Origin: Brachycybe producta
Taxonomy: Eukaryota > Arthropoda > Diplopoda > Playtdesmida > Andrognathidae
NCBI GenBank assembly: GCA_036925085.1
Contig: JAUPFP010000095.1
Span: 312,501-376,500 of the forward strand
Direction of reading: 5' to 3'
Length of the DNA: 64,000 bases
A program made the translations under genes and the position numbers. The notes below the pieces were generated by a model that saw nothing but the letters and a program-made list of their open reading frames with translations, was not told where the DNA came from and made no database searches. This document shows, one piece after another, positions 1-64,000 of this stretch (position 1 is its first letter; each line of letters starts with the position of its first letter).

Positions 1-87
1 TTCAGGTTGTCAGGGTGTTTGGCGACAGAATTGAAGAATAAAAAACTTGTCTCTTTTATCCTAAAACATTGAACTTTGACTTTTAAG

Positions 88-430
88 ACGGTTTATGGAG
101 AGCTGATTTTTCGAACTCTCTGATTATTGTGACTTTCAACAAGTGCAAAATGTAGAGAAAACTAGAAAGTGTTTTAGAAACTAGAAAGGTAGTTCAATTA
201 TTTAAGTTTATTTTCATGTTGACATATTTCAAAATAAACATTTTTAGACAAAAATTAAAAAAAAAGTATTGTCTGCTTAAAGTTGGATCAATTGTGAAAC
301 TGACATAAAAAAGTTTATTTTGAAATGAAATAATTAAATAATTGAGCTACCTTTCTAGTTTCTAAAAGACATTCTAGTTTTTTTTTTTTCATTTTGCACT
401 TGAAGGATAGAAATAATAAACAGTTTATTT
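88..430. mobile_element. 'CTAGTTTCTAAA' foldback element
   Basis: The left arm (CGAACTCTCTGATTATTGTG, GTTTTAGAAACTAGAAAGGT, TTCATGTTGACATATTTCAA) is mirrored by the right arm (GAGCTACCTTTCTAGTTTCT, CATTTTGCACTTGAAGGATA). The centre has GTCTGCTTAAAGTTGGATCA. This is the most abundant repeat family in the window. No coding potential. Confidence 0.78.
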
Positions 431-762
431 AAGGTGGTTATAAAACGCCTTTCGAACTCTTGATTATTTTGCTTTTCATATGCAAATGTATAGAAACTAG
501 AAAGTATTTTAGAAACTAGAAAAGTATTTTCATGTTGATATTTTTTTTTTTTCAAAATAAGCTTTTTATGTCAGTTTGAAATTGATACAACTTAAAAGCA
601 GACGATATTATTTTCAAATTTTGTCTCTATAAATGAAAATATCCTGATTGAGAAGAGCTACCCTTCTAGTATCTAAAACACTTTTTTAATTTTGCTCAAG
701 ATCTGAAAGACAGAATAATCAATGAGTTCAATAATCAGCAGCCTGTGTTTCTAAACCAAAAT
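431..762. mobile_element. 'CTAGTTTCTAAA' foldback element, adjacent second copy
   Basis: Begins AAGGTGGTTATAAAACGCCT directly after the previous copy and ends in GATCTGAAAGACAGAATAAT. Same arm and centre layout, so the two copies sit head to tail. Confidence 0.75.
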
Positions 763-1248
763 CTTAAACTTTTTACAAATATTTTAACGAATTCCGGGAT
801 GAAATTCCTGAATCGTGATGATGAATCTGATGACAGATTGATGTAAATTTTATTTTGAAGATAATTTTAATGAATTAACTATAAAATGAAGTATGAATTT
901 TAATAATAAATAATGTTAATGATGACGTCATTAAAGAGGAGCAACACGTGTGTTCACAAGTATTCACAAGAAGGAAGAAAAAAATAGATGGCAAAACGAT
1001 GACGTCACAATCTCTTGCTTGTTATTTTTTTGTTCTTGTTGTTTGTCTCTCTCTCTCTCTCTGTTCAAAGAGCAATTCTTGTGATTGGCTGGCTCTTCTT
1101 TGTTTCAAATATATATAAGTTGGTCACTTTCTCTTCTTCTGTTATGTCTTGTTTGTGTGTGTTTGTCAGAAAATGGCGTCTTGCCACATGCAATCATAAG
1201 ATACACAATTTTCTATATTGTATGGCCTTATTTTTATTTATATATGGA
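763..1248. other. no gene seen
   Basis: AT-rich. Contains ATGATGACGTCATTA (CRE-like palindrome at 923-930) and a second GATGACGTCACA near 1000. Short ORFs on + overlap CT repeats and lack coding features. Confidence 0.5.
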
Positions 1249-1387
1249 TGTTACTGTCAATCTGCAGATTGCTTAGGCAATTTGCAAAACAGCCAACCTG
1301 CTAGTGAATCTGCATCTTGAATTTTGCAGATTGACTAGTATATTGGCTGTTTTGCAGATTGCCTGATTTCGCAAGTTGACAGTAACA
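1249..1387. mobile_element. TGTTAC-family palindromic MITE, copy 1
   Basis: 139 bp, from TGTTACTGTCAATCTGCAGA to TTGACAGTAACA. Both halves contain GCAGATTG.CTAGT and CAAAACAGCCAA or its complement. TA follows the right end; the left neighbour is GA, so the TA duplication is only partly preserved. Confidence 0.8.
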
Positions 1388-1427
1388 TACATATTGGTTT
1401 ATCCATCCATGTTATGAACTTATGATG

Positions 1428-1633
1428 ACAGGCATTTAGAAATCGGGATGAACACAAGTTGGCTCCGCCCTTTTTATGACGATCGGCAACTTCTAATTGG
1501 TTTGTTGTGTGGTTTGACGTTGAAAAGGGCGGAGCATGTGACGTCAGACTACATAACCAACCAATTAGAAGTTGCCGGTCGTCATAAAAAGGGCGGAGCC
1601 AACATCTGTTTGTCCCGATTTCTAAATGCCTTG
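1428..1633. mobile_element. ACAGGC-family foldback MITE, copy 1
   Basis: A nearly palindromic 206-bp element. Termini ACAGGCATTTAGAAATCGGG at the left and its complement at the right. The 9-bp duplication is CTTATGATG (1419-1427) and CTTACGATG (1634-1642). The inner part carries CCGCCCTTTTTATGACG in both arms and a TGACGTCA in the centre. There is no coding capacity. Confidence 0.88.
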
Positions 1634-1785
1634 CTTACGATGAAGTTAGGATGATGATGATAATATAAGGAAAGCCGGGTTACATTGAAGTGTCCCTTCT
1701 TAAACAATTACTACAGGTGTAATAAACACCTGTTTATGTGTTTTATTATTAAACGGTAGGCCCACTCGAAATCTGTCCCGTTTCC

Positions 1786-2315
1786 CACCATTTATAGGGG
1801 GCGCTGACATCATTAATACTATTATCGTTTGCGAGAAAAACAATTTTTTTTTAAAATAATATTTCTATCGACTTATAAAATAATAAAAGGTAATGTCATG
1901 ATTAAGAAAACAAAGTTAGGGCCTAAACCTATCTTTATAATTTGTTTTAATTCCAATTAAACGTTCAGAAGAGGCAAAAAAAAAGCCCCAACTGCAACCA
2001 GCTCAATAACCGCCACGACTGTACTTCTCTGGTAGATTTATTTTTTTTTCCATTGCGTCGCCTAGCAACGCGACCCAACTGGAAAATGAAGGGCGCCAGT
2101 TTGCCAGTCGTGTGTTATGTTGGGGCTTTTTCGTCTCTTCTGAACGCGTTTAATTAGAAATACAACAAATTATGAAGGTGTGGGTTTATTTTATTTTCTT
2201 ATTCATGAAATAACTTTTTATGTTTTATAAGTCGTTAGAAATATTTTTTAAAAATGGATTTCCACCAGCGATGATAGTATTAACGATGTCAGCGCCCCCT
2301 ATATGGCCCCATTGA
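1786..2315. mobile_element. large foldback element carrying CTCF-like words
   Basis: About 530 bp whose left half (ATAGGGGGCGCTGACATC, then TTATAAAATAATAAAAGG, ATTAAACGTTCAGAAGAG, AAAGCCCCAAC) is mirrored in the right half (GTTGGGGCTTTTTCG, CTCTTCTGAACGCG, GATGTCAGCGCCCCCTAT). The unpaired centre, about 2040-2090, contains GCGTCGCCTAGCAACGCG. No duplication is readable. Confidence 0.8.
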
Positions 2316-3008
2316 CGCCTGTGGCGACTCTCTCGTCCACTTAAGATGAAATTTAAAAGTTTGTTTTAAGTTCTAGAAAGTCAATTATCCAACTTTGTGA
2401 AGAAAATTAAGACACTTGAACTTCAGCTTTTAAACCCTCTGAGCAGCTGGGTTACAGGGTTTCCTACAAATTAAATTCGCAATGCTTAAACTGCATATTA
2501 GCTTTTGTGGTTTTAATGCTAAGCTTTATATATGTTGCTTTTTATGTAGTTTTTCAAATTACTGCATATGTTTGCGCTTTAATGCATTTTTCAAAAGCAA
2601 AAACTTCTGCTTGCTTTTATTTGGTTGAATATCATTGGAAGCAGGTTAATAGCGTTGAAATATCAATTAACCAATTAGATTTCAAGAAAAGTGAAAAGGC
2701 AGGTCAACTGGTTATGAGACTAGGGTTAGCTTTTTGATACAAAATATGCAGTTTAAGGGCTTTTGTTGCGTGAAATTGTAAAAAATCAAGCAGCAAGCAG
2801 CTTTTAAAGCCATATAAAGCGAATATAATGCAGTTTATTTTTCTTCCTCTTGATTGAAATAATGAAAAACATCATTTTCTTGTTATTTGTGATGCATTTT
2901 TGTTTTCTGATCGAGAGATGATTCTCATCCGGTATTTCATCTTGATTTCGTTTTTAAAGATGCCCTGATTTTATTTTGTGTTGTGTCTTTCATACTTGAA
3001 ATGAGGGT
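2316..3008. other. no gene or repeat recognised
   Basis: Ordinary AT-rich sequence. AACCAATTAGATTTCAAG and neighbours look unique. The 76-codon ORF at 2507 has no family resemblance. Confidence 0.5.
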
Positions 3009-3042
3009 TAAAGGAAGAAGGGAGAGAGAGAGAGATTGGGGT

Positions 3043-3073
<31 letters not shown>
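3009..3073. repeat. GA microsatellite
   Basis: Interrupted (GA)n, followed by a TTTC run and a GATGATGATCATCATCATCA stretch to 3140. Confidence 0.9.
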
Positions 3074-3078
<5 letters not shown>

Positions 3079-3512
3079 GAATGAATGCCATGTCCTCATC
3101 TTTCTTTCTTTCTTTCTTGATGATGATCATCATCATCATTCTCATTCCATTAGATATCTTTGAACCGTTCTTTCGTCGTCGTCTTTTTTAGTTTCCACCC
3201 TTCTTCTTCTTCTTCAACTTCTTCTCCCCTTAGTTTCTTCTTTTTCCTTTATAATGTCCCATTCTTTTGTAAAGAAGAAGGGGAGGGAGGGAAAGAGAGA
3301 GAGAGAGAGAGAGAGAAAATACTGAAGAAGAATAATAATTCGAACTCCACCCATTCAAGTCAATGGTGGAAGGGAGTGAAAAATGAGATGAAATTGAATC
3401 AACAACGCCAAAAAAAAAATAAGAAGAAAAATGCGATGATGCTAAAAATCATAAGTATGAAATAAATGAACAAAAGGGGTTGAGAAGAAAAAAAAATGCA
3501 ATGGGAATTCGG

Positions 3513-3515
<3 letters not shown>

Positions 3516-3546
<31 letters not shown>
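3516..3546. repeat. GAT trinucleotide repeat
   Basis: About ten GAT units. They give a poly-Asp or poly-Ile ORF in translation, with no other coding signal around. Confidence 0.9.
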
Positions 3547-3725
3547 GTGGTGTTGCAATTATTAATTCCTCCATTATGCAAATACCATTGATGAAATTAA
3601 AGCTCACTAATGTCCACCTCGACCTCCTCTCAATAAAAAGGTCACTTTTATCATCTCCCTAATATTGAAAAAAAAATAAAAGCTTAAAAGTAACACTCAA
3701 GATTTTTAAGTTTAGCTTTGTTTAA

Positions 3726-4029
3726 TACCTTGTACACACATGAGTTAAATGAATTCAAATTAAATGTGTTTAGGTGAATTATACTTAATCCAGTTAAGGA
3801 CATACGAACCAAATAAAAATGGACTTTATTATTAATATTTTAAATTGAAATACTAAATCAATATTTTAATGTCAATACATATTATATTTAAGTTAATTAA
3901 CTCAATATTTTCAGATTAATTAACTGAAAAAATTGAATTCGACATATTGTTTGTTTGCCCTTCACGGTGCTCTGTAGAACACGTTTATTATTTAAATGCA
4001 TTTAAATTATCAGCTGTGTTTATTAGGTA
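3726..4029 (+). mobile_element. TACC/GGTA family element, copy 1
   Basis: 304 bp, starts TACCTTGTACACACATGAG and ends TTAGGTA. Flanked by TAA on both sides. It shares most of its sequence (AACACGTTTATT, GAATTCGACATAT, TGTTTAGGTGAATTATAC) with the elements at 12711, 27966 and 32048. No open frame. Confidence 0.85.
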
Positions 4030-4500
4030 TAAGGTTAGAAAGAAATGCTAAAAGAAAAACTCAGTAAAAACTAAAAATGAAATGTAACAATAACGACAAG
4101 TTGCAAACAAATTCAATTTAATTGAAATTATTTCAACTTTGAATCTATTTTTGGGTGATTTTTATTTGTTGCTTTTTATTTCTACCCTCGTTTTTTGTCC
4201 AAGTGGAAACATGGGCCTCCTCCTAAATGATGAATTTTGTGTTCATCTTTTGCTGTTAATTCTGTTTAATTTTTAAACAATTAAAATATACATCACGAAT
4301 GAATTAGGTAAATTTCATTTTGTTATTTTACCATCAGCAATTAAAAAAAAAGGATTTTTTTCGAAAGTTGTCCGTTTTCATGAAAAACGTTCAATTTTGC
4401 GTTTCCAAAGTTACTCCAAGCAAATGACGACAATTTAAAATGTCACGAATTTAACTTAATGCCTAAAGAACACATACTAAGGAATGCACAAATTTGTTTT

Positions 4501-5055
4501 TAAGGTGGCTGTATAGATATATATTTTGTTTTTGGTCCTCCAGATGTCGCGTCTGCAGTGGCTATTATGAAATTATAGAAACTCGCAATTTTAAGAAAAT
4601 GTATATTTTTCAAGCGAACGTTTTTCGGAAGAAACATTACTAAAAAAAATTCTAAGTGTTTTAGAAACTAGAATAGTTGGTCATAATGCAAAAAGTTTTT
4701 TTTCTTCATGATAATTAATACCTTTAAAAAATAAACTTTTTATGACAGTTTTGAAAAAGGCGAAAAGTTTTTCATGAAATTTCAATGGAAACCTCCCCCC
4801 CCCCCCCAAAAAAAAAAACGGGTCATTTCAAACTGAACTATAAAATGTTTTATTTTTTAAGATATTGCCATGAATAAATTTTGAACATAATCTTTTACCA
4901 TTCTAGTTTCTTGTTTCTTAAAAAAAAGTTCACTCAACGTATTTGCATTTAAAGTTTACGAAAAAAAACATCTATGAAGCTTAGCATAAGCCACTGCATT
5001 GGCGCCATCTAGAGGGGGAACAAAAGCAAAATAAATATCTATTCAGCCACCTTAA
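4501..5055. mobile_element. TTAAGGTGGCTG foldback element
   Basis: About 555 bp. TTAAGGTGGCTGTATAGATA at the left and TATCTATTCAGCCACCTTAA at the right. GCAGTGGCTA / AAGCCACTGC and CCTCCAGATG / CATCTAGAGGG are mirrored. The inner sequence contains GTTTTAGAAACTAGAATAG and is related to the 'CTAGTTTCTAAA' family. A C-run lies at 4795-4807. Confidence 0.8.
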
Positions 5056-6214
5056 AAGAGAAATGATTTGATTTATTTTTGCATCAAAATGATGCAAATT
5101 AAGTTAGTTTTGCTAAACTGTACAACTTTTGCATAAAATGATAAAACTTCCTATCAAATTTTGATAAAGTTTAGTATTATTATTTAGCTTTGAGTATCTC
5201 CCAATTAGCAATAATAAAGAATACCCAAGTAAGAAGTTAGAAGAAGTTAAACATAATATTTTTTTCTTCTATTGTTTGTTTTCATTTTGTTCTTTTTAAA
5301 AACTTTTAAGTCTCATTACGCAATCTCCTTCCTCTCTTTCTCTCTTTCGAAACTTACTTTTGTTTGTGTTTGGAAACACTTCGTTCAAATCTCTCTTAAA
5401 CTTCATTAAATTGGCCAATTTAAATGAAGAAGAAAATGAACAACCAACTAACTATCATCATCATTATCATCATCATCATCATCGTCATCCGTTCGATTTC
5501 AGACTCATTAAATATTTTTCGAATTATCTTTTTTTTTTGTGGTACACCCTGTAATCTTCTAAGTAATGTCTTTATTTTATTTGCATCTTTTTTCAAAATT
5601 TTCCTTTTTTTTTTTTTTGAAGAAAAAAACTTATATAAAAATGTTTATTTTATTAAAGTGGTTTTAAAGAAATTATATTTTTTTTGTAGCAAAATTAAGA
5701 GAGAAAAAACCCTGAATATTTTAGAAATTAGAAAGGAAGTAACTTTAGGGCAAGGTTGATATCTTTTAAAATTTCTCGTAAAAATACGTAAAAATAATTT
5801 TAAAAAATCAGAAAAAAAATCTGCACTTTCGCCTATGTGTTGGCTTCACTGTAGTTTAATTGTGGATTTTTAAAATTATTTTTAGATATTTTTACGAGCA
5901 TTTTAATGGATGTTTTTTTCCAACGAGCGCGTATTCAATGGAGTTTAACATAAGAGTTAGAAATTCGCGATTTTGAAGTACTTTTTAAAAATAGAAGCGC
6001 ACTTACCAATTTTTTGTCATTCTATCACTCGATCAGCATATATTTAAGGTGCACATTGCACTTTGAAAACTTAATATTGGACAACTTTAAATAGGAAAAA
6101 TAAACATATTGCAGCGCGACTGTGTATTTTAAAAATTAACATTGGGTCTATGGGCTCAATAGAAAGCGATGCTAGCGCTCTTTGCGGAGATTTTTTTTAA
6201 GTAATTTTTTCATT
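5056..6214. other. no gene recognised
   Basis: AT-rich with T runs, an ATCATCATT repeat (5455-5490) and fragments of GAATATTTTAGAAATTAGAA resembling the common foldback family. From 6500 to 6740 many GATCTGATCT words occur before the ACAGGC copy at 6760, also seen at 39270-39600. Confidence 0.45.
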
Positions 6215-6445
6215 TAGAAAATAACCCAACTTTAAGCAGACAGCAAACGATAATTTTTTTGTAAATTTTAATCATTAAGAAGTTCATTTTAAAAGATATC
6301 AACATGAAAATACTATTAAGTGATTTAGTCAGCATTTCTAGTTTCTAAACATAATTTGAATTTCTTACTAAATATTGGTTCTAAAACGCAGAATAACAAA
6401 AGAGTTTGAAAAAATCAGCCGTTCTTAAAACATTTTAATAAACAA
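6215..6445. mobile_element. 'CTAGTTTCTAAA' element, right half
   Basis: Starts in the centre (ACTTTAAGCAGACAGCAAAC) and contains GATATCAACATGAAAATACT, TTTCTAGTTTCTAAACATAA and AAAACGCAGAATAAC. The left arm is missing or too diverged to recognise. Confidence 0.65.
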
Positions 6446-6759
6446 TATTTGTTATAATAATTTGTAATTTGTGCCTATTATAAGATTATATATAAGGTTC
6501 CCGCAAATTGCACGGATCTGATCTCTCATTATCCAGATCCGTCCATTTTTTTAAAAATCGATTGATGTACACATCAGATCTGACCGAATTTCAAGCGGTT
6601 TTTCGATTGTTGCTGTTTTTCATTCGACAGCCGCCAGCCTTGTCCCCTTTGTTGAGATCTGCACAGTTAAGCGAATGCGCATGCTCTTGTTTTCTTAGGT
6701 CTCAAGATCCGATCTCTTTTTCTCTCTTACGGATCTGAACTGATATATCAGTCCAAATC

Positions 6760-6967
6760 ACAGGCAATTAGAAAACGGGATGAACAGAAGTTGGCTCCGC
6801 CCTTTTTATGACGAACGGCAACTTCTAATTGGTTTGTTGTGTGGTTCGACGTTGAAAAGGGCGGAGCATGTGACGTCAGACTACATAACAAATCAATTAG
6901 AAGTTGGCGGTCGTCATAAAAAAGGGGCGGAGCCAACTTCTGTTCATCCCGTTTTCTAATTGCCTGT
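6760..6967. mobile_element. ACAGGC-family foldback MITE, copy 2
   Basis: 208 bp, ends ACAGGCAATTAGAAAACGGG and complement. Perfect 9-bp duplication GTCCAAATC at 6751-6759 and 6968-6976, which fixes both termini. The arm text before CCGCCC is GATGAACAGAAGTTGGCT, found in both arms. Confidence 0.92.
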
Positions 6968-7590
6968 GTCCAAATCCACCTTGTGGATCAACATTTTTGA
7001 CAGATCTGGAGATCTGATGGATCTGATCTCATAAGCCACCTATTCACTTATGAGTTAGATATGATAATTGACTGTCATATGACAGTCTTTGTAATCTTTC
7101 TGTATTTGATTCCGCACCTTATTCTTCTCTACTTGAATTTGTCAGGAATATTGTGACGACGTGTCGAAAGTGTAAACAAATTCGTAGATAATTTTGACTG
7201 AATTTAAATCAAATAAAAAAAAATAACTAAAATAATCTTTTGAGATTATCTTTTCTATTTTTAAACACATTTCTAAACATTATTAAATTTAAAAGAGACG
7301 TTTTAACTCTCTTTTTTATGTCATGATATACACATTATTATTATTGTTATTATTTATTCTGAAAAGAAATTATCATTGTGATGATGAATGATATATAATG
7401 TTTGTTATAATTACAGTAGGAAATTTCTGTCTTTAAGATAATTTAGAATAAAAATAATGATGATTATTTCGTCAACAATTTCATCTTTTATCATTGTGAT
7501 GAAGTGGGAATATGAATGATATTTTCCCGCCGCCGCCGCCGTGTGAACTTGTGCTGCTATGGTGAGAAGAGGCCTCGTACGAAACAGGAC

Positions 7591-7753
7591 ACAGGCAATT
7601 AGAAAACGGGATGAACAGAAATTGGCTCCTCGCTTTTTATGAAGAACGGCAACTTCTAATTGGTTGGTTATGTAGTCTGACGTCACACATGCTCCGCTCT
7701 TTTCAACGTCGGGCGGAGCCAACTTCTGTTCATCCCGTTTTCTAATTGCCTTA
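7591..7753. mobile_element. ACAGGC-family foldback MITE, copy 3 (internally deleted)
   Basis: 163 bp with the same outer arms as the copy at 6760. The right arm lacks its inner CGTCATAAAAAGG portion, so the central palindrome is one-sided. Flanks AAACAGGAC (7582-7590) and TAACAGGAC (7754-7762) are an 8/9 duplication. Confidence 0.85.
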
Positions 7754-7864
7754 TAACAGGACACTCTTTGGAAACCCCAGATTTAATGCTTAAGTGTGTT
7801 GTTTATAGGATGTTTTATTTTATTTGGCTCGTCTCAAGAAAGTGAACATATTAAATTATGTAAA

Positions 7865-8027
7865 AGTTACTGTCAATCTGCAGATTGCCTAGGCAATCTA
7901 TAAAACCACCAAACTGCTAGTGAATCTGCAAAATTCAATACATTTTAGGTGTTGAATTTTGGCAAATTAACTACCATGTTGGTTTTTTTGCAGATTGCCT
8001 AGGCAAATATGCAGATTAACAGTAACA
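7865..8027. mobile_element. TGTTAC-family palindromic MITE, copy 2
   Basis: 163 bp, AGTTACTGTCAATCTGCAGA to GATTAACAGTAACA, with TA at the right. The inner part shares GCCTAGGCAA in both arms and a central CAATACATTTTAGGTGTTG not present in copy 1. Confidence 0.8.
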
Positions 8028-8267
8028 TAATCAATATAACATCCAAAATATCGAAGGTACACTAGTGTGCCGCAGGTAAACCCTTTGAAGAATCACTGCT
8101 GGAATACCCTTTTTTAACAGTGGCGTTAATATTCTTGCTTTGCCCCTCCCCCTAAATTAATTTTCTAATCACGGCCCTGCCCATAAAGCGATCCACCTTG
8201 ATCACAGTAGACCAGAGTAGAAAAAATGTAAAGAAAGGTTGAAAAGAAATGTTCTTTTTTTTTTTGT

Positions 8268-8297
8268 GGCTCCACCCCCCCCCCCCCCCCCCCCCCC
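8268..8297. repeat. poly(C) tract
   Basis: Nearly uninterrupted C run, followed 40 bp later by a G run (8337-8348). Confidence 0.9.
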
Positions 8298-8365
8298 TTT
8301 ACCTGCAGCAGCCACCACTAGCAAATATGGTTTTTTTGGGGGGGGGGGATGGAATAAGAGAGATA

Positions 8366-8541
8366 TGTTACTGTCAATCTACGGAATCAGTCAATCTGCA
8401 TGTTTCCTAGGCAATGTGCAAAAACCACCAACCTACTAGTGAATCTGCAAAATTTCAATACATTTTAGGTATTGAATTTTGCAGATTCACTAGCGGGTTG
8501 GTGGTTGTGCAGATTGACTGATTCCGCAGATTGACAGGTAT

Positions 8542-8545
<4 letters not shown>
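8366..8545. mobile_element. TGTTAC-family palindromic MITE, copy 3
   Basis: 180 bp flanked by TA on both sides (8364-8365, 8546-8547). An extra ACGGAATCAGTC is present just inside both ends (complement GACTGATTCCGC at the right), again a change mirrored in both arms. The TA side runs into an AT microsatellite. Confidence 0.82.

Positions 8546-8546
<1 letters not shown>

Positions 8547-8574
<28 letters not shown>
8547..8574. repeat. AT microsatellite
   Basis: (TA)n directly abutting the TA side of the TGTTAC element at 8366. Confidence 0.9.
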
Positions 8575-8579
<5 letters not shown>

Positions 8580-8592
8580 ATAGAATGTGATT

Positions 8593-8606
8593 GTTGCCAT
8601 GGTAAC
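8593..8606. promoter_or_regulatory. X-box-like palindrome (RFX site)
   Basis: GTTGCCATGGTAAC, both half sites intact, 14 bp. Lies just after an AT microsatellite. Confidence 0.5.
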
Positions 8607-9289
8607 TAACGTGTATAGGTAGCCATTTTGGCAACTATCCAAATCCAATCTTTTTTTTGTGTTGGTTTCTTAGGCAGTGCTTTGGTGCATGTAGCCTATA
8701 ACTATCATCATCCTCATCAAAGTCATTCCCTGTTTTTTTTTTCTCTAGATGTTCACCTGACTGTGACTTTGGGGTTCACTTATTTTTTTTCTCGCTATTG
8801 GCCCCTCCCCCTTCTCTTCCATTCCCTTCTTTATCGTGTCTCTCTTTCTCTCATCAATCTATCTCTCTGTCTATGTGTTTTCTACCTCAATTTGTCTTTC
8901 GTGTTTTTTCTTTCCTTGGTTTTTTTGTTGTTTGTTGTGTATTTTGTGTTTTCTTTTATTTTCTGGTGTATTTCTCTGTTTTTTTTACACTCCCCTTTCC
9001 CCCAAGAGTATTTGAGTATTTAGCCGGGCGCACACGATCAATTCTGTCTTGACCTTTTTTTTTGGGGGGGGGGGGTTTCTTTTGAAGTTGAATTTGATCC
9101 TTTGAAGTGGATTGAATCAAATCCAAAAAATTCCAATATTAAAAAAAATGTTTGCCAAATCCACATTTAACAAAATAAATTCCAAACTGAAAGTCCAAAT
9201 CAAATTTTTTTCAGTTTAATTTTGTAATTCAAAGTAAGATGGAATGTAAACATAATGATGTTTATATTCTGTTTGCCGAGATAAAATAT

Positions 9290-9535
9290 AGAGAGGTAAC
9301 TCAACTAAGAGCTCTCTTCCTATGGAACATTTGGTGCCAAACCTGAGTGTGGCCAATAGATGGCGCAAACTCTACTTAGTGCTTCAGTTACAATCGGGTG
9401 CAATGGATCTATAAAAGGCATTTTAAGGCAAGATGTCCTCCTTCTAGCTTCAAAAAGCAGACGATTCTTCATTCACTTTTGGCGTTTTTATTTTCTAGCC
9501 TGGAGTTGCTTTACTTTTATAAATTGAGCTTGCTA
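9290..9535. mobile_element. GAGGTAACTCAAC element, single arm
   Basis: About 245 bp matching only the left arm and start of the centre of the element at 56650: GAGAGGTAACTCAACTAAGA, GGCCAATAGATGGCGCAAAC, CTTCTAGCTTCAAAAAGCAG, GGAGTTGCTTTACTTTTAT. The mirror arm is absent, so a foldback element can persist as one arm. Confidence 0.78.
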
Positions 9536-10085
9536 TTTACGCTTGTTTTTATTTAAATATAAACTTATAATTTCCTTTAAGGTAATTTTTCAAATCGTCG
9601 CTGATCTTAAACGAAAATGTTGAGAATTCAATATTTCCAGAGCTCTGTTGAAGCAAAAAAAAATGTTTCTGAAGTCCAAATCATTAAAAATTTGCAATAA
9701 CATTACCTCTATTTGTAAATTTAGTTTTGTTAAATCCCAATCCCGAAATCCCAAATCCAATAATCTGACAGACTGGCACCTATTTTTCTTTTTTTTTTTT
9801 ACTAATTGCTCATTTTCTCGTAATTTCAAAGCTTTTCGATTTGAAGAAATAAGAATATTTTTAGGATATTTACAAGTCAGAATTGACTGTTTGTTATCCC
9901 GCCTTTGACGGATGAAAAAGCCTAGGTTTTCTTGTTGCGATAGGAGAATTGTAGGGAAGTAGTGTATGCTTCAAACAACATCAGCATATTTGTAGCAATT
10001 TATGAGTCAATCTTAATCAAGGGACGATAAACATGTTTAATATAGACAAACGTTTGCATAACATTTCACTAAAATTCAGTTTAAA

Positions 10086-10312
10086 CCTGGAACACACTAT
10101 GCGTCGAATGCCTTCCAACGCTGGACGATAATGTGGCCGTGAGACGGATGTCGAGTGTTGGATGCCGCGAGCGTCCAACGTTCGACATTGTAGGAAAGTG
10201 TTGAAACTTGAAAGGTATTCGGGAAAGTATCGGTTTTCCTTGTCCAGTGTCAAAGGGAACCAATGTTTGTCCTAACGTTGGAACCAATGTTGGCCACATA
10301 GTCTGACCAGGG
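10086..10312. mobile_element. CCTGGAACACACTATG inverted-repeat element
   Basis: About 227 bp, CCTGGAACACACTATGCGTC at the left and CCACATAGTCTGACCAGG at the right. The interior is GC-richer than the surroundings and full of CCAACGTT/CGTCCAACG words. Similar in style to the elements at 41467 and 57971. Confidence 0.6.
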
Positions 10313-10385
10313 TTCATCAATTGCGAACGTACAAGTCGCATCTCGGCGAGAAGAGTGGCATAACTCAAATTACCAATTTTTGGTT

Positions 10386-10585
10386 TGGGGAAATGAGTTC
10401 AAAGTTAAGAGCAGATTCAGATGGCTTTCTTTGCTGAGCTTTTCAAGTGCAAAACCCGTTTTAACTATATTCACAATATCTGTTTATTTGGCTCCCCTAC
10501 AATAGGTTGAAATAGAAAAAAATGCAACTTTAAACTCAATTTTTCCCCAAAAACAGTGTTGTTTGTTTTTAGTTGTGCCACGCTT
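10386..10585 (-). repeat. dispersed repeat shared with 53345-53540
   Basis: GAAATGAGTTCAAAGTTAAG, GCTTTCTTTGCTGAGCTTTT, CAATATCTGTTTATTTGGCT and CCCCTACAATAGGTTGAAAT are found in reverse order and strand at 53345-53540. Both end in TTTAGTTGTGCCA. Likely an unclassified transposon fragment. Confidence 0.7.
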
Positions 10586-10858
10586 CCAGCAGAGATGCTA
10601 AGTGTCCAGGAAGTGCTGAAAGGTTAGTGTTGGAGGTAACTACGGGTACAAGTTGTACCCTGGATACACTGTCACACTAGACACATAGTGTGTCCCAGCC
10701 TCCAGCTTTAATTGTGGTGTTGTTTGTGGTGGTGCAACTTTGTGTTGATATTTTCCGGTGGCAATTTGATTTGTTCCTTTCCTTTTCTCCTCCCTCCTTT
10801 AGAATTATTATCCGCCGCAATTTTATACAAACGTATCTCAATTAAAAGTTTATTATTG

Positions 10859-10864
<6 letters not shown>

Positions 10865-10912
<48 letters not shown>
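10865..10912. repeat. AT microsatellite
   Basis: (AT)n of about 24 units. Confidence 0.9.
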
Positions 10913-10915
<3 letters not shown>

Positions 10916-11272
10916 ATGTATATACGGCTGATGTATAAAAAGTGGTAACTTGTAAGTGAAGGAAAAATACACCCTGTGGGCCTATATGTTCATTTAGCTG
11001 TTTGTTTGTGTGGTTTTTCGTCTTCTTCTTCTTCTGCAGACAATTAGACATAGAAATACAGACATATTATGAGCATACATATATGAGCATATATATATAT
11101 ATTGCTCAATATGACCCTGTAATTCTTTTATCTATAAATTGCATTTAGAAAGAAGAAGAATTGATTATCATTTCGGGTTTTTTTTTTGTTGTTGTTGCCT
11201 TCACTTTTCTGTTGATTTACCTTGGCAATTGATGTTCTATCTAACTGATGGGAGCTTTTGATACATTGTGTT

Positions 11273-11286
11273 GTTACCATGGTAAC
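11273..11286. promoter_or_regulatory. X-box-like palindrome (RFX site)
   Basis: GTTACCATGGTAAC, a perfect 14-bp palindrome matching the RFX consensus GTNRCC-AT-RGYAAC in form. Confidence 0.5.
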
Positions 11287-11649
11287 CATATTGTTGTTTT
11301 GGTAGAGAGAGAACAAGATGACATCTTTAGCAAAAAAAATTATTTTTTTATATATTTTCTCATAACTCAAATGAAAAACAGATTCGAAATCGTTCAAGTG
11401 AAAAATGGTCTTAAAAAAAAATGAAGGGTGGGTTAGAAGAACGTAAGGTACAAAAATCAAATCGAGGATGAGAGGGAGGAAAAATGGGGAAGGAGGAAGA
11501 TGAGGGATTCATGGGAATTGGGTGATAAAAACACTCTTGATAGCTTTTATCATTCATTTTTTTTTGGATGTCTGAACTGAAGTCAACGATGGAGAAAGAG
11601 ATAGAAAGGGAGATACATATATACTGTATATGTATATTGTAGGTCTACA

Positions 11650-12060
11650 AGGTGGCGCTGATCAAACGCCAAACTGAACAAATGCCATAACTGAAAAAAC
11701 GCCTTTGAACTGAATAAGCGTCAAACTAAATATACACCAAACTGAATAAGCGCCTAATTGAATAAATGCTAAACTGAATAAGCGCCTAATTGAACAAGCA
11801 CCAAACTGAATAAGCGCCTAATTGAACAAGCTCCAAACTGAATAAGCGCCTAATTGAACAAGCGCCAAACTGAACAAGCGCCAGTTTGGCCAAATGTCAA
11901 ACTGAATAATTACCAAACTAAATAAACGCCAATTGGAACAAACATCAAACTGAACAAATGCCAAACTGAATAAGCGCCAAACTAAATAAACACCAAACAG
12001 AATAAGCGCCAAACTGAACTGCTACATTTTTGACATTTGTTCCGTTTGGCATTTGTTTAT
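11650..12060. repeat. GCCAAACTGAATAA minisatellite-bearing foldback, copy 1
   Basis: The array starts AGGTGGCGCTGATCAAACGC and runs through about 20 degenerate 15-16-bp units of the type 'CGCCAAACTGAATAAG'. It ends with two units in inverted orientation (GTTCCGTTTGGCATTTG). The head sequence is shared with the array at 19979. Confidence 0.8.
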
Positions 12061-12243
12061 TGTCACATATATGTATTATATCGTTTATGACTGTCATTGA
12101 AAGAGTTTATTTAAAAAAAATCCTAAGCGGTAACATCATCTTATGATGTTTTGTGTTATGAATCTTATGATTCTCCTAACTTGTTATAAGTATTTTATTA
12201 CACGGTTGAATCAGTTGATAGACAGAACTTTGGAAACAATCGG

Positions 12244-12291
<48 letters not shown>
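12244..12291. repeat. AT microsatellite
   Basis: (AT)n of about 24 units. Confidence 0.9.
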
Positions 12292-12293
<2 letters not shown>

Positions 12294-12710
12294 CATTTCG
12301 ATATTGTTATCCGTATTTTTAATGACTTCAAGGATACACGTTGAGATGGATGAGAGATTGTTACAATCTTTTTATTTTAACTTAAGACTGAACAAAAAAA
12401 ATTGTTAGCTACAATTGAAAGAGTTTTATTCTTCATACAATTATTGTAGGCCTAGATATAGATGCAATAAAAGCAGCTCAGGGACAGTTAGTTTTTAGCA
12501 CCAGTGGTGGTTGTTTGGTTTGGTTGGTTCAACTTTGGTTGGTTGGTAGATCAGATGATGATGATGATGATTGTTTTGCAATGTTGCTCATATCCATCAT
12601 CAAGTGGTGGTACCAGGGGTTAGCTTTTTTTTTAGTTGACTCACACCATAAAGAGTCACTGAGTAGTTGTAGGCCTACTGCCAATGCATAGAGAGAGAGA
12701 GAGAGACTTA

Positions 12711-13013
12711 TACCTTGTACACATACACACATGAGTTAAATGAATTCAAATTAAATGTGTTTAGGTGAATTATACGGAATTCAGTTAAGGACACATGAAC
12801 CCAAATAAAAATTGACTTTATTATTAATATTTTAAATTGAAATACTAAATCAATACTTTGTCAATATATATATTATATTTAAGTATTAACTCAATATTTT
12901 CTGATTATTAACTGAATAAATTGAATTCGACATATCGGTTGTTTGTCCTTCATGGGGCTCTGTAGAACACGTTTATTAAATGCATTTAAATTATCAGGTG
13001 TGTGTACTTGGTA
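12711..13013 (+). mobile_element. TACC/GGTA family element, copy 2
   Basis: 303 bp, TACCTTGTACACATACACAC to GTGTGTGTACTTGGTA, flanked by TTA on both sides. The termini are inverted repeats of about 15 bp (TACCWWGTACACAC). A TWA duplication is what PIF/Harbinger elements make; the superfamily is inferred from that alone. Confidence 0.87.
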
Positions 13014-13239
13014 TTAGGGAAGAATATAAGAAATGGCCAGTGTTGATCGAAGTAATTTGCCAAAAGTAATGAATTACTGTAATTAAATTACTCTTTTTCA
13101 ACTAATGTCATACGTGACTGACTAGTTCTGATAATCGAAAGTTCATATAATCGAACTTCCATTAAAAAAATAATGGAGAAAAGTAAGAAGAAGAAAAACG
13201 ATTGCAAAGAAAAGTAGTAGTATTTCCATAAGAATAAGT

Positions 13240-13620
13240 AAAATCTAAAAGTGTTTTTTTCATGAGGTTATCTTTCAAAATAAACTATTTATGACAGTTT
13301 TGAAAAAAAAGGCGAAAATATTTTTTTCGTGAAATGTCAATGGAAAAACCTAAAAACGGAGGTCATTTTCAAAACTGAACTATAAAATGTTTTATTTTTT
13401 AAGATATTATTTCCATTAAAAACTTTTAACATAATCTTTTATAATTCTAGTTTTGAAAACAATTTGATTTTTTTTCAGTAATGTTTGTTTAAAAAAAAGA
13501 AAAGTTCGCTTAACGTTTTTGTGTCCAAATTTTACAAAAATAACGTCTATGGAGGATTAGCCACTGCAGTGGTGCCGTCTGGAGGGACAAAAGCAAAATA
13601 AATATCTATAAAACTACCTA
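13240..13620. mobile_element. TTAAGGTGGCTG-type element, right part only
   Basis: Matches the right two thirds of the element at 4501: ATAAAATGTTTTATTTTTTA, AGCCACTGCAGTGGTGCC, GACAAAAGCAAAATAAATAT. The left arm is missing, so this is a truncated copy. Confidence 0.7.
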
Positions 13621-14183
13621 AAGAAGATATTTTAAAATTATAAAATGTGATAAATTGTCTAAAGTAAAATATTTTCATCTATTTTTTTTGGCTTATCTCC
13701 AATTGATTTTAGACGTTTTTTCTCTCCGTGTTTTCAACTTTTGAGTCTCTTTTTATGATATTTGCATGAAAGACGCCTTCTAAGAAGAAGAAAAAAGTGT
13801 CTTTTTTGTTATCTTTTCTGGTTTATTTTTCCGCTTTTTTCTTTCCTTCTTCTGTTTATGAGTTTTTGAAGTCGGATTTGATGATGTGGCAGATCTTTTT
13901 TTCTTTCTTCTTTCTTAAAAGGTCCTCCTATATTTTATTAATAGGACTATTGATCTTCTTTCATCATCCCAATTCTATTATGGTTTGGTTTTTTTTATAG
14001 ATGTTACATACAATGTGATACACACACAGACAGTGACTCAAATAAACATCAATTTATCAATGATTTCTGGATTGGGGGGGGGTTGTTGTTGTTGTGTAGT
14101 TTGACCCACCAACACCTCCATCTTTTTCTCTTTACTATGGTTTCACTCACTGTGGAAACATATTAAAGTGAACAACATATTTG

Positions 14184-14390
14184 ACATGCAATTAGAAATC
14201 GGGACAAACAGATGTTGGCTCTGCCCTTTTTATGACGACTGGCAACTCTTAATTGGTTGGTTATGTAGTCTGACGTCACATGCTCCGCCCTTTTCAATGT
14301 CGAAAGACACAACAAACCAATTAGAAGTTGCCGGTCGTCATAAAAAGGGGCAGATCCAACTTCTGTTTGTCCCGATTTCTAATTGCCTGT
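14184..14390. mobile_element. ACAGGC-family foldback MITE, copy 4
   Basis: 207 bp, ends ACATGCAATTAG and CTAATTGCCTGT. Flanks CATATTTG and CATTTTTG form an imperfect duplication. The arms read GGGACAAACAGATGTTGGCT and a close complement. The core CCGCCC has decayed to CTGCCC on the left. Confidence 0.85.
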
Positions 14391-15190
14391 CATTTTTGTT
14401 GTTGTTGTTGATCTATTAATATTTGAAAGTCAAATCCAAATAATTCTACAAGAATTAAGGGACAAAATGTTCAGATTTTAAAGGAAAAACCAGAAATTTC
14501 AATTTTCAAAGAAAGGGGGAGTCTCATTCTCAGCAATTTGTTACCAAAGATTGGGGAAAAAAACAACAATTGTACCTGAAACGGGAATAAAAAAAAACAA
14601 GAGGCAAAAGTTGCATTGAATGTTTTTTCTATTATTAAATGATACGAAATTTGAATTTACATGTCAAGTTTTTTTTTTGAATGCCATCTTATTTTCTTTT
14701 ATCCGATTGGTTGTTTTTAGTAAACAACTTTAATAACTTATGAAACTAGTTGTAACACTAGTTTCTTGTGTGCTAAGGAAGTTTATTAAGAAGTTGCAGT
14801 CACAAGTCTTATCACAAATTAAATTGCACGTTCTATTGTGTTTAAAGCCCCCTATCACACTAGCAACTTTTAATGCAATTTGTGCAATTTGTGATTTGAC
14901 TTGCAACTAGATCTTCGTAATAAACTTGAATATCCCACATGAAACTAGTTTTACAATCTAGTTCCAAATCAAGTTTTCAAAACTTCCGTTTGTGTCCACA
15001 TTGTGGAAGCCATTAGGATCAGCTAACAGGAAGTTCATAAACCGGAAGTCATGAAACCGGAAATTCATTCAAAGCTTTGATGTCATTTCTGGCGGCATAC
15101 ATCCTGATTGGTAGTCTGTGAGAAAGTTTCATAAAAAAGTCTCTCAGAAGTTGTACGTGTGCAACTCAATGAAACTGAGTCTCAACACTA

Positions 15191-15931
15191 GTTGAAAAAG
15201 AATGTTATATCAAGTTGCAATGTCATATTGCAAGTTTTATTGTATCGAAGTTTCATCAGAATGATGCACCCAATCTCATCGTGCCACTCATTTTTCTGCA
15301 CCGCCAAGACACATCGACGTAACCAGAGCATGACGCACACACGCATGCGCACAAATGCCGCATTTATAGAATTATAGATTGTGTCCTCTTTTGATCTCTG
15401 TAAAATTTGAACACAAATCTGCAAGGACATGATTGCAACAACAAAAAAAGCTGACTATAAATGTGCCATAAAAGTGAGACTTTGTTACCCATTAGTACAG
15501 TAAGTGTCCATCGATGTTACAGATGTCTCTCTGATGCCACCACTCAATTTACAAGTGTTATTGTTGATCCCTCCTTCTCTCATTCTTCTTTTGAGTGTAG
15601 TGCAACAAAGTGGAAATTACTTTGTAATTTTGTATCAATTTCCTATATAAAACCAACAAGTGTCGTCGTCGTCGTCTTTTTTTGCGATTTTAGTCTAAAC
15701 CCTACAATAGGATAAAGAAGAGGCTAATAGATAGAGAGCACTTTAATGAAAATGCTCATTTCTATATCTATAGAAAACATGACTCTTTAAAGAGAGATCA
15801 TAGTTTCAAATTGACATCTAATTGGACCCATTTCATCAGTTTATAATTTAGTTGTGTCCTTCTCACATTAGTTTCACTGTAACACAATTGTTTATTTAAT
15901 GTGACAAATTTCGTGTTTGTTTACATAGAAG
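15191..15931. other. no gene recognised
   Basis: Unique-looking sequence with ORFs of 60-84 codons but no splice-consistent coding exon. A CACACTAGCAACTT-type word at 14853 and CAACACTAGTTG at 15183 hint at an old element just upstream. Confidence 0.4.
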
Positions 15932-16215
15932 AAATAAGAGAGAGAGAGAGAAAGAAATGGAGACAGGGGAAAAGAATGAATGAAAGAGAGAACGAGGGAA
16001 ATAAGGAAAGAGTGAATCGAAGAAAACGAGGGAAAGAAGGAAAGAGAGAGAGAAGGGAAAGAGTGAATGGAAGAGAACGAGGGAAAGAGTGAATGGAAGA
16101 AAACGAGGGAAAGAAAGAGAGAGAGGGAGAGAAGGGAAAGAGTGATTGGAAGAGAAAGTGTACTGAGAAACCGAGGGAAAGATGGATCGAAGGAAATAGA
16201 GAAAGGAATGAGAGA
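15932..16215. repeat. GA-rich degenerate tandem repeat
   Basis: Degenerate units of the form GAAAGAGTGAATGGAAGA and GAACGAGGGAAA. Purine-only over long runs, which explains open frames on both strands. Confidence 0.85.
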
Positions 16216-17188
16216 GAACGAAGGAAAGAAAATGAAAGTGAAAGTCAAAGGATAGGCTTAGAATTAGAAGCCAAGGAGGATAAGTGACATTTTTTTTATG
16301 AGAAATGGAGCTAAGTAGCACATTTTGTCAATGAAATGATAAAAGAATTTGGTGAACAATAAGAGAAATAAATGGAAGAAGAAAAAAAACCTGCTCATTT
16401 CTGCTTTAATAGCGTCAAAGTGTAAAACTATGACATTGATATATCTATGGATGTTTCTTGCATTGAACTCAATTTACTGAGAAACATTACTTTTATCCAC
16501 TTATTCCTGTTGACATCTAAATATGGCGGCGTTTCAATTTGGGTTGAGGTTTTTTTCTCTTGATTTTAGTGAGTTTTTTTTTTATATTTTCATCTTAAGA
16601 TGAGGGCAGATCCTTATATATTTTTATTTCATTATTATGGTCATCCCACGCTTCTCTTTTTTATTATTATTTGTTAAGTTGTAACATGTGGGATTAAGTT
16701 TCTCCTTCTTTTTAACCCCCATTTTAACTTTTTTTTTTATCTAAATTTCTTCTTCTTCTTCTTCACCTGCAACTTCTTTTATTCTTTACCTGTATTTACT
16801 AATAAGGAAGTTTTCTTCTCCCTTTTTTTTCCTCTCTTTCAATCTCCATTCGCCTTTTACGTCATTCTTTTCTCTTTCTCTCCTTTCCTCCATCAAATAA
16901 AAACCCACCTTTTCCCTCTCTCTCTTTCTTCCTCTCCCTCTCTCACTCTTTCTACTTTCCAAGCCGTCCCTCTCTTGTTATTTTTCTTCTTTATTTATGG
17001 CGGCGCTTCCTTCTTTCCTTTTTACAAGAAGTCGATCTATTGTTCTTTTCTCTCGCTCTCTCTGGCGTTGCTAAGCAACCGGCAACAAAAATCACCTGGT
17101 CAAGAAGTAGACACTTGGCGCCATGTTTTACGCCATACTTTTAATACCCCCTAACATTTTTTTTATCCTATTTTCAGCTACTGTATTA

Positions 17189-17829
17189 TGTTACAGCCAA
17201 ATTGAAAAATCAGCCAATGTGCAAATTTATTTGACAATTTGCAAAACTTAATTTTACCTGGTCATTTCTACACATTGACTAGCGTATAAGGCAATTTGCA
17301 AAATATGTATTACAAATTCGAATGGGAAATATAATGACTAAATAAGTATTAAGATCAAATACAATGCAAATAAGAAATCTAAAAATGTACTAATTGTTTT
17401 TTTTATAATTTATGCAATTTGTGCAAATAAAAAAAAACTCCAAAAAAAACTGCTAAAATACTCAAGAAAAAGAACAATTAATTCAATGTCTCTGAAGTAA
17501 TTACGTAAGAAACTAAATAACTACAATTATCGCGAAAAGTAATGTTCAGAAAATGGAAAATCAAAACGATTTCGTTTAAGAATTCCTTTGTATAATTTTT
17601 TTTCTAATCAAAAATTTTTTTTTAAAAAAAAATAAATACATTTAAGTGAAATTCTGCGACTAATATGCAAATTGTCAAACAAAAAATAGGCATTTTATTC
17701 AAACTTTTGGTCTTAATTTTGTGAATTACATATACAAACAATATACTAGACAGTGTGTAGAAATGCACTTGTCAAGATTAACTTGTGAATTTGCACAATG
17801 ACTGATTTTTTTCACTTCGACAAGTAACC
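17189..17829. mobile_element. TGTTAC-type longer relative
   Basis: 641 bp, flanked by TA (17187-17188, 17830-17831). Ends TGTTACAGCCAAATTGAAAA and a diverged complement finishing AAGTAACC. Near both ends are ATCAGCCAATGTGCAAAT-like words. The interior (17330-17730) is AT-rich without an open frame. It could be a less-deleted derivative of the short TGTTAC MITEs. Confidence 0.6.
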
Positions 17830-18108
17830 TATAGTAGCATAGTTCGTGGATGGAGAGAAAGAAAGGAGGGTGAGAGAGAAAGAGAGGATAAGGATGGAGG
17901 GAGGGAGGGGGGATAGATAGGTAGAAAGAGAGATGATTTTATGATGATGGGAACATCTTTCTAAATCACCTGCTTTTTTTTCTATCATTTCTAGAAAACC
18001 CCTTTTTTTTCTCTCTTTTCTCATTATAATTCCCATTATAGATTGCACAGTTCAGTTGTCAACTTGTCCATATTTGGAATCCAATATCTCTTCTAAAAGA
18101 TCTCAAAA

Positions 18109-18112
<4 letters not shown>

Positions 18113-18178
<66 letters not shown>
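18113..18178. repeat. AT microsatellite
   Basis: (AT)n of about 33 units, the longest pure dinucleotide run here. Confidence 0.9.
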
Positions 18179-18182
<4 letters not shown>

Positions 18183-18858
18183 AAAAAGATCAAGCTTCCA
18201 ATGGAAGAGCTATTGGCAGATGAAAGTTTCTGCGTCATTAAGTTTTGCCTCCACGAAAAAAAAAAACTGCATTAGAAATTAGAGAATCATCAAATAAGAG
18301 AGAGAAAAAACAACCTAATAGAGAAGGTAAAATATTGTATACAATGAAGGAAATAGTACGTGGTGGTACAGAACCAAAATTGAACAAGAAAATGAATGTG
18401 TTTCTCATAATGAGACCACCTTATATAAATTAGATACACCTCCTTAAAAGAATAGAGAGAGAGAGATAGATAGATAGCTAGAGAGAAAGAGAAAGCAAGA
18501 GCTAGATAGGGAGAGAGAGGGAGAGAGTGAAACCTGCAAAAACCCACTAATACAACATCATTTGCAACAAAGTGATTTGCTTTCTCTTTGTAAAAAGAAA
18601 AGGAAGGCGGACGAGAAAAGTAAAGAAGTCTAGGGAAAAACACAAAATATTATGACATCCTTGGAGGAGGAGGAGGAGGAGGAGGATGATGATGTCATTA
18701 ATGTCGTCATTCTTAGGTTAGGCTGATCTTCATAGGTGCTGCTGATGCTTATTATTAATGAATGCATCATTTTTCTCGTATCAATCCGTTTATGGAAGTT
18801 GAACTACGTGTAATTATTCAAAATCTAATAATAACCATCATCTCAAGAGACATTAAAA

Positions 18859-19154
18859 CAAGCATGTCAAACTCAGGCTAACACGGGCCAAATAAACAAG
18901 GTCTAAGTTTATGTGGGCCGCAAAAAACTTCAATTTTTATAGAAACGTAGGTTTATTTCATAAAGAACAAAGACAATAGATTGTTACTTTAGAAAAATGT
19001 AATAAGGGCAGCACAAAATGAGAATTATATTTCAAAGGTGAGAAAAAGTAGCGAATGGATGGGAAAAAAGGTAGTAAATCTATAAAAGTAGTACTGTTAT
19101 AATGGCTGGGCCACCAAAGATATTCGTTGTGGGCCGCAAAGTTTGACATGCTTG
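18859..19154. mobile_element. hAT-type non-autonomous transposon
   Basis: 296 bp, CAAGCATGTCAAACTCAGGC to GCAAAGTTTGACATGCTTG. Perfect 8-bp duplication CATTAAAA at 18851-18858 and 19155-19162. The GTCAAACTC..GGGCC layout next to the tips with an 8-bp duplication is typical of hAT elements. No coding capacity. Confidence 0.88.
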
Positions 19155-19417
19155 CATTAAAAGGTTTTTTTTTTTACAAATTCTGGTTATTTTGCGTTTC
19201 AAAAGAGCAATTATTAAGGAGAAATAGAAAGTGTTAGAAAGTAGAATTGGTAGTTGATCCACTTAAAAGTGGTTTTTAAGTAATATATTATTCTTGATGA
19301 TTGTTAAGTCAAAGATAATGCTAAACTCATGGAATTTTGATACGTAGTTTCATCTTAAAGTTGGTGAGTTTAGCACTAGCTTTGACTTAAAAAAACATTA
19401 AGAAGAATACGACCCTA

Positions 19418-19600
19418 ACGTGCCTCTCTCGAACTCTTGTGATTATGTTGTCTTTCAGGTGCCAAATGTAGAGAAACTTGAATGTGTTTTAAAAACTAGA
19501 AGGGTTGCTCAATCACTTAAGGATATTTTCACGTTAATATCTTTTTAAAATAAGTTTGTTATGTGAGTTGAAGGGTTAATGAAAATCAGTGGCATAACTA
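19418..19600. mobile_element. 'CTAGTTTCTAAA' element, left half
   Basis: GCCTCTCTCGAACTCTTGTG, TCTTTCAGGTGCCAAATG, TTTTAAAAACTAGAAGGGTT and TATTTTCACGTTAATATC. The mirror arm is absent. It is followed within 60 bp by the ACAGGC copy at 19660. Confidence 0.65.
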
Positions 19601-19659
19601 AGTTTGGTTGCGCCCCCTGCTGCTTAAAACATTGCACCCTCAAAATGTACCTTCCAAAC

Positions 19660-19865
19660 ACAGGCATTTAGAAATCGGGACTAACACAAGTTGGCTCCGC
19701 CCTTTTTATAACGACAGGCAACTTCTAATTGGTTGGTTATGTAGTCTGACGTCACATGCTCCGCCCTTTTCAACGTCGAACCACACAACAAACCAATTAG
19801 AAGTTCCCGGTCGTCATAAAAAGGGCGGAGCCAACTTGTGTCCGTCCCGATTTCTAAATGCCTGT
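19660..19865. mobile_element. ACAGGC-family foldback MITE, copy 5
   Basis: 206 bp, ends ACAGGCATTTAGAAATCGGG and complement. Perfect 9-bp duplication CTTCCAAAC at 19651-19659 and 19866-19874. The arms before CCGCCC carry ACACAAGTTGGCT on both sides. Confidence 0.92.
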
Positions 19866-19978
19866 CTTCCAAACCTCCTGCGCCCCTCCCTCTTGCAGTC
19901 GCTGAGGCTGTGTGTCCCCAGTTATGGCCCCTAATGAAAATAGTGACATTGAACGCACAGCATCACTGACTACATGAC

Positions 19979-20188
19979 CGGTGGCGCTGATCAAGCGCCA
20001 AATTGAACAAGCGCCAAATTGAACAGGCGCCAAATTGAATAAGCGCCAAATTGAACAAACGCCAATCTGAACTGACGCCAAACTGAATAAACGCCAAATG
20101 GAAGAAACGCCAAACTGAATAAAAGCCAAAAATTTGGCGGTTATTCAGTTTGGCGTTTGTTCCATTTGGCGCTTATTCAGTCGCCCCA
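19979..20188. repeat. GCCAAACTGAATAA minisatellite-bearing foldback, copy 2
   Basis: Starts CGGTGGCGCTGATCAAGCGC, then about 8 units of 'GCCAAATTGAACAAGC' type, a turn at AAAATTTGG, and inverted units TTATTCAGTTTGGCG and TTCCATTTGGCG. Same head and same unit as the array at 11650, with fewer repeats. Confidence 0.8.
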
Positions 20189-20781
20189 CATGACCATTGT
20201 ATTCGGATACAAGTGGCTGTGTCCGACGAAGATGTTGTCAAGTCGCTGGCTCTGTATATACGAGGCTTAAATAAAAGTTTCTCAACAATTTTCTCATAAA
20301 TCGAACTAAGAAGGAACTAGGATGGTCATGTTGTTGAGAACTGTGCTTAATCAGGTTTCTGGTTGAATTATTTAAATGAAGGTGGTGCTGGTGGCTCCAT
20401 CACGCAGCAGCAACAACAACCATCACCAATCAGAAAAATCGAATAGAGAACGTATTGTGTGGCTCATTTAATTAATCCTACCCAGTAATATTAAGTTGAC
20501 ATTGTACATATGGTTTCAAAGTGATGGATGTTTAAAATGGGAGAGAGGGGGGGGGGGGAGAAGTCAGTTTTAGGCCTAAACGCCCTTTTTATTATTCATT
20601 TGGTGTCCACTTAGAAGAAACGCATTTCTTTTAGTGTGTTTTTTTCTCCCTTCCGTCCTTCCTACCTGAAAATGCACCTACTTTTCCTGCTGCCTCCTCC
20701 TCCTCCTCCTCCTCTCCTTCTTGGAAAGCAGAAGAAATAAGGCAATTGGGATGTATAAAGGGGGGGGGGGCAGGTGTGGTT

Positions 20782-20795
20782 GTTGTCATGGCAAC
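20782..20795. promoter_or_regulatory. X-box-like palindrome (RFX site)
   Basis: GTTGTCATGGCAAC in unique sequence after a G run. Confidence 0.5.
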
Positions 20796-21124
20796 GGGTT
20801 TTCTGTGCACTTTATACACAACTCTCTTCACGAGAGTGTGTTTAGTTACCTGAGTAACCAGCTGCCAGTCATTGTTAGTTCTTCTGTAGCCTCTAAAGCA
20901 TTGTTCACGTCTACAGGTAGATTATAATCTATACTCTCTCTCTCTCTCTCTGTTGTATATTGAGTGTATGGAGCCGGGTTTCTCAACCTTATAGGTCAGG
21001 TGTGCCAATGATTTTGAATGCGCATCATCGTGAAAAATGAAGACGTTAAATTCTTAAGCATCATTTTTAAAATAAATTTTAATATAATACATTTTTTTTT
21101 TATAAAAAATTAATATATTTTTTA

Positions 21125-21645
21125 ATTTAATGTGGTTTTAAATTGTAAACCCCCCTCGAATTCTCATTATTCTGTCATTCAGGAGCAAAATTAAGAGAAA
21201 GTTGAATTTATTTTAGAAACTTTTAAAATGAACGTTTTTCTCTTGTCAGTTCAAAAATGGCCCAACTTTAATCAAACATTTATTTTTAATATTTGTCTAT
21301 AAAAAGTTAATTTTGAAAAATATCATTATCTTTCTAGTTTTTAACACACTTTCTAGTCGTATTTTTGTTATTAACATGCTGCATTTCCGAGTTAAGTAAT
21401 TACTGTAATTGTATGGAAATAGTAATTTTTAAATTGATACATTATTGCAGAGATTTAAAGATAATTTTAAAGTTTAGTTTGTTTGAAAGTAGTTGCAAAT
21501 TTAAAAAAAATGACATTTTAAATAATAGAATATTTTTATATTTTTTAGTGATTGAGCTACCTTTCTAGTTTCTAAAACACTTTTCAAAGTGGTTTCTCTT
21601 AATTTTGCTTCTGAAAGACAGCAATTAATCAAGGTTCAAGGGCCT
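21125..21645. mobile_element. 'CTAGTTTCTAAA' element, expanded copy
   Basis: GTGGTTTTAAATTGTAAACC and CTCGAATTCTCATTATTCTG at the left; GAGCTACCTTTCTAGTTTCT and CTTCTGAAAGACAGCAATTA at the right. Extra AT-rich text at 21350-21540 separates an inner arm (TTTCTAGTTTTTAACACACT) from the outer right arm. Confidence 0.65.
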
Positions 21646-21786
21646 TTTGTTTATGCATTAAAAACCACCTTGTTAGAGAGAGAGAGAGAGAGCAGCGTTT
21701 TTCTACCTGTGTGTAATTGAAAATAACAATGGACCCAATCAATTTTACAAACATTTTATTTCTGTCGAAATTTATTTCATTTCTTT

Positions 21787-21789
<3 letters not shown>

Positions 21790-21841
<52 letters not shown>
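21790..21841. repeat. AAT trinucleotide repeat
   Basis: About 17 TAA/AAT units. Confidence 0.9.
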
Positions 21842-21844
<3 letters not shown>

Positions 21845-22106
21845 TGATGATGATGGTTAGTTGGGGGGAGAAACTATTTTCGTACGGAAAAAAGAGAAAC
21901 CAATAAACAATAAATTCTTATAAAACCCTTTCCTTTTTTTTTTTTGGCAATTTCAGGTTTGGTTTTTTTCATATCAAGGATTTTGTTGTCATTTTTGATG
22001 ACGTTTTCTTCTTCTTCTTTGACACGAATGATAATAGAGAGAGAGAGAGAGAAATACGTTACCATGGAGATAATAATAAATAGATTTTCTCTCTATCTGT
22101 CTATAA

Positions 22107-22111
<5 letters not shown>

Positions 22112-22168
<57 letters not shown>
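22112..22168. repeat. CT microsatellite
   Basis: (CT)n followed by CT-rich degenerate sequence to 22275. Confidence 0.9.
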
Positions 22169-22172
<4 letters not shown>

Positions 22173-22904
22173 CCTTCCTTCTCTTCTCTTTCTCTGATTC
22201 TCTTTATCTCTGTCTCTCAATATCTCTCTGTCTCATTCTTTCTCATATTCTATCTCTCTCTCTCTCTTTCTGTTGCATTTTTGCTTATTTTTTGACTTGG
22301 ATTTTTGTCAACTGGTTTTTTTTATCTGAGGGAGTTAGTAATTTTTTTTTTCTTCTCCTTCGTATAATAAATATATTGTAACAACGGATGTGAATGAATT
22401 TCTAAAATATATCGGAACCGGAAACACGGCATGTTGCGTGTAAAAGCTGTATAGCTGATCATTGGCCCTTGTCGAGCTGCTGCTTCATTTGCATAATATC
22501 ACTTTTATACAAATATTACATATCTCTGAAGAAGGAGAAAAAGGGGAACCCAAAAAAAAACTAGTCTGGGTGATGATGACAATAGTTCTCCCCTTCCCCC
22601 CCCCCCCCCCTTCCCCTTGTCCCTCACAATTTTTTTCTACTTTGGTGTGGGTATCAAGAAGGGTTTTTTATGAGATTTACAGGTAACTCTTGAGGGTGAG
22701 GTACCACTCCCAGAAGTTAAAAGAACCCTTACTTCTATTCAGTCTTTGAGAAAGGGGTGTGTAGGAAGTTTTTTTGGGGGCGGAGGGGGTTTGGGTTAAA
22801 AGTCTACTCATGCAAACATAAAAAACTAGAACTTTGGTTTATTCTACTTTTTAAAACTAACTTGAAACAAAAAATTGAAAAGGATGTTACAAACTAGAAT
22901 AGTA

Positions 22905-23161
22905 CAGTGGAAACCGGCTAACAAAAAAAAAGAATAACACGAAAAATGAGACCGCTAGAAACCGCTTAATACAAATTTGAAAGGAACTGAAATATTTTTT
23001 TCGTGTTAAACGAGTTTTGTAATAAAATGCTATTTTAAAGGTCTGTTTTCGTGTTAAACAGTTTTTACTGTATTAACAATTTGATCTCTTAGAAAATAGC
23101 ATGCAATTTATTTTTAACACGAAATTCTAAATGTAACAAGGTTCCGGTTTCTTTTCCACTG
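22905..23161. mobile_element. CAGTGG pogo/mariner-like MITE
   Basis: 257 bp, TA|CAGTGGAAACCGGCTAAC to TCCGGTTTCTTTTCCACTG|TA. Short terminal repeats and TA duplication fit the Tc1/mariner-pogo group. Inside are repeated AACACGAA/TTCGTGTTAAAC words. It sits inside sequence of the 'CTAGTTTCTAAA' type (GTTACAAACTAGAATAG). Confidence 0.8.
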
Positions 23162-24658
23162 TACAATGTTAGAAACTAGAATGGTAAAATAATCATTTTT
23201 ATGTTTAAGCATTGAAAGCAATGGACAAAGTGTGTATTTGGACAGAGATTGTGCAGTTGCAATTTCAAAGTGAGCCCTTGGACAATGAAAAGTGTGCACC
23301 CAGAAAAATTAATTAATTATTAATTAGATTTTTTTTTACTTATTTTGAAATGTTTCTTTGTATAATGTTTGGATTTTAAGTTAAACACATCCAAGATTTA
23401 AGTTCGATCAGGCTGTGAGAAATCTATAGTTTGATTTCTTTCTTTCAAATAATTAAAAAAAGTGAAATAATTGAATTATGATTTGCAATTATAATCTCTA
23501 TTAATCATAAATTATTGGAAAAATTTCTTACAATATGCCCTGACATTTTGACAGTTATTTTTTTGTTTTTGGTTTGATAATCAAAACTAGAGGTGGGACG
23601 AATCCTAATTTTTCTAGAATCCGAATCTTAAACGGTTCTCGAATCCTTTAAATCTTCCGAATCTCGAATCCTTCACATGCGAATCCTCTATTATTCATTA
23701 AGAAGATACAAATAAATGAAATTATATTAAATATTAAATTATTAATAATAAAAACAAGTGTGACACTCAGGGTCGCCACAAGGTGAAGATTTTGGTGATC
23801 TGGGTACAACACCGAAATTGTAACAATCGCCGGTTTTTAATTAGTGACCGCTTCTATTGGACTTCAATGGAGTTAAAACTAATTTTAATGAATGTTTTTA
23901 ACAGTTTTTTTTAGGTTAGGATTCGAAAGACGAAAAAAAGCGCGAAGATTCGAGTTTTCGAATCTCGAATATGTTTTCAAGATTCGCCGGATTTGATTGT
24001 CCCATCTCTAATCAAAACCGATTTTCTAAACTTATCTGCAAATACACACAAAAAAAGAATACTGATGCAGAATAGATAACTATAAAGTTATCCTGTTTAT
24101 TTGTATGTCTAATGATGAATCTGATGATGATGATGATGACTAATAATATTAATAATAATAAAGCGAATGTGACGTCACTCAGTGGTCGATGGTACCATGG
24201 AGAGATAGAAAGAGAGAGAGAGAGAGAGAGAGATCAACAATAATAAGAATAAATATTAAATAAATGAAAACCCCAAACTCCAGAGAGAGAGAAAGAGAGA
24301 GAGATTTTTTTTCCATTTATTTAGACGCAATTATGATTATGGTTTATTATTAATTTATTATTATATTTCATCCAATCTCTGCTTTCTAAAGGTTTTTTTT
24401 TGTCTTTTCTGATTTTTATGTTCGAAATATGGATATGGATTGGGGAGGGGGGGGAGTGGGAGGTGATGATAATGTGTGTTGTGTGTGATTCAGTGTGTTT
24501 GTTTTGTTAGTTCAGTGATTTTATTCTCAGATTGTCACTTATTGTTGTTTTCAATATGTGTGTAAAAAAGAGACTTCTACACTACTTTTGTGTGTTTGGG
24601 TTTTTCTCTCTCTCTTTTTTTGTTTTGTGTCTATGAGATCACAATGCAAAGTTCGGTG

Positions 24659-24672
24659 GTTTCCATGGCAAC
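24659..24672. promoter_or_regulatory. X-box-like palindrome (RFX site)
   Basis: GTTTCCATGGCAAC in GT-rich unique sequence. Confidence 0.5.
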
Positions 24673-24863
24673 TTAAAACCAAACATTCCAGTGGTTGATG
24701 TCCCTGTTTTTTTTTTTTTTCTTCTGCTTGTTTAGCTGCAAGCTGCTTATTTCAGAAATATTGAGAAAGCTTTTTTTTGTGTGTGTGTTTGTGTTGATGG
24801 TCGTTGCTATTTGCATGGTGTTTTTTTGAGTGTGTTCCATCTCAACCTATGATGATGATGATA

Positions 24864-25297
24864 AGGATTGGAGGTGGAGGCTAGTAAGTAGCAAGTGCTT
24901 CCTTCGATTTATGGGAGGTGCGTTGTGCTGTCACCCTGCCCCCTCTCTCCCCAACACTACATTAACCACCATTTGTGAAGTTTTAACTATATGGTAAATA
25001 ATGGGACCTCATAACAAAAAAAAAAGTAATAAAATTATGACAGTTTTACTTTTGCACTATTATGTTATGACTGTTATTTTATGCTGTACACTAGTTAATG
25101 GTAGTATAATGGATAATAGTTGTCATAATAATATTTTATAATTTGCTTTTATGACTGTTGCAAGGTTATGATGTAGATGTGACTGTCATATGACAGTCTG
25201 TTAATGAGGCCCTTTGACTTTCTTAACAAAGTACAGAGCATACCAGGTACTGTGATGTAATCTTCTTAATAAGTAGGTAGCCTCCACCTCCAACCCA
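24864..25297. mobile_element. GGGTTGGAGG-family element with a nested GACCTCAT element
   Basis: Inverted ends AGGATTGGAGGTGGAGGCTA (24864) and TAGCCTCCACCTCCAACCC (ends 25297). Between them, 24998-25211 is a second element ending GGGACCTCATAACA and TGTTAATGAGGCCC, related to the one at 28699. So this is a nested pair of small elements. Confidence 0.75.
24998..25211. mobile_element. GACCTCAT-family MITE, copy 1 (nested)
   Basis: About 214 bp. Ends GGGACCTCATAACA and TGTTAATGAGGCCC; interior TTATGACAGT.. and GACTGTCATATGACAGTC. Closely parallels the element at 28699. The motif CTGTCATATGACAG also occurs alone near 7073. Confidence 0.72.
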
Positions 25298-25429
25298 TGT
25301 TGTGTGTTCCAGATGGAATTAAGTAGAGAGATTGGAATCGGATGAGATTATTTGCATTTATGAGGTTTTGTTTTTGTTTTCATTCATCATGTCTGGCTTA
25401 TTATATGAGAAAGTGTTCAATACCAGTGT

Positions 25430-25560
25430 GTGATTCTAGTTTATAAAAAAAAATTTTTCTAGTTTTTCTTAATTTTGTTCCTGAAAAACAGAATGATCAG
25501 AGTTCTAAATTCAGCTGTTCATAAGCCATTTCTCTTAATAATAAATTTTAAAAACTAGAA
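25430..25560. mobile_element. 'CTAGTTTCTAAA' element fragment
   Basis: Only a right-arm piece: TTCTAGTTTATAAAA, TTTTGTTCCTGAAAAACAGA, ATGATCAGAGTTCTAAA. It sits just before the GGGTTGGAGG copy at 25586. Confidence 0.55.
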
Positions 25561-25585
25561 TTAAGTATGTAAATTATCATAATGC

Positions 25586-25863
25586 GGGTTGGAGATAGAG
25601 GCTATAGATAGCTATTAGGTGATTACGCGTTTTGCGCCGGAGACCAAAATAACATCCTTCAGCCAGCAGAATTAACCTAAACAAAATTGCTACTAATTTG
25701 GGAAGAAATGTTCTTTTTCCCCCCCTCGTAATACAATGGGAAGTGGTGAGGTGGACACATTATCATCATCATCAGCATCAGCATCATCAATGAAATCATC
25801 ATACTCTTAAATCTCATGAAGTTATATTAAATAGAAGCATTACTAGCCTCCACCTCCAACCCT
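25586..25863. mobile_element. GGGTTGGAGG-family element, copy 2
   Basis: 278 bp, GGGTTGGAGATAGAGGCTAT to ACTAGCCTCCACCTCCAACC. It shares only the ends with the neighbour at 24864. The interior holds CATCATCAT microsatellite text. Confidence 0.7.
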
Positions 25864-25905
25864 TGTCATCGTTTGAGATGATAAATTTTTGGAAAAGTTT
25901 TTAAT

Positions 25906-26116
25906 ACAGGCAGTTAGAAATCGGAGAGAGAACTTCAGTTGGCTCCGCCCTTTTTATGACGAACGGCAACTTCTAATTGGTTGGTTATCTAGTCTGACGT
26001 CACATGCGCCGCCCTTTTCAACGTCGAACCACACAACAAACCAATTATAGAAGTTGCCGGTTCGTCATAAAAAGGGCGGAGCCAACTGAAGTTCTACCCG
26101 ATTTCTAACTGCCTTT
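25906..26116. mobile_element. ACAGGC-family foldback MITE, copy 6
   Basis: 211 bp, ends ACAGGCAGTTAGAAATCGG. Both arms hold AACTTCAGTTGGCTCC, where copies 1-5 hold AACANAAGTTGGCTCC-like text, so the change is shared by both arms. Flanks GTTTTTAAT (25897-25905) and GTTTTTATC (26117-26125) are an imperfect duplication. Confidence 0.88.
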
Positions 26117-26125
26117 GTTTTTATC

Positions 26126-26927
26126 ACATTTGATCTCTTCTGTCACCTCCCCCCCCCCCCCCCTCCAACCCCACCTCTTTGAACAAAACAAAGGATTTTT
26201 TTTAGTTTAAAAGTATTTATTAAAATAAGATATTAATTTAGTGTCTTAATGAACTTAAAAGAACTCATTTATAACTTCTTAATGATGTTTACAAACACAA
26301 AATGAATATAATAATAATAATAATATGTTCGTTTTGCTACATTGACGCAATATTTCGAAATTATTATTCTAGCAAATATTTTTTTCTCTTTTTAATAAAC
26401 AAATTTTTACAATGGAATGGAATTCTATTTTTATTTATTTATTTGTGTTAAAGAAGACAATGAAAAATGCATTTATCATTTTTTTAAATACAAGGATTGT
26501 AAATAAGATTTGGCCACCGTAAAAACCAAAAGATTATTTTTCAGAAAAAGAGAGACAGAAAAATACAAAGTCGAAACAACCACCAAGAAAAGAAAAAAAA
26601 AACATCTGGAAAGTAGGAACACTTTTTTTTTTTTGGCCACCTGTTCATCTGAAATGCAATTTTTTTATAGAAATTTTTGAGGGGGTTTCGAATGAAGGGG
26701 ATGGAGACCCTCCTGCCATAAGAAGGTTATAAAAGGGGTTATATATTGAGGGGAGCCTACGGTAACTTCAATATATTCTTTTAGCTTTCAATGATGGAAT
26801 TTTATGTAATGAAATGTTATTAGGGGCCTATAGGAAGAAGATTCAAGAATTTAATCAATGTGTGCAAAGGAATTTTATTGAGATTTTTTTAAGGTAAAAA
26901 CTTTTAAAAAGTAGCTCCATTCCTATT
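26126..26927. other. no gene recognised
   Basis: Poly(C) at 26149-26164, AT-rich text, and AATAATAAT repeats. Nothing coding. Confidence 0.5.
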
Positions 26928-26988
26928 TATGCAAATAAAGAACGAACAATGGTAGTTATATTACCATTGTTCGTTCTTTATTTGCATA
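26928..26988. repeat. 27-bp perfect hairpin
   Basis: TATGCAAATAAAGAACGAAC AATGGTA (26928-26954) pairs perfectly with 26962-26988 across a 7-nt loop (GTTATAT). With bulges the pairing extends outward through TCCTA/TAGGA. ATGCAAAT is an octamer (POU-type) word in each arm. Confidence 0.8.
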
Positions 26989-27965
26989 ATTAGGAACTGC
27001 ATAATTAAGACTATAACAGGGTGGAATTATTTAAATCACTGATTTAAATTAATTTTTTTAAATAAAAAAAAATTGTCAATTCTATTAAATTACATTTTGA
27101 AATCTTTCTTTTCGGAATTTTTGTTATTTTTTAAAAACTGAATTTTTTTTCTCTTTTATTAAATGAATTTCTTATAATTAATGTGTTTTACGGGTGAATT
27201 AACGGATTGAATACTTTGTCCTGTATGGGGATATTCAGTTAGTAAAACGGCAATTTTGGGACATTTTAAATTATAAAAATCTGTTTTAAATCAAATAAAT
27301 CCGATTTTTTTTTATTAAAATGATGATTTTTATCCATCTTTCTTTAATTTAATTATTTGGTGTTTAGAATAGCAACAAGTTGAGAAAATAAATCATTTTT
27401 TGATATATATTTTATGTTAATTTTAAAATTCTTCATTTACGTTTTGTTTTTTTCTCACTTCAAATTGCGCCGAAAATAAATTGTGATGATAATAACATCC
27501 AAAATCTTAAAAATTAACCATTTCTGAACTGATTAATTTATACAAAAATCATTAAGAAAATGCCCTTGCTTGTGATTCAGTTACTCTTCCAGTTTCTAAA
27601 ACACTTTTTAAATTTTTCTTAAAAGTTCTTTTGAAAATTTTAAAACATTTTATTTTTTCACTTGAAAAACTTCATAGTTAGACAAAATATATTTTTTTTA
27701 CTTATAGTTAGTTAAATTCTACTAGTTTTTTTAACTATACAAAATTCTATCACACCAGGAACAGGAACAAACAATACAAAATGTGTGTCACTTTTGCGTG
27801 TTTTGCGTCATTTGTGTTTTGTTTATGTGTAAAGTTTTTCATTCATGAGTCTCATGACGGACGTATATACGCGCCGTATATTATATAGGCCTACGTACTT
27901 GTAATGATCATGACTTTGTCATTAGTACCATTACCTTAACTATATTCACTATCATATGTTACTTA
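26989..27965. other. no gene recognised
   Basis: Very AT-rich. A fragment reading CTCTTCCAGTTTCTAAAACA at 27584 belongs to the common foldback family. Otherwise featureless. Confidence 0.5.
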
Positions 27966-28273
27966 TACCTAGTACACACCTGATAATTTAAATGCGTTTA
28001 AGTAATAAACGTGTTCTACAGAGCCCTGTGAAGGGCAAACAAACAATATATCGAATTCAATTTATTCAGTTAATTAATCTGAAAATATTGAGTTAATCAC
28101 TTAAATATAACTAATTAAACTATTGACATTAAAATATTGATTTAGTATTTCAATTTAAAATATTAATAATAAAGTCAATTTTTATTTTGGTTGATGTCCT
28201 TAACTGGATTCCGTATAATTCACCTAAACACATTTAATTTGAATTCATTTAACTCACGTGTGTGTACAAGGTA
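27966..28273 (-). mobile_element. TACC/GGTA family element, copy 3
   Basis: 308 bp, opposite orientation to the copies at 3726 and 12711: TACCTAGTACACACCTGATA to GTGTGTGTACAAGGTA. Flanked by TTA and TAA. Internal GTTCTACAGAGCCCTGTGAA is shared with all copies. Confidence 0.87.
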
Positions 28274-28310
28274 TAACATATGATATTGAACATAGTTAAG
28301 GTAATTGTAC

Positions 28311-28472
28311 AAATGACCAAAGCATAATGCTCTGCTAAAGTATGCGCTAACACCCCTTCATACTGTACTGCGGATTACTAACCTTATGTTAGTAGTCCGT
28401 TTGCTGTACAGTGTGAAGGGGTGTTAGCGCATACTTTACCAGAGCATTTATGCTTTGTTCATTTGAAAGTGA
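28311..28472. mobile_element. palindromic MITE with GCTAACACCCCTTCA arms
   Basis: The left arm (AAAGCATAATGCTCTGCTAA, AGTATGCGCTAACACCCCTT) is mirrored at 28412-28465 with few mismatches. The loop contains a secondary stem GGATTACTAA / TTAGTAGTCC. About 160 bp, no duplication identified. Confidence 0.78.
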
Positions 28473-28698
28473 ACATCACACGCAAAATCATCCATTTCAA
28501 AATCGTTAAAAATTTATTACATCTATTGTTGTACTATTTAATTGTCTATAGTTTATAAAAGAAATAACTGGTAACTTTTTGAAAAAAAAGTTACTTCTAA
28601 ATGCGGATTGAAAATTTCATTGAAATGAAATGAAACTTTTGAAAAATATGAAAAATACTTTTCATGGGATATCACTAACATGAGTAGGCCCTAATTAA

Positions 28699-28904
28699 AA
28701 ACTTGAGACCTCATTACAGAAAAAAGTCATACATTTGTCACAGTCAATCAGTCATACCTTATGATGTCACTGCTTGTGCACTCTTGTTTTATGACTGTCA
28801 TATTTTGTAATTTGTTTTTGTGACTGTTGAAAGATTATGACCATAAATATGACAATTTACCATCATATGACAGTCTTATTGCCTTTCTGTAATGAGGCCC
28901 TCGG
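28699..28904. mobile_element. GACCTCAT-family MITE, copy 2
   Basis: About 206 bp, TTGAGACCTCATTACAGAAA to TTTCTGTAATGAGGCCC. Interior TATGACTGTCATATTTTG and CATATGACAGTCTTA, as in the copy at 24998. No open frame. Confidence 0.78.
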
Positions 28905-28999
28905 ATTTCACACAGGCGTAGGGGAGGAGGTTAGAACCGCCAAAAAAAAAATGAAATTTTTGGAAATTTCGTGTTGTTTTTGTTAGGCTCTGATTAGTA

Positions 29000-29177
29000 A
29001 TTACAGTCATACGACTAAGTTCAGCGCAAACGGTAATACGGAATAGTGACGTCAAAAATGAAATCACCACAAACAATGCATAGAGAATCACGGCATTGAT
29101 TGTGACGTCATTTTGACCTCGCTATTTATTCCGTATTGCCGTTTGCGCCGGACTTAGTCGTCGTATGATCGTCAATC
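29000..29177. mobile_element. palindromic MITE with CGCAAACGGTAATACGG arms
   Basis: CATACGACTAAGTTCAGCGC, AAACGGTAATACGGAATA at the left; TATTCCGTATTGCCGTTTGC and GCCGGACTTAGTCGTCGTAT at the right. TGACGTCA-like words are mirrored near the centre. Confidence 0.75.
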
Positions 29178-30204
29178 CCCGTTGTCTTACATTGAAATCT
29201 TAAAAAATTTCTACAAAGAATGAAATCAATCCCCCCCAATGAAAAACCTTCATAACCCACCAATTATTGCTTAAGCCACTGGTTATATCATAATAATCAC
29301 AGGAAGAAATAAAATATTTCTGTAAATTTCTGCAAAAACAAAAAGAAGAGAAAATAAAAAAAAGATGCAAGGAAGAAATTTTGCATCCTGGATTAGGGAT
29401 AGAGATACCACAGGGATGAAATGAATGAATGGAAAAGAAGAACACAATTGAATCAAGTTGTTCTCTTATGCTATGGAGTCCTGGAGCCACAGGAATCCCC
29501 CTGTTATCCCAGTCTTCTTTTGATCGATCATAAAAAAGGGAAGTAATAAAAGGACTCCCCCCTTTTTTTAATGTAGTCATTGTAGAATATAGTCATTGTA
29601 GTCATTTTACCTGTGTTTATCTACCTTGAAGGTTGACTTCTCTTATTTTCTCTGGCTCTCGCTCCAGACTTTTTAAGTTTTTTTTCTTTTCTCCTGTATA
29701 AAAAAGTAACTTAAAAAGTGAGGATCATCTTGGATTTTAAAAAATGGTTATAACTTTTTAATTAATCGTAAGTAATTTTATTTTATAAAATATAAATTAA
29801 CATATCAAGTAGTTTACACAAAACTAATTTACTGTACAATAATTATTATAATAAATTGTGTTGACCATTCAATTGGATGGAGATATTAGGATTAACCTGT
29901 GACCAAGTATTACAAAATGGATTATTTCTAGTTTTTTTTTTAAATTTCTCTTGGGTTATAGGTGTTCTTAATTCTCATCTTAACATAAGATGATTTGATC
30001 TCTGTGACGCGCCTTGTTTTTTTTTGTTTCAAAATAACACACATTGTAACAAACATTGGGACAAACGTCACTAACCTCAAGAATTATATTACTCATTATG
30101 ATGAATGACAAAACAATTGCTAGTTAGTTAGTTGTTCATCAATTAGGAGAATTCTCAAATTTCATTTTTTTTACGTTGTTGAAGGATGCAAACCACCAAC
30201 CTTA

Positions 30205-30327
30205 AATTGCATCCGTTTGGTGTAATTGTTCATTAGGCGAAATGAATACATGTAGATTGGGTCTGAGATGCAAAACGCGAAATGGACATACATTTCGTGT
30301 AATGAACAATTACACCAAATGGATGCG
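30205..30327. mobile_element. palindromic element with GGTGTAATTGTTCAT arms
   Basis: GCATCCGTTTGGTGTAATTG at the left and CAATTACACCAAATGGATGC at the right, then CATTAGGCGAAATG / CATTTCGTGTAATG. About 123 bp. Confidence 0.75.
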
Positions 30328-30398
30328 GCGACATACACATTATTTACAAAGTGTTTGATAACTTGATAAGTAGTTAGTTAACTTAGTTCTGTCTTTTT

Positions 30399-31913
30399 GA
30401 CCTCCATTGCTCTAAAGAGCAATGGAGGTATATAGGATCATGCAAGAAAAGGGGGAAAAAAGGATGTCTGTGTGGCTGTGTGTGTGTATGTGTGTGTGTC
30501 CGGAACCGATTTAGTTCCTCGAACAACTCAAGAACGGAATGAGATAAAGACATGCAGTATTTTTTATTTGATTCCGTGGGTCAATATGAAGCTCCTGACA
30601 AAAAATTAGAAAATTTTACCCAGGGGTTATTTTTTTATGAATTTTTTAGAAACAAATTTTGAGTTTTTGGTCATAATTTTTAGTGGGTCGAACAACTCAA
30701 AAACGGGGCCACCTACAATAAAATGTCATCAGACTTAAAATGATGTAAACATTCTGACGATGAAACTGGAAAAAAATTGGAATTTTAGAGCGATTCGATA
30801 TATAAAATTTCGATTTTTTAAAAACGTAATTTTTTTTAAAAAAAATCGAGATTCTTCCTCTTTCCAGTTGTAGCATTCGAAAGGGGGGACTTTTCTATTA
30901 TTTAGGAGGGGTGTTCCTTTTTATGTTCTGTTATTATTTTTGTATATTAGAATACATGTGACGTATTTTCATTTTAAACCCATATTATTACAAATGAATG
31001 ACGCATGCGCATCACATGTAACTATGTCATGTACATGCATACATACATGTGTGATTATCTATATACACATGCGCACACGTGTGTACACGTGCGTACACAT
31101 GCGCACACGTGTGTACACGTGCGTACACATGCGCACACGTGTGTACACGTGCGTACACATGCGCACACGTGTGTACATGTGCGTACACATGCGCACACGT
31201 GTGTACATGTGCGTACACATGCGCACACGTGTGTACATGTGCGTACACATGCGCACACGTGTGTACATGTGCGTACACATGCGCACACGTGTGTACATGT
31301 GCGTACACATGCGCACACGTGTGTACATGTGCGTACACATGCGCACACGTGTGTACATGTGCGTACACATGCGCACACGTGTGTACATGTGCGTACACAT
31401 GCGCACACGTGTGTACATGTGCGTACACATGCGCACACGTGTGTACATGTGCGTACACATGCGCACACGTGTGTACATGTGCGTACACATGCGCACACGT
31501 GTGTACATGTGCGTACACATGCGCACACGTGTGTACATGTGCGTACACATGCGCACACGTGTGTACATGTGCGTACACATGCACACACGTGTGTACACGT
31601 GCGTACACATGCGCACACGTGTGTACACGTGCGTACACATGCGCACACGTGTGTACACGTGCGTACACATGCGTACACGTGTGTACACGTGCGTACACGT
31701 GCGCACACGTGTGTACATGTGCGTACACATGCGCACATGTGTGTACATGTGCGTACACATGTGCACAAGTGTGTACATGTGCGTACACATGCGCACATGT
31801 GTGTACATGTGCGTACACATGTGCACAAGTGTGTACATGTGCATACACATGCGCACAATGAAAAAAAGTTGGTTATTTGATATATGAAAGCATATATTAA
31901 AGCAATGGAGGTC
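30399..31913. repeat. 1.5-kb unit bounded by GACCTCCATTGCT inverted ends
   Basis: GACCTCCATTGCTCTAA (30399-30415) and TTAAAGCAATGGAGGTC (31897-31913) are inverted, and GGAGGTNTATAGG follows the motif at both 30424 and 31907. The unit contains about 650 bp of unremarkable DNA and then the alternating minisatellite. It may be a transposon that carries the array; no duplication was found. Confidence 0.45.
31065..31857. repeat. 30-bp alternating purine-pyrimidine minisatellite, about 26 copies
   Basis: The unit is GTGTACATGTGCGTACACAT plus GCGCACACGT (30 bp). It is repeated in perfect register from about 31065 to 31740, then more divergent to 31857. The first and some late copies have ACACGT in place of ACATGT. 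Nearly every step alternates purine and pyrimidine, so no TAA, TAG or TGA can occur on either strand; this explains open frames of 260-315 codons in all six frames. They are not genes. Such sequence is the classical Z-DNA-forming type. Confidence 0.95.
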
Positions 31914-32047
31914 TATAGGGTTCCTTGAATCCCTTGTTTAAAAGTATTTTCAATTTAACGGAACATTTTTTTTATTATTTAAGATATTTCGTGAACATCA
32001 TTTTTGATTATTTTTCTAGTGATTCTCCATTTCAGGAGCAACACTAA

Positions 32048-32330
32048 TACCTTCGACACATATACACAGTTAAATGCATTTAAATATTAAACACGTTCTA
32101 CAGAGCCCCCTGTGAAGGGCAAACGGACAATATGTCGCATTCAATTTATTCAGTTAATAATCTCAAAATATTGAGTTAATTCTTAAATATAATATATAAA
32201 CTATTGACAAAATATTGATTTAGTATTTGGTATTTAGTATTGGGTTCATGTCCTTAACTGGATTCCGTATAATTCACCTAAACACATTTAATTTGAATTG
32301 ATTTAACTCGTGTGTTGTGTACAAGGGGTA
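32048..32330 (-). mobile_element. TACC/GGTA family element, copy 4 (internal deletion)
   Basis: 283 bp, same orientation as the copy at 27966. It lacks about 20 bp in the ATTGATTTAGTATTT region, where a short GTATTT duplication is present instead. Flanked by TAA and TTA. Confidence 0.83.
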
Positions 32331-32337
32331 TTAGTCA

Positions 32338-32450
32338 ATCAATAGTATTTTTCACGTTGATATCTTTCAAAATTAACGTTTTAAAGATATCAACATGAAA
32401 ATACACATGAATGATTGATTGAGCTACTTTTCTAATTTCTAAAATATATT
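32338..32450. mobile_element. 'CTAGTTTCTAAA' short palindromic fragment
   Basis: CAATCAATAGTATTTTTCAC and GTTGATATCTTTCAAAAT turn at TAACGTTTTA into AAAGATATCAACATGAAAAT and GATTGATTGAGCTACTTTTC. The outer arms are absent, so only the inner hairpin remains. Confidence 0.65.
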
Positions 32451-32635
32451 TTCACTATTAAAATGAAAATTAATGTTTTGATTTTTGTCACAAAATGTCA
32501 TCAATGGTGTAGAAATGAAAACAAAAAATCTAATCCTAGAAATATATAAATATGTAAAATGTTTTAAAAAAAAACCCTAAAAGAATTGTTCAGTTTGTTT
32601 TATTTTAATTTGGTTAAAAAATAAACTTAAGGTGG

Positions 32636-32952
32636 TTCTTAAAGTGTAAATACCCGCTAACTCTTGATTAGTTTCTTTCAGGTGCAAAAGGAAGTGAAAC
32701 TTGAATGCGCTTTATAAACTAGAAGGGTAACTTAATCAGTTAAGGGTAATTTCATGTTGATATCTTTTAAAATAAGCTTTTTATGTAGATTTGAAAATGA
32801 TCCAACTTTAAGCGGTCTATTGTTTTTTTTTTTAACAAAAGCGTATTTTGAAAGATTTACCCTTCTAGTTTGTAAACACTTTCTAGTTTGTCTTCATTTT
32901 GCATCTGAAAGATAATCTGAGAGTTCAAGAGGTGGTTTACACTTTAAAAACC
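32636..32952. mobile_element. 'CTAGTTTCTAAA' foldback element, well preserved
   Basis: Both outer ends are visible: TTAAGGTGGTTCTTAAAGTG and GTTTACACTTTAAAAACC. Inside are CTTTATAAACTAGAAGGGTA and its mirror TACCCTTCTAGTTTGTAAAC. At 317 bp this is the best full-length reference copy in the window. Confidence 0.82.
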
Positions 32953-33189
32953 AACATTAATTTGAAAATAGGGTATCAGGCCCAAATTCAAGAAGGAAAT
33001 TTAGCACTTGAACTTCCAATTGAATCTTCTGAAAAGGATTACAACAGGAAAAAAAAAGCTGTTCTATTGAGTATTTTTAGAACCCTGCTCAGAGGGTTCA
33101 AGTTTAAATTCAAGAACCGTGTTTCTTGTATTCGGGCCTTAACATTAAACCAACCACTAAATTATGTTTTGTTTTTTTTCTAAATAAAA

Positions 33190-33273
33190 GGCTGGTTAGA
33201 GATTAGAATTTTCTAGCAATACGTCGGTGTAGCGTCTATTGACAAAAAAAATCTAGCCTCTAACCAGTCTTAT
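33190..33273. mobile_element. short inverted-repeat element GGCTGGTTAGAG
   Basis: 84 bp, GGCTGGTTAGAGATTAGAAT to AATCTAGCCTCTAACCAGTC. Its tips resemble the GGGTTGGAGG...GGCTA ends of the family at 25586, so it may be a minimal member. Confidence 0.5.
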
Positions 33274-33568
33274 GGGAAACAATACATATTTGTGGTTACT
33301 TTAATTATCATTATTGCCATTTATATGAAGAGGTAGATCTAATCACAAAACTTTTTTTGTTAAAAAAAATAGATTAGAAAGTTAAAAATATTAATAAAAA
33401 CAGATTATAAAAATCAGTGATTTTTTTAATATAAAATATGGATTCATTCCGTTTGATATACAGTTCGATCTATATGACATTTAATAGTCATTTATTGTTA
33501 TAGTTTTTTCTTTCTTTTGTGTTTGTTGGTTGATTGGTTAGAAAGGGGGCTGGTTGTTTTCACTTTGT

Positions 33569-33582
33569 GTTGTCATGGCAAC
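33569..33582. promoter_or_regulatory. X-box-like palindrome (RFX site)
   Basis: GTTGTCATGGCAAC, identical to the site at 20782; 387 bp before another site. Confidence 0.5.
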
Positions 33583-33955
33583 CGATTCTTTGAGGCTTTT
33601 TTTTTTTGTGATTTCAGAGGGCGGTGAGAGTGGGTGGTTGGGTGGGTCTATATATATATATGATTATATATCCTCCTGTTCACTTGACAGACAGACTGAG
33701 AATTTTCTCTTTCATTCTTTCAGTTTCCACACCACCTTCATCTCTTTCTATCTATCTATCTGTCTATCTCTCATATCCCCTCCCTCATTTTTTCTTCTCT
33801 CTCTTTCTCTCCCTCTTTATCATTTTTTTTATGGTTGTTTGATCTGTTAGCTTAGCTCTCATAGCTATTCTATGCAAAGTATACTCCTTCCTCCTCCTCT
33901 TCTCCTCCTTCTTCTGATGGTTGTCAGGTGAGAGCCCTCATTGTCATGGAGTCTG

Positions 33956-33969
33956 GTTGCCATGACAAC
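33956..33969. promoter_or_regulatory. X-box-like palindrome (RFX site)
   Basis: GTTGCCATGACAAC, the complement form of the 33569 site (GTTGTCATGGCAAC on the other strand). The two face opposite ways. Confidence 0.5.
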
Positions 33970-34164
33970 CACAACTACGGAGAGTTTGTTTCGTGTTCTA
34001 CGAAGTTTCGCTCCCTCCCTCACCCCCCCCCCCCCCCCCCTCTTAGTCTTCCTCTGCAATGTAATGTATGGGTGGTGCGTGGCATACATTTTGTATTATT
34101 CCTATTGTGTTACCATGTTTTAACAGTTTTCGCCACACTAGTTGAACACCACCCCTTATATCAT

Positions 34165-34670
34165 TTCTCTCTCTTTTATTCTTTCTTTCTTCCACCTCTC
34201 TCTGGCTCTTTCTCTCTTTTATTCTTTCTTTCTCTCTCTCCTACCTCTTTCTGTCTCTCCTATCTCTCTCTCTCTCTCTCTCTCTGGCTCTTTCTATCTC
34301 TCTCTCTTTTATTCTTTCTTTCTCTCTCTCCTACCTCTTTCTGTCTCTCCTATCTCTCTCTCTCTCTCTGGCTCTTTCTATCTCTCTCTCTTTTACTCTT
34401 TCTCTCTGGCTCTTTCTATCTCTCTCTAGCTCTTTCTATCTCTCTCTCTAGCTCTTTCTATCTCTCTCTGGCTCTTTCTATCTCTGGCTCTTTCTATCTC
34501 TGGCTCTTTCTATCTCTAGCTCTTTCTATCTCTCTCTGGCGCTTTCTATCTCTAGCTCTTTCTATCTCTAGCTCTTTCTATCTCTGGCTCTTTCTATCTC
34601 TCTCTGGCTCTTTCTATCTCTCTCTGGCTCTTTCTATCTCTCTAGCTCTTTCTGTCTATCTTTCTCTCAA
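34165..34670. repeat. CT-rich degenerate array
   Basis: About 500 bp of TCTTTCTATCTCTCTCTGGC-type units with periodic GGCTCTTTCTATCTCT. It generates a long Leu/Ser ORF that is not a gene. Confidence 0.9.
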
Positions 34671-35034
34671 ACTCCCACTTGATAATGTATGCCCTCCATT
34701 TTTTTTTGTCTTTCTTTCTACCCTTTCTTTATTTTTGCTTGAAAAACACCTGAAAAACTTATTTCTAATTTGTGTCCTGATTACACAAATAAAAGAAGAA
34801 CAAACAAGAGATAAGGATTTATATGAAAACAAGCAACAACAAAAAATTCTCAAATTTAGGGAACTTTTTTCTATTATTGAATAAAAAGTAAAGGTCAAAT
34901 TTCACTTCCAATTTCAATGAAAAAAGACAGCCGCCATATTATATCTTTCAGTGCAAAAATCTCATAGAAATATTCTGATTTTTGATTTCTTATACTAATT
35001 TCTGCTGATTTTTCAGCACGTGTGATTCTTTCTT

Positions 35035-35400
35035 TACAGCTTGAAAGTGTTTTAGAAACTAGAAAGGCAACTCAATGACTTAAGTGTAGTTTGGTGTTGT
35101 TATCTTTTAAGATAAACATTTTTTTAAGTTTGAAAATGGCCCACTTTTAGCAGACAATAATTTTTAATATTTTTTTTACAAAAAAAAAGTTTATTTTGAA
35201 AGATATGATATCTTCATCATCATCATCATCATGAAAATACTATTAATTGATTTATTTACTATTTTAGTTTCTAACACATTTTCAAATTATTCTTATTCTT
35301 GTTCTTCTGAAACATAGAATAATAACCAGAGTTTGAGAATCACCTGTTCATAAAACATCTTAACTTGTGACTGTCTTAATTTTGTTGTCTTAAAGGTTGT
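35035..35400. mobile_element. 'CTAGTTTCTAAA' foldback element
   Basis: GTGTTTTAGAAACTAGAAAG at the left, TACTATTTTAGTTTCTAACA and TTCTGAAACATAGAATAATA at the right. A CATCATCAT run is inserted in the right arm near 35215. Confidence 0.72.
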
Positions 35401-35489
35401 TAGAAACTATGTAAGAGAACATGGAAAACAAAATAAACGTTTTATGGCAGTTGGGAATGCTTTTTGTAAGCAGCGAATGCAAAATACAC

Positions 35490-35703
35490 CAGTTATACCT
35501 CGCTATACGGCCCTTTCTTTATACGGCATTTCCCTATAACGGCCTTTTTAAATTTTAGCTCAGTTTCTAGTTACAGAACAAAAATTTTCGATATACGGCC
35601 AAAAAAATTGGGAAAACCACATATGTATATGCAATTAACGACCATTTCGCTTTACAGCCAACTTTCCCGGAACGTATCTCGGCCGTAAAGTGACGTATTA
35701 TTG
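35490..35703 (+). mobile_element. pogo-like CTCGCTATACGGCC element, copy 1
   Basis: CAGTTATACCTCGCTATACG at the left; TCGGCCGTAAAGTGACGTAT and ATTG|TA at the right. The interior repeats 'ACGGCC' and 'TTTCGCTTTACAGCC'. The CAGT..ACCTCGCTATACGG tip resembles pogo/Tigger-type ends. Confidence 0.75.
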
Positions 35704-36249
35704 TATGCTAATGAAAGAGTACAGTGGGAATATCATTGAAAGTAAACTTTTCATGGCAAACTTTTCCGATTACCATGTAAAGTTTTTACAAAATCAGTGT
35801 GAAAATCCTCTTAGAAAGTAATTCAGTTACTCTTCTGCAATAAAAAACCCGTTTATTTTGAAAGGATAATGTTAGATATAAATTGCATTTACTCTTCTAG
35901 TTTCTAACAAACGTTGAAGCCACTTCTTAGAATTCGCTGCTGATGAAGCTGAATGACTAATTAGAGAGCTAACAATGGATTTTTCCTGCCACCATCATCA
36001 TCATCATCATTAATTGTGTGTATTTTCTTGATGTCCAATTTATTAGCAAAATTACATTTGTTTACATTGATGACTTCCAACTGTTTTTTAACAGTTTTTT
36101 CTGATAAGGAAAAATGGTGTGGATCTCAAAAGACATATTTAAATATGATGACGATTATTATTATTAGAAAAAGGAGAAATTTCGTGTCAAAATGTTTCTA
36201 TTTGAAAGAGAGAATGAGAGATAGATAGAAATAGGAGAGAGAGAGAAGT

Positions 36250-36269
36250 GGGGGGGGGGGGGGGGGGGT
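36250..36269. repeat. poly(G) tract
   Basis: G run after a GA-rich segment. Confidence 0.85.
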
Positions 36270-36706
36270 TGGATATATATTATTAATATATATAAATGAT
36301 GATGGACTTGGACTTAACTTCCAAGTGTTTCTTCAAGATTGCCACTTTGTAATTACTAATGATTACAAAACCTTTTTTTTTTGGTAAAACTGCAAAGTTG
36401 TGATAACGATTAAAACATATTTTAATCTCTACGTCTGCAAAAAGTTGCAAACTGTGTGAACATCATCATCATCATCATCATCATCATCTACATTATTATT
36501 ACCAGCAAAATAATGATGATGATGATGATGTTTTTACATATTTTTCAAGTGTTGTTTTTCAACCCACCCACATAACACGTCATAATTCAAAAAGATACAA
36601 CACTTTAATGATATAAAAGTGATTATGATAATTTATTAATTTACAATGAAAAAATAAAAAGGATTTCTTCTGCAGATGAAGAAATTGAGCTTAAAATATA
36701 AGTCAA

Positions 36707-36744
<38 letters not shown>

Positions 36745-36960
36745 TTTAGAGTGTACTTATAGAAGATGGAGGAATAGAAGGAGGAGGGGATAAAAGGTAA
36801 TTTGTATTTGGGACAGGCGGTCATTTGCACTCTTCATGATCTCTGTCTCTCTCCCTCCTGTTCGAGGGTCATTTGCCCCTTATGTATTTTCTTTAATGTA
36901 GTCTCTCACTCATTTGAACAGGGCCAAACATATATTTATTATTATCAATATATTTTATTG

Positions 36961-36961
36961 A

Positions 36962-36999
<38 letters not shown>

Positions 37000-37000
37000 T
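36961..37000. repeat. GATA/GA microsatellite
   Basis: GATAGATAGATAGA then (GA)n. Confidence 0.9.
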
Positions 37001-37569
37001 AAAACTGCTGTTCAAACCAATATGGAAAGTGTAAATGAATGAGAACAAATACAATTTCCACATGGTGTCTATGTGAAACGGATCTTCTGTAATATTTTTG
37101 CCCACCTGTATTTACATGACACACATGATGAGATGATGATGAATAGAGAACAGATAAGACTATGATGATGATGATGATGATCATCATCATCATTTTTATT
37201 GCGAAATTATCAAAGTGTTAGGTTTCTTACCCTTCTTTATTTGTGTGTTTTACACATTTATTTTGTTGTTGGTTTCTAGTTGTAAAATTAACAGAATATT
37301 TTTTTCGAGTGGGTTTTTCTCTCCATTTATTTGTGTTTTAATATTGATTAATTTACTTATTAAAACAAATCTGTGATAATTTTTTTCATTCATCTGTTTT
37401 TCATTGTTTAACAAAATGACTTTATAAATCTTTTGTGGGTTATTTTTATTAATAGAAAGTATTATTTTGATGTTTGCGTTATTGTTTAAAATTATAATTA
37501 AGATAAAAAAAATACAAAGAAATATATTTTTATTAATTAAATCAATTTTATTAAAATTGTTTTTTTTAT

Positions 37570-37990
37570 TACGATAGTTTATGAACAGTTGATTTTCTTA
37601 CTCTTCATTATTGTGTTTTTGTTTTTCAGAAGAGTAAAATTAATAAAAAAAAACTAGAAAGTGTTTTAGTAACTAGAAGCGTAGTTCAATCACTTAAGGG
37701 TATTTTCATATTGATTGATATCTTTCAAAATAAACGTTTTATAAACAAAAATTAAAAAAAAAATAATATCGTCTACTTAAATTTGAGCTATTTTGTATAA
37801 AGGCTTATTTTGAAAGAAGATCTAGATATGAAAATACCCTTCAGTGAATGAGAGCTACCCTTCTAGTTTCTAAAACACTTTTCAAGTTTTTCTTCATTTT
37901 TCACCTGAAAGAAAGAAATTGATTCAGATTTCGAGAGGCATTTTTTTTCGTTTCAAAATCACTTTACCTGAAATTTTCAACCAATCAATC
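37570..37990. mobile_element. 'CTAGTTTCTAAA' foldback element
   Basis: GTTTTAGTAACTAGAAGCGT and TTTCAAAATAAACGTTTTAT at the left; GAGCTACCCTTCTAGTTTCT, TTTCACCTGAAAGAAAGAAA and TTCGAGAGGCATTTTTT at the right. Confidence 0.75.
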
Positions 37991-38029
37991 ACGTCATATA
38001 ATGAAGTAATTTCTTTTATTAATAATAAC

Positions 38030-38320
38030 TCATTTTTGAACTCAGGTTTTGTTCTGCGTTTCAGAAGAACCTAATTAAGGAGAAATTGAACGGGTGTAAT
38101 TAGCTAGAAAGGTAGCTCAAATCACTTAATAATATGTTTCAAAAGAAACTTTTTATAGGCAAACTTTTACACTTTTTTTTAAGTTTGATCATTTTCAAAC
38201 TTGACACGAAAAGCTTATTTTAAAAAATTGAGTTTACCCCTTCTAGTTTATAAAACACTTTTTTAGATTTTTTCTCCTGAAAGACAGAATAAATAACTAA
38301 GGGCGTTTACAATTTAACAC
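38030..38320. mobile_element. 'CTAGTTTCTAAA' foldback element, shorter copy
   Basis: GAACTCAGGTTTTGTTCTGC, TTAGCTAGAAAGGTAGCTC at the left; CCCCTTCTAGTTTATAAAAC and CTCCTGAAAGACAGAATAAA at the right. It follows the copy ending near 37990 almost directly. Confidence 0.7.
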
Positions 38321-38649
38321 TAATTGTTGAAAAGAAGAGAGAAAAAAAAACCTTTAAGATTTAGTCAATTAATTTTTATTAAAGCATGACTTAAAAGTCT
38401 TACATCCAAGTTGATAAAAGTGAGAGAAAAAAATCAATTAATGATCAGTCATTTAAATCAATCCACTCTGATTAAGCTAAACAAATTTCATATTGACACG
38501 AAACCAATGATATGGCAATTTAGGGCGCCATTTAACCCTTCTAGTTTAACAAATTACACGATTCATTTTTATTACACGTGTAACTTTTTCATAATTTTCA
38601 GAAATTTATAGGAAACTTTATCGAGCTGGAACGATTCTAACTGGAACGA

Positions 38650-39022
38650 CACCAAGGGTTGGAGGTGGAGGCTAGCAGTGACATCAAGGTAGCGAAGAGG
38701 AAAAAAAAAGCTTATATACAAGTGAGCGGTTAAATAGCAAAAAGCTTATGCAATTGTAGCAGATTACAGAAGCGGAACGGAGCTAAAAAAAAAGGAATTT
38801 GCAAATGTAGCAGTACGATTAAAACACTGCTAATTTATCTCAAAAGTATATTTTAAAATAAACTATTTCAATTTAAATCCATTGTTTACCATTTGTAAAT
38901 TATTCTTTTGCGCTCCATTCCGCTCCAAAAATGCATATGCTTTATGCTATTTAACCGCTAGTTTGTTTATTTTTTTTTTTTCATGCGTTCACGTCACTGC
39001 TAGCCTCCACCTCCAACCCTTG
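38650..39022. mobile_element. GGGTTGGAGG-family element, copy 3
   Basis: About 370 bp. The ends are inverted over more than 35 bp: ACGACACCAAGGGTTGGAGG at the left and CCTCCAACCCTTGGCGTCGT at the right, then GGCTAGCAGTGAC / GTCACTGCTAGCC. The inner part has AGCGGTTAAATAGC / GCTATTTAACCGC in both arms. Confidence 0.8.
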
Positions 39023-39071
39023 GCGTCGTACCAGCTGGAACAACATCCTCTTAAGATACCCCATTCATGAT

Positions 39072-39266
39072 ACAAGCAGTTCTGCCCAGCACTATGATTT
39101 CGTTTGCCACGCCCTTTTATGAGCGTCAGACGAAATATGTACCAATTAGAAATTGCCGTCCTTTTTAAAAAGGGCGGGACATGTGACATCAGAGACCAAT
39201 TCGCAATTGATGACGCTCATAAAAGGGCAGGGAAAATGAAATTTTAGTGCTGGGCAGAAGTGCTCG
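39072..39266. mobile_element. ACAGGC-family foldback MITE, divergent copy 7
   Basis: 195 bp. The arms carry TTCTGCCCAGCACTATGATT and its near complement, unlike copies 1-6. The core keeps GCCCTTTTATGAGCGTC, CAATTAGAA and the central GTGACATCAG. The duplication is ATTCATGAT (39063-39071) and TTTCATGAT (39267-39275), 8/9. Confidence 0.85.
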
Positions 39267-39638
39267 TTTCATGATGGGATCCGATTTGAGATCTGATAAG
39301 ATATGACCTCTCAAAGTCCATATCCGGCCCATTTTTCACTCTTTAGTTTAGGGAACGGATCAGATCTGACTGATCGCAATACAATATTCGCCTGCCCCTT
39401 TTTGAAACCAGTATGTATTTAGTAAATCTATTATTGTACACTGTGTACATATGTGCTCCAACATCTGGCGGATCTGGTCTCTTGTCTCTTCCTTTTAACT
39501 TGGCAGATTGGCTAGATTTGGTAGATTTTGAGCTGCCGCGAGTCTGCCCTATTCGCTTTCACGGACGGATAAATAACGGATTTGATCTGTCCATAAGTCA
39601 GTCCAGGACTCGGTTGTATTTGTGCATGTTAGTTATAT

Positions 39639-40369
39639 CTTAGACTATTACTCTACTGGACTGGCAACTCCCTATCTTCTACATGTTAAAGCGTTAAATG
39701 CATGTTCATAGGCAAAATAAATAAGGCAAAAGTGACGCCAGCTCCGCCTGGTGGCATTATTTTAAAAGAAAATCGTTAGCTAGATTGTTTTTTTTTTTGC
39801 AAAGGGGAAGACATTGGGGGTGAATCATATACTGTATGGCAAGTTATTTTAGTTTTTTCACGTTTTACTGGATTTTCCAATTTTAATTCTATTCTAGGAA
39901 TCCAGTAAAATGCGGTTAAAAAAGTAAAATGAATTTCCATATGTGATATTTTGCTGTGAATTTGTGTAAATCTTAGTGAATCTCGTACATGATTTTTTTT
40001 TAATGTCGGCCCAGTTGTCCGTTCGTCTCCTAAGCAAAAAATGGTTGGAAAACGTTGTTGTTACGGTGTTTGTGACTCGCGTTTTCCTGATAATGGACCA
40101 CAACCAAAACAGGTAACACTTTACAGACACTTTTTGACAGAACACAGCTATAGTTCTTCATCGGCCATACTTTTTATAATAATATATATATAAAAAATCC
40201 ACCCTATATAACTACAAAATGAACTCGTCCAAAGTTTGACTTTTGTATTAATGTTCATATACCATAGTCCCGCTAGAGGCGCGCCACTTCAAAAACGACG
40301 TCACGACGATTCAAAACTGTCCAACAGAAAATTTCGGGAGTTGCCAGTCCAGTAGAGTAATAGTCTAAG
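39639..40369. mobile_element. 731-bp DNA transposon with 34-bp inverted ends and a THAP-like exon
   Basis: CTTAGACTATTACTCTACTG (39639 on) is repeated inverted at 40336-40369, giving 34-bp perfect terminal repeats that end in CAACTCCC. Both flanks carry GTTATAT (39632-39638 and 40370-40376), a 7-bp target-site duplication. Inside at 40041-40112 is a short open frame beginning MVGKRCCYGVCDSRFP and ending at a splice-donor-like CAG|GTAACA. The element is too short for a transposase, so it is a deletion derivative. P-like, Phantom and Kolobok transposases carry an N-terminal THAP domain; the 7-8 bp duplication fits P-like best. Confidence 0.8.
40041..40112 (+). pseudogene. THAP-like first exon remnant inside a transposon
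   Basis: Twenty-four codons from ATG to a GTAACA donor encode MVGKRCCYGVCDSRFP plus eight more residues. The C-C-x3-C spacing close to the initiator Met and the DSRFP motif resemble the start of THAP zinc fingers (C2CH) in invertebrate proteins. No second exon with the later Cys/His and AVPTIF-type motif is seen within the element. It is therefore taken as the surviving 5' exon of a lost transposase, not a host gene. The match is short. Confidence 0.5.
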
Positions 40370-40448
40370 GTTATATTTTCGATGTTAACTCTTTCAGTAT
40401 TTTTAGGCCTATATCACATATCTAATCAATTTTTACTTAAAAAAAACC

Positions 40449-40602
40449 CTACGAATTTCACAGATGATCTGAATTTTTGGTTATCAGGATCAGCTCCAGT
40501 CCTATCTAGTTCGGATAAATGAGTTTCACATTTATCCGAACTAGATAGGAATGGAGCTGATCCTGATAACCAAAAATCCAGATCATCTGTGAAATTCGTT
40601 GG
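40449..40602. mobile_element. near-perfect palindrome with GATCTGAATTTTTGG arms
   Basis: Arms of about 63 bp (40449-40511 and 40537-40602) match with only a few differences: CGAATTTCACAGATGATCTG and TATCAGGATCAGCTCCAGTC are mirrored. The loop is ATAAATGAGTTTCACATTTA, itself partly paired. Very young by its arm identity. Confidence 0.8.
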
Positions 40603-41466
40603 TTTTTCCCCCGTTACTCATCATTTTACTCATCTTAGTTATTATAGATATTTTTCTATAACAGAAAACCCGGATCGGATAATCCGGAATTCCGAATTTC
40701 TACTTTAGTTTCATATTTTTATCTCATTTTTTTCTCCAAAAAAAATATTATTTCTGACTCCTGAGAATATAAAAACTTTTTATTGCTTTTCTAATTGTGT
40801 TGATGTTTTTTTAGGTAAAAAAAAATGTGATTTTGGTACATAAAATTTTCTAATTTTTTTTCGGAGAGGTGGAGGGGTTTGTATTTGTGCCAAATTTGTC
40901 AAGACAAAAAATATATATATTTTTTTTCTGGTTATTTTCTTTTAGGTTTTAAAAATGATAGCTTTAACTTCTTTTCGTTTTCAGGTAAAAAGGGAAAAAA
41001 AAAAGTTGTTTTATTGTCTATTCTACGAGATTTAGAAAGAAAGGGAGGGGAATATACATAGTACAATTGTAGTTTAAAATGGAGGAGGAGGAGGATGGGG
41101 ATAGTTGAAGGAAACTGGGGGAAAGGTGGTTGGGGGGGGGAAGAGAAATTACGATCTCCTCCTGCCACAACAGTTATTTGTGTGTTCTCTCTCTCATGTC
41201 AGGTGAAATCTTCCTTTCATTTCTGCTTGAGGAACACACTTGTTTGTCAAAACTTTTGAGAGCTTTATAAATTATAATAAAAAAAACCTACGATTTTCGG
41301 TTCCTAGCTTTTATTTCTACTTTCACGTTAGAAAATTACGTAAACCTTTGCAAGACCACATGTTTCTTTGAACAAACTAAGCTTTTTTGAGCTAATTTTT
41401 AGGAGATTCACAGCTTGCAAATCTTAGCAAAGTTTGGAGTATAAACCTACTCTAAAGACACATTCA

Positions 41467-42316
41467 CACTAGGCTGGTTTACAAGCCGCTGGTTGCTGCT
41501 GGTTATTAGTAGCAACAGCAAGCAGCGGCTGCTTTGGGTTCACACTTGTCCAGTCACTGCTAGTATTAATAGTACAAGTATCCAATCACCGTCTTGCAAA
41601 AACACAAAATCTAACAACAACCAACCCAAGCAGTGGAGTTTCAACTGCCCACTAGTGCCACTACTAGCTACAAAGGGTTCACACTAGCTGGTAGCAGCAG
41701 GAATGGAGTCAAATGACCAGCTGGTAGCTGCTAAAGTTGGACATGTTCAACTTCACCAGCCGCTGTTAAAATCACTAAAGCGGCAGTCACACTAGGCTGG
41801 TTTACAAGCCGCTGGTTGCTGCTGGCTATTAGCAGCAACAGCAAGCAGCAGCTGCTTTGGGTTCACACTTGTCCAGTCACTGCTGGTATTAGCAGTGCAA
41901 GTCATCCAATCACCGTCTTGCAAAAACACAAACTCTAACAACAACCAACCCAAGCAGTGGAGTTTCAACTACCACTAGTGCCACTACTAGCAACAAAACG
42001 TTCACACTAGATGGCAGCAGCAGGAAGGGAGTCACATGACCAGCTGGTAGCTGCTAAAGTTTTCAGACTATGCTGCTAGAGCGCTATAACCAGCCAGCAG
42101 CAACCAGCGGCTGGGAAACCAGCCTAGTGTGACTGCGGCAGAAGGGAGTCAAATGACCAGCTGGTAGATGCTAAAGTTGGACATGTTCAACTTCACCAGC
42201 CGCTGTTAAAATCGCTAGCCTGCTGGAGAAAGCAGCTGCTGGTAGAAGTTCACACTATGCTGCTAGGGGGCTACAGCCAGCAGCTGGGAAACCAGCCTAG
42301 TGTGAATGCGCCCATA
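41467..42316. mobile_element. CACACTAGGCTGG element pair, self-nested or tandem
   Basis: Outer ends CATTCACACTAGGCTGGTTT (41467) and AACCAGCCTAGTGTGAATGC (ends about 42310). A second complete pair of ends lies inside: CAGTCACACTAGGCTGG (about 41785) and CCAGCCTAGTGTGACTGC (about 42130). The two bodies share GCAACAGCAAGCAGC, CCAATCACCGTCTTGC and TGACCAGCTGGTAG. The DNA is locally GC-richer and dominated by CAGCAG/CTGGTAG words. The CACACTAG tip suggests a hAT-like origin, unproven. Confidence 0.78.
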
Positions 42317-42769
42317 AGACATGTTTTTTTTTTTTGGGACTACAGGAGTGTTTTTTTATTTTGTTGAAAAGTAAGTTTAATTTAAGGTACCCTCCTCCTT
42401 ATAACGGCGGATCCTTGGACAGGTCATTCAAGGATCCATCAAAATTTGATAGATTAACAGGTCGCACTAGTAGAGCCTGCAGTGTACAAAATTTTCAGCA
42501 CTCTAAGGTTATGAACTTACTAGGAAGTTGGTTCAAATAGGAGAAATACAAGTCCACCACGCAAAACGGACCACTCTCATGTCAACTGAAATAAAAACTT
42601 GTAATAAAAAGAGGGGGCTAACAATTTATCCAAGACAATCCTTGATCATTGTTATTTTTTTGCATCCAACATAATAATGTTAGGTTTGTATAAAGTGATC
42701 GAAAACATTTTTTAGAAGTTTTTTTTATCGTTTATTACATTAGCCATTATTCCAATTAGCGTTTAACGT

Positions 42770-42860
42770 TTTAATTTGGAAAGGTATCATCATGAAAACA
42801 CTATTAGTCGACTCGGCTGCCTTTCTAGTTTCTAACACCTTTTTAAGTGTTTGCTCATGA
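42770..42860. mobile_element. 'CTAGTTTCTAAA' fragment
   Basis: AAAGGTATCATCATGAAAAC, then GGCTGCCTTTCTAGTTTCTA and CTCATGAAATGCAAAATGAC. Only a right-arm fragment. Confidence 0.5.
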
Positions 42861-43194
42861 AATGCAAAATGACACAGTTGATGCATAAACCATCTTTAGC
42901 AAGATTTTTAAGAGTATGGAATAAATTTAGCATGCATAATTTTGCAAAAAATTTGACACACTTGGTAATTTGTAGAAAGTTTAAAAATCCTTTTAAGATG
43001 TTTTTTTTTATGAACAATTGATTTTGCATTTCATGAGCAACACTTAGGGAAGAATCACACAAGCTGGAAGAAGAAGAAAATCCCACAGAATTTCACTTTG
43101 TAGGGATTTTAACAGAAGCGCCATATAGCTTTTCAGTCCAAAGGACCATAGAGATATTAAAACCAACAGAAATTTAAAAAAAAAATAGAATATC

Positions 43195-43435
43195 TGTATG
43201 GTTCTTTGGACTACTGAATCGATTAATAGCATTTTCATGTTGATATATTTCAAAATAAACTTTTTATAGACAAAAATTAAAAAAAATTTCATCCGTCTGC
43301 TTAAGTTGGATCATTTTCAAACTGAGATAAAAAGTTTTATTTTGAAAGATACCAACATGAATGCTTGAGTTACCCTTTCTAGTTTCTAAAACACACCCTG
43401 TACACTTTAAAACCACCTTAAAATAAAGCCAGGCC
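43195..43435. mobile_element. 'CTAGTTTCTAAA' foldback element
   Basis: TTTTCATGTTGATATATTTC and AGACAAAAATTAAAAAAAAT at the left; GAGTTACCCTTTCTAGTTTC and TACACTTTAAAACCACCTTA at the right end. The left outer arm is missing. Confidence 0.7.
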
Positions 43436-43523
43436 TAAAATAAGAAAGCACAACAGAATTATCTCTATAATGAATCTATACAAAGTTTTTAAGTTTAGCT
43501 TTGTTTATTTGCTTAGTTTTGCA

Positions 43524-43746
43524 CTTAATACCTCGCTTTACGGCCGAGGTGTGTTTCGAGAAAGTTGGCTGTAAAGCGAAATTGGCCGTATAACGAATTA
43601 TTTTCACCGTAAGCGACAACATAGTAAATTGCATGTACATATGTGGTTTTCCAATTTTTTGAGGGGCCGAACATCGACATTTTTTTGGGCCGTAAATAGA
43701 AATTGAGCTTAAAGTAGGGGTCGTATAGCGAGGTATGAGTGTATTG
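43524..43746 (-). mobile_element. pogo-like CTCGCTATACGGCC element, copy 2
   Basis: Same family in the opposite orientation: TTAATACCTCGCTTTACGGC at the left and GTATAGCGAGGTATGAGTGT at the right. About 220 bp, immediately upstream of a CT/CA simple repeat and an X-box, and about 650 bp before RREB1 exon A. Confidence 0.75.
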
Positions 43747-43911
43747 GGTAAAATTTCTCATCAGAGTCATCATAACCTCTCTCTCTCACTCACTCACTCC
43801 GAGGCTGTCCTAGCTCTCAGCGGCCTCTCAATAGTTCATTTTCTGTTTCTCTTTTCTCTCTCTCTCTCACACACACACACACAATACATAATGGATGTTG
43901 CTCTGTGTATG

Positions 43912-43925
43912 GTTACCATAGCAAC
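43912..43925. promoter_or_regulatory. X-box-like palindrome (RFX site), nearest RREB1
   Basis: GTTACCATAGCAAC, a very good X-box match, 475 bp before RREB1 exon A. Confidence 0.5.
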
Positions 43926-44399
43926 CAAAGTTGTTGGTTCTTTGAACTTTTTATTGAAACACATAACACAACAGCATTTGAGAGAAACAGAAAAAGTCTC
44001 TCTCTCTCTCTTTTTGTCTCTCTCTTTCGATGAATGAAGAAGAGAGTGAAGAGGGAAAAGTTGCAGGCAACATTTTTTTCTATTTTGATGAAAACAAGAT
44101 ATACTTTGGTTAAGGGCCATTAATATATGTCTGAATATATTGAACTGCATTTCATTAATTATCTTCAGATTGATTTAATACGAAGAAATTATATCTCGTC
44201 TTCGACGACTCTCGATCTCCTCGACGACTCTCGAGAGTTTTAACAGTACGCATAGAATATTTAATATTATTATTATTATGTAGGTCGTTTTTAGTATAGT
44301 TGTTTTTATTACAATGTTTTATTATTTATAAGTTAGAAAATCTGAAAACATTCCCTTGATGCAAATATTATTTTTTTTTTCTTTTTCTCTATTTACAAG

Positions 44400-44624
44400 G
44401 ATCCACATCGAGTGGAGGAGTCGGTGGTGGTCCAACGTCATCGAATCGTAACACAAAACGACAACAATCAATAATCAAAAAAGAAACTGTAGCGGATGAG
44501 ATCACGACGACGACGACGACCTCGAGAAACCACCGTCTCGTCAACGAAGAAGACGAAGAAGAAGAAGAAGCAGCATCGGAAGATGTCGATGATTCCGATC
44601 GTTATTCAAACGCCTGTGCCTCAA
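44400..44624 (+). CDS. RREB1: RREB1 coding exon A (acidic, disordered)
   Basis: The open frame begins after a pyrimidine tract and AG at 44398-44399 and ends at a GTGAGT donor (44625). It starts with [11 protein letters not shown] and ends in an acidic run, [18 protein letters not shown]. There is no domain; the composition is typical of the disordered N-terminal part of such factors. The phase (two bases at the 5' end, one at the 3' end) fits the next exon exactly. Codon-like composition and frame continuity are the main evidence, because the sequence itself is low-complexity. Confidence 0.75.
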
Positions 44625-47600
44625 GTGAGTCTCTCTCTCTCTTTCACGCTTTTTTGTTTTAATTTTCGATTTGTATTAACAAATCGAATTCTGCTTATTC
44701 TGTGTTTCAGCTAAAGAGCAACATGAAGGAGAAATTGAAATTGATTTAGAAACTAGAAAGGTAGCCGAATCACTTAATAGTATTTTTCATGTTGATATCT
44801 TTCAAAATAAACTTTTTATGGACAAAAATTACAAAATATCTTCTGCTTAAAAATTTGTGACATTTTCACATTGAGATAGAAAGCTTATTTTAAAAGATAT
44901 TAACATGAAAATACTCTTTAAGTGATTGAGAGACATCCTTCTAGTTTTTAAAATACATTCAAGATTTTCTTAATTTTCTATTAGAAGTATGTCAAAATAA
45001 TCAGAGTTTGAATTGTGTTTGCAATTTAAACCACTTTAATAATTATTTTTGTGTTGATATTTTTCAAAATAAACTTTTATAGAGAAAAATTTAAAAAAAA
45101 TATATTCTGTTTAATGTTGGGGTCATTTTCAAACTGAGATAAAAAGCTGATTTTAAAAGATATTAACATGAAAATAGATTTAATTGATTGAGAAACGACC
45201 CTTCTAGTTTTTAAAACACTTGTTTTCTTAATTTTTGTCTTCGGAAAAAAAAAACAAAGAACAACTTTAAGAAAGCATTGAAATCGTTTTAGAAACTAGG
45301 AGAGTTACTGGATCACTTGAAGAAAGTTCTTTTTTTAAAAAAAATAATTAGCAAGTTATAAATTCGTTAGCGTTATCAAACGATGCCCAACTTGAAGTGA
45401 AAAACGAAATAAAATGGTTAAGTGATAAACGCTCACGTGATTTTTTTACTGTTCTAGTTTCTAAGACCAATAATATTCTATTTTTTTATTATTTCGCATT
45501 ACTTACGTCTTGAACACATTTCAGATGAAACAAAAGCCTTAGAAACCACTTCCATCCAAGAAAAGAAAACAGCCTTAAAATCTCGACGACGTAACGAATC
45601 CGAAGAAACGAACGAAGAAAAAACAATCGATTATCCAGAATCCGAAGAAGAAGAAGAAGAAGACGACGACGACGACGATTTGGAAAACGAAGACTCCGAC
45701 CCGTTGGCATCGTCCAACAGACGAAAGAACAAAGGGCCGAAATGTAACGGCGGTCGTAGGAGACGAGCGTCTCGCTCTCTGCCTGTAATTTTACCTTTGG
45801 TTGAAAGTTCTTTTACGACGAGAACGACTGATGATACTAAGAAGTTTTTTATTTTTTGGGTAGGCTTCTCGTGACGGTGGTGAATCGTCTGAACCGTCCA
45901 GTCCGACTCCTGCCTCATCTCCGGCCTTAAATACTCACTTTGAGTGTCCGGTTTGTCATTTGGTTCTCGGATCTCAGCATGATTTCACTCAACACATAAG
46001 GCAACACAACAGCGAGGAACCATCGACCACACACACTTGTAGTTTGTGCGGAAAGACTCTTAGTTCGGCCAGTTCTCTCGATCGTCACATGTTGGTTCAC
46101 TCTGGAGAGAGGCCATTCAAAGTAAGACGTTTATTTTCAACGGTTCGTAACTTTTTATTCATATTAGAAATTCAAAGTTTATTTCTTGAAACAAAACGAA
46201 TAGAAAAATTTCGTGGTGATGCTTTTACGACAATATTGTTGAAAATAAACTTATTTTTGACGTTTATTTTCGATCACTTTTTAAACTAGCGTAAAATTTA
46301 ATTTTTATTGTTTTATCATCTTGAAAATATCATCACGGAATTGCTTTTTTATTGAACTTTTTCTAAAAGTTGCTATTAGAAGGGGACCTGGTTCACAATT
46401 TGACTAAAATGTAGCGGCATAAGTACTCGGTCGCTCTCTACATATATGTACTGTATATTGTACAGTATATTATACTTCAGTGACTTCATGGTGCACATGT
46501 GCCATCTTGTATTTGCTTCTGTTAATTATTTCATGGTGTGAACCAGGTCGTATTTTTTTTAAGAAAAAAATGTTTTCACAAAACATGTTATTTACAAACA
46601 AAATCCACTCAAGATGGAGGAAGAGCTTTGTTCATTTTATTTTGGTCAGATGATTTCGGTTTTTGCTGCAGATTGTGTTTATTGCACAATTTTAATGTTT
46701 TGTTTATTAAACAGGTATAAATTGAAATTTTAAAATAAAATAAATATATAAAATTTTATAAAATTAAATAATTAAAATTAATGAAGCTGGATGAAGTGAT
46801 TAAAATAAATTAAATAAACTAAATTAAGTAAATTAAATAAATTAAATCAAATAAATTAAATACAGTAAATAAATGGGTGAAATAAATAAAATTTTAAAAT
46901 TTAAATTAAATTTATAACGCTGTTCAAATCTTCAACACTTATTATTTAAATAATTTAGCTATATTTTAAAATAAAGTTTTCACTAAATTGTTCATTTTAA
47001 AATTATTTTGAAATTTCAAATATAATAGTTTTTAACTTTGAATGTAATTAATCTTTAATTGTTTGTTTTTTAAATAACAATTTCTTGTCATTGTGAAGGC
47101 TAATTGTGTTTTTCCTTTTTTTTCCCCCCAGTGTCGTATCTGTGGAATGGCTTTTACGACAAATGGAAACATGCATCGGCACATGAGAACGCATCACGAA
47201 GGAGCATCTCACTATCCATTGGAAGCAAACAGTTTAACGCCTTCTCCGACGTTGCCAATGGATGGTTCAAACTGCGAAGCATCTGTCGGAAGTCCCGTAA
47301 TATCTCCTCCTAAGAAACACCGATCTCCGAACAAAAGGAAGCAACAGATCGTTCAAAAACCAAGTACGGACACTAAGGACAGTAACGATGGCATCGAGAT
47401 CGGATTGGACGGTGGTCGCGATAGCAGAAATACAACCGACGAGAATAGTCCGATTGGAAAAACAGCTTCGAAGAGTCGAACTTCGTCTCCTGCCCCATCT
47501 GCCTGTAAAAGAGCGAGAAAGAAACTTTTGGAGAGATCGAAAGAACAATTAAATAATGACGGCAACAATAATAACGTCAACGGAACTGTAGGATCGGATT

Positions 47601-50600
47601 GCGAAGAGACTTTGTTGTGTCCCGTATGCAATAAGGGATTCTTGTGTAAGGTCGGACTACGCAAACATCTCGAACTTCATCCAAAGAGCGACCTCTGGTG
47701 TCGAGAGTGCAATGACCCGATGTCGTTTTCAACCTGCTGGGCTTTGCTCAAACATCTACGTATCACTCATTCCAAGTTTAAGGACTTGGATGTCGGAGTT
47801 GCCGATGAGGTTCTGCCGTCTCGTACTCGTTCCTCTCCGAACGTCCTAAATTCAAACTCTTGTTCGGCCGATGTTGGCTTTCACCATCTCACTTTCGTCG
47901 ACTTTTCGGCTTACAAATTTCCGCTGATTGCCAAGTCACTATGCGAGAAACACACTCGACAGCCGAGCAGCGAATATCATAAGTTTCAATGCATTCAATG
48001 TAAAAAAGCGTTTCCATGTAGCAGTTCTCTACAGTTACACCAGTGTACAGCACATTTGACGAAATTGGTTGCAGGAGACGAAGAACAACACCGTATGACG
48101 AAAGAAACTGTTTCCAGTGTTTCGACGGTTCAAACTCTCGATAGCAAACCAACTGCATCTTGTTCGGACTGTCACGCGGTTTTCGCCAGTCATCGGCAAC
48201 TCGAGGGACACCGACTACGACATCAGATCACCGAAAAGTGCGCCACTCCTTATTCGGTCGAAGGAGTTTCGAAAAAATCAACCAAACAATCGAGTCCTGC
48301 ACCGGCAGATCTTGCGCCGCAAATAAACAAACAGAATTTTTTAGCTCTATTCGAACTACAAAGTAAAACGCCGGAATCGACATCTGTTCCAACTGATAAA
48401 AACGAGTGGGATAAGAAAAGAGCCGCAAAAAAAACGAAACGATCCGATCGTAATAACGATGAAGACCAATCACAAATTAAACGTTGCCGCAAGACGAGTC
48501 AGGATAAAGATCAAGGCGATTTTGCCGACATTCAGTCTATTTTGGCAGTGACGAACACTGCAAGTATAATTCCATCGATGGAATCGTCTTCGACTCCGAT
48601 TAAAGCTCAAGTGGCTTCTCCACCACCACCACCACCACCTTCAGAGGCGCCCTTTTCTCCAAAACGCGCGGATTCAGCAGCTGCAAGTCCCGAACTTCCT
48701 GTAGAACCATCTGACTTTTTAGTGCAAGATTCGCCACCGTTAAATGACATCAAAAACGACGATCGTGTGCCGGATCATTCAACGCCATCCGTTTCTGTTT
48801 CGAGTAAAAATGGTTGCATAAAAAAACAGTTCTCTTGTACGGTTTGCGAGAAAGTTTTACCAAACCTTCGTGCTCTAAAGAACCACAGTCGAACTCACCT
48901 CGAGTCGCAAAATTCGTTTCGGTGCACTTTTTGTTCGTACCATGGGCAAGACGAGACTTCTCTACTGAATCATCTGAAAACGCATAACAAGGAGAGGCCA
49001 TTTGTTTGTACAGTTTGTCAGAATTCATTTACGACGAGAACAAACTGTGAAAAACATATTAGAAAACGGCACAGAAGACTTGCAAAAACTGATATTAGCC
49101 TTTTGATACAGAATTTTACCTCCGATGCGCCAGAAACGGTCGCGGAAGTTCCAAACACAGTCTGCAAACGTTGCGAAGTCGATTTTAAAAGCGTTAAAAT
49201 GTTGAGAATGCATGCTTGCTCTACAGAATCTAGAGTACTAGAAAGGTTTCAACGAGATCCATCGCCGCAAGTAGAGGAAGAACCGTGTTTCGAGGTAAAT
49301 CGGGTTCAATCGCAGAGTGAAGGTGTGGTTCAGATCGTTGCAAATCCGCCTTCCGAAGCTCCGATTCTCGATCTGAGCAGCAGCAACACTACTTGTGATT
49401 GGTCTACGATGAGACCCACTTCTCATTCGAGCACAATTCATCAGAATTACGACTGCGCTATGGACTTGTCGGATCGACGTTTAAATACGAACAGACCGAA
49501 CGAAGAATTGTCCAATATCGAGTCTCTCATCAATCGATCAACTTGTGACAGACGATCTCAAGAAACAACAACAAACATTCCTCCTCAGGAACAACCTCTC
49601 GATTTGGCTTTACATCCTGTAGATCTATCGATGAAAGCCAAGACACCGATTGGTCCGTTTGTTCCAATAAACTATTCCGGAATGCCGATGGACTTGTCCT
49701 CTCGAGGATCTTCTAACGGCATTAGCCTTCATGCTCCCGCAGCAACCTCTACACCATTACGTACGAGTCGAGTGCCTCACAGTTTGCCTTCGACGTTTCA
49801 GGGCCGAGGTCCAAATGTTTTTTTGCCTTCTTCTGGTCTTCTACCTCAGGCCGAAGGTTCTTTATCTTCGGTAAGTGTAATACCGATCCATTCGCTACGT
49901 CATTCGGTGTGCATCGGTGGTAACATCAGTGTCACAACAGCTGCACAGCTGCCTCCACCACCACCACCTCCTCTTCCTCCTCCTCCACCACCACCACCAC
50001 CACCACCTGTGCCTGGACTAAACCTTCCGGTTTTTCCATCTTTCGTTATGCCTCCGACAACAACCGGACCACAAATATCACCCATTATAACTCATCAATC
50101 GCCGCAACCGCGTAGCAGCAAATCTTTTTCTCATAGTAGAGCGAGAGTATCTGGTGGACAATCTTCGATGAGTTCTTCATCATCATCATCTGGAGTTTTA
50201 AGCCACTTCTTGCTCAAGAAACAAAAACAGAGGCGGTATCGTACAGAACGACCGTTCAAATGTGTTCATTGTTCGGCTGGTTTCACATTACGATCCAATA
50301 TGGAACGTCACATAAAACAACAGCATCCTCAGTTTTGGTCTTCAAAGGCTCGAGGACGAAAAGTGTCGCTCTCGGGATCTCCTTTACCTCCTCAGCATTC
50401 TTCGTCATCGACGATGGCTTCTGTGTCAAATGCAGACTCTTTATTGGCGTCTCCTACCGCGGTTGGTTTGTCGTACAGCGGCAGTAGCAGTAGCGGTGGA
50501 GAATCGAGTTCTCATATTTTTTCGTCGCATCATTCTCCTCGTTCTTCGTCAGCCAGTAAGAACGATTCTCCAAAAACAGCTTCTTGTTCTCCGATGACCA

Positions 50601-52492
50601 TTTCAACGGAGGTCAAACAGGCGTTATCATATCAAATAAAACAGAGACAAGTCTTGGAACTTGAATCGAATCTAACGTTGATTGCCGATATGGCTGTAGC
50701 TGCTGCAGCTGCTGCTGCGTTTACTTCTTCTGTTGCATCTTCTCGAGATACTCCTACGACATCGTCGAAATCGTTGCCAAGTACGGTCAAAGTGGTCGAG
50801 ACGAAGTTTCCTCCGATGTCTGTCGCTTCTCGGTCTGCCGGAGATCTAGTGATAAAAAATGAGGGCACTTCTTCGATAACTGCTGCTCTCGACACGGAGA
50901 AATCATCGCAAATCGATACGGATGGCAAAGTTCTCGACGATACCGAGGATTTGGCAAGTGTTTCTAAACTCGTAGACACAGCCAACCGTCAAAGTATACA
51001 AGAATTATTTCGTGAACAACATCAAGTTGAAGAATCGGAACAAGTTGTGACAACTCCGGCGATGAATTCTTTACTTATCGGGCACAGTTTGTCACCGTCC
51101 ATTTCTCATCATCATCATCCAGTTGCATTGGAAGCATCTCTAAAGGGAGAAGTTAGTGGATCTGGTTCGGGAAACGAGTCAATCGTCGTCGTCGGCGGCG
51201 ACATTCCGTCATCCGGTTCAACGTGCGAGGAACGCGCAACATTAAGAGAGGGCCGTCGAAGTGCTTACGTTAATGCTCCAAACAGAGTTGCTTGTCCATA
51301 CTGCTATCGTCAGTTTCCGTGGACGAGTTCTTTGCGTCGTCACATTCTTACACATACAGGACAGAAACCATTCAAATGTCCGCATTGTCCACTTTTGTTT
51401 ACGACAAAATCGAACTGTGATCGACATCTGTCGAGAAAACATAGCGGGCTTTGTCACGATGTCGGTAGTGTTGGAGGAGTGCCGGTTCCGATGCCAACCG
51501 TTGCCGTGAGTTCGAGTGTTTTGGCTGCTGTCGTAACAGCCAACGCTAACACCGGTGATTGTGCTATTCGTAATGCACCAGATCGCCCGTATCGTTGCCA
51601 TATGTGTCTGAGTAGCACTTTTTCAACGTTGAGTAATCTTCAGAAACACTTGATTACGAAACATTCCATGACGCCGCTTCAAGTTCAAGAGCAGCAGCAC
51701 CATCAACAACAACTTCAGGTTCCAGTTTCAGCCGTTTCAAACGAGTTTTCACCTTTGGACAGTGGTAATAATGGTGGTCATTTGAACATCAAAACAGAAT
51801 ACGAAACAGGAGACGGTTCCTCTTCGGTGTCGCCTTCGGAACGATGGGGCGAGTCAGAAGAATCTGGCGAAGACGTCGATGGCCTTCACAACGACAATGG
51901 ACATCCACATATCGGAGAACCGTTATTCTTCTGTCACGTGTGCCTCAAATCGTTCGCTATACGAGAAGATTGCCTTCAACATCTGGAAAGAGAACATCCA
52001 GATGAACACGTTACTTTATTGTGTGCTGCTTCGGAGTCCTCGTCATCTGATGTAGGAAAATTGTCTACGCTTTCGGTTGGTGGTGTCGTGGTCGTCGAGA
52101 AAAAGCTCGAAGATGAGGTTCTTCGCATAGTGTCGACTCCACCTCGTTTGATTGACGGTCAGAAAAACCACGGTAAAGAGTCGGAAGCGTGGTCCTCCTC
52201 CTCCTCTGAAGAAGAAGAAGAAGAGGAAAACATCATTAATCCGGACAAAATAAACTCGACCGATCTCGAGTCTCCCGTTCTTCGTCTTAAAGAAAGTGAA
52301 GTTTGTTCGCAGAACGTCACAGTTGAAGCTGATTTAAAGACGACCGAACGACCACCTGATTGCGAAGCCTCTCTCAACACTGTAGAGGAAGAAGAAAAGA
52401 AACTTGAAGAGGAGGACAAAGCCGAGAGTGAAATCGTAACAAAGAAACAAGAAGAATCGTCGTCGACAAATGACAAAGCCGAGAATCAGTGA
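44400..52492 (+). CDS. RREB1: RREB1/hindsight-family C2H2 zinc-finger transcription factor, 5' end not found
   Basis: Four coding exons join in frame: 44400-44624, 45525-45784, 45864-46121 and 47132-52492 (stop TGA). All junctions are GT-AG and the phases agree (1, 0, 0). They encode about 2030 residues, so the protein is long like vertebrate RREB1. Sixteen C2H2 units are visible; the one near 49163 is atypical, with Cys replacing the last His. Recognition as RREB1 rests on family-specific blocks: the [19 protein letters not shown] finger followed by [10 protein letters not shown]; the non-finger block [17 protein letters not shown] before a finger; [16 protein letters not shown]; and a late finger pair reading [20 protein letters not shown] then [15 protein letters not shown] and PMDLS (about 49.6-49.7 kb) fit the CtBP co-repressor motif PxDLS. 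Known family role: nuclear DNA-binding regulator downstream of Ras/MAPK, acting in epithelia. The exon at 44400 starts mid-codon, so at least one coding exon lies further upstream and was not recognised. Confidence 0.93.
44728..45030. mobile_element. 'CTAGTTTCTAAA' element in RREB1 intron A-B
   Basis: GAAACTAGAAAGGTAGCCGA to GAGACATCCTTCTAGTTTTT and ATAATCAGAGTTTGAATTG. It lies wholly inside the 900-bp intron 44625-45524, starting about 100 bp after the donor. Confidence 0.75.
45031..45330. mobile_element. second 'CTAGTTTCTAAA' element in RREB1 intron A-B
   Basis: TTTTTGTGTTGATATTTTTC, GTTTAATGTTGGGGTCATTT, GAAACGACCCTTCTAGTTTT, then GTTTTAGAAACTAGGAGAGT, which begins another left arm. Together with its neighbour it makes up most of this intron. 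Confidence 0.7.
45525..45784 (+). CDS. RREB1: RREB1 coding exon B (acidic and basic linker)
   Basis: Acceptor TTTCAG ends at 45524. The exon completes the split codon from exon A and encodes [19 protein letters not shown], a long Glu/Asp tract, then a basic stretch RRRRASRS. The donor is CCT|GTAATT at 45785, which is weak but gives the correct phase 0. The following intron is only 79 nt (45785-45863), and reading through it meets a stop, so splicing is required. Confidence 0.75.
45864..46121 (+). CDS. RREB1: RREB1 coding exon C (zinc fingers 1 and 2)
   Basis: Exactly 86 codons. Finger 1 (about 45945) reads [19 protein letters not shown]; finger 2 (about 46038) reads [18 protein letters not shown], followed by the linker HSGERPFK and a GTAAGA donor at 46122. 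The fingers break off at a codon boundary and resume with finger 3 in the next exon. The finger 2-3 pair is the conserved N-terminal signature of RREB1. Confidence 0.92.
46122..47131 (+). other. RREB1 intron C-D
   Basis: 1010-bp intron between finger 2 and finger 3, with an extremely AT-rich segment of AAATTAAATAAATT words (46720-46910). A palindrome TACTGTATATTGTACAGTAT lies at 46449-46470. Confidence 0.7.
47132..52492 (+). CDS. RREB1: RREB1 large terminal coding exon (zinc fingers 3 to 16)
   Basis: The exon starts after TTTCCCCCCAG at 47131 and is open for 1786 codons. Fingers lie near 47132, 47618, 47699, 47990, 48161, 48839, 48923, 49009, 49163 (atypical), 50261, 51295, 51379, 51598 and 51933. 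Between them are long disordered Ser/Pro-rich segments, proline runs (about 48620 and 49950-50010), polyalanine (about 50700), and a Glu-rich tail from about 52200. Three PxDLx-type motifs cluster at 49.59-49.70 kb. The single huge exon holds most of the protein and is free of the transposon remnants that fill the introns. Confidence 0.93.
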   Translation, partial: CRICGMAFTTNGNMHRHMRTHHEGASHYPLEANSLTPSPTLPMDGSNCEASVGSPVISPPKKHRSPNKRKQQIVQKPSTDTKDSNDGIEIGLDGGRDSRNTTDENSPIGKTASKSRTSSPAPSACKRARKKLLERSKEQLNNDGNNNNVNGTVGSDCEETLLCPVCNKGFLCKVGLRKHLELHPKSDLWCRECNDPMSFSTCWALLKHLRITHSKFKDLDVGVADEVLPSRTRSSPNVLNSNSCSADVGFHHLTFVDFSAYKFPLIAKSLCEKHTRQPSSEYHKFQCIQCKKAFPCSSSLQLHQCTAHLTKLVAGDEEQHRMTKETVSSVSTVQTLDSKPTASCSDCHAVFASHRQLEGHRLRHQITEKCATPYSVEGVSKKSTKQSSPAPADLAPQINKQNFLALFELQSKTPESTSVPTDKNEWDKKRAAKKTKRSDRNNDEDQSQIKRCRKTSQDKDQGDFADIQSILAVTNTASIIPSMESSSTPIKAQVASPPPPPPPSEAPFSPKRADSAAASPELPVEPSDFLVQDSPPLNDIKNDDRVPDHSTPSVSVSSKNGCIKKQFSCTVCEKVLPNLRALKNHSRTHLESQNSFRCTFCSYHGQDETSLLNHLKTHNKERPFVCTVCQNSFTTRTNCEKHIRKRHRRLAKTDISLLIQNFTSDAPETVAEVPNTVCKRCEVDFKSVKMLRMHACSTESRVLERFQRDPSPQVEEEPCFEVNRVQSQSEGVVQIVANPPSEAPILDLSSSNTTCDWSTMRPTSHSSTIHQNYDCAMDLSDRRLNTNRPNEELSNIESLINRSTCDRRSQETTTNIPPQEQPLDLALHPVDLSMKAKTPIGPFVPINYSGMPMDLSSRGSSNGISLHAPAATSTPLRTSRVPHSLPSTFQGRGPNVFLPSSGLLPQAEGSLSSVSVIPIHSLRHSVCIGGNISVTTAAQLPPPPPPPLPPPPPPPPPPPVPGLNLPVFPSFVMPPTTTGPQISPIITHQSPQPRSSKSFSHSRARVSGGQSSMSSSSSSSGVLSHFLLKKQKQRRYRTERPFKCVHCSAGFTLRSNMERHIKQQHPQFWSSKARGRKVSLSGSPLPPQHSSSSTMASVSNADSLLASPTAVGLSYSGSSSSGGESSSHIFSSHHSPRSSSASKNDSPKTASCSPMTISTEVKQALSYQIKQRQVLELESNLTLIADMAVAAAAAAAFTSSVASSRDTPTTSSKSLPSTVKVVETKFPPMSVASRSAGDLVIKNEGTSSITAALDTEKSSQIDTDGKVLDDTEDLASVSKLVDTANRQSIQELFREQHQVEESEQVVTTPAMNSLLIGHSLSPSISHHHHPVALEASLKGEVSGSGSGNESIVVVGGDIPSSGSTCEERATLREGRRSAYVNAPNRVACPYCYRQFPWTSSLRRHILTHTGQKPFKCPHCPLLFTTKSNCDRHLSRKHSGLCHDVGSVGGVPVPMPTVAVSSSVLAAVVTANANTGDCAIRNAPDRPYRCHMCLSSTFSTLSNLQKHLITKHSMTPLQVQEQQHHQQQLQVPVSAVSNEFSPLDSGNNGGHLNIKTEYETGDGSSSVSPSERWGESEESGEDVDGLHNDNGHPHIGEPLFFCHVCLKSFAIREDCLQHLEREHPDEHVTLLCAASESSSSDVGKLSTLSVGGVVVVEKKLEDEVLRIVSTPPRLIDGQKNHGKESEAWSSSSSEEEEEEENIINPDKINSTDLESPVLRLKESEVCSQNVTVEADLKTTERPPDCEASLNTVEEEEKKLEEEDKAESEIVTKKQEESSSTNDKAENQ

Positions 52493-53344
52493 TATGGTTT
52501 GTTTCTTCGGTTGCGAAAGAATCGCTTTGAAATTGGTATTTATCATTTAATATGAGTCAGTCTTAAATCGAGACTTAATGATTTGAGGGGAAAAAGCCTT
52601 AATATACAAGTTTGCGTTAGCAACATATTATATTGTGATGTACAAAGAAATTGAAATGCCTTTTCTCAAGTGTTTTATCAATTATGAAATTTTTAGGATT
52701 CATGTTAGTTTGTGTAAGCGGAGGAGGGGAAGACGATGGAGTTGTTGTCTCGCTGTTTATAAAATATATACATTATGCCTGATGCAATCATTATTATTAA
52801 GTAGACCGTCCACTCTCGATTTATCTCGTAGGTAGAAGATGAAAAACCCATTTCACTAAAAAAAAATGTACAAAGATTATATCAAATTTTAAATATCGAA
52901 AACATTTAACTTTCACACGAGCACATGATCTTAACGGTCTTTTTCAACAGCAAATAGTTTGTCACTCAATTATTTGGTTTTCTTCCATTTCTATTTTTAG
53001 CCTTATCGAATGTGATCGAGAATTCATATTTCGTAGATTGAAAAACCGAGCCTTTGTAAAGGTGCTTTCCATCTAACACGAATGCATCTCGCCGAAATGC
53101 ATTTTACGGGACGACGGAAGGGTTTGATTGGATGAAGGCTACCAATGCTTCTGATGGTGGCTTTAGAGTTGAGTTTCTGTTAAGGTGTGTCGCAAAATTT
53201 CGGATGTTATATTGAATGTGTGTCAATATATTTTAATATTTTCAAATAAATTCTAACTTTATTAGAAAAAGCAAAATAAAGAAAAGCTTCCTGTTAGACA
53301 TAGCGCACCTTGGCTGGAAGAGTATTAGGCAATACAACTAAAAA
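52493..53344 (+). other. RREB1 3' untranslated region and downstream flank
   Basis: AT-rich without recognised transposons. A small hairpin AATGCATCTCGCCGAAATGC-ATT is near 53081. Probable poly(A) signals at 53245 and 53275. Confidence 0.5.
53245..53280 (+). terminator. candidate poly(A) signals of the RREB1 gene
   Basis: AATAAA occurs at 53245-53250 and again at 53275-53280, about 750 nt after the RREB1 stop codon in AT-rich sequence that contains no recognised transposon. They are the first close pair of canonical hexamers I noticed downstream. The 3' end is inferred only. Confidence 0.35.
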
Positions 53345-53540
53345 AAACACTTTTTTTAGAGGAAAATATGAGTTTAAAGTTGCATTTTTTCTATCTTAAT
53401 CTATTGTAGGGGAGCCAAATAAACGGATATTGTGAATAGTTAAAACTGTTTTTGCACTTGAAAAGCTCAGCAAAGTAAGCCATGAGTCCTCTCTTAACTT
53501 TAAACTCATTTTCCCAAAATGTTCTTTTAGTTGTGCCAAT
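53345..53540 (+). repeat. dispersed repeat shared with 10386-10585
   Basis: AATCTATTGTAGGGGAGCCA, AATAAACGGATATTGTGAAT, TGAAAAGCTCAGCAAAGTAA mirror the copy at 10.4 kb. It is followed by three short tandem units of the type 'CTAGGTGTGCCGCAATTTGT' (53575-53640). Confidence 0.7.
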
Positions 53541-53640
53541 CTTCCAGACGCTATTGTGCCATGAATTGTGCTATGTGTACCGCAGTTTGTCCTAGGTGTG
53601 CCGCAATTTGTGCTAGGTATGCCGGAATTTGTCCAGGCAA

Positions 53641-55160
53641 AAAAAATACTATGCCATGAATCACTGGGTTTGACGCTTTTGTGCTGGCGTACTTGCTACT
53701 CTAATGTGTCCAATAGTTAGCCTTCAACTCTAACCCTCGTCATTGTGTGAGATGTATTCGTGAGAGATGAGTTCAGCCTTTTGTAAATTATTCCTAGATT
53801 TTTGCACTCTAGACAAACAGAAAATAACAAAAAAACATGTATTAAGAGGGAAAATTTCATTTAATATTTGAACAGGTAACAACAGGGCAGAAAAGGGTGC
53901 TGATGGTTTAAGTCGCGTCGCTTCATTTTTTATCGAGATCTTTTTTGACATTTGATTTTAAAATTGCAGGCTTTTTTTTTTCGCCCATCAGATTATCATT
54001 TTTTACTTCATTTTAAAATGATAAAACATAGCATAACGATTATCTTAGATTTTATTGAAATTCAAATAAAAATGAAAATTTCATGTTAAAAATTAAAAAA
54101 AAATCAATCTTTTTTTTTTCTTTCAAAATTTATTTCAAAGAAATTTAAGAAAAAATCAGCCACCCTGGTGAAAAAAAAAATTCAAGAGAAACACTTCTTT
54201 AAAAAAAATAATTTCAAGATTTATTTTAAACTAGAAGAGTAATAAAGTACAGTAATAGAAGGTGCAAGAAGGTTTTATTTTGGGCTGTTTTGAAAGAAAG
54301 AAAAAGGACGAAATTTTGCGTTTTTTATGGCTAATTTGCCAACTTCGGAAGAATTACAAACGAAAATCTTTCTAAAACTGGCATAAATCTTCGTTTTTAC
54401 TCTTCTAGTTTTGAGTAAATTTAAAATTTGTTTTCATTATTCGCCTCTAAACCACCGCACCATCGTTGTTTTCTGCTTCAAGTCGATTACCCAAATGGAA
54501 TTTTAATTTGTGCCCTCAATCAAATAAATGGTTATCTATAAATATTAATAATATATATTATATCTTGACGACACATTTTTTTTCTGAGATGTTTTTAAAT
54601 CATTCAAATAGCAATATTTATAATATAATATTTATGGTTAGATTTTCAAATATTGCTCGTAGAAAATTGTTGGTTTTTCTCCTGTCTACGTTTCCTCCGG
54701 TGCCTTTGTGGGTTTTTTTTTGGTTGGAACAGAAAGTATTTGCTAAAAGTTAAATTTTAAAATTGGAAGAGAAATTAATTGCGTGCCTAATTAGATCGAA
54801 ATACACAATGATAATAGATTTTATAAAAAGAACATAATTATTTCATTATTGACACCAAAGGAAGTTAAGGAACTAATGCGTTTTTCATTCAAAGAGAGAC
54901 TGTTTAAAGGCTATAATTCTTACAATTAATCCAACGTTGGTAGAGGGTAGGTACCAAGTATGCAATCTGGCAATTTATCTAGAGTTGAATTTTAGCCTCT
55001 ACAACAGTCTCATTAAATTGAAAATTCGACTGAAGTTTTGATTAAATCTGCCTTTTAGTTAAGAGTTAACAAAAGGAAAAATCCTGCTGCCTTTGTTATA
55101 AATTTTTAGTGATCATTTGTATAAAAGAATCACCAGGTAATCTTTGAATTGTGTGTTTAA
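53641..55160. other. no gene recognised
   Basis: AT-rich. AGTTAGCCTTCAACTCTAAC near 53715 is a decayed GGGTTGGAGG-type tip. ACTAGAAGAGTAA and ACTCTTCTAGTTTTGAG at 54230 and 54400 form a diverged copy of the common foldback family. Confidence 0.45.
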
Positions 55161-55431
55161 ATACACTCATACCTCGCTATACGGCCCCTCTTTTTACGGC
55201 ATTTCGCTATAACGGCCTTTTTAAATTAATAGTTCAGTTTCTTTTATTTACAACCCCAAAAAATTTAGATAAATTCGGCCAAAAAACGGGGGGGGGGGGA
55301 ACTGTGTGCATGCAATTTACTATGTTGTCGCTTATAGTGAAAATAATTGATTCGTTATACGGCAATTTCGCTTTTTACAGCCCACTTTCCCATAACGTAT
55401 CTCGGCCGTAAAGCGAGGTATTAGTGTATTT
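55161..55431 (+). mobile_element. pogo-like CTCGCTATACGGCC element, copy 3
   Basis: About 270 bp, AATACACTCATACCTCGCTA to GTAAAGCGAGGTATTAGTGT, giving terminal repeats AATACACT.ATACCTCGCT. Contains a G-run near 55290. Same order of internal words as the copy at 35490. Confidence 0.78.
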
Positions 55432-55997
55432 GCAACAACACAACAGAACTCCGTTTTAGAATTGAAGAATTCTAAAAAAAAAGCCTTAAAATATTTGCCT
55501 AAATTCTAAATTTGCCTTTTGTATTTGTAGTTAAGTATAAGTAGCCTTTTATGTCCAGTGCCTTTTTTATTTCTTGCATATGTTTTCTACACAATTACAA
55601 ACAGAAGAATTTAGAAAAATGTTTATAAATTTTACAATTATTCAACGTTGAGAGACCCCATTTCACTTGATAGTTTTTCTTCTTCTTCTAATAATATCTG
55701 TTTATTAATAATTAATAATAACGATATTGCCTTATAACATGTTTAATAAGATTGCATCCATTTTATTCAAATTTGAAACCATTATGTGCATTTATCATTC
55801 CTCTTGAGCATTTTTTGTTGTTGTTTTCAGCTCATTTTTCCAGTCTTTGTTTCTGCTAAAAGTTTTTATAGATTTTTTTTTATTATAAACTGTTAACGAA
55901 TTATTGTTAAAACAGTTCGGAAATTCTTTCAATTAGGAGCCATTTAGCCTCTATGTATGAGGTTGTGCAGCTTTTTCGCTTCATTGCATGCTAAGAC

Positions 55998-56196
55998 ACA
56001 GGCAAGTAAGTGCTGTAAAATACTGTCGTTTGCCCCGCCCTTTTATGAGCGTCATACCAAATATCAACCAATTAGAAATGGAAAAGGGCGGGGGGTATAT
56101 GACGTCAGACCAAATAACAAACCACTTAAAGTTGTCATTCCTCATACATGTAAAAGGGCGGGGAAAACGACTATTTTACTGTGCTTACTTGCCTGT
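55998..56196. mobile_element. ACAGGC-family foldback MITE, divergent copy 8
   Basis: 199 bp, ends ACAGGCAAGTAAG and CTTACTTGCCTGT. The arm text TGTAAAATA..TCGTTT occurs in both arms only in this copy. The core has CCCGCCCTTTTATGAGCGTC and TGACGTCAGACC. Flanks TGCTAAGAC (55989-55997) and CGCTGAGAC (56197-56205), 7/9. Confidence 0.87.
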
Positions 56197-56649
56197 CGCT
56201 GAGACCATGTATAGGGGTAGGCGGAGCATTAGCCATAGGAGCTGCTAAAAGACAGCGGATCCAAGATTGACTCGGCATGTTTATCCCAGGATTTTCATGT
56301 TTCACAATGCGAGTTTTGCCCAAAGTCACGTGATTAAGTACATGTGTCATGTTGGTCCCAAGGTTTATTGCAGGTGCTCTGTCTACCCCATGGTCTTAAG
56401 ATTACACGTTCAGTGTAACTTATATAACAGCTTCATAGCCCTATGGTTTGAGGCTAGCGGCTTCTAATCGAAAGAATTTGCCTATGGTTTAATCAATGAA
56501 AGTTGAGTCACTGTGCCTAAAGTTTTTCTTTGTTCAATTTATGATGAATCAAAATATGAAAGTTATCAATTATCATTTCCATATTTCTGTTAAATTCCAA
56601 GGGAAAAAAACATTCCAATTATTTTTGATAGTTTCAGTCGAGAGAACAT

Positions 56650-57205
56650 ATACAGAGGTAACTCAACTAAGAGCTTTTCTTATGGAGCATTTCTTGCCAA
56701 AACTGAGTGTGACCAATAGATGGCGCAAACTGTACTTAGTGCTTCAGTTACAGTTGGGTGGAATGGGCCTACAAAATAAATGTGACAATTTAATCAAGAT
56801 GGCTTTCCTTCTAGCTTCAAAAAGCAGATGATTCTTCACTCACTTTTGGTGTTTTTTCTATCATGGAGTTGTTTTACCTTTATAAATTTATCTTGGTTTT
56901 AGTATTATGTAGGACGTTTCCTTTTTCTTGTGCTAAGAAAAACTAGTTAAATCAAGATAAATTATTAAAGGTAAAGTAATTCCATTTTTGAAAAAAAAAA
57001 CGCCAAAAGTGAGTGAAAATCGTCTGCTATTTGGGGCTAGAAGGAAGACATCTTGATCAAAATGTCATCCATTTATTTTGTAAGTCCATTGCACCCTATT
57101 GTAATTGAAGCACTATGTACAATTTGCGCCATCTATTGGCCACACTCAGTATTGGCACTAGGCGTTTCATATTAAAAGTGGTTACGAGTTAGTTGAGTTA
57201 GTTTT
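56650..57205. mobile_element. GAGGTAACTCAAC foldback element, full length
   Basis: About 555 bp. The left arm from GAGGTAACTCAACTAAGAGC is mirrored by a right arm ending GAGTTAGTTGAGTTAG. Both arms carry CCAATAGATGGCGCAAA, TAGTGCTTCAGTTACA and CAGATGATTCTTCACTCAC or close relatives. The centre near 56930 is AT-rich. Confidence 0.82.
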
Positions 57206-57970
57206 ATATTTATCTTGAATTAAATTCTTAACAAAAATTCATTTTATCAAGAAAAAAAAAATGAATATATTATACTTTCAAAAATTATGTCACTTTTTTT
57301 TAAACAAATATTGTTAAACTAGTTGGGTAACCCGTCATAAATGACGGCAGCAAAATTCACAGGCAATTGTGCCCAGCATTAGAATTTCTTGAGAAAAAAA
57401 AAGCGGTTCATTTATTTATATAAATTCCGACGTGCTTCAAGGTTTGTACAGCGTTAAACACATATACACAGACCTGGCTTAATATATATAATATATATAT
57501 ATAGTAGAAAATTGAACTTACATTAGTCAGATCCAAATATACAGAGAAAGTCTCTTTTCTTTTCTTTTAAAATAGCTTTGCTTTTTATGTAATACCAGTT
57601 AATGTTTAAGAACACATTCCAATTGCAAGTTAAATTCCATTGCAAAATTATATTACAGTATAAATATTTTTTATTATCTTCTAAGAAGTGCCTGGCTTGT
57701 TAAAATTATTGGGTTTTTTTAAATCGTTTTTTATTTGCGCTTCATGTTCGCATTCCTTCTAAGTTTTATTATTGAATTTAGAATTTTGCTTTCAGATTTA
57801 CAATTGTTGATTTTAGGTTATTTTAAAGTGTTGAGCGCCTCTCGAACTCTTGATTATTCTGTCGTTCAGGTGCAAAGTAAAGGTGAACTTGATTGTGTTT
57901 GAGAAACTAGAAGGGTAGCTCAATCAATTGAGAGAATTTTCATGTTGATATATTTTAAAGTAAGCTTTTT

Positions 57971-58205
57971 AGGGTGGGTGTGTGTGTGTGTGTGTGTGTA
58001 ACACATAGGGCTCACGAACGACATCCAACGCATGGATTGGCCTTGACTATGGTTCGGTCACCAGTTGGTACATCAAAGAGTGTTCGTTGGAAGGCCTTCC
58101 ATTTGGCACTAAGCGCGGTTCGGTGAATGTCGACGAGCAACCCGAACGCCAAGCATTGGCGATCAACGTTGGCTGCCGTTCGTTGGCCTAGTGTGGACGC
58201 ACCCT
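57971..58205. mobile_element. AGGGTG..CACCCT element nested in another repeat
   Basis: About 235 bp, AGGGTGGGTGTGTG and a TG run at the left, TAGTGTGGACGCACCCT at the right. It splits the 'CTAGTTTCTAAA' family element at 57818-58620: AAGCTTTTT precedes and GTAAATTTGAAAATGA follows. The interior has GAACGACATCC and CGTTCGTTGG words. Confidence 0.68.
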
Positions 58206-58284
58206 TACGTAAATTTGAAAATGACACAACTTTTCTAACAGACGATATTTTTTTAATTTTTATCTATAAACATGAAAATATACC

Positions 58285-58522
58285 TGCCTCATCGTAAGAA
58301 GAAGCTTGTGACGTCAGTTAGATTAACGAAAAATATAGGATTGTATTGTTTTGTCTGATAAAAAAAGACGCCTAATAACAAACATTTTCAACAACTTAAA
58401 ATGATTCATTGCATTATTTTCTTCTTACGGGGGTTTTTTTTTTCTCAGATAAAAGTAACAATCCTAATGGGTTTTTTTGTTAATCCCTCTGACGTCACAA
58501 GCTTCTTCTAAGGGCAATGCAA
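58285..58522. mobile_element. second nested palindromic element with TGACGTCA-type arms
   Basis: About 235 bp. GAAGAAGCTTGTGACGTCAG and TTAGATTAACGAAAAA at the left; TTAATCCCTCTGACGTCACA and AGCTTCTTCTAAG at the right. It interrupts the same host repeat as the element at 57971, so two separate insertions hit one copy. Confidence 0.7.
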
Positions 58523-58620
58523 GTATACAGTGTAGACATACCCTTCTAGTATTTAAAACACTTTCTTGTTTCTCATAATTTAACTCTTGAACGACAGAAT
58601 ACTTGTTTCATAAATCGTCT

Positions 58621-60149
58621 TAGGAAGTCAATGTACAGTAAATGAATATCAATGATGATGATCAGTTTTTGAAAAAGGACACAAATGGAAATAATTGATA
58701 CAATGTGTAAGGATCAAGGTAATAAATTTCTATTTGGGCTTTTGTAATATTGTTTTTTTTTCTGTTGTAAATTTCGTGAATTTGAATGTTTTTAATTAAG
58801 TTGAGAGAGAAAATGGAGGAGAAAAAAAATGAAAGTTTTCGTTTTTTTTTAGTTATTTGATTGAAATCTCCTCTCCTTGAGTGAGTTTCATTCCATTTGT
58901 AAATTAGTCGTTTTAGCAATACGCACATTTTGACCAAAATAGGCCCCCCCCCCTTTATATCAAATCACCATTTAAAAAACAAAAAGTGTAATATTGTAAT
59001 ATCACAAATTAATTATTATTCATCATATCAACCAACATGATTAGAATGTTTTTGTTTGTTTGTGGGGAGGGCGGGTTGTGTCGTGGGGGTGGGACGATGG
59101 AATTGTTATATTTCCTGATATGCACCTTTTCTTTTTCATTTTTCGTTATTTTTAATTAAAAATTTTAAAATGTTTAAAAAAATAATGGATAAAAAAAATG
59201 AAATATTTTAAAATATTTTTTAGAAGACAAACTGTTATAATTATATATTATTGAAAGAAAAATTCCGAATTTGGGTTAAATCAGGGCTGTGTGTGTGTGG
59301 GAGGGTTATTACGTTTTTTTTATTTTCAAATTTTGTTTTATTTTTAACATTCCTTTCAAAAAAAAATTGTCATATTTTGAGTTTTGTACATTATGTTTTT
59401 TTTTCTTTCTCTCTTGTTATGTTTACATTGAAATTGCTGAATTTTTTTTGTTCTTATGTTAATGTATTATTTTTTATTAATATTTTTTTTGTTTAGTTTA
59501 AAAAAAAATGCCTGAAAAAAATTTGCATAAGGAAAACAATTTTTGTCCTGTTTAATAATTTTTCTATCTGGACAAAAACGATTTCTAATTGATTTAAATG
59601 TTTGTAATTTGTTGTAATTGATTACTTTTGTTTTGAGCACATATTTTCGTATATTTAAAAATAAATCATACAAAATGAATAATGGATTTATTTATTTAAA
59701 TTTATGCATTAATTTTTTTTTTCTAGGGTCTCTTAGAAGTCAAAGTTCAAGAGGTTTTCTATCAACCAGTGGCACGTTTTTTTTTTTGGAAATGATGGAC
59801 CTATTGACAATCACCGGTAATTTTACAAAGTAACGCTCGTGTAGAAAGGTCCGTTCAGGTTGAATCGTAACCAAGGAATTTTCCTCCCAACACAAGCTGT
59901 TGTCAGAAATAGGCATGGGGGTGGAGGGTGACGTAGGCAATATGATGAGTGATACGTGGTTATATCACCCTGCAGCCTAATGCCGTTTCGAATATTGACA
60001 GAATTTACCAGAGCAGCCAGATCAAAAATATTTGGATATTTATCCCGGCTGACAAACTGGTAGAATTCGCTGGGGTCGTTGTTGCATTCTTAAATTTTTT
60101 TAAAAAATTTTTTCTGAAAGTGTCCTTGTACCGCTCAGGAGGTCGCTGC
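58621..60149. other. no gene recognised
   Basis: AT-rich, with T and A runs and short ORFs of low complexity. CAACCAGTGGCACG near 59763 may be a decayed transposon end. Confidence 0.45.
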
Positions 60150-60196
60150 GGACCACAAGTGGCCCGCGGGCCCCCAGTTTGAGACCACTGGACTAA
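60150..60196. mobile_element. single hAT-like terminus
   Basis: GGCCCGCGGGCCCCCAGTTT then GAGACCACTGG resembles the end of a hAT element (GGCC-rich text then 'TTTGAGACCACTGG'). The opposite end was not found in the preceding kilobase. Confidence 0.4.
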
Positions 60197-60439
60197 TGTT
60201 TTAATTTTTATAGAATTAATTATTTTTGAGAATGTTGGCTTCATCAGTAACTATTACAGTATTTTAATGCATTGAAGGATTGTTATATTGTTTTTCCCCC
60301 CTACAATATACAACTTTGACCTTTTTTTCAAGATAAAGTATTTACAATTTACGATTTTTACAATTTTCTTAATTTTTATACAAATACATTTTTATGGTAC
60401 GAAATGCGTAACAAGTTAAAACTTCAAATGCATATTCAG

Positions 60440-61330
60440 CTTTGTGACACCCTGTAGAAACAGAAGGTGAAACACTTAAGTCAAAATTCAGTCTTGACAG
60501 TAAGACACCCCTTGGTGCACAGATGTTCGGACATGGGTGGCCCGAATTCTAGAGAATTCGTGGAACCAAGTCCGATCGTTAGAAAATTGGAAATAAGTTC
60601 CAAGAATATTTCTGATTATGATTTAGTATCCCCAGCCCAGGGCAATGATTGGCCCAGTTGGTCAATCATTAAGCCCTGAGGTGACAGTTGCCACTCCCAG
60701 GAGACCGGACAAGTGAGCCTGAGACTTGAGTGTGAGGACAGTCAGAGTAGAGAGCTCAAACTAGACAGTCAGTCATGAGAGTTCAAAGAGTAAACTTAGA
60801 GTGAGAGTTTAGACACTGAGTCTGACTGATAGTAACAGAGTTTTGTAAAGAATGTTATCAAGAATGTAATAATCAAAGAGCTAGTAAAGAGACATTATTA
60901 CACATCAACCTGTGTGAGTGTTGTGTATGTGAACTGTATTGGGTTTCTGTACTCCTAAAATAGAGGAGTATCCAGCAGAAGGTACTCAGACACAGCCTGA
61001 GTCCCTCTGCCTGGAGCCTCCAGCAACTCAACAAAAAGGACTAGTTTCTTCGGCATCGTCACGCCCTATATCCAAAGATCCCTAGGAAAGATGGTCTTTT
61101 TGTGGGCCGTGCCAGGCAAGGCAAGTAAATGTCGCGCCCGGTGAACCCAACCCCCAGAGGTTCAACAGCAATAGAGGCTGGTCCGCAGCAGTCGACAACA
61201 GAGTCGACCCCGGCACCACCGATTCAGCAGAGGGAACAACGTCGTCAACGAGGACGAAGTTCCTCACGCATCGTCGGTACTGGAGCCAAAGGTACGAGAG
61301 GTGGGCCAGCCACGTCACAGCTTCATGTAT
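60440..61330 (+). other. GC-richer island, possible retroelement 5' end
   Basis: Between AT-rich flanks, 60460-61330 has clearly higher G+C and many GAGAGT/CAGTCAG words. A short frame from 61129 (MSRPVNPTPRGSTAIEAG, then Gln/Arg-rich) ends at 61335. The layout, a regulatory-looking 600 bp followed by a basic, Pro-rich start, could be an LTR plus gag start, but I find no matching second LTR, no clear primer-binding site and no reverse transcriptase. It could also be an exon of an unknown gene, with CCAAAG|GTACGAG as a donor. Confidence 0.3.
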
Positions 61331-61439
61331 TTTGAGCTTCTCAAGGGGTATAGATTCTGGTTCCGATTTTAATGACCTAGTATTTATCCCTAGTTATAGT
61401 ATTTCTCAAACTTTTCGTTGTGAAAGACCACTAGAAAAG

Positions 61440-61632
61440 ACAGGCATCGGTAGACAGCTTCAGAATTTCTTTGGCATCCGCCCTTTTATGAGCGTCAGAC
61501 CAAATATCAACCAATTAGAAATAAAAAGGGCAGGCCATGTGACATCAAACCCAGAAACAAACCAATTAAAAATTGATGACGTCGAAAAAGGGCGGAGCCA
61601 AAGAAATTCTAAAGCTGTCTACAGATGCTTGT
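61440..61632. mobile_element. ACAGGC-family foldback MITE, divergent copy 9
   Basis: 193 bp, ends ACAGGCATCGGTAGACAGCT and AGCTGTCTACAGATGCTTGT. Both arms share AGAATTTCTTTGGC before CCGCCC. Flanks CTAGAAAAG (61431-61439) and CTAGATAAG (61633-61641) are an 8/9 duplication. Confidence 0.88.
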
Positions 61633-61776
61633 CTAGATAAGTTGTCGATGCGCCTAAAAAAAGTCTACTGCGCATGCACTTGCGCAAGTAGTCTTGAGCC
61701 ATTAATAATCAGCACACTCAGGAGTCAGTTCGCCTCATACTTAGAGCACAGTGTAAACATATTTTTTTCTTTTCGT

Positions 61777-61970
61777 TCCCTTCTGTGTGGTCAGCAAGAT
61801 GCAGTCGTTTGCTCCGCCCATTTATAAGCGTCAAACCTAATATCAACCAATTAAAAATTGAAAAGGGCGGACCATGTGACGTCAAACCAAGTAACAAACC
61901 AATTAGAAGTTGCCGTTCCTCATAAAAGGGCGGTGCAAACGACTGTATCTTGCTGAGCACACTTGCCTGT
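61777..61970. mobile_element. ACAGGC-family foldback MITE, divergent copy 10 (left tip degraded)
   Basis: The right end is GCTGAGCACACTTGCCTGT. The left arm matches only from GTGTGGTCAGCAAGATGCAG inward, and its terminal ACAGGC is not recognisable. The core has CCGCCCATTTATAAGCGTC and GTGACGTCAAACC. It lies about 145 bp from copy 9 and 265 bp upstream of the RPRD1 start codon. No clear duplication. Confidence 0.8.
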
Positions 61971-62119
61971 CTTTAAAATGGCTAAAAAAAATTAATAATA
62001 AAATTTAAAAAAAAAAATTCAATCGATATGCTTCGATATTTGTGCATCTATATCGATCTACATTCAGTTAGACGATATCGATAGTGCAAATCGATAATCT
62101 TCAACAGTAGGCCTCGTTT

Positions 62120-62235
62120 TTAAAGGATGTTTTTATACGATTTCATGTTTCGGCTTCGTTATTTCTGTGGGGTTTTTTTTCGTTTTACGTGAGTCAGTTA
62201 TGCGTTTGTTTGTAAGTTAGTGCGTTGGATGAAGG
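62120..62235 (+). promoter_or_regulatory. proximal promoter/5'UTR region of RPRD1
   Basis: This is the roughly 115 bp between the transposon-derived material ending near 61970 and the RPRD1 ATG. No clear TATA box sits at a fixed distance. Just upstream (62020-62100) are several ATCGAT/TCGATA words, including TATCGATAG-like sequences that resemble DREF-type sites, in an otherwise repeat-free stretch. The promoter assignment is positional inference. Confidence 0.35.
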
Positions 62236-63449
62236 ATGGCGAGTTTTTCTGAATCTGCGTTGGAACAGAAGCTTTCTGAATTGAATAATTCTCAGCAAAG
62301 TATTCAGACTCTTTCCCTTTGGGTCATTCATCATAGAAAACACAGCAAAACTATCGTTAACGTCTGGTATAAGGAACTTCTAAAGGGTATTTTTGTAACC
62401 TTTCTCACTTTTATTGTAATAATATCAGACCAATTCATTATTAATACGTTTGTTTTTGTTTTGTTTTTATTTTCTAGCAAAACCGAGTAGAAAGTTAACT
62501 TTTATGTACTTGGCGAACGATGTGATTCAAAACAGTAAAAAGAAAGGACCGGAATATACCAAAGAGTTCTCCATGGTACTCGGAAAAGCATTTCAATACG
62601 TTGGAAAGTACGTTACATATAGACGCACAAATCCATGTGTGAATTTCTTACGATATTCTAGTTCAATTTTTGTGTCAGTCGATGATATTTGTTGCAACAA
62701 CTTTATCTACTTGGAGGGGGGAAACCGTTTAAAGAGCCTAGAGACGATTCCAGAGTTGCCAGATGGGACACTTCATAGTCGGAACAACAGGAGGAACAGA
62801 CGGAAGATTAGGTTTTGAAAAATTAAAGTTTGTTGTAAGCATAAAGAATTATTTCTTCAAATTAGTCGATTGTTCCTCCTCTTCTTCATCAATTTAGGAA
62901 ACGGTCGGAACAATCGACTTATTTGATGAAATAATTCTTTAAAAACGAGGGGAGAGGGAGGGCGTGTCCTCCAGACTCCCTGCAACAATGCCAACATATG
63001 TAATTTAACAAAACCTAATCTTCCGCCTATTCCTACTGTTGTTCCGACTAGTAAACAACATTTAAAACAACCAACGACCAATCGACGACCATTTCTGATT
63101 TATTTTGAACTTGATTTGAATTTGCAAAGTTATCTCCAGAAGCAGATAAGAAGGATTGTGACAGAGGGACAAACAGGAGTACAAATTCGCAGCATGCGAG
63201 AAATGCATTGTTTTTGACCCTCTTAAAATATAAACCACAAAAAAAAATTCTCTTTTAGAAACTTTTTTCATTTATGATTTATTTGGAGCGTCTTGTTGAC
63301 TTTTTTTTTCAGAAACGCAGATGACAGAACAGAACAAGGTTTGTCGAGGCTTCTCAATGTTTGGAAAGAAAGAGGCGTTTACAGTTCGACACAGCTGGAA
63401 AACTTTCGCAGTGGACTTCGGAAAAGGAGTATTGCCAAAGTTCAGACAG
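62236..63449 (+). CDS. RPRD1: RPRD1A/B-type RNA polymerase II CTD-interacting protein, N-terminal part
   Basis: Three exons, 62236-62386, 62478-62607 and 63313-63449, join in frame with GT-AG junctions (phases 1, 2, 1). The start AAGGATGGCG gives MASFSESALEQKLSELNNSQ, matching the conserved RPRD1 start. The whole CID fold follows: SIQTLSLWVIHHRKH, then RKLTFMYLANDVIQNS and KKGPEYTKEF, then GLSRLLNVWKERGVY. Known family role: CID proteins bind the phosphorylated heptad tail of RNA polymerase II and help recruit the CTD phosphatase RPAP2 in the nucleus. The exon 3 donor is CAG|GTGGGT at 63450; the C-terminal coiled-coil part lies beyond the window. Exon 1 alone could be misread as an 84-aa ORF running into the intron. 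RPRD1A and RPRD1B cannot be separated, and an invertebrate would probably have one gene. Confidence 0.93.
62772..63053. mobile_element. foldback element in RPRD1 intron 2
   Basis: TAGTCGGAACAACAGGAGGA and GACGGAAGATTAGGTTTTG at the left; AAAACCTAATCTTCCGCC and TACTGTTGTTCCGACTAGTA at the right. A second inner hairpin, TTAGTCGATTGTTCC / GGAACAATCGACTTA, lies between. It occupies 40% of the intron 62608-63312. Confidence 0.8.
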
Positions 63450-63503
63450 GTGGGTTTTGAACGACATTTGAGAAATCAAATTTCTAGCATTGGTTTGTGT
63501 GTT

Positions 63504-63538
<35 letters not shown>

Positions 63539-63609
63539 AAAACGTAGTGCTGATGGGCATAAAAATAGGACGCTTGCTATCCCCCCCCCTTTTTTTTTAA
63601 ATGGCACTA

Positions 63610-64000
63610 CAGGGTGTCCCTAAAGTTTCAGCATATTATGGTGAAATAGAATGTACTTAAAACAAATTTCTTAATGACATGATTATATGTATATTTTCAT
63701 TAGGGTTGGCAAACTTTTTCATACATCGATTTTTTGAATTTTTTAAAGAATATTTAAAATATATATAATTTTTTTAAAATACACTGTGAACGGAAAAAAA
63801 CGAACCTCTATAATAGATAGAAAAATGAACACTAATATTAAAAAAAAATGTTATTGAAAGCAAAACTATTTTAATTCCAATTACAATATTAACTATTTTT
63901 ATAGTTATGCGCTATACCAGTTAAAATTTGAAGGCAGAGTGACGTCATTTTTACCAAAACACCCTTTACAAAATGGCGTTTAGTGAGGAAGACCGAATAG
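63610..64000 (+). mobile_element. 5' end of a Tc1/mariner-type transposon with transposase start, cut by window end
   Basis: TA at 63608-63609 is followed by CAGGGTGTCCCTAAAGTTTC, the type of terminal repeat seen in many Tc1/mariner elements. About 360 bp later an ATG at 63973 opens MAFSEEDRI, which continues to the last base. That start resembles Tc1/mariner transposases of invertebrates, but only nine codons are visible. It lies downstream of RPRD1 exon 3, probably in intron 3. Whether the element is intact cannot be judged. Confidence 0.55.

What the first reader, a model, noticed from the sequence alone, without database searches (positions are those of the whole stretch)
1428..61970. ACAGGC MITE family whose arms differ between copies but stay matched within each copy
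Ten copies share the tip ACAGGC, an inner CCGCCCTTTTATGA.CGTC block, and, where readable, a 9-bp duplication (perfect at 6760 and 19660). Between tip and block lies a 28-33 nt stretch that varies strongly: TTAGAAATCGGGACAAACAG at 14184, TCGGTAGACAGCTTCAGAAT at 61440, AGTAAGTGCTGTAAAATACT at 55998, TTCTGCCCAGCACTATGATT at 39072. Yet in each copy the opposite arm is the near-exact complement of that copy's own version, and arm length is conserved. Independent mutation should break the pairing, so something copies one arm onto the other (hairpin-templated repair, arm-to-arm gene conversion or replication through a foldback), or new matched arms are acquired at transposition. The 9-bp duplication would suit Mutator-like or Merlin elements.
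Basis: partly seen in the sequence, partly recalled or inferred. Interest (0 to 1): 0.82.

Follow-up and report, generated by a model that had tools for sequence, protein, structure and literature searches.

The report
MITE subfamilies with paired terminal modules
A very abundant family of short, non-coding jumping DNA, probably in an animal genome, comes in several subfamilies, each with its own matching pair of ends, so the matched but variable arms in this window are mostly inherited subfamily structure and not ongoing repair of each copy.

Summary
The window has 8 complete copies and 3 partial ones of an ACAGGC-tipped MITE; own-arm identity is 0.89 against 0.63 between copies, and 9-bp duplications are real. 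The per-copy explanation mostly fails. Genome-wide, arms recur: one 24-nt arm has 2848 hits, an S6/S6b module 3039, and four clusters hold 165 of 225 sampled arms. Inside the largest clean subfamily a copy's own arms match no better than other copies' (0.896 vs 0.898, 16 copies). A Helitron-borne lineage keeps its founder's left/right mismatch in 22 of 29 copies. What remains: in the best-sampled subfamily pairs (S1/S3, S6/S7) the outer ~57 nt differs at the same columns in both ends, while the adjoining interior keeps fixed left/right differences; two small subfamilies show exceptions. So both ends seem to change together when a lineage is founded, probably by recombination or conversion through the shared core. 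Galileo is a close published parallel. The autonomous partner was not found; the 9-bp duplication fits Mutator-like elements, but no link was shown.

The parts
1428..1633 (.). complete A-type (S6) MITE copy, 206 bp
   Evidence: tip+arm+core at both ends, duplication score 8 of 9
6760..6967 (.). complete A-type (S6b) copy, 208 bp, identical 31-nt arms, perfect 9-bp duplication GTCCAAATC
7591..7642 (+). left end of a partial A-type copy; no partner end found by the scan
14184..14390 (.). complete A-type (S6) copy, interior in the opposite orientation to 1428
   Evidence: duplication score 6.5; sequence
19660..19865 (.). complete A-type (S6) copy, perfect 9-bp duplication CTTCCAAAC
25906..26116 (.). 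complete A-type (S7) copy
   Evidence: duplication score 7
39072..39267 (.). complete B-type (S3) copy
   Evidence: duplication score 7.5
55998..56196 (.). complete B-type (S5) copy
   Evidence: duplication score 7; interior alignment
57359..57390 (+). fragment of an S2 end; the 9 nt before it (GCAAAATTC) equal a flank seen beside Helitron-borne S2 copies
   Evidence: sequence compared with flanks; end approximate
61440..61632 (.). complete B-type (S1) copy, duplication CTAGAAAAG/CTAGATAAG
61793..61970 (.). second, left-truncated B-type (S5b) copy, joined to 61440 in the finding
   Evidence: intact right end at 61970, cores at 61814 and 61915; start approximate

Best explanation
This is a large MITE family (tip ACAGGC, 31-nt arm, core CCGCCCTTTTATGANCGTCA, a further interior, 9-bp target-site duplication) made of related subfamilies. 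Each subfamily carries one terminal module (tip, arm, core; about 57 nt) at both ends. Copies look internally matched because both ends descend from a founder that already had matched ends; in the best-sampled clean subfamily the two arms then mutate independently (shown). The inferred step: new subfamilies are founded when the terminal module at both ends changes together while the left/right-asymmetric interior is kept. The likeliest route is recombination or gap-repair conversion between inverted ends or between related elements, guided by the core that lies at both ends of a copy, followed by amplification of the symmetric product.
For: Core: 9889 hits at up to 2 mismatches against 4 control; exact tip+core 1751 against 0; S1 arm 2848 against 0; S6/S6b module 3039 against 0. 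Four clusters hold 165 of 225 sampled arms. In 55 duplication-supported non-Helitron copies own arms match at 0.874, others at 0.621, and 0 of 2000 permutations reach it; inside S1 (16 copies) 0.896 vs 0.898. Private S1 changes are not mirrored (1 mirrored, permutation mean 0.88); a rare S1 variant occurs in 10 exact arms genome-wide, 0 of 10 with an exact same-variant partner. A small sublineage (76 arms at up to 1 mismatch) has both arms changed in 11 elements, 22 of 76 arms; for the exact S6b module 26 of the 100 listed arms are paired (the two searches differ in stringency). Helitron-borne S2: founder mismatch kept in 22 of 29. S1 vs S3: 12 columns differ in both ends and none in one end only within columns 1-57, and left/right consensus differences start at column 58; S6 vs S7: 5 columns in both ends, none in one (columns with at least 60% consensus).
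Against: Excess of own-arm match inside subfamilies remains in S6 (12 copies, 0.934 vs 0.860, 0 of 2000 permutations), S7 (6, 0.948 vs 0.874, 1 of 2000), S5 (5, 0.710 vs 0.634, 14 of 2000) and S3 (7, 0.833 vs 0.792, 36 of 2000); I ascribe it to sub-subfamilies but traced genome-wide only one. S4 (3 copies) has left/right consensus differences at columns 31, 35 and 40, S5 (4 copies) at column 54 and S7 at column 56. L048:3947 has two changes mirrored in both arms, found exactly nowhere else. Helitron-borne copies show 3 of 29 CC/CC and 1 of 29 AC/AC at the diagnostic site, a hint of occasional in-place conversion or of a Helitron sublineage. With gaps counted, interiors also differ slightly between S1 and S3+S4 (0.042, 11 of 5000 permutations). 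The founding step itself is not observed.
Confidence: 0.78

Rival explanations
1. Arms of individual resident copies are continually homogenised by hairpin-templated repair or arm-to-arm gene conversion.
For: Own-arm match over all copies; L048:3947 with two mirrored changes found exactly nowhere else; 4 of 29 Helitron-borne copies matched at the diagnostic site; excess within S6, S7, S5 and S3.
Against: No excess in S1 or in S1 private changes; 0 of 10 rare-variant arms paired; 38 of 40 one-mismatch arms without a partner within one mismatch; 22 of 29 Helitron-borne copies keep the founder mismatch. Searches that ask for near-exact partners miss decayed ones.
Confidence: 0.12
2. Each transposition resets both ends to one template (for example through repair synthesis of a folded intermediate), so new insertions start symmetric and only later decay.
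For: Shared lineage variants are mostly two-armed, private S1 ones one-armed; the lineage spread by a Helitron instead of its own ends keeps its mismatch.
Against: Some copies with a duplication have unlike arms: L035:7633 (S7/S6b arms, identity 0.77, duplication score 8) and L041:799 (0.77, score 7.5), so resetting is not obligatory.
Confidence: 0.2
3. Each subfamily tracks a different autonomous element and transposase; selection for binding by that transposase fixes the same sequence at both ends, and MITEs acquire ends from the autonomous elements.
For: Terminal modules are the most subfamily-specific part while tip and core are near constant; MULE-domain open frames exist in this genome, 21 matches.
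Against: No long element with exact ACAGGC tips and a duplication within 9 kb was found in the 51 sequences of 3 kb or more that I hold (342,690 bases), a small part of the genome; independent selection would have to hit the same base at each of 12 columns in both ends.
Confidence: 0.3
4. The arm pairing is a chance or assembly artefact.
For: None found.
Against: Pattern controls 0 to 4 against thousands; perfect 9-bp duplications in 15 of 94 non-Helitron pairs against a null rate of 0.00011.
Confidence: 0.01

Closest known systems
Galileo (P superfamily) in Drosophila mojavensis, PMC3573991 (passages and part 1 of 2 of the Discussion seen)
   Same: Several subfamilies defined by TIR sequence; 98-100% identity between the two TIRs of a copy; copies with both TIRs of one subfamily and the interior of another; chimeric copies; authors propose ectopic recombination and conversion as a source of new subfamilies.
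   Different: Galileo has 7-bp duplications, TIRs averaging 668 bp and 170 annotated copies, and its chimeric copies lack matching duplications; here the module is about 57 nt, the duplication 9 bp, arm hits run to thousands, and one chimeric copy has an 8-of-9 duplication.
Tm1 Mutator/Foldback family of root-knot nematodes, PMC3169594 (passages seen)
   Same: 8-10 bp, mostly 9-bp, duplications; MITE-like members; conserved and variable motifs inside TIRs; TIRs of one element 93% alike on average.
   Different: Tm1 TIRs are largely tandem repeats of about 14 bp with asymmetric outer motifs; no sequence link tested.
Mutator-like groups of animals such as Phantom, and Rehavkus (the outgroup there), PMC6446971 (passages seen)
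   Same: Phantom 8-10 bp and Rehavkus 9 bp duplications; invertebrate hosts.
   Different: No transposase has been tied to these MITEs.

Membership tests
MITE (non-autonomous TIR element) | short, inverted ends, target-site duplication, high copy number | tested here: met
   55 duplication-supported copies of 134-216 bp, 9-bp duplication, thousands of arm hits
Mutator-like (MULE) superfamily | 8-11 bp target-site duplication | tested here: met
   15 of 94 pairs perfect at 9 bp, 4 at 8, 1 at 10, 0 at 5, 6, 7, 11 or 12
Mutator-like (MULE) superfamily | mobilised by a MULE transposase with the same ends | tested here: inconclusive
Merlin superfamily | IS1595-type transposase (PF12762) with the same ends | not tested
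   search sent repeatedly and never answered
Galileo / P superfamily | 7-8 bp duplication | tested here: not met
   duplication is predominantly 9 bp; the 7 bp is from PMC3573991, the 8 bp recalled; transposase not searched
Ordinary subfamily structure | discrete recurrent arms, each fixed at both ends, private changes unmirrored | tested here: met
   for S1 and one S6 sublineage; S3, S5, S6 and S7 only partly resolved

The most novel reading that the evidence does not exclude
The transposition cycle itself copies one ~57-nt end module onto the other, so symmetry is renewed when the element moves by its own ends and is lost when it is carried passively: the same MITE inside a Helitron-like repeat has kept its left/right mismatch through many copies.
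Probability: 0.2. Interest if true: 0.65.

Novelty: new member of a known kind. Interest (0 to 1): 0.36.

Why it matters
It turns a striking pattern into a testable one. How transposons keep their two ends alike while the ends themselves evolve is an open question, and this family offers thousands of copies, an asymmetric interior that marks left and right, and a Helitron-borne lineage as a natural control without end-dependent transposition.

Tried and rejected
Per-copy arm conversion was tested by exchange of right arms within subfamilies and by mirrored private changes, and rejected as the general cause for S1. A first end-finder that used best-match mode missed most window copies; a second mispaired inner segments; the third was used. 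A search for long elements with exact ACAGGC tips and duplications in 51 sequences of 3 kb or more gave none; the open frames listed there were not searched against families, except the zinc-finger one. A pattern for A-type whole elements did not complete. Chance matching was excluded by shuffles. Rows dropped: of 125 pairs (some spurious), 55 were kept for the main test (duplication score 6.5 or more, no Helitron flank flagged); 53 of these 55 have both arms in one subfamily group and entered the within-subfamily tests. For interior comparison, copies with interior over 100 nt were kept: 15 of 16 S1, 6 of 7 S3, 3 of 3 S4, 4 of 5 S5, 12 of 12 S6, 6 of 6 S7. The loci are mostly on contig C1 and were chosen by an exact core or tip+core at one end.
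Full report
Setting. The window is bases 312501-376500 of contig C95 in a genome of 295,300,729 bases in 442 contigs.

Observation. The shared core has 6 matches in the window against 0.02 expected. A tip-plus-core scan finds 8 complete copies, all 8 with duplication score 6.5 or more of 9, besides 2 spurious rows, and 3 partial copies. Own-arm identity averages 0.89, between-copy 0.63, shuffled 0.50. In 2 of 8 copies (1428 and 14184) another copy's right arm is the better match. So the pattern is real, with small corrections.

Genome-wide abundance. The core at up to 2 mismatches occurs 5035+4854 times, control 1+3. Tip, 20-45 nt and exact core occur 915+836 times, control 0. A whole-element pattern of about 190 nt gives 489+507 hits, control 0, with many elements counted on both strands. 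The 100 arms listed, all from contig C1, repeat a few sequences with a spread of rarer ones.

Subfamilies. From 91 sequences (360,330 bases) I collected 225 arms. Average-linkage clusters at 0.2 distance number 27; the four largest hold 65, 43, 35 and 22 arms, 165 of 225; a few of the rest are spurious ends. The sample over-represents S2 because of how loci were chosen. S1 (ATCTGTAGACAGCTTCAGAATTTC) has 1411+1437 hits at up to 2 mismatches, control 0. The S6b module at up to 2 mismatches, which also takes in S6, has 1520+1519, control 0. Arms are mostly 31 nt (80 of 110), and the B-type consensus arms line up column by column; they are related, not unrelated.

Duplication. Of 94 non-Helitron pairs with readable flanks, perfect duplications number 15 at 9 bp, 4 at 8 and 1 at 10, and none at 5, 6, 7, 11 or 12; the null rate at 9 is 0.00011. 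At least 7 of 9 matching in exact register occurs in 39 of 94 against a null fraction of 0.0035.

Test of arm copying in copies. For 55 copies with duplication support and no Helitron flank, own arms agree at 0.874 and other pairs at 0.621; 0 of 2000 permutations reach it; own is the best or joint best match in 22 of 55. Two of 55 have arms of different groups: L035:7633 (S7/S6b) and L071:213, whose left arm is shortened. Inside subfamilies: S1 (16 copies) 0.896 own, 0.898 other; S2 (4) 0.914, 0.910; S4 (3) 0.842, 0.834; S3 (7) 0.833, 0.792 (36 of 2000 permutations reach it); S5 (5) 0.710, 0.634 (14 of 2000); S7 (6) 0.948, 0.874 (1 of 2000); S6 (12) 0.934, 0.860 (0 of 2000). So the clean, large subfamily shows no excess, while the looser groups do. 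Counting changes from the consensus, S1 has 25 left and 26 right changes with 1 mirrored, permutation mean 0.88; S6 has 35 and 30 with 20 mirrored, mean 6.77, 0 of 5000 permutations; S7 has 18 and 14 with 11 mirrored, mean 3.47, 25 of 5000. The mirrored S6 and S7 changes other than the two of L048 recur in other sampled copies or arms, as sub-subfamilies would.

Genome-wide checks by place. A rare S1 variant has 10 exact arms, 0 of 10 with an exact same-variant partner. A sublineage with three differences from S6b has 76 arms at up to 1 mismatch, 22 of 76 paired in 11 elements; for the exact 35-nt S6b module 26 of the 100 listed arms are paired. The searches differ in stringency, but the sublineage is clearly two-armed. 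The 25-nt stretch with both mirrored changes of L048:3947 occurs exactly only in the two arms of that element; of 40 one-mismatch arms 2 are paired with each other, and their letters were not shown, so some could carry both changes plus another. This copy is a candidate for recent symmetric change.

Helitron control. Of 35 S2 pairs, 29 sit at the same place inside a longer repeat that in most copies ends in a hairpin, TTACCCCA and CTAGT, with unrelated sequence after it; that end matches what I recall of Helitron 3' ends. Such copies spread without using their own ends (inference). At one arm position the founder had G on the left and C on the right: 22 of 29 copies keep it, 3 are C/C, 1 is A/A, 3 are otherwise changed. 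Of the four S2 copies with their own duplication, two (L004, L035) have G in both arms and two are changed otherwise. Of the first 100 listed C-type arms genome-wide (1564 in all), 6 are in C/C pairs. So a standing mismatch persists in most resident copies.

The terminal module. After orienting copies by interior and looking at columns with at least 60% consensus, S1 and S3 differ in both ends at 12 columns and in one end only at none within columns 1-57; their left/right consensus differences are absent in columns 1-57 and numerous from column 58 on. S6 and S7 differ in both ends at 5 columns (8, 27, 28, 29, 46) and in one end only at none; fixed left/right differences start at column 56 (S7) or 76 (S6). 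Exceptions: S4, with 3 copies, has left/right differences at 31, 35 and 40; S5, with 4 copies, has one at 54; S3 left and right also lean to different letters at two arm columns below the 60% limit. Arms differ between S1 and S3 far more (0.57-0.60 identity against 0.89-0.91 within S1) than interiors do (0.795 against 0.846 with gaps counted; 0.882 against 0.885 with gaps left out). The within-minus-between difference for S1 against S3+S4 is 0.268 for arms (0 of 5000 permutations) and 0.042 for interiors (11 of 5000). S5 has a left inner half like S1 and a right inner half that resembles the A-type, with arms 0.76-0.81 alike in 4 of 5 copies.

Reading. Shown: subfamilies with paired terminal modules; independent decay of arms in S1; persistence of a mismatch in Helitron-borne copies; an interior that keeps left and right identity. 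Inferred: when a lineage is founded, the module changes at both ends, most likely through recombination or repair synthesis guided by the core present at both ends. L035:7633, with an 8-of-9 duplication, carries S7 and S6b arms, and L041:799 has arms only 0.77 alike, so exchange between lineages happens and unlike arms are tolerated.

Known parallels. Galileo in Drosophila mojavensis has TIR-defined subfamilies, near-identical TIRs within copies, chimeric copies and copies with another subfamily's interior, and its authors invoke ectopic recombination and conversion (PMC3573991, passages and part 1 of the Discussion). Tm1 combines mostly 9-bp duplications with foldback-like ends (PMC3169594, passages). 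MULEs have 8-11 bp duplications, and Phantom and Rehavkus occur in animals (PMC6446971, passages). Plant MULEs with several TIRs are a further case of end rearrangement (PMC3310237, passages). The genome has 21 MULE-domain matches, 17 of 21 in stop-to-stop frames of 694-1088 aa, but none was tied to these MITEs.

Verdict. Real pattern, mostly ordinary cause. The remaining puzzle, paired change of the two ends at lineage founding, is known in kind and unusually well laid out here.

Noticed in passing
L003, L007, L018, L021, L024, L027 and others; fragment in window near 57359: A Helitron-like repeat (3' hairpin CCCGTCATTTATGACGGG, then CTAGT) holds an S2 MITE and has spread it; the 29-nt diagnostic arm end has 1564 exact hits genome-wide.
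   Followed up: partly
G000:C5:5402932-5405766, C2:4233697-4236531, C38:896639-898720: MULE-domain matches come in outward-facing pairs, two of them with the same 2550-base spacing and frames of 1003-1088 aa, as in a large inverted or foldback element.
   Followed up: no
L030:1460-1828: A MITE copy whose interior unit of about 60 nt is repeated in tandem several times, a possible start of a satellite.
   Followed up: no
window 31064-31857: Tandem array of a 30-nt unit, 26.5 copies, partly self-complementary and open in several frames.
   Followed up: no
window 19988-20181 and 11658-12019: Degenerate 16-nt repeats (CGCCAAACTGAATAAG type) at two places, one of them with an inverted pair at 20082-20181.
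   Followed up: no
window 47078-52492: Single 1804-aa open frame with C2H2 zinc fingers; resembles RREB1/hindsight proteins (name recalled, not tested).
   Followed up: partly
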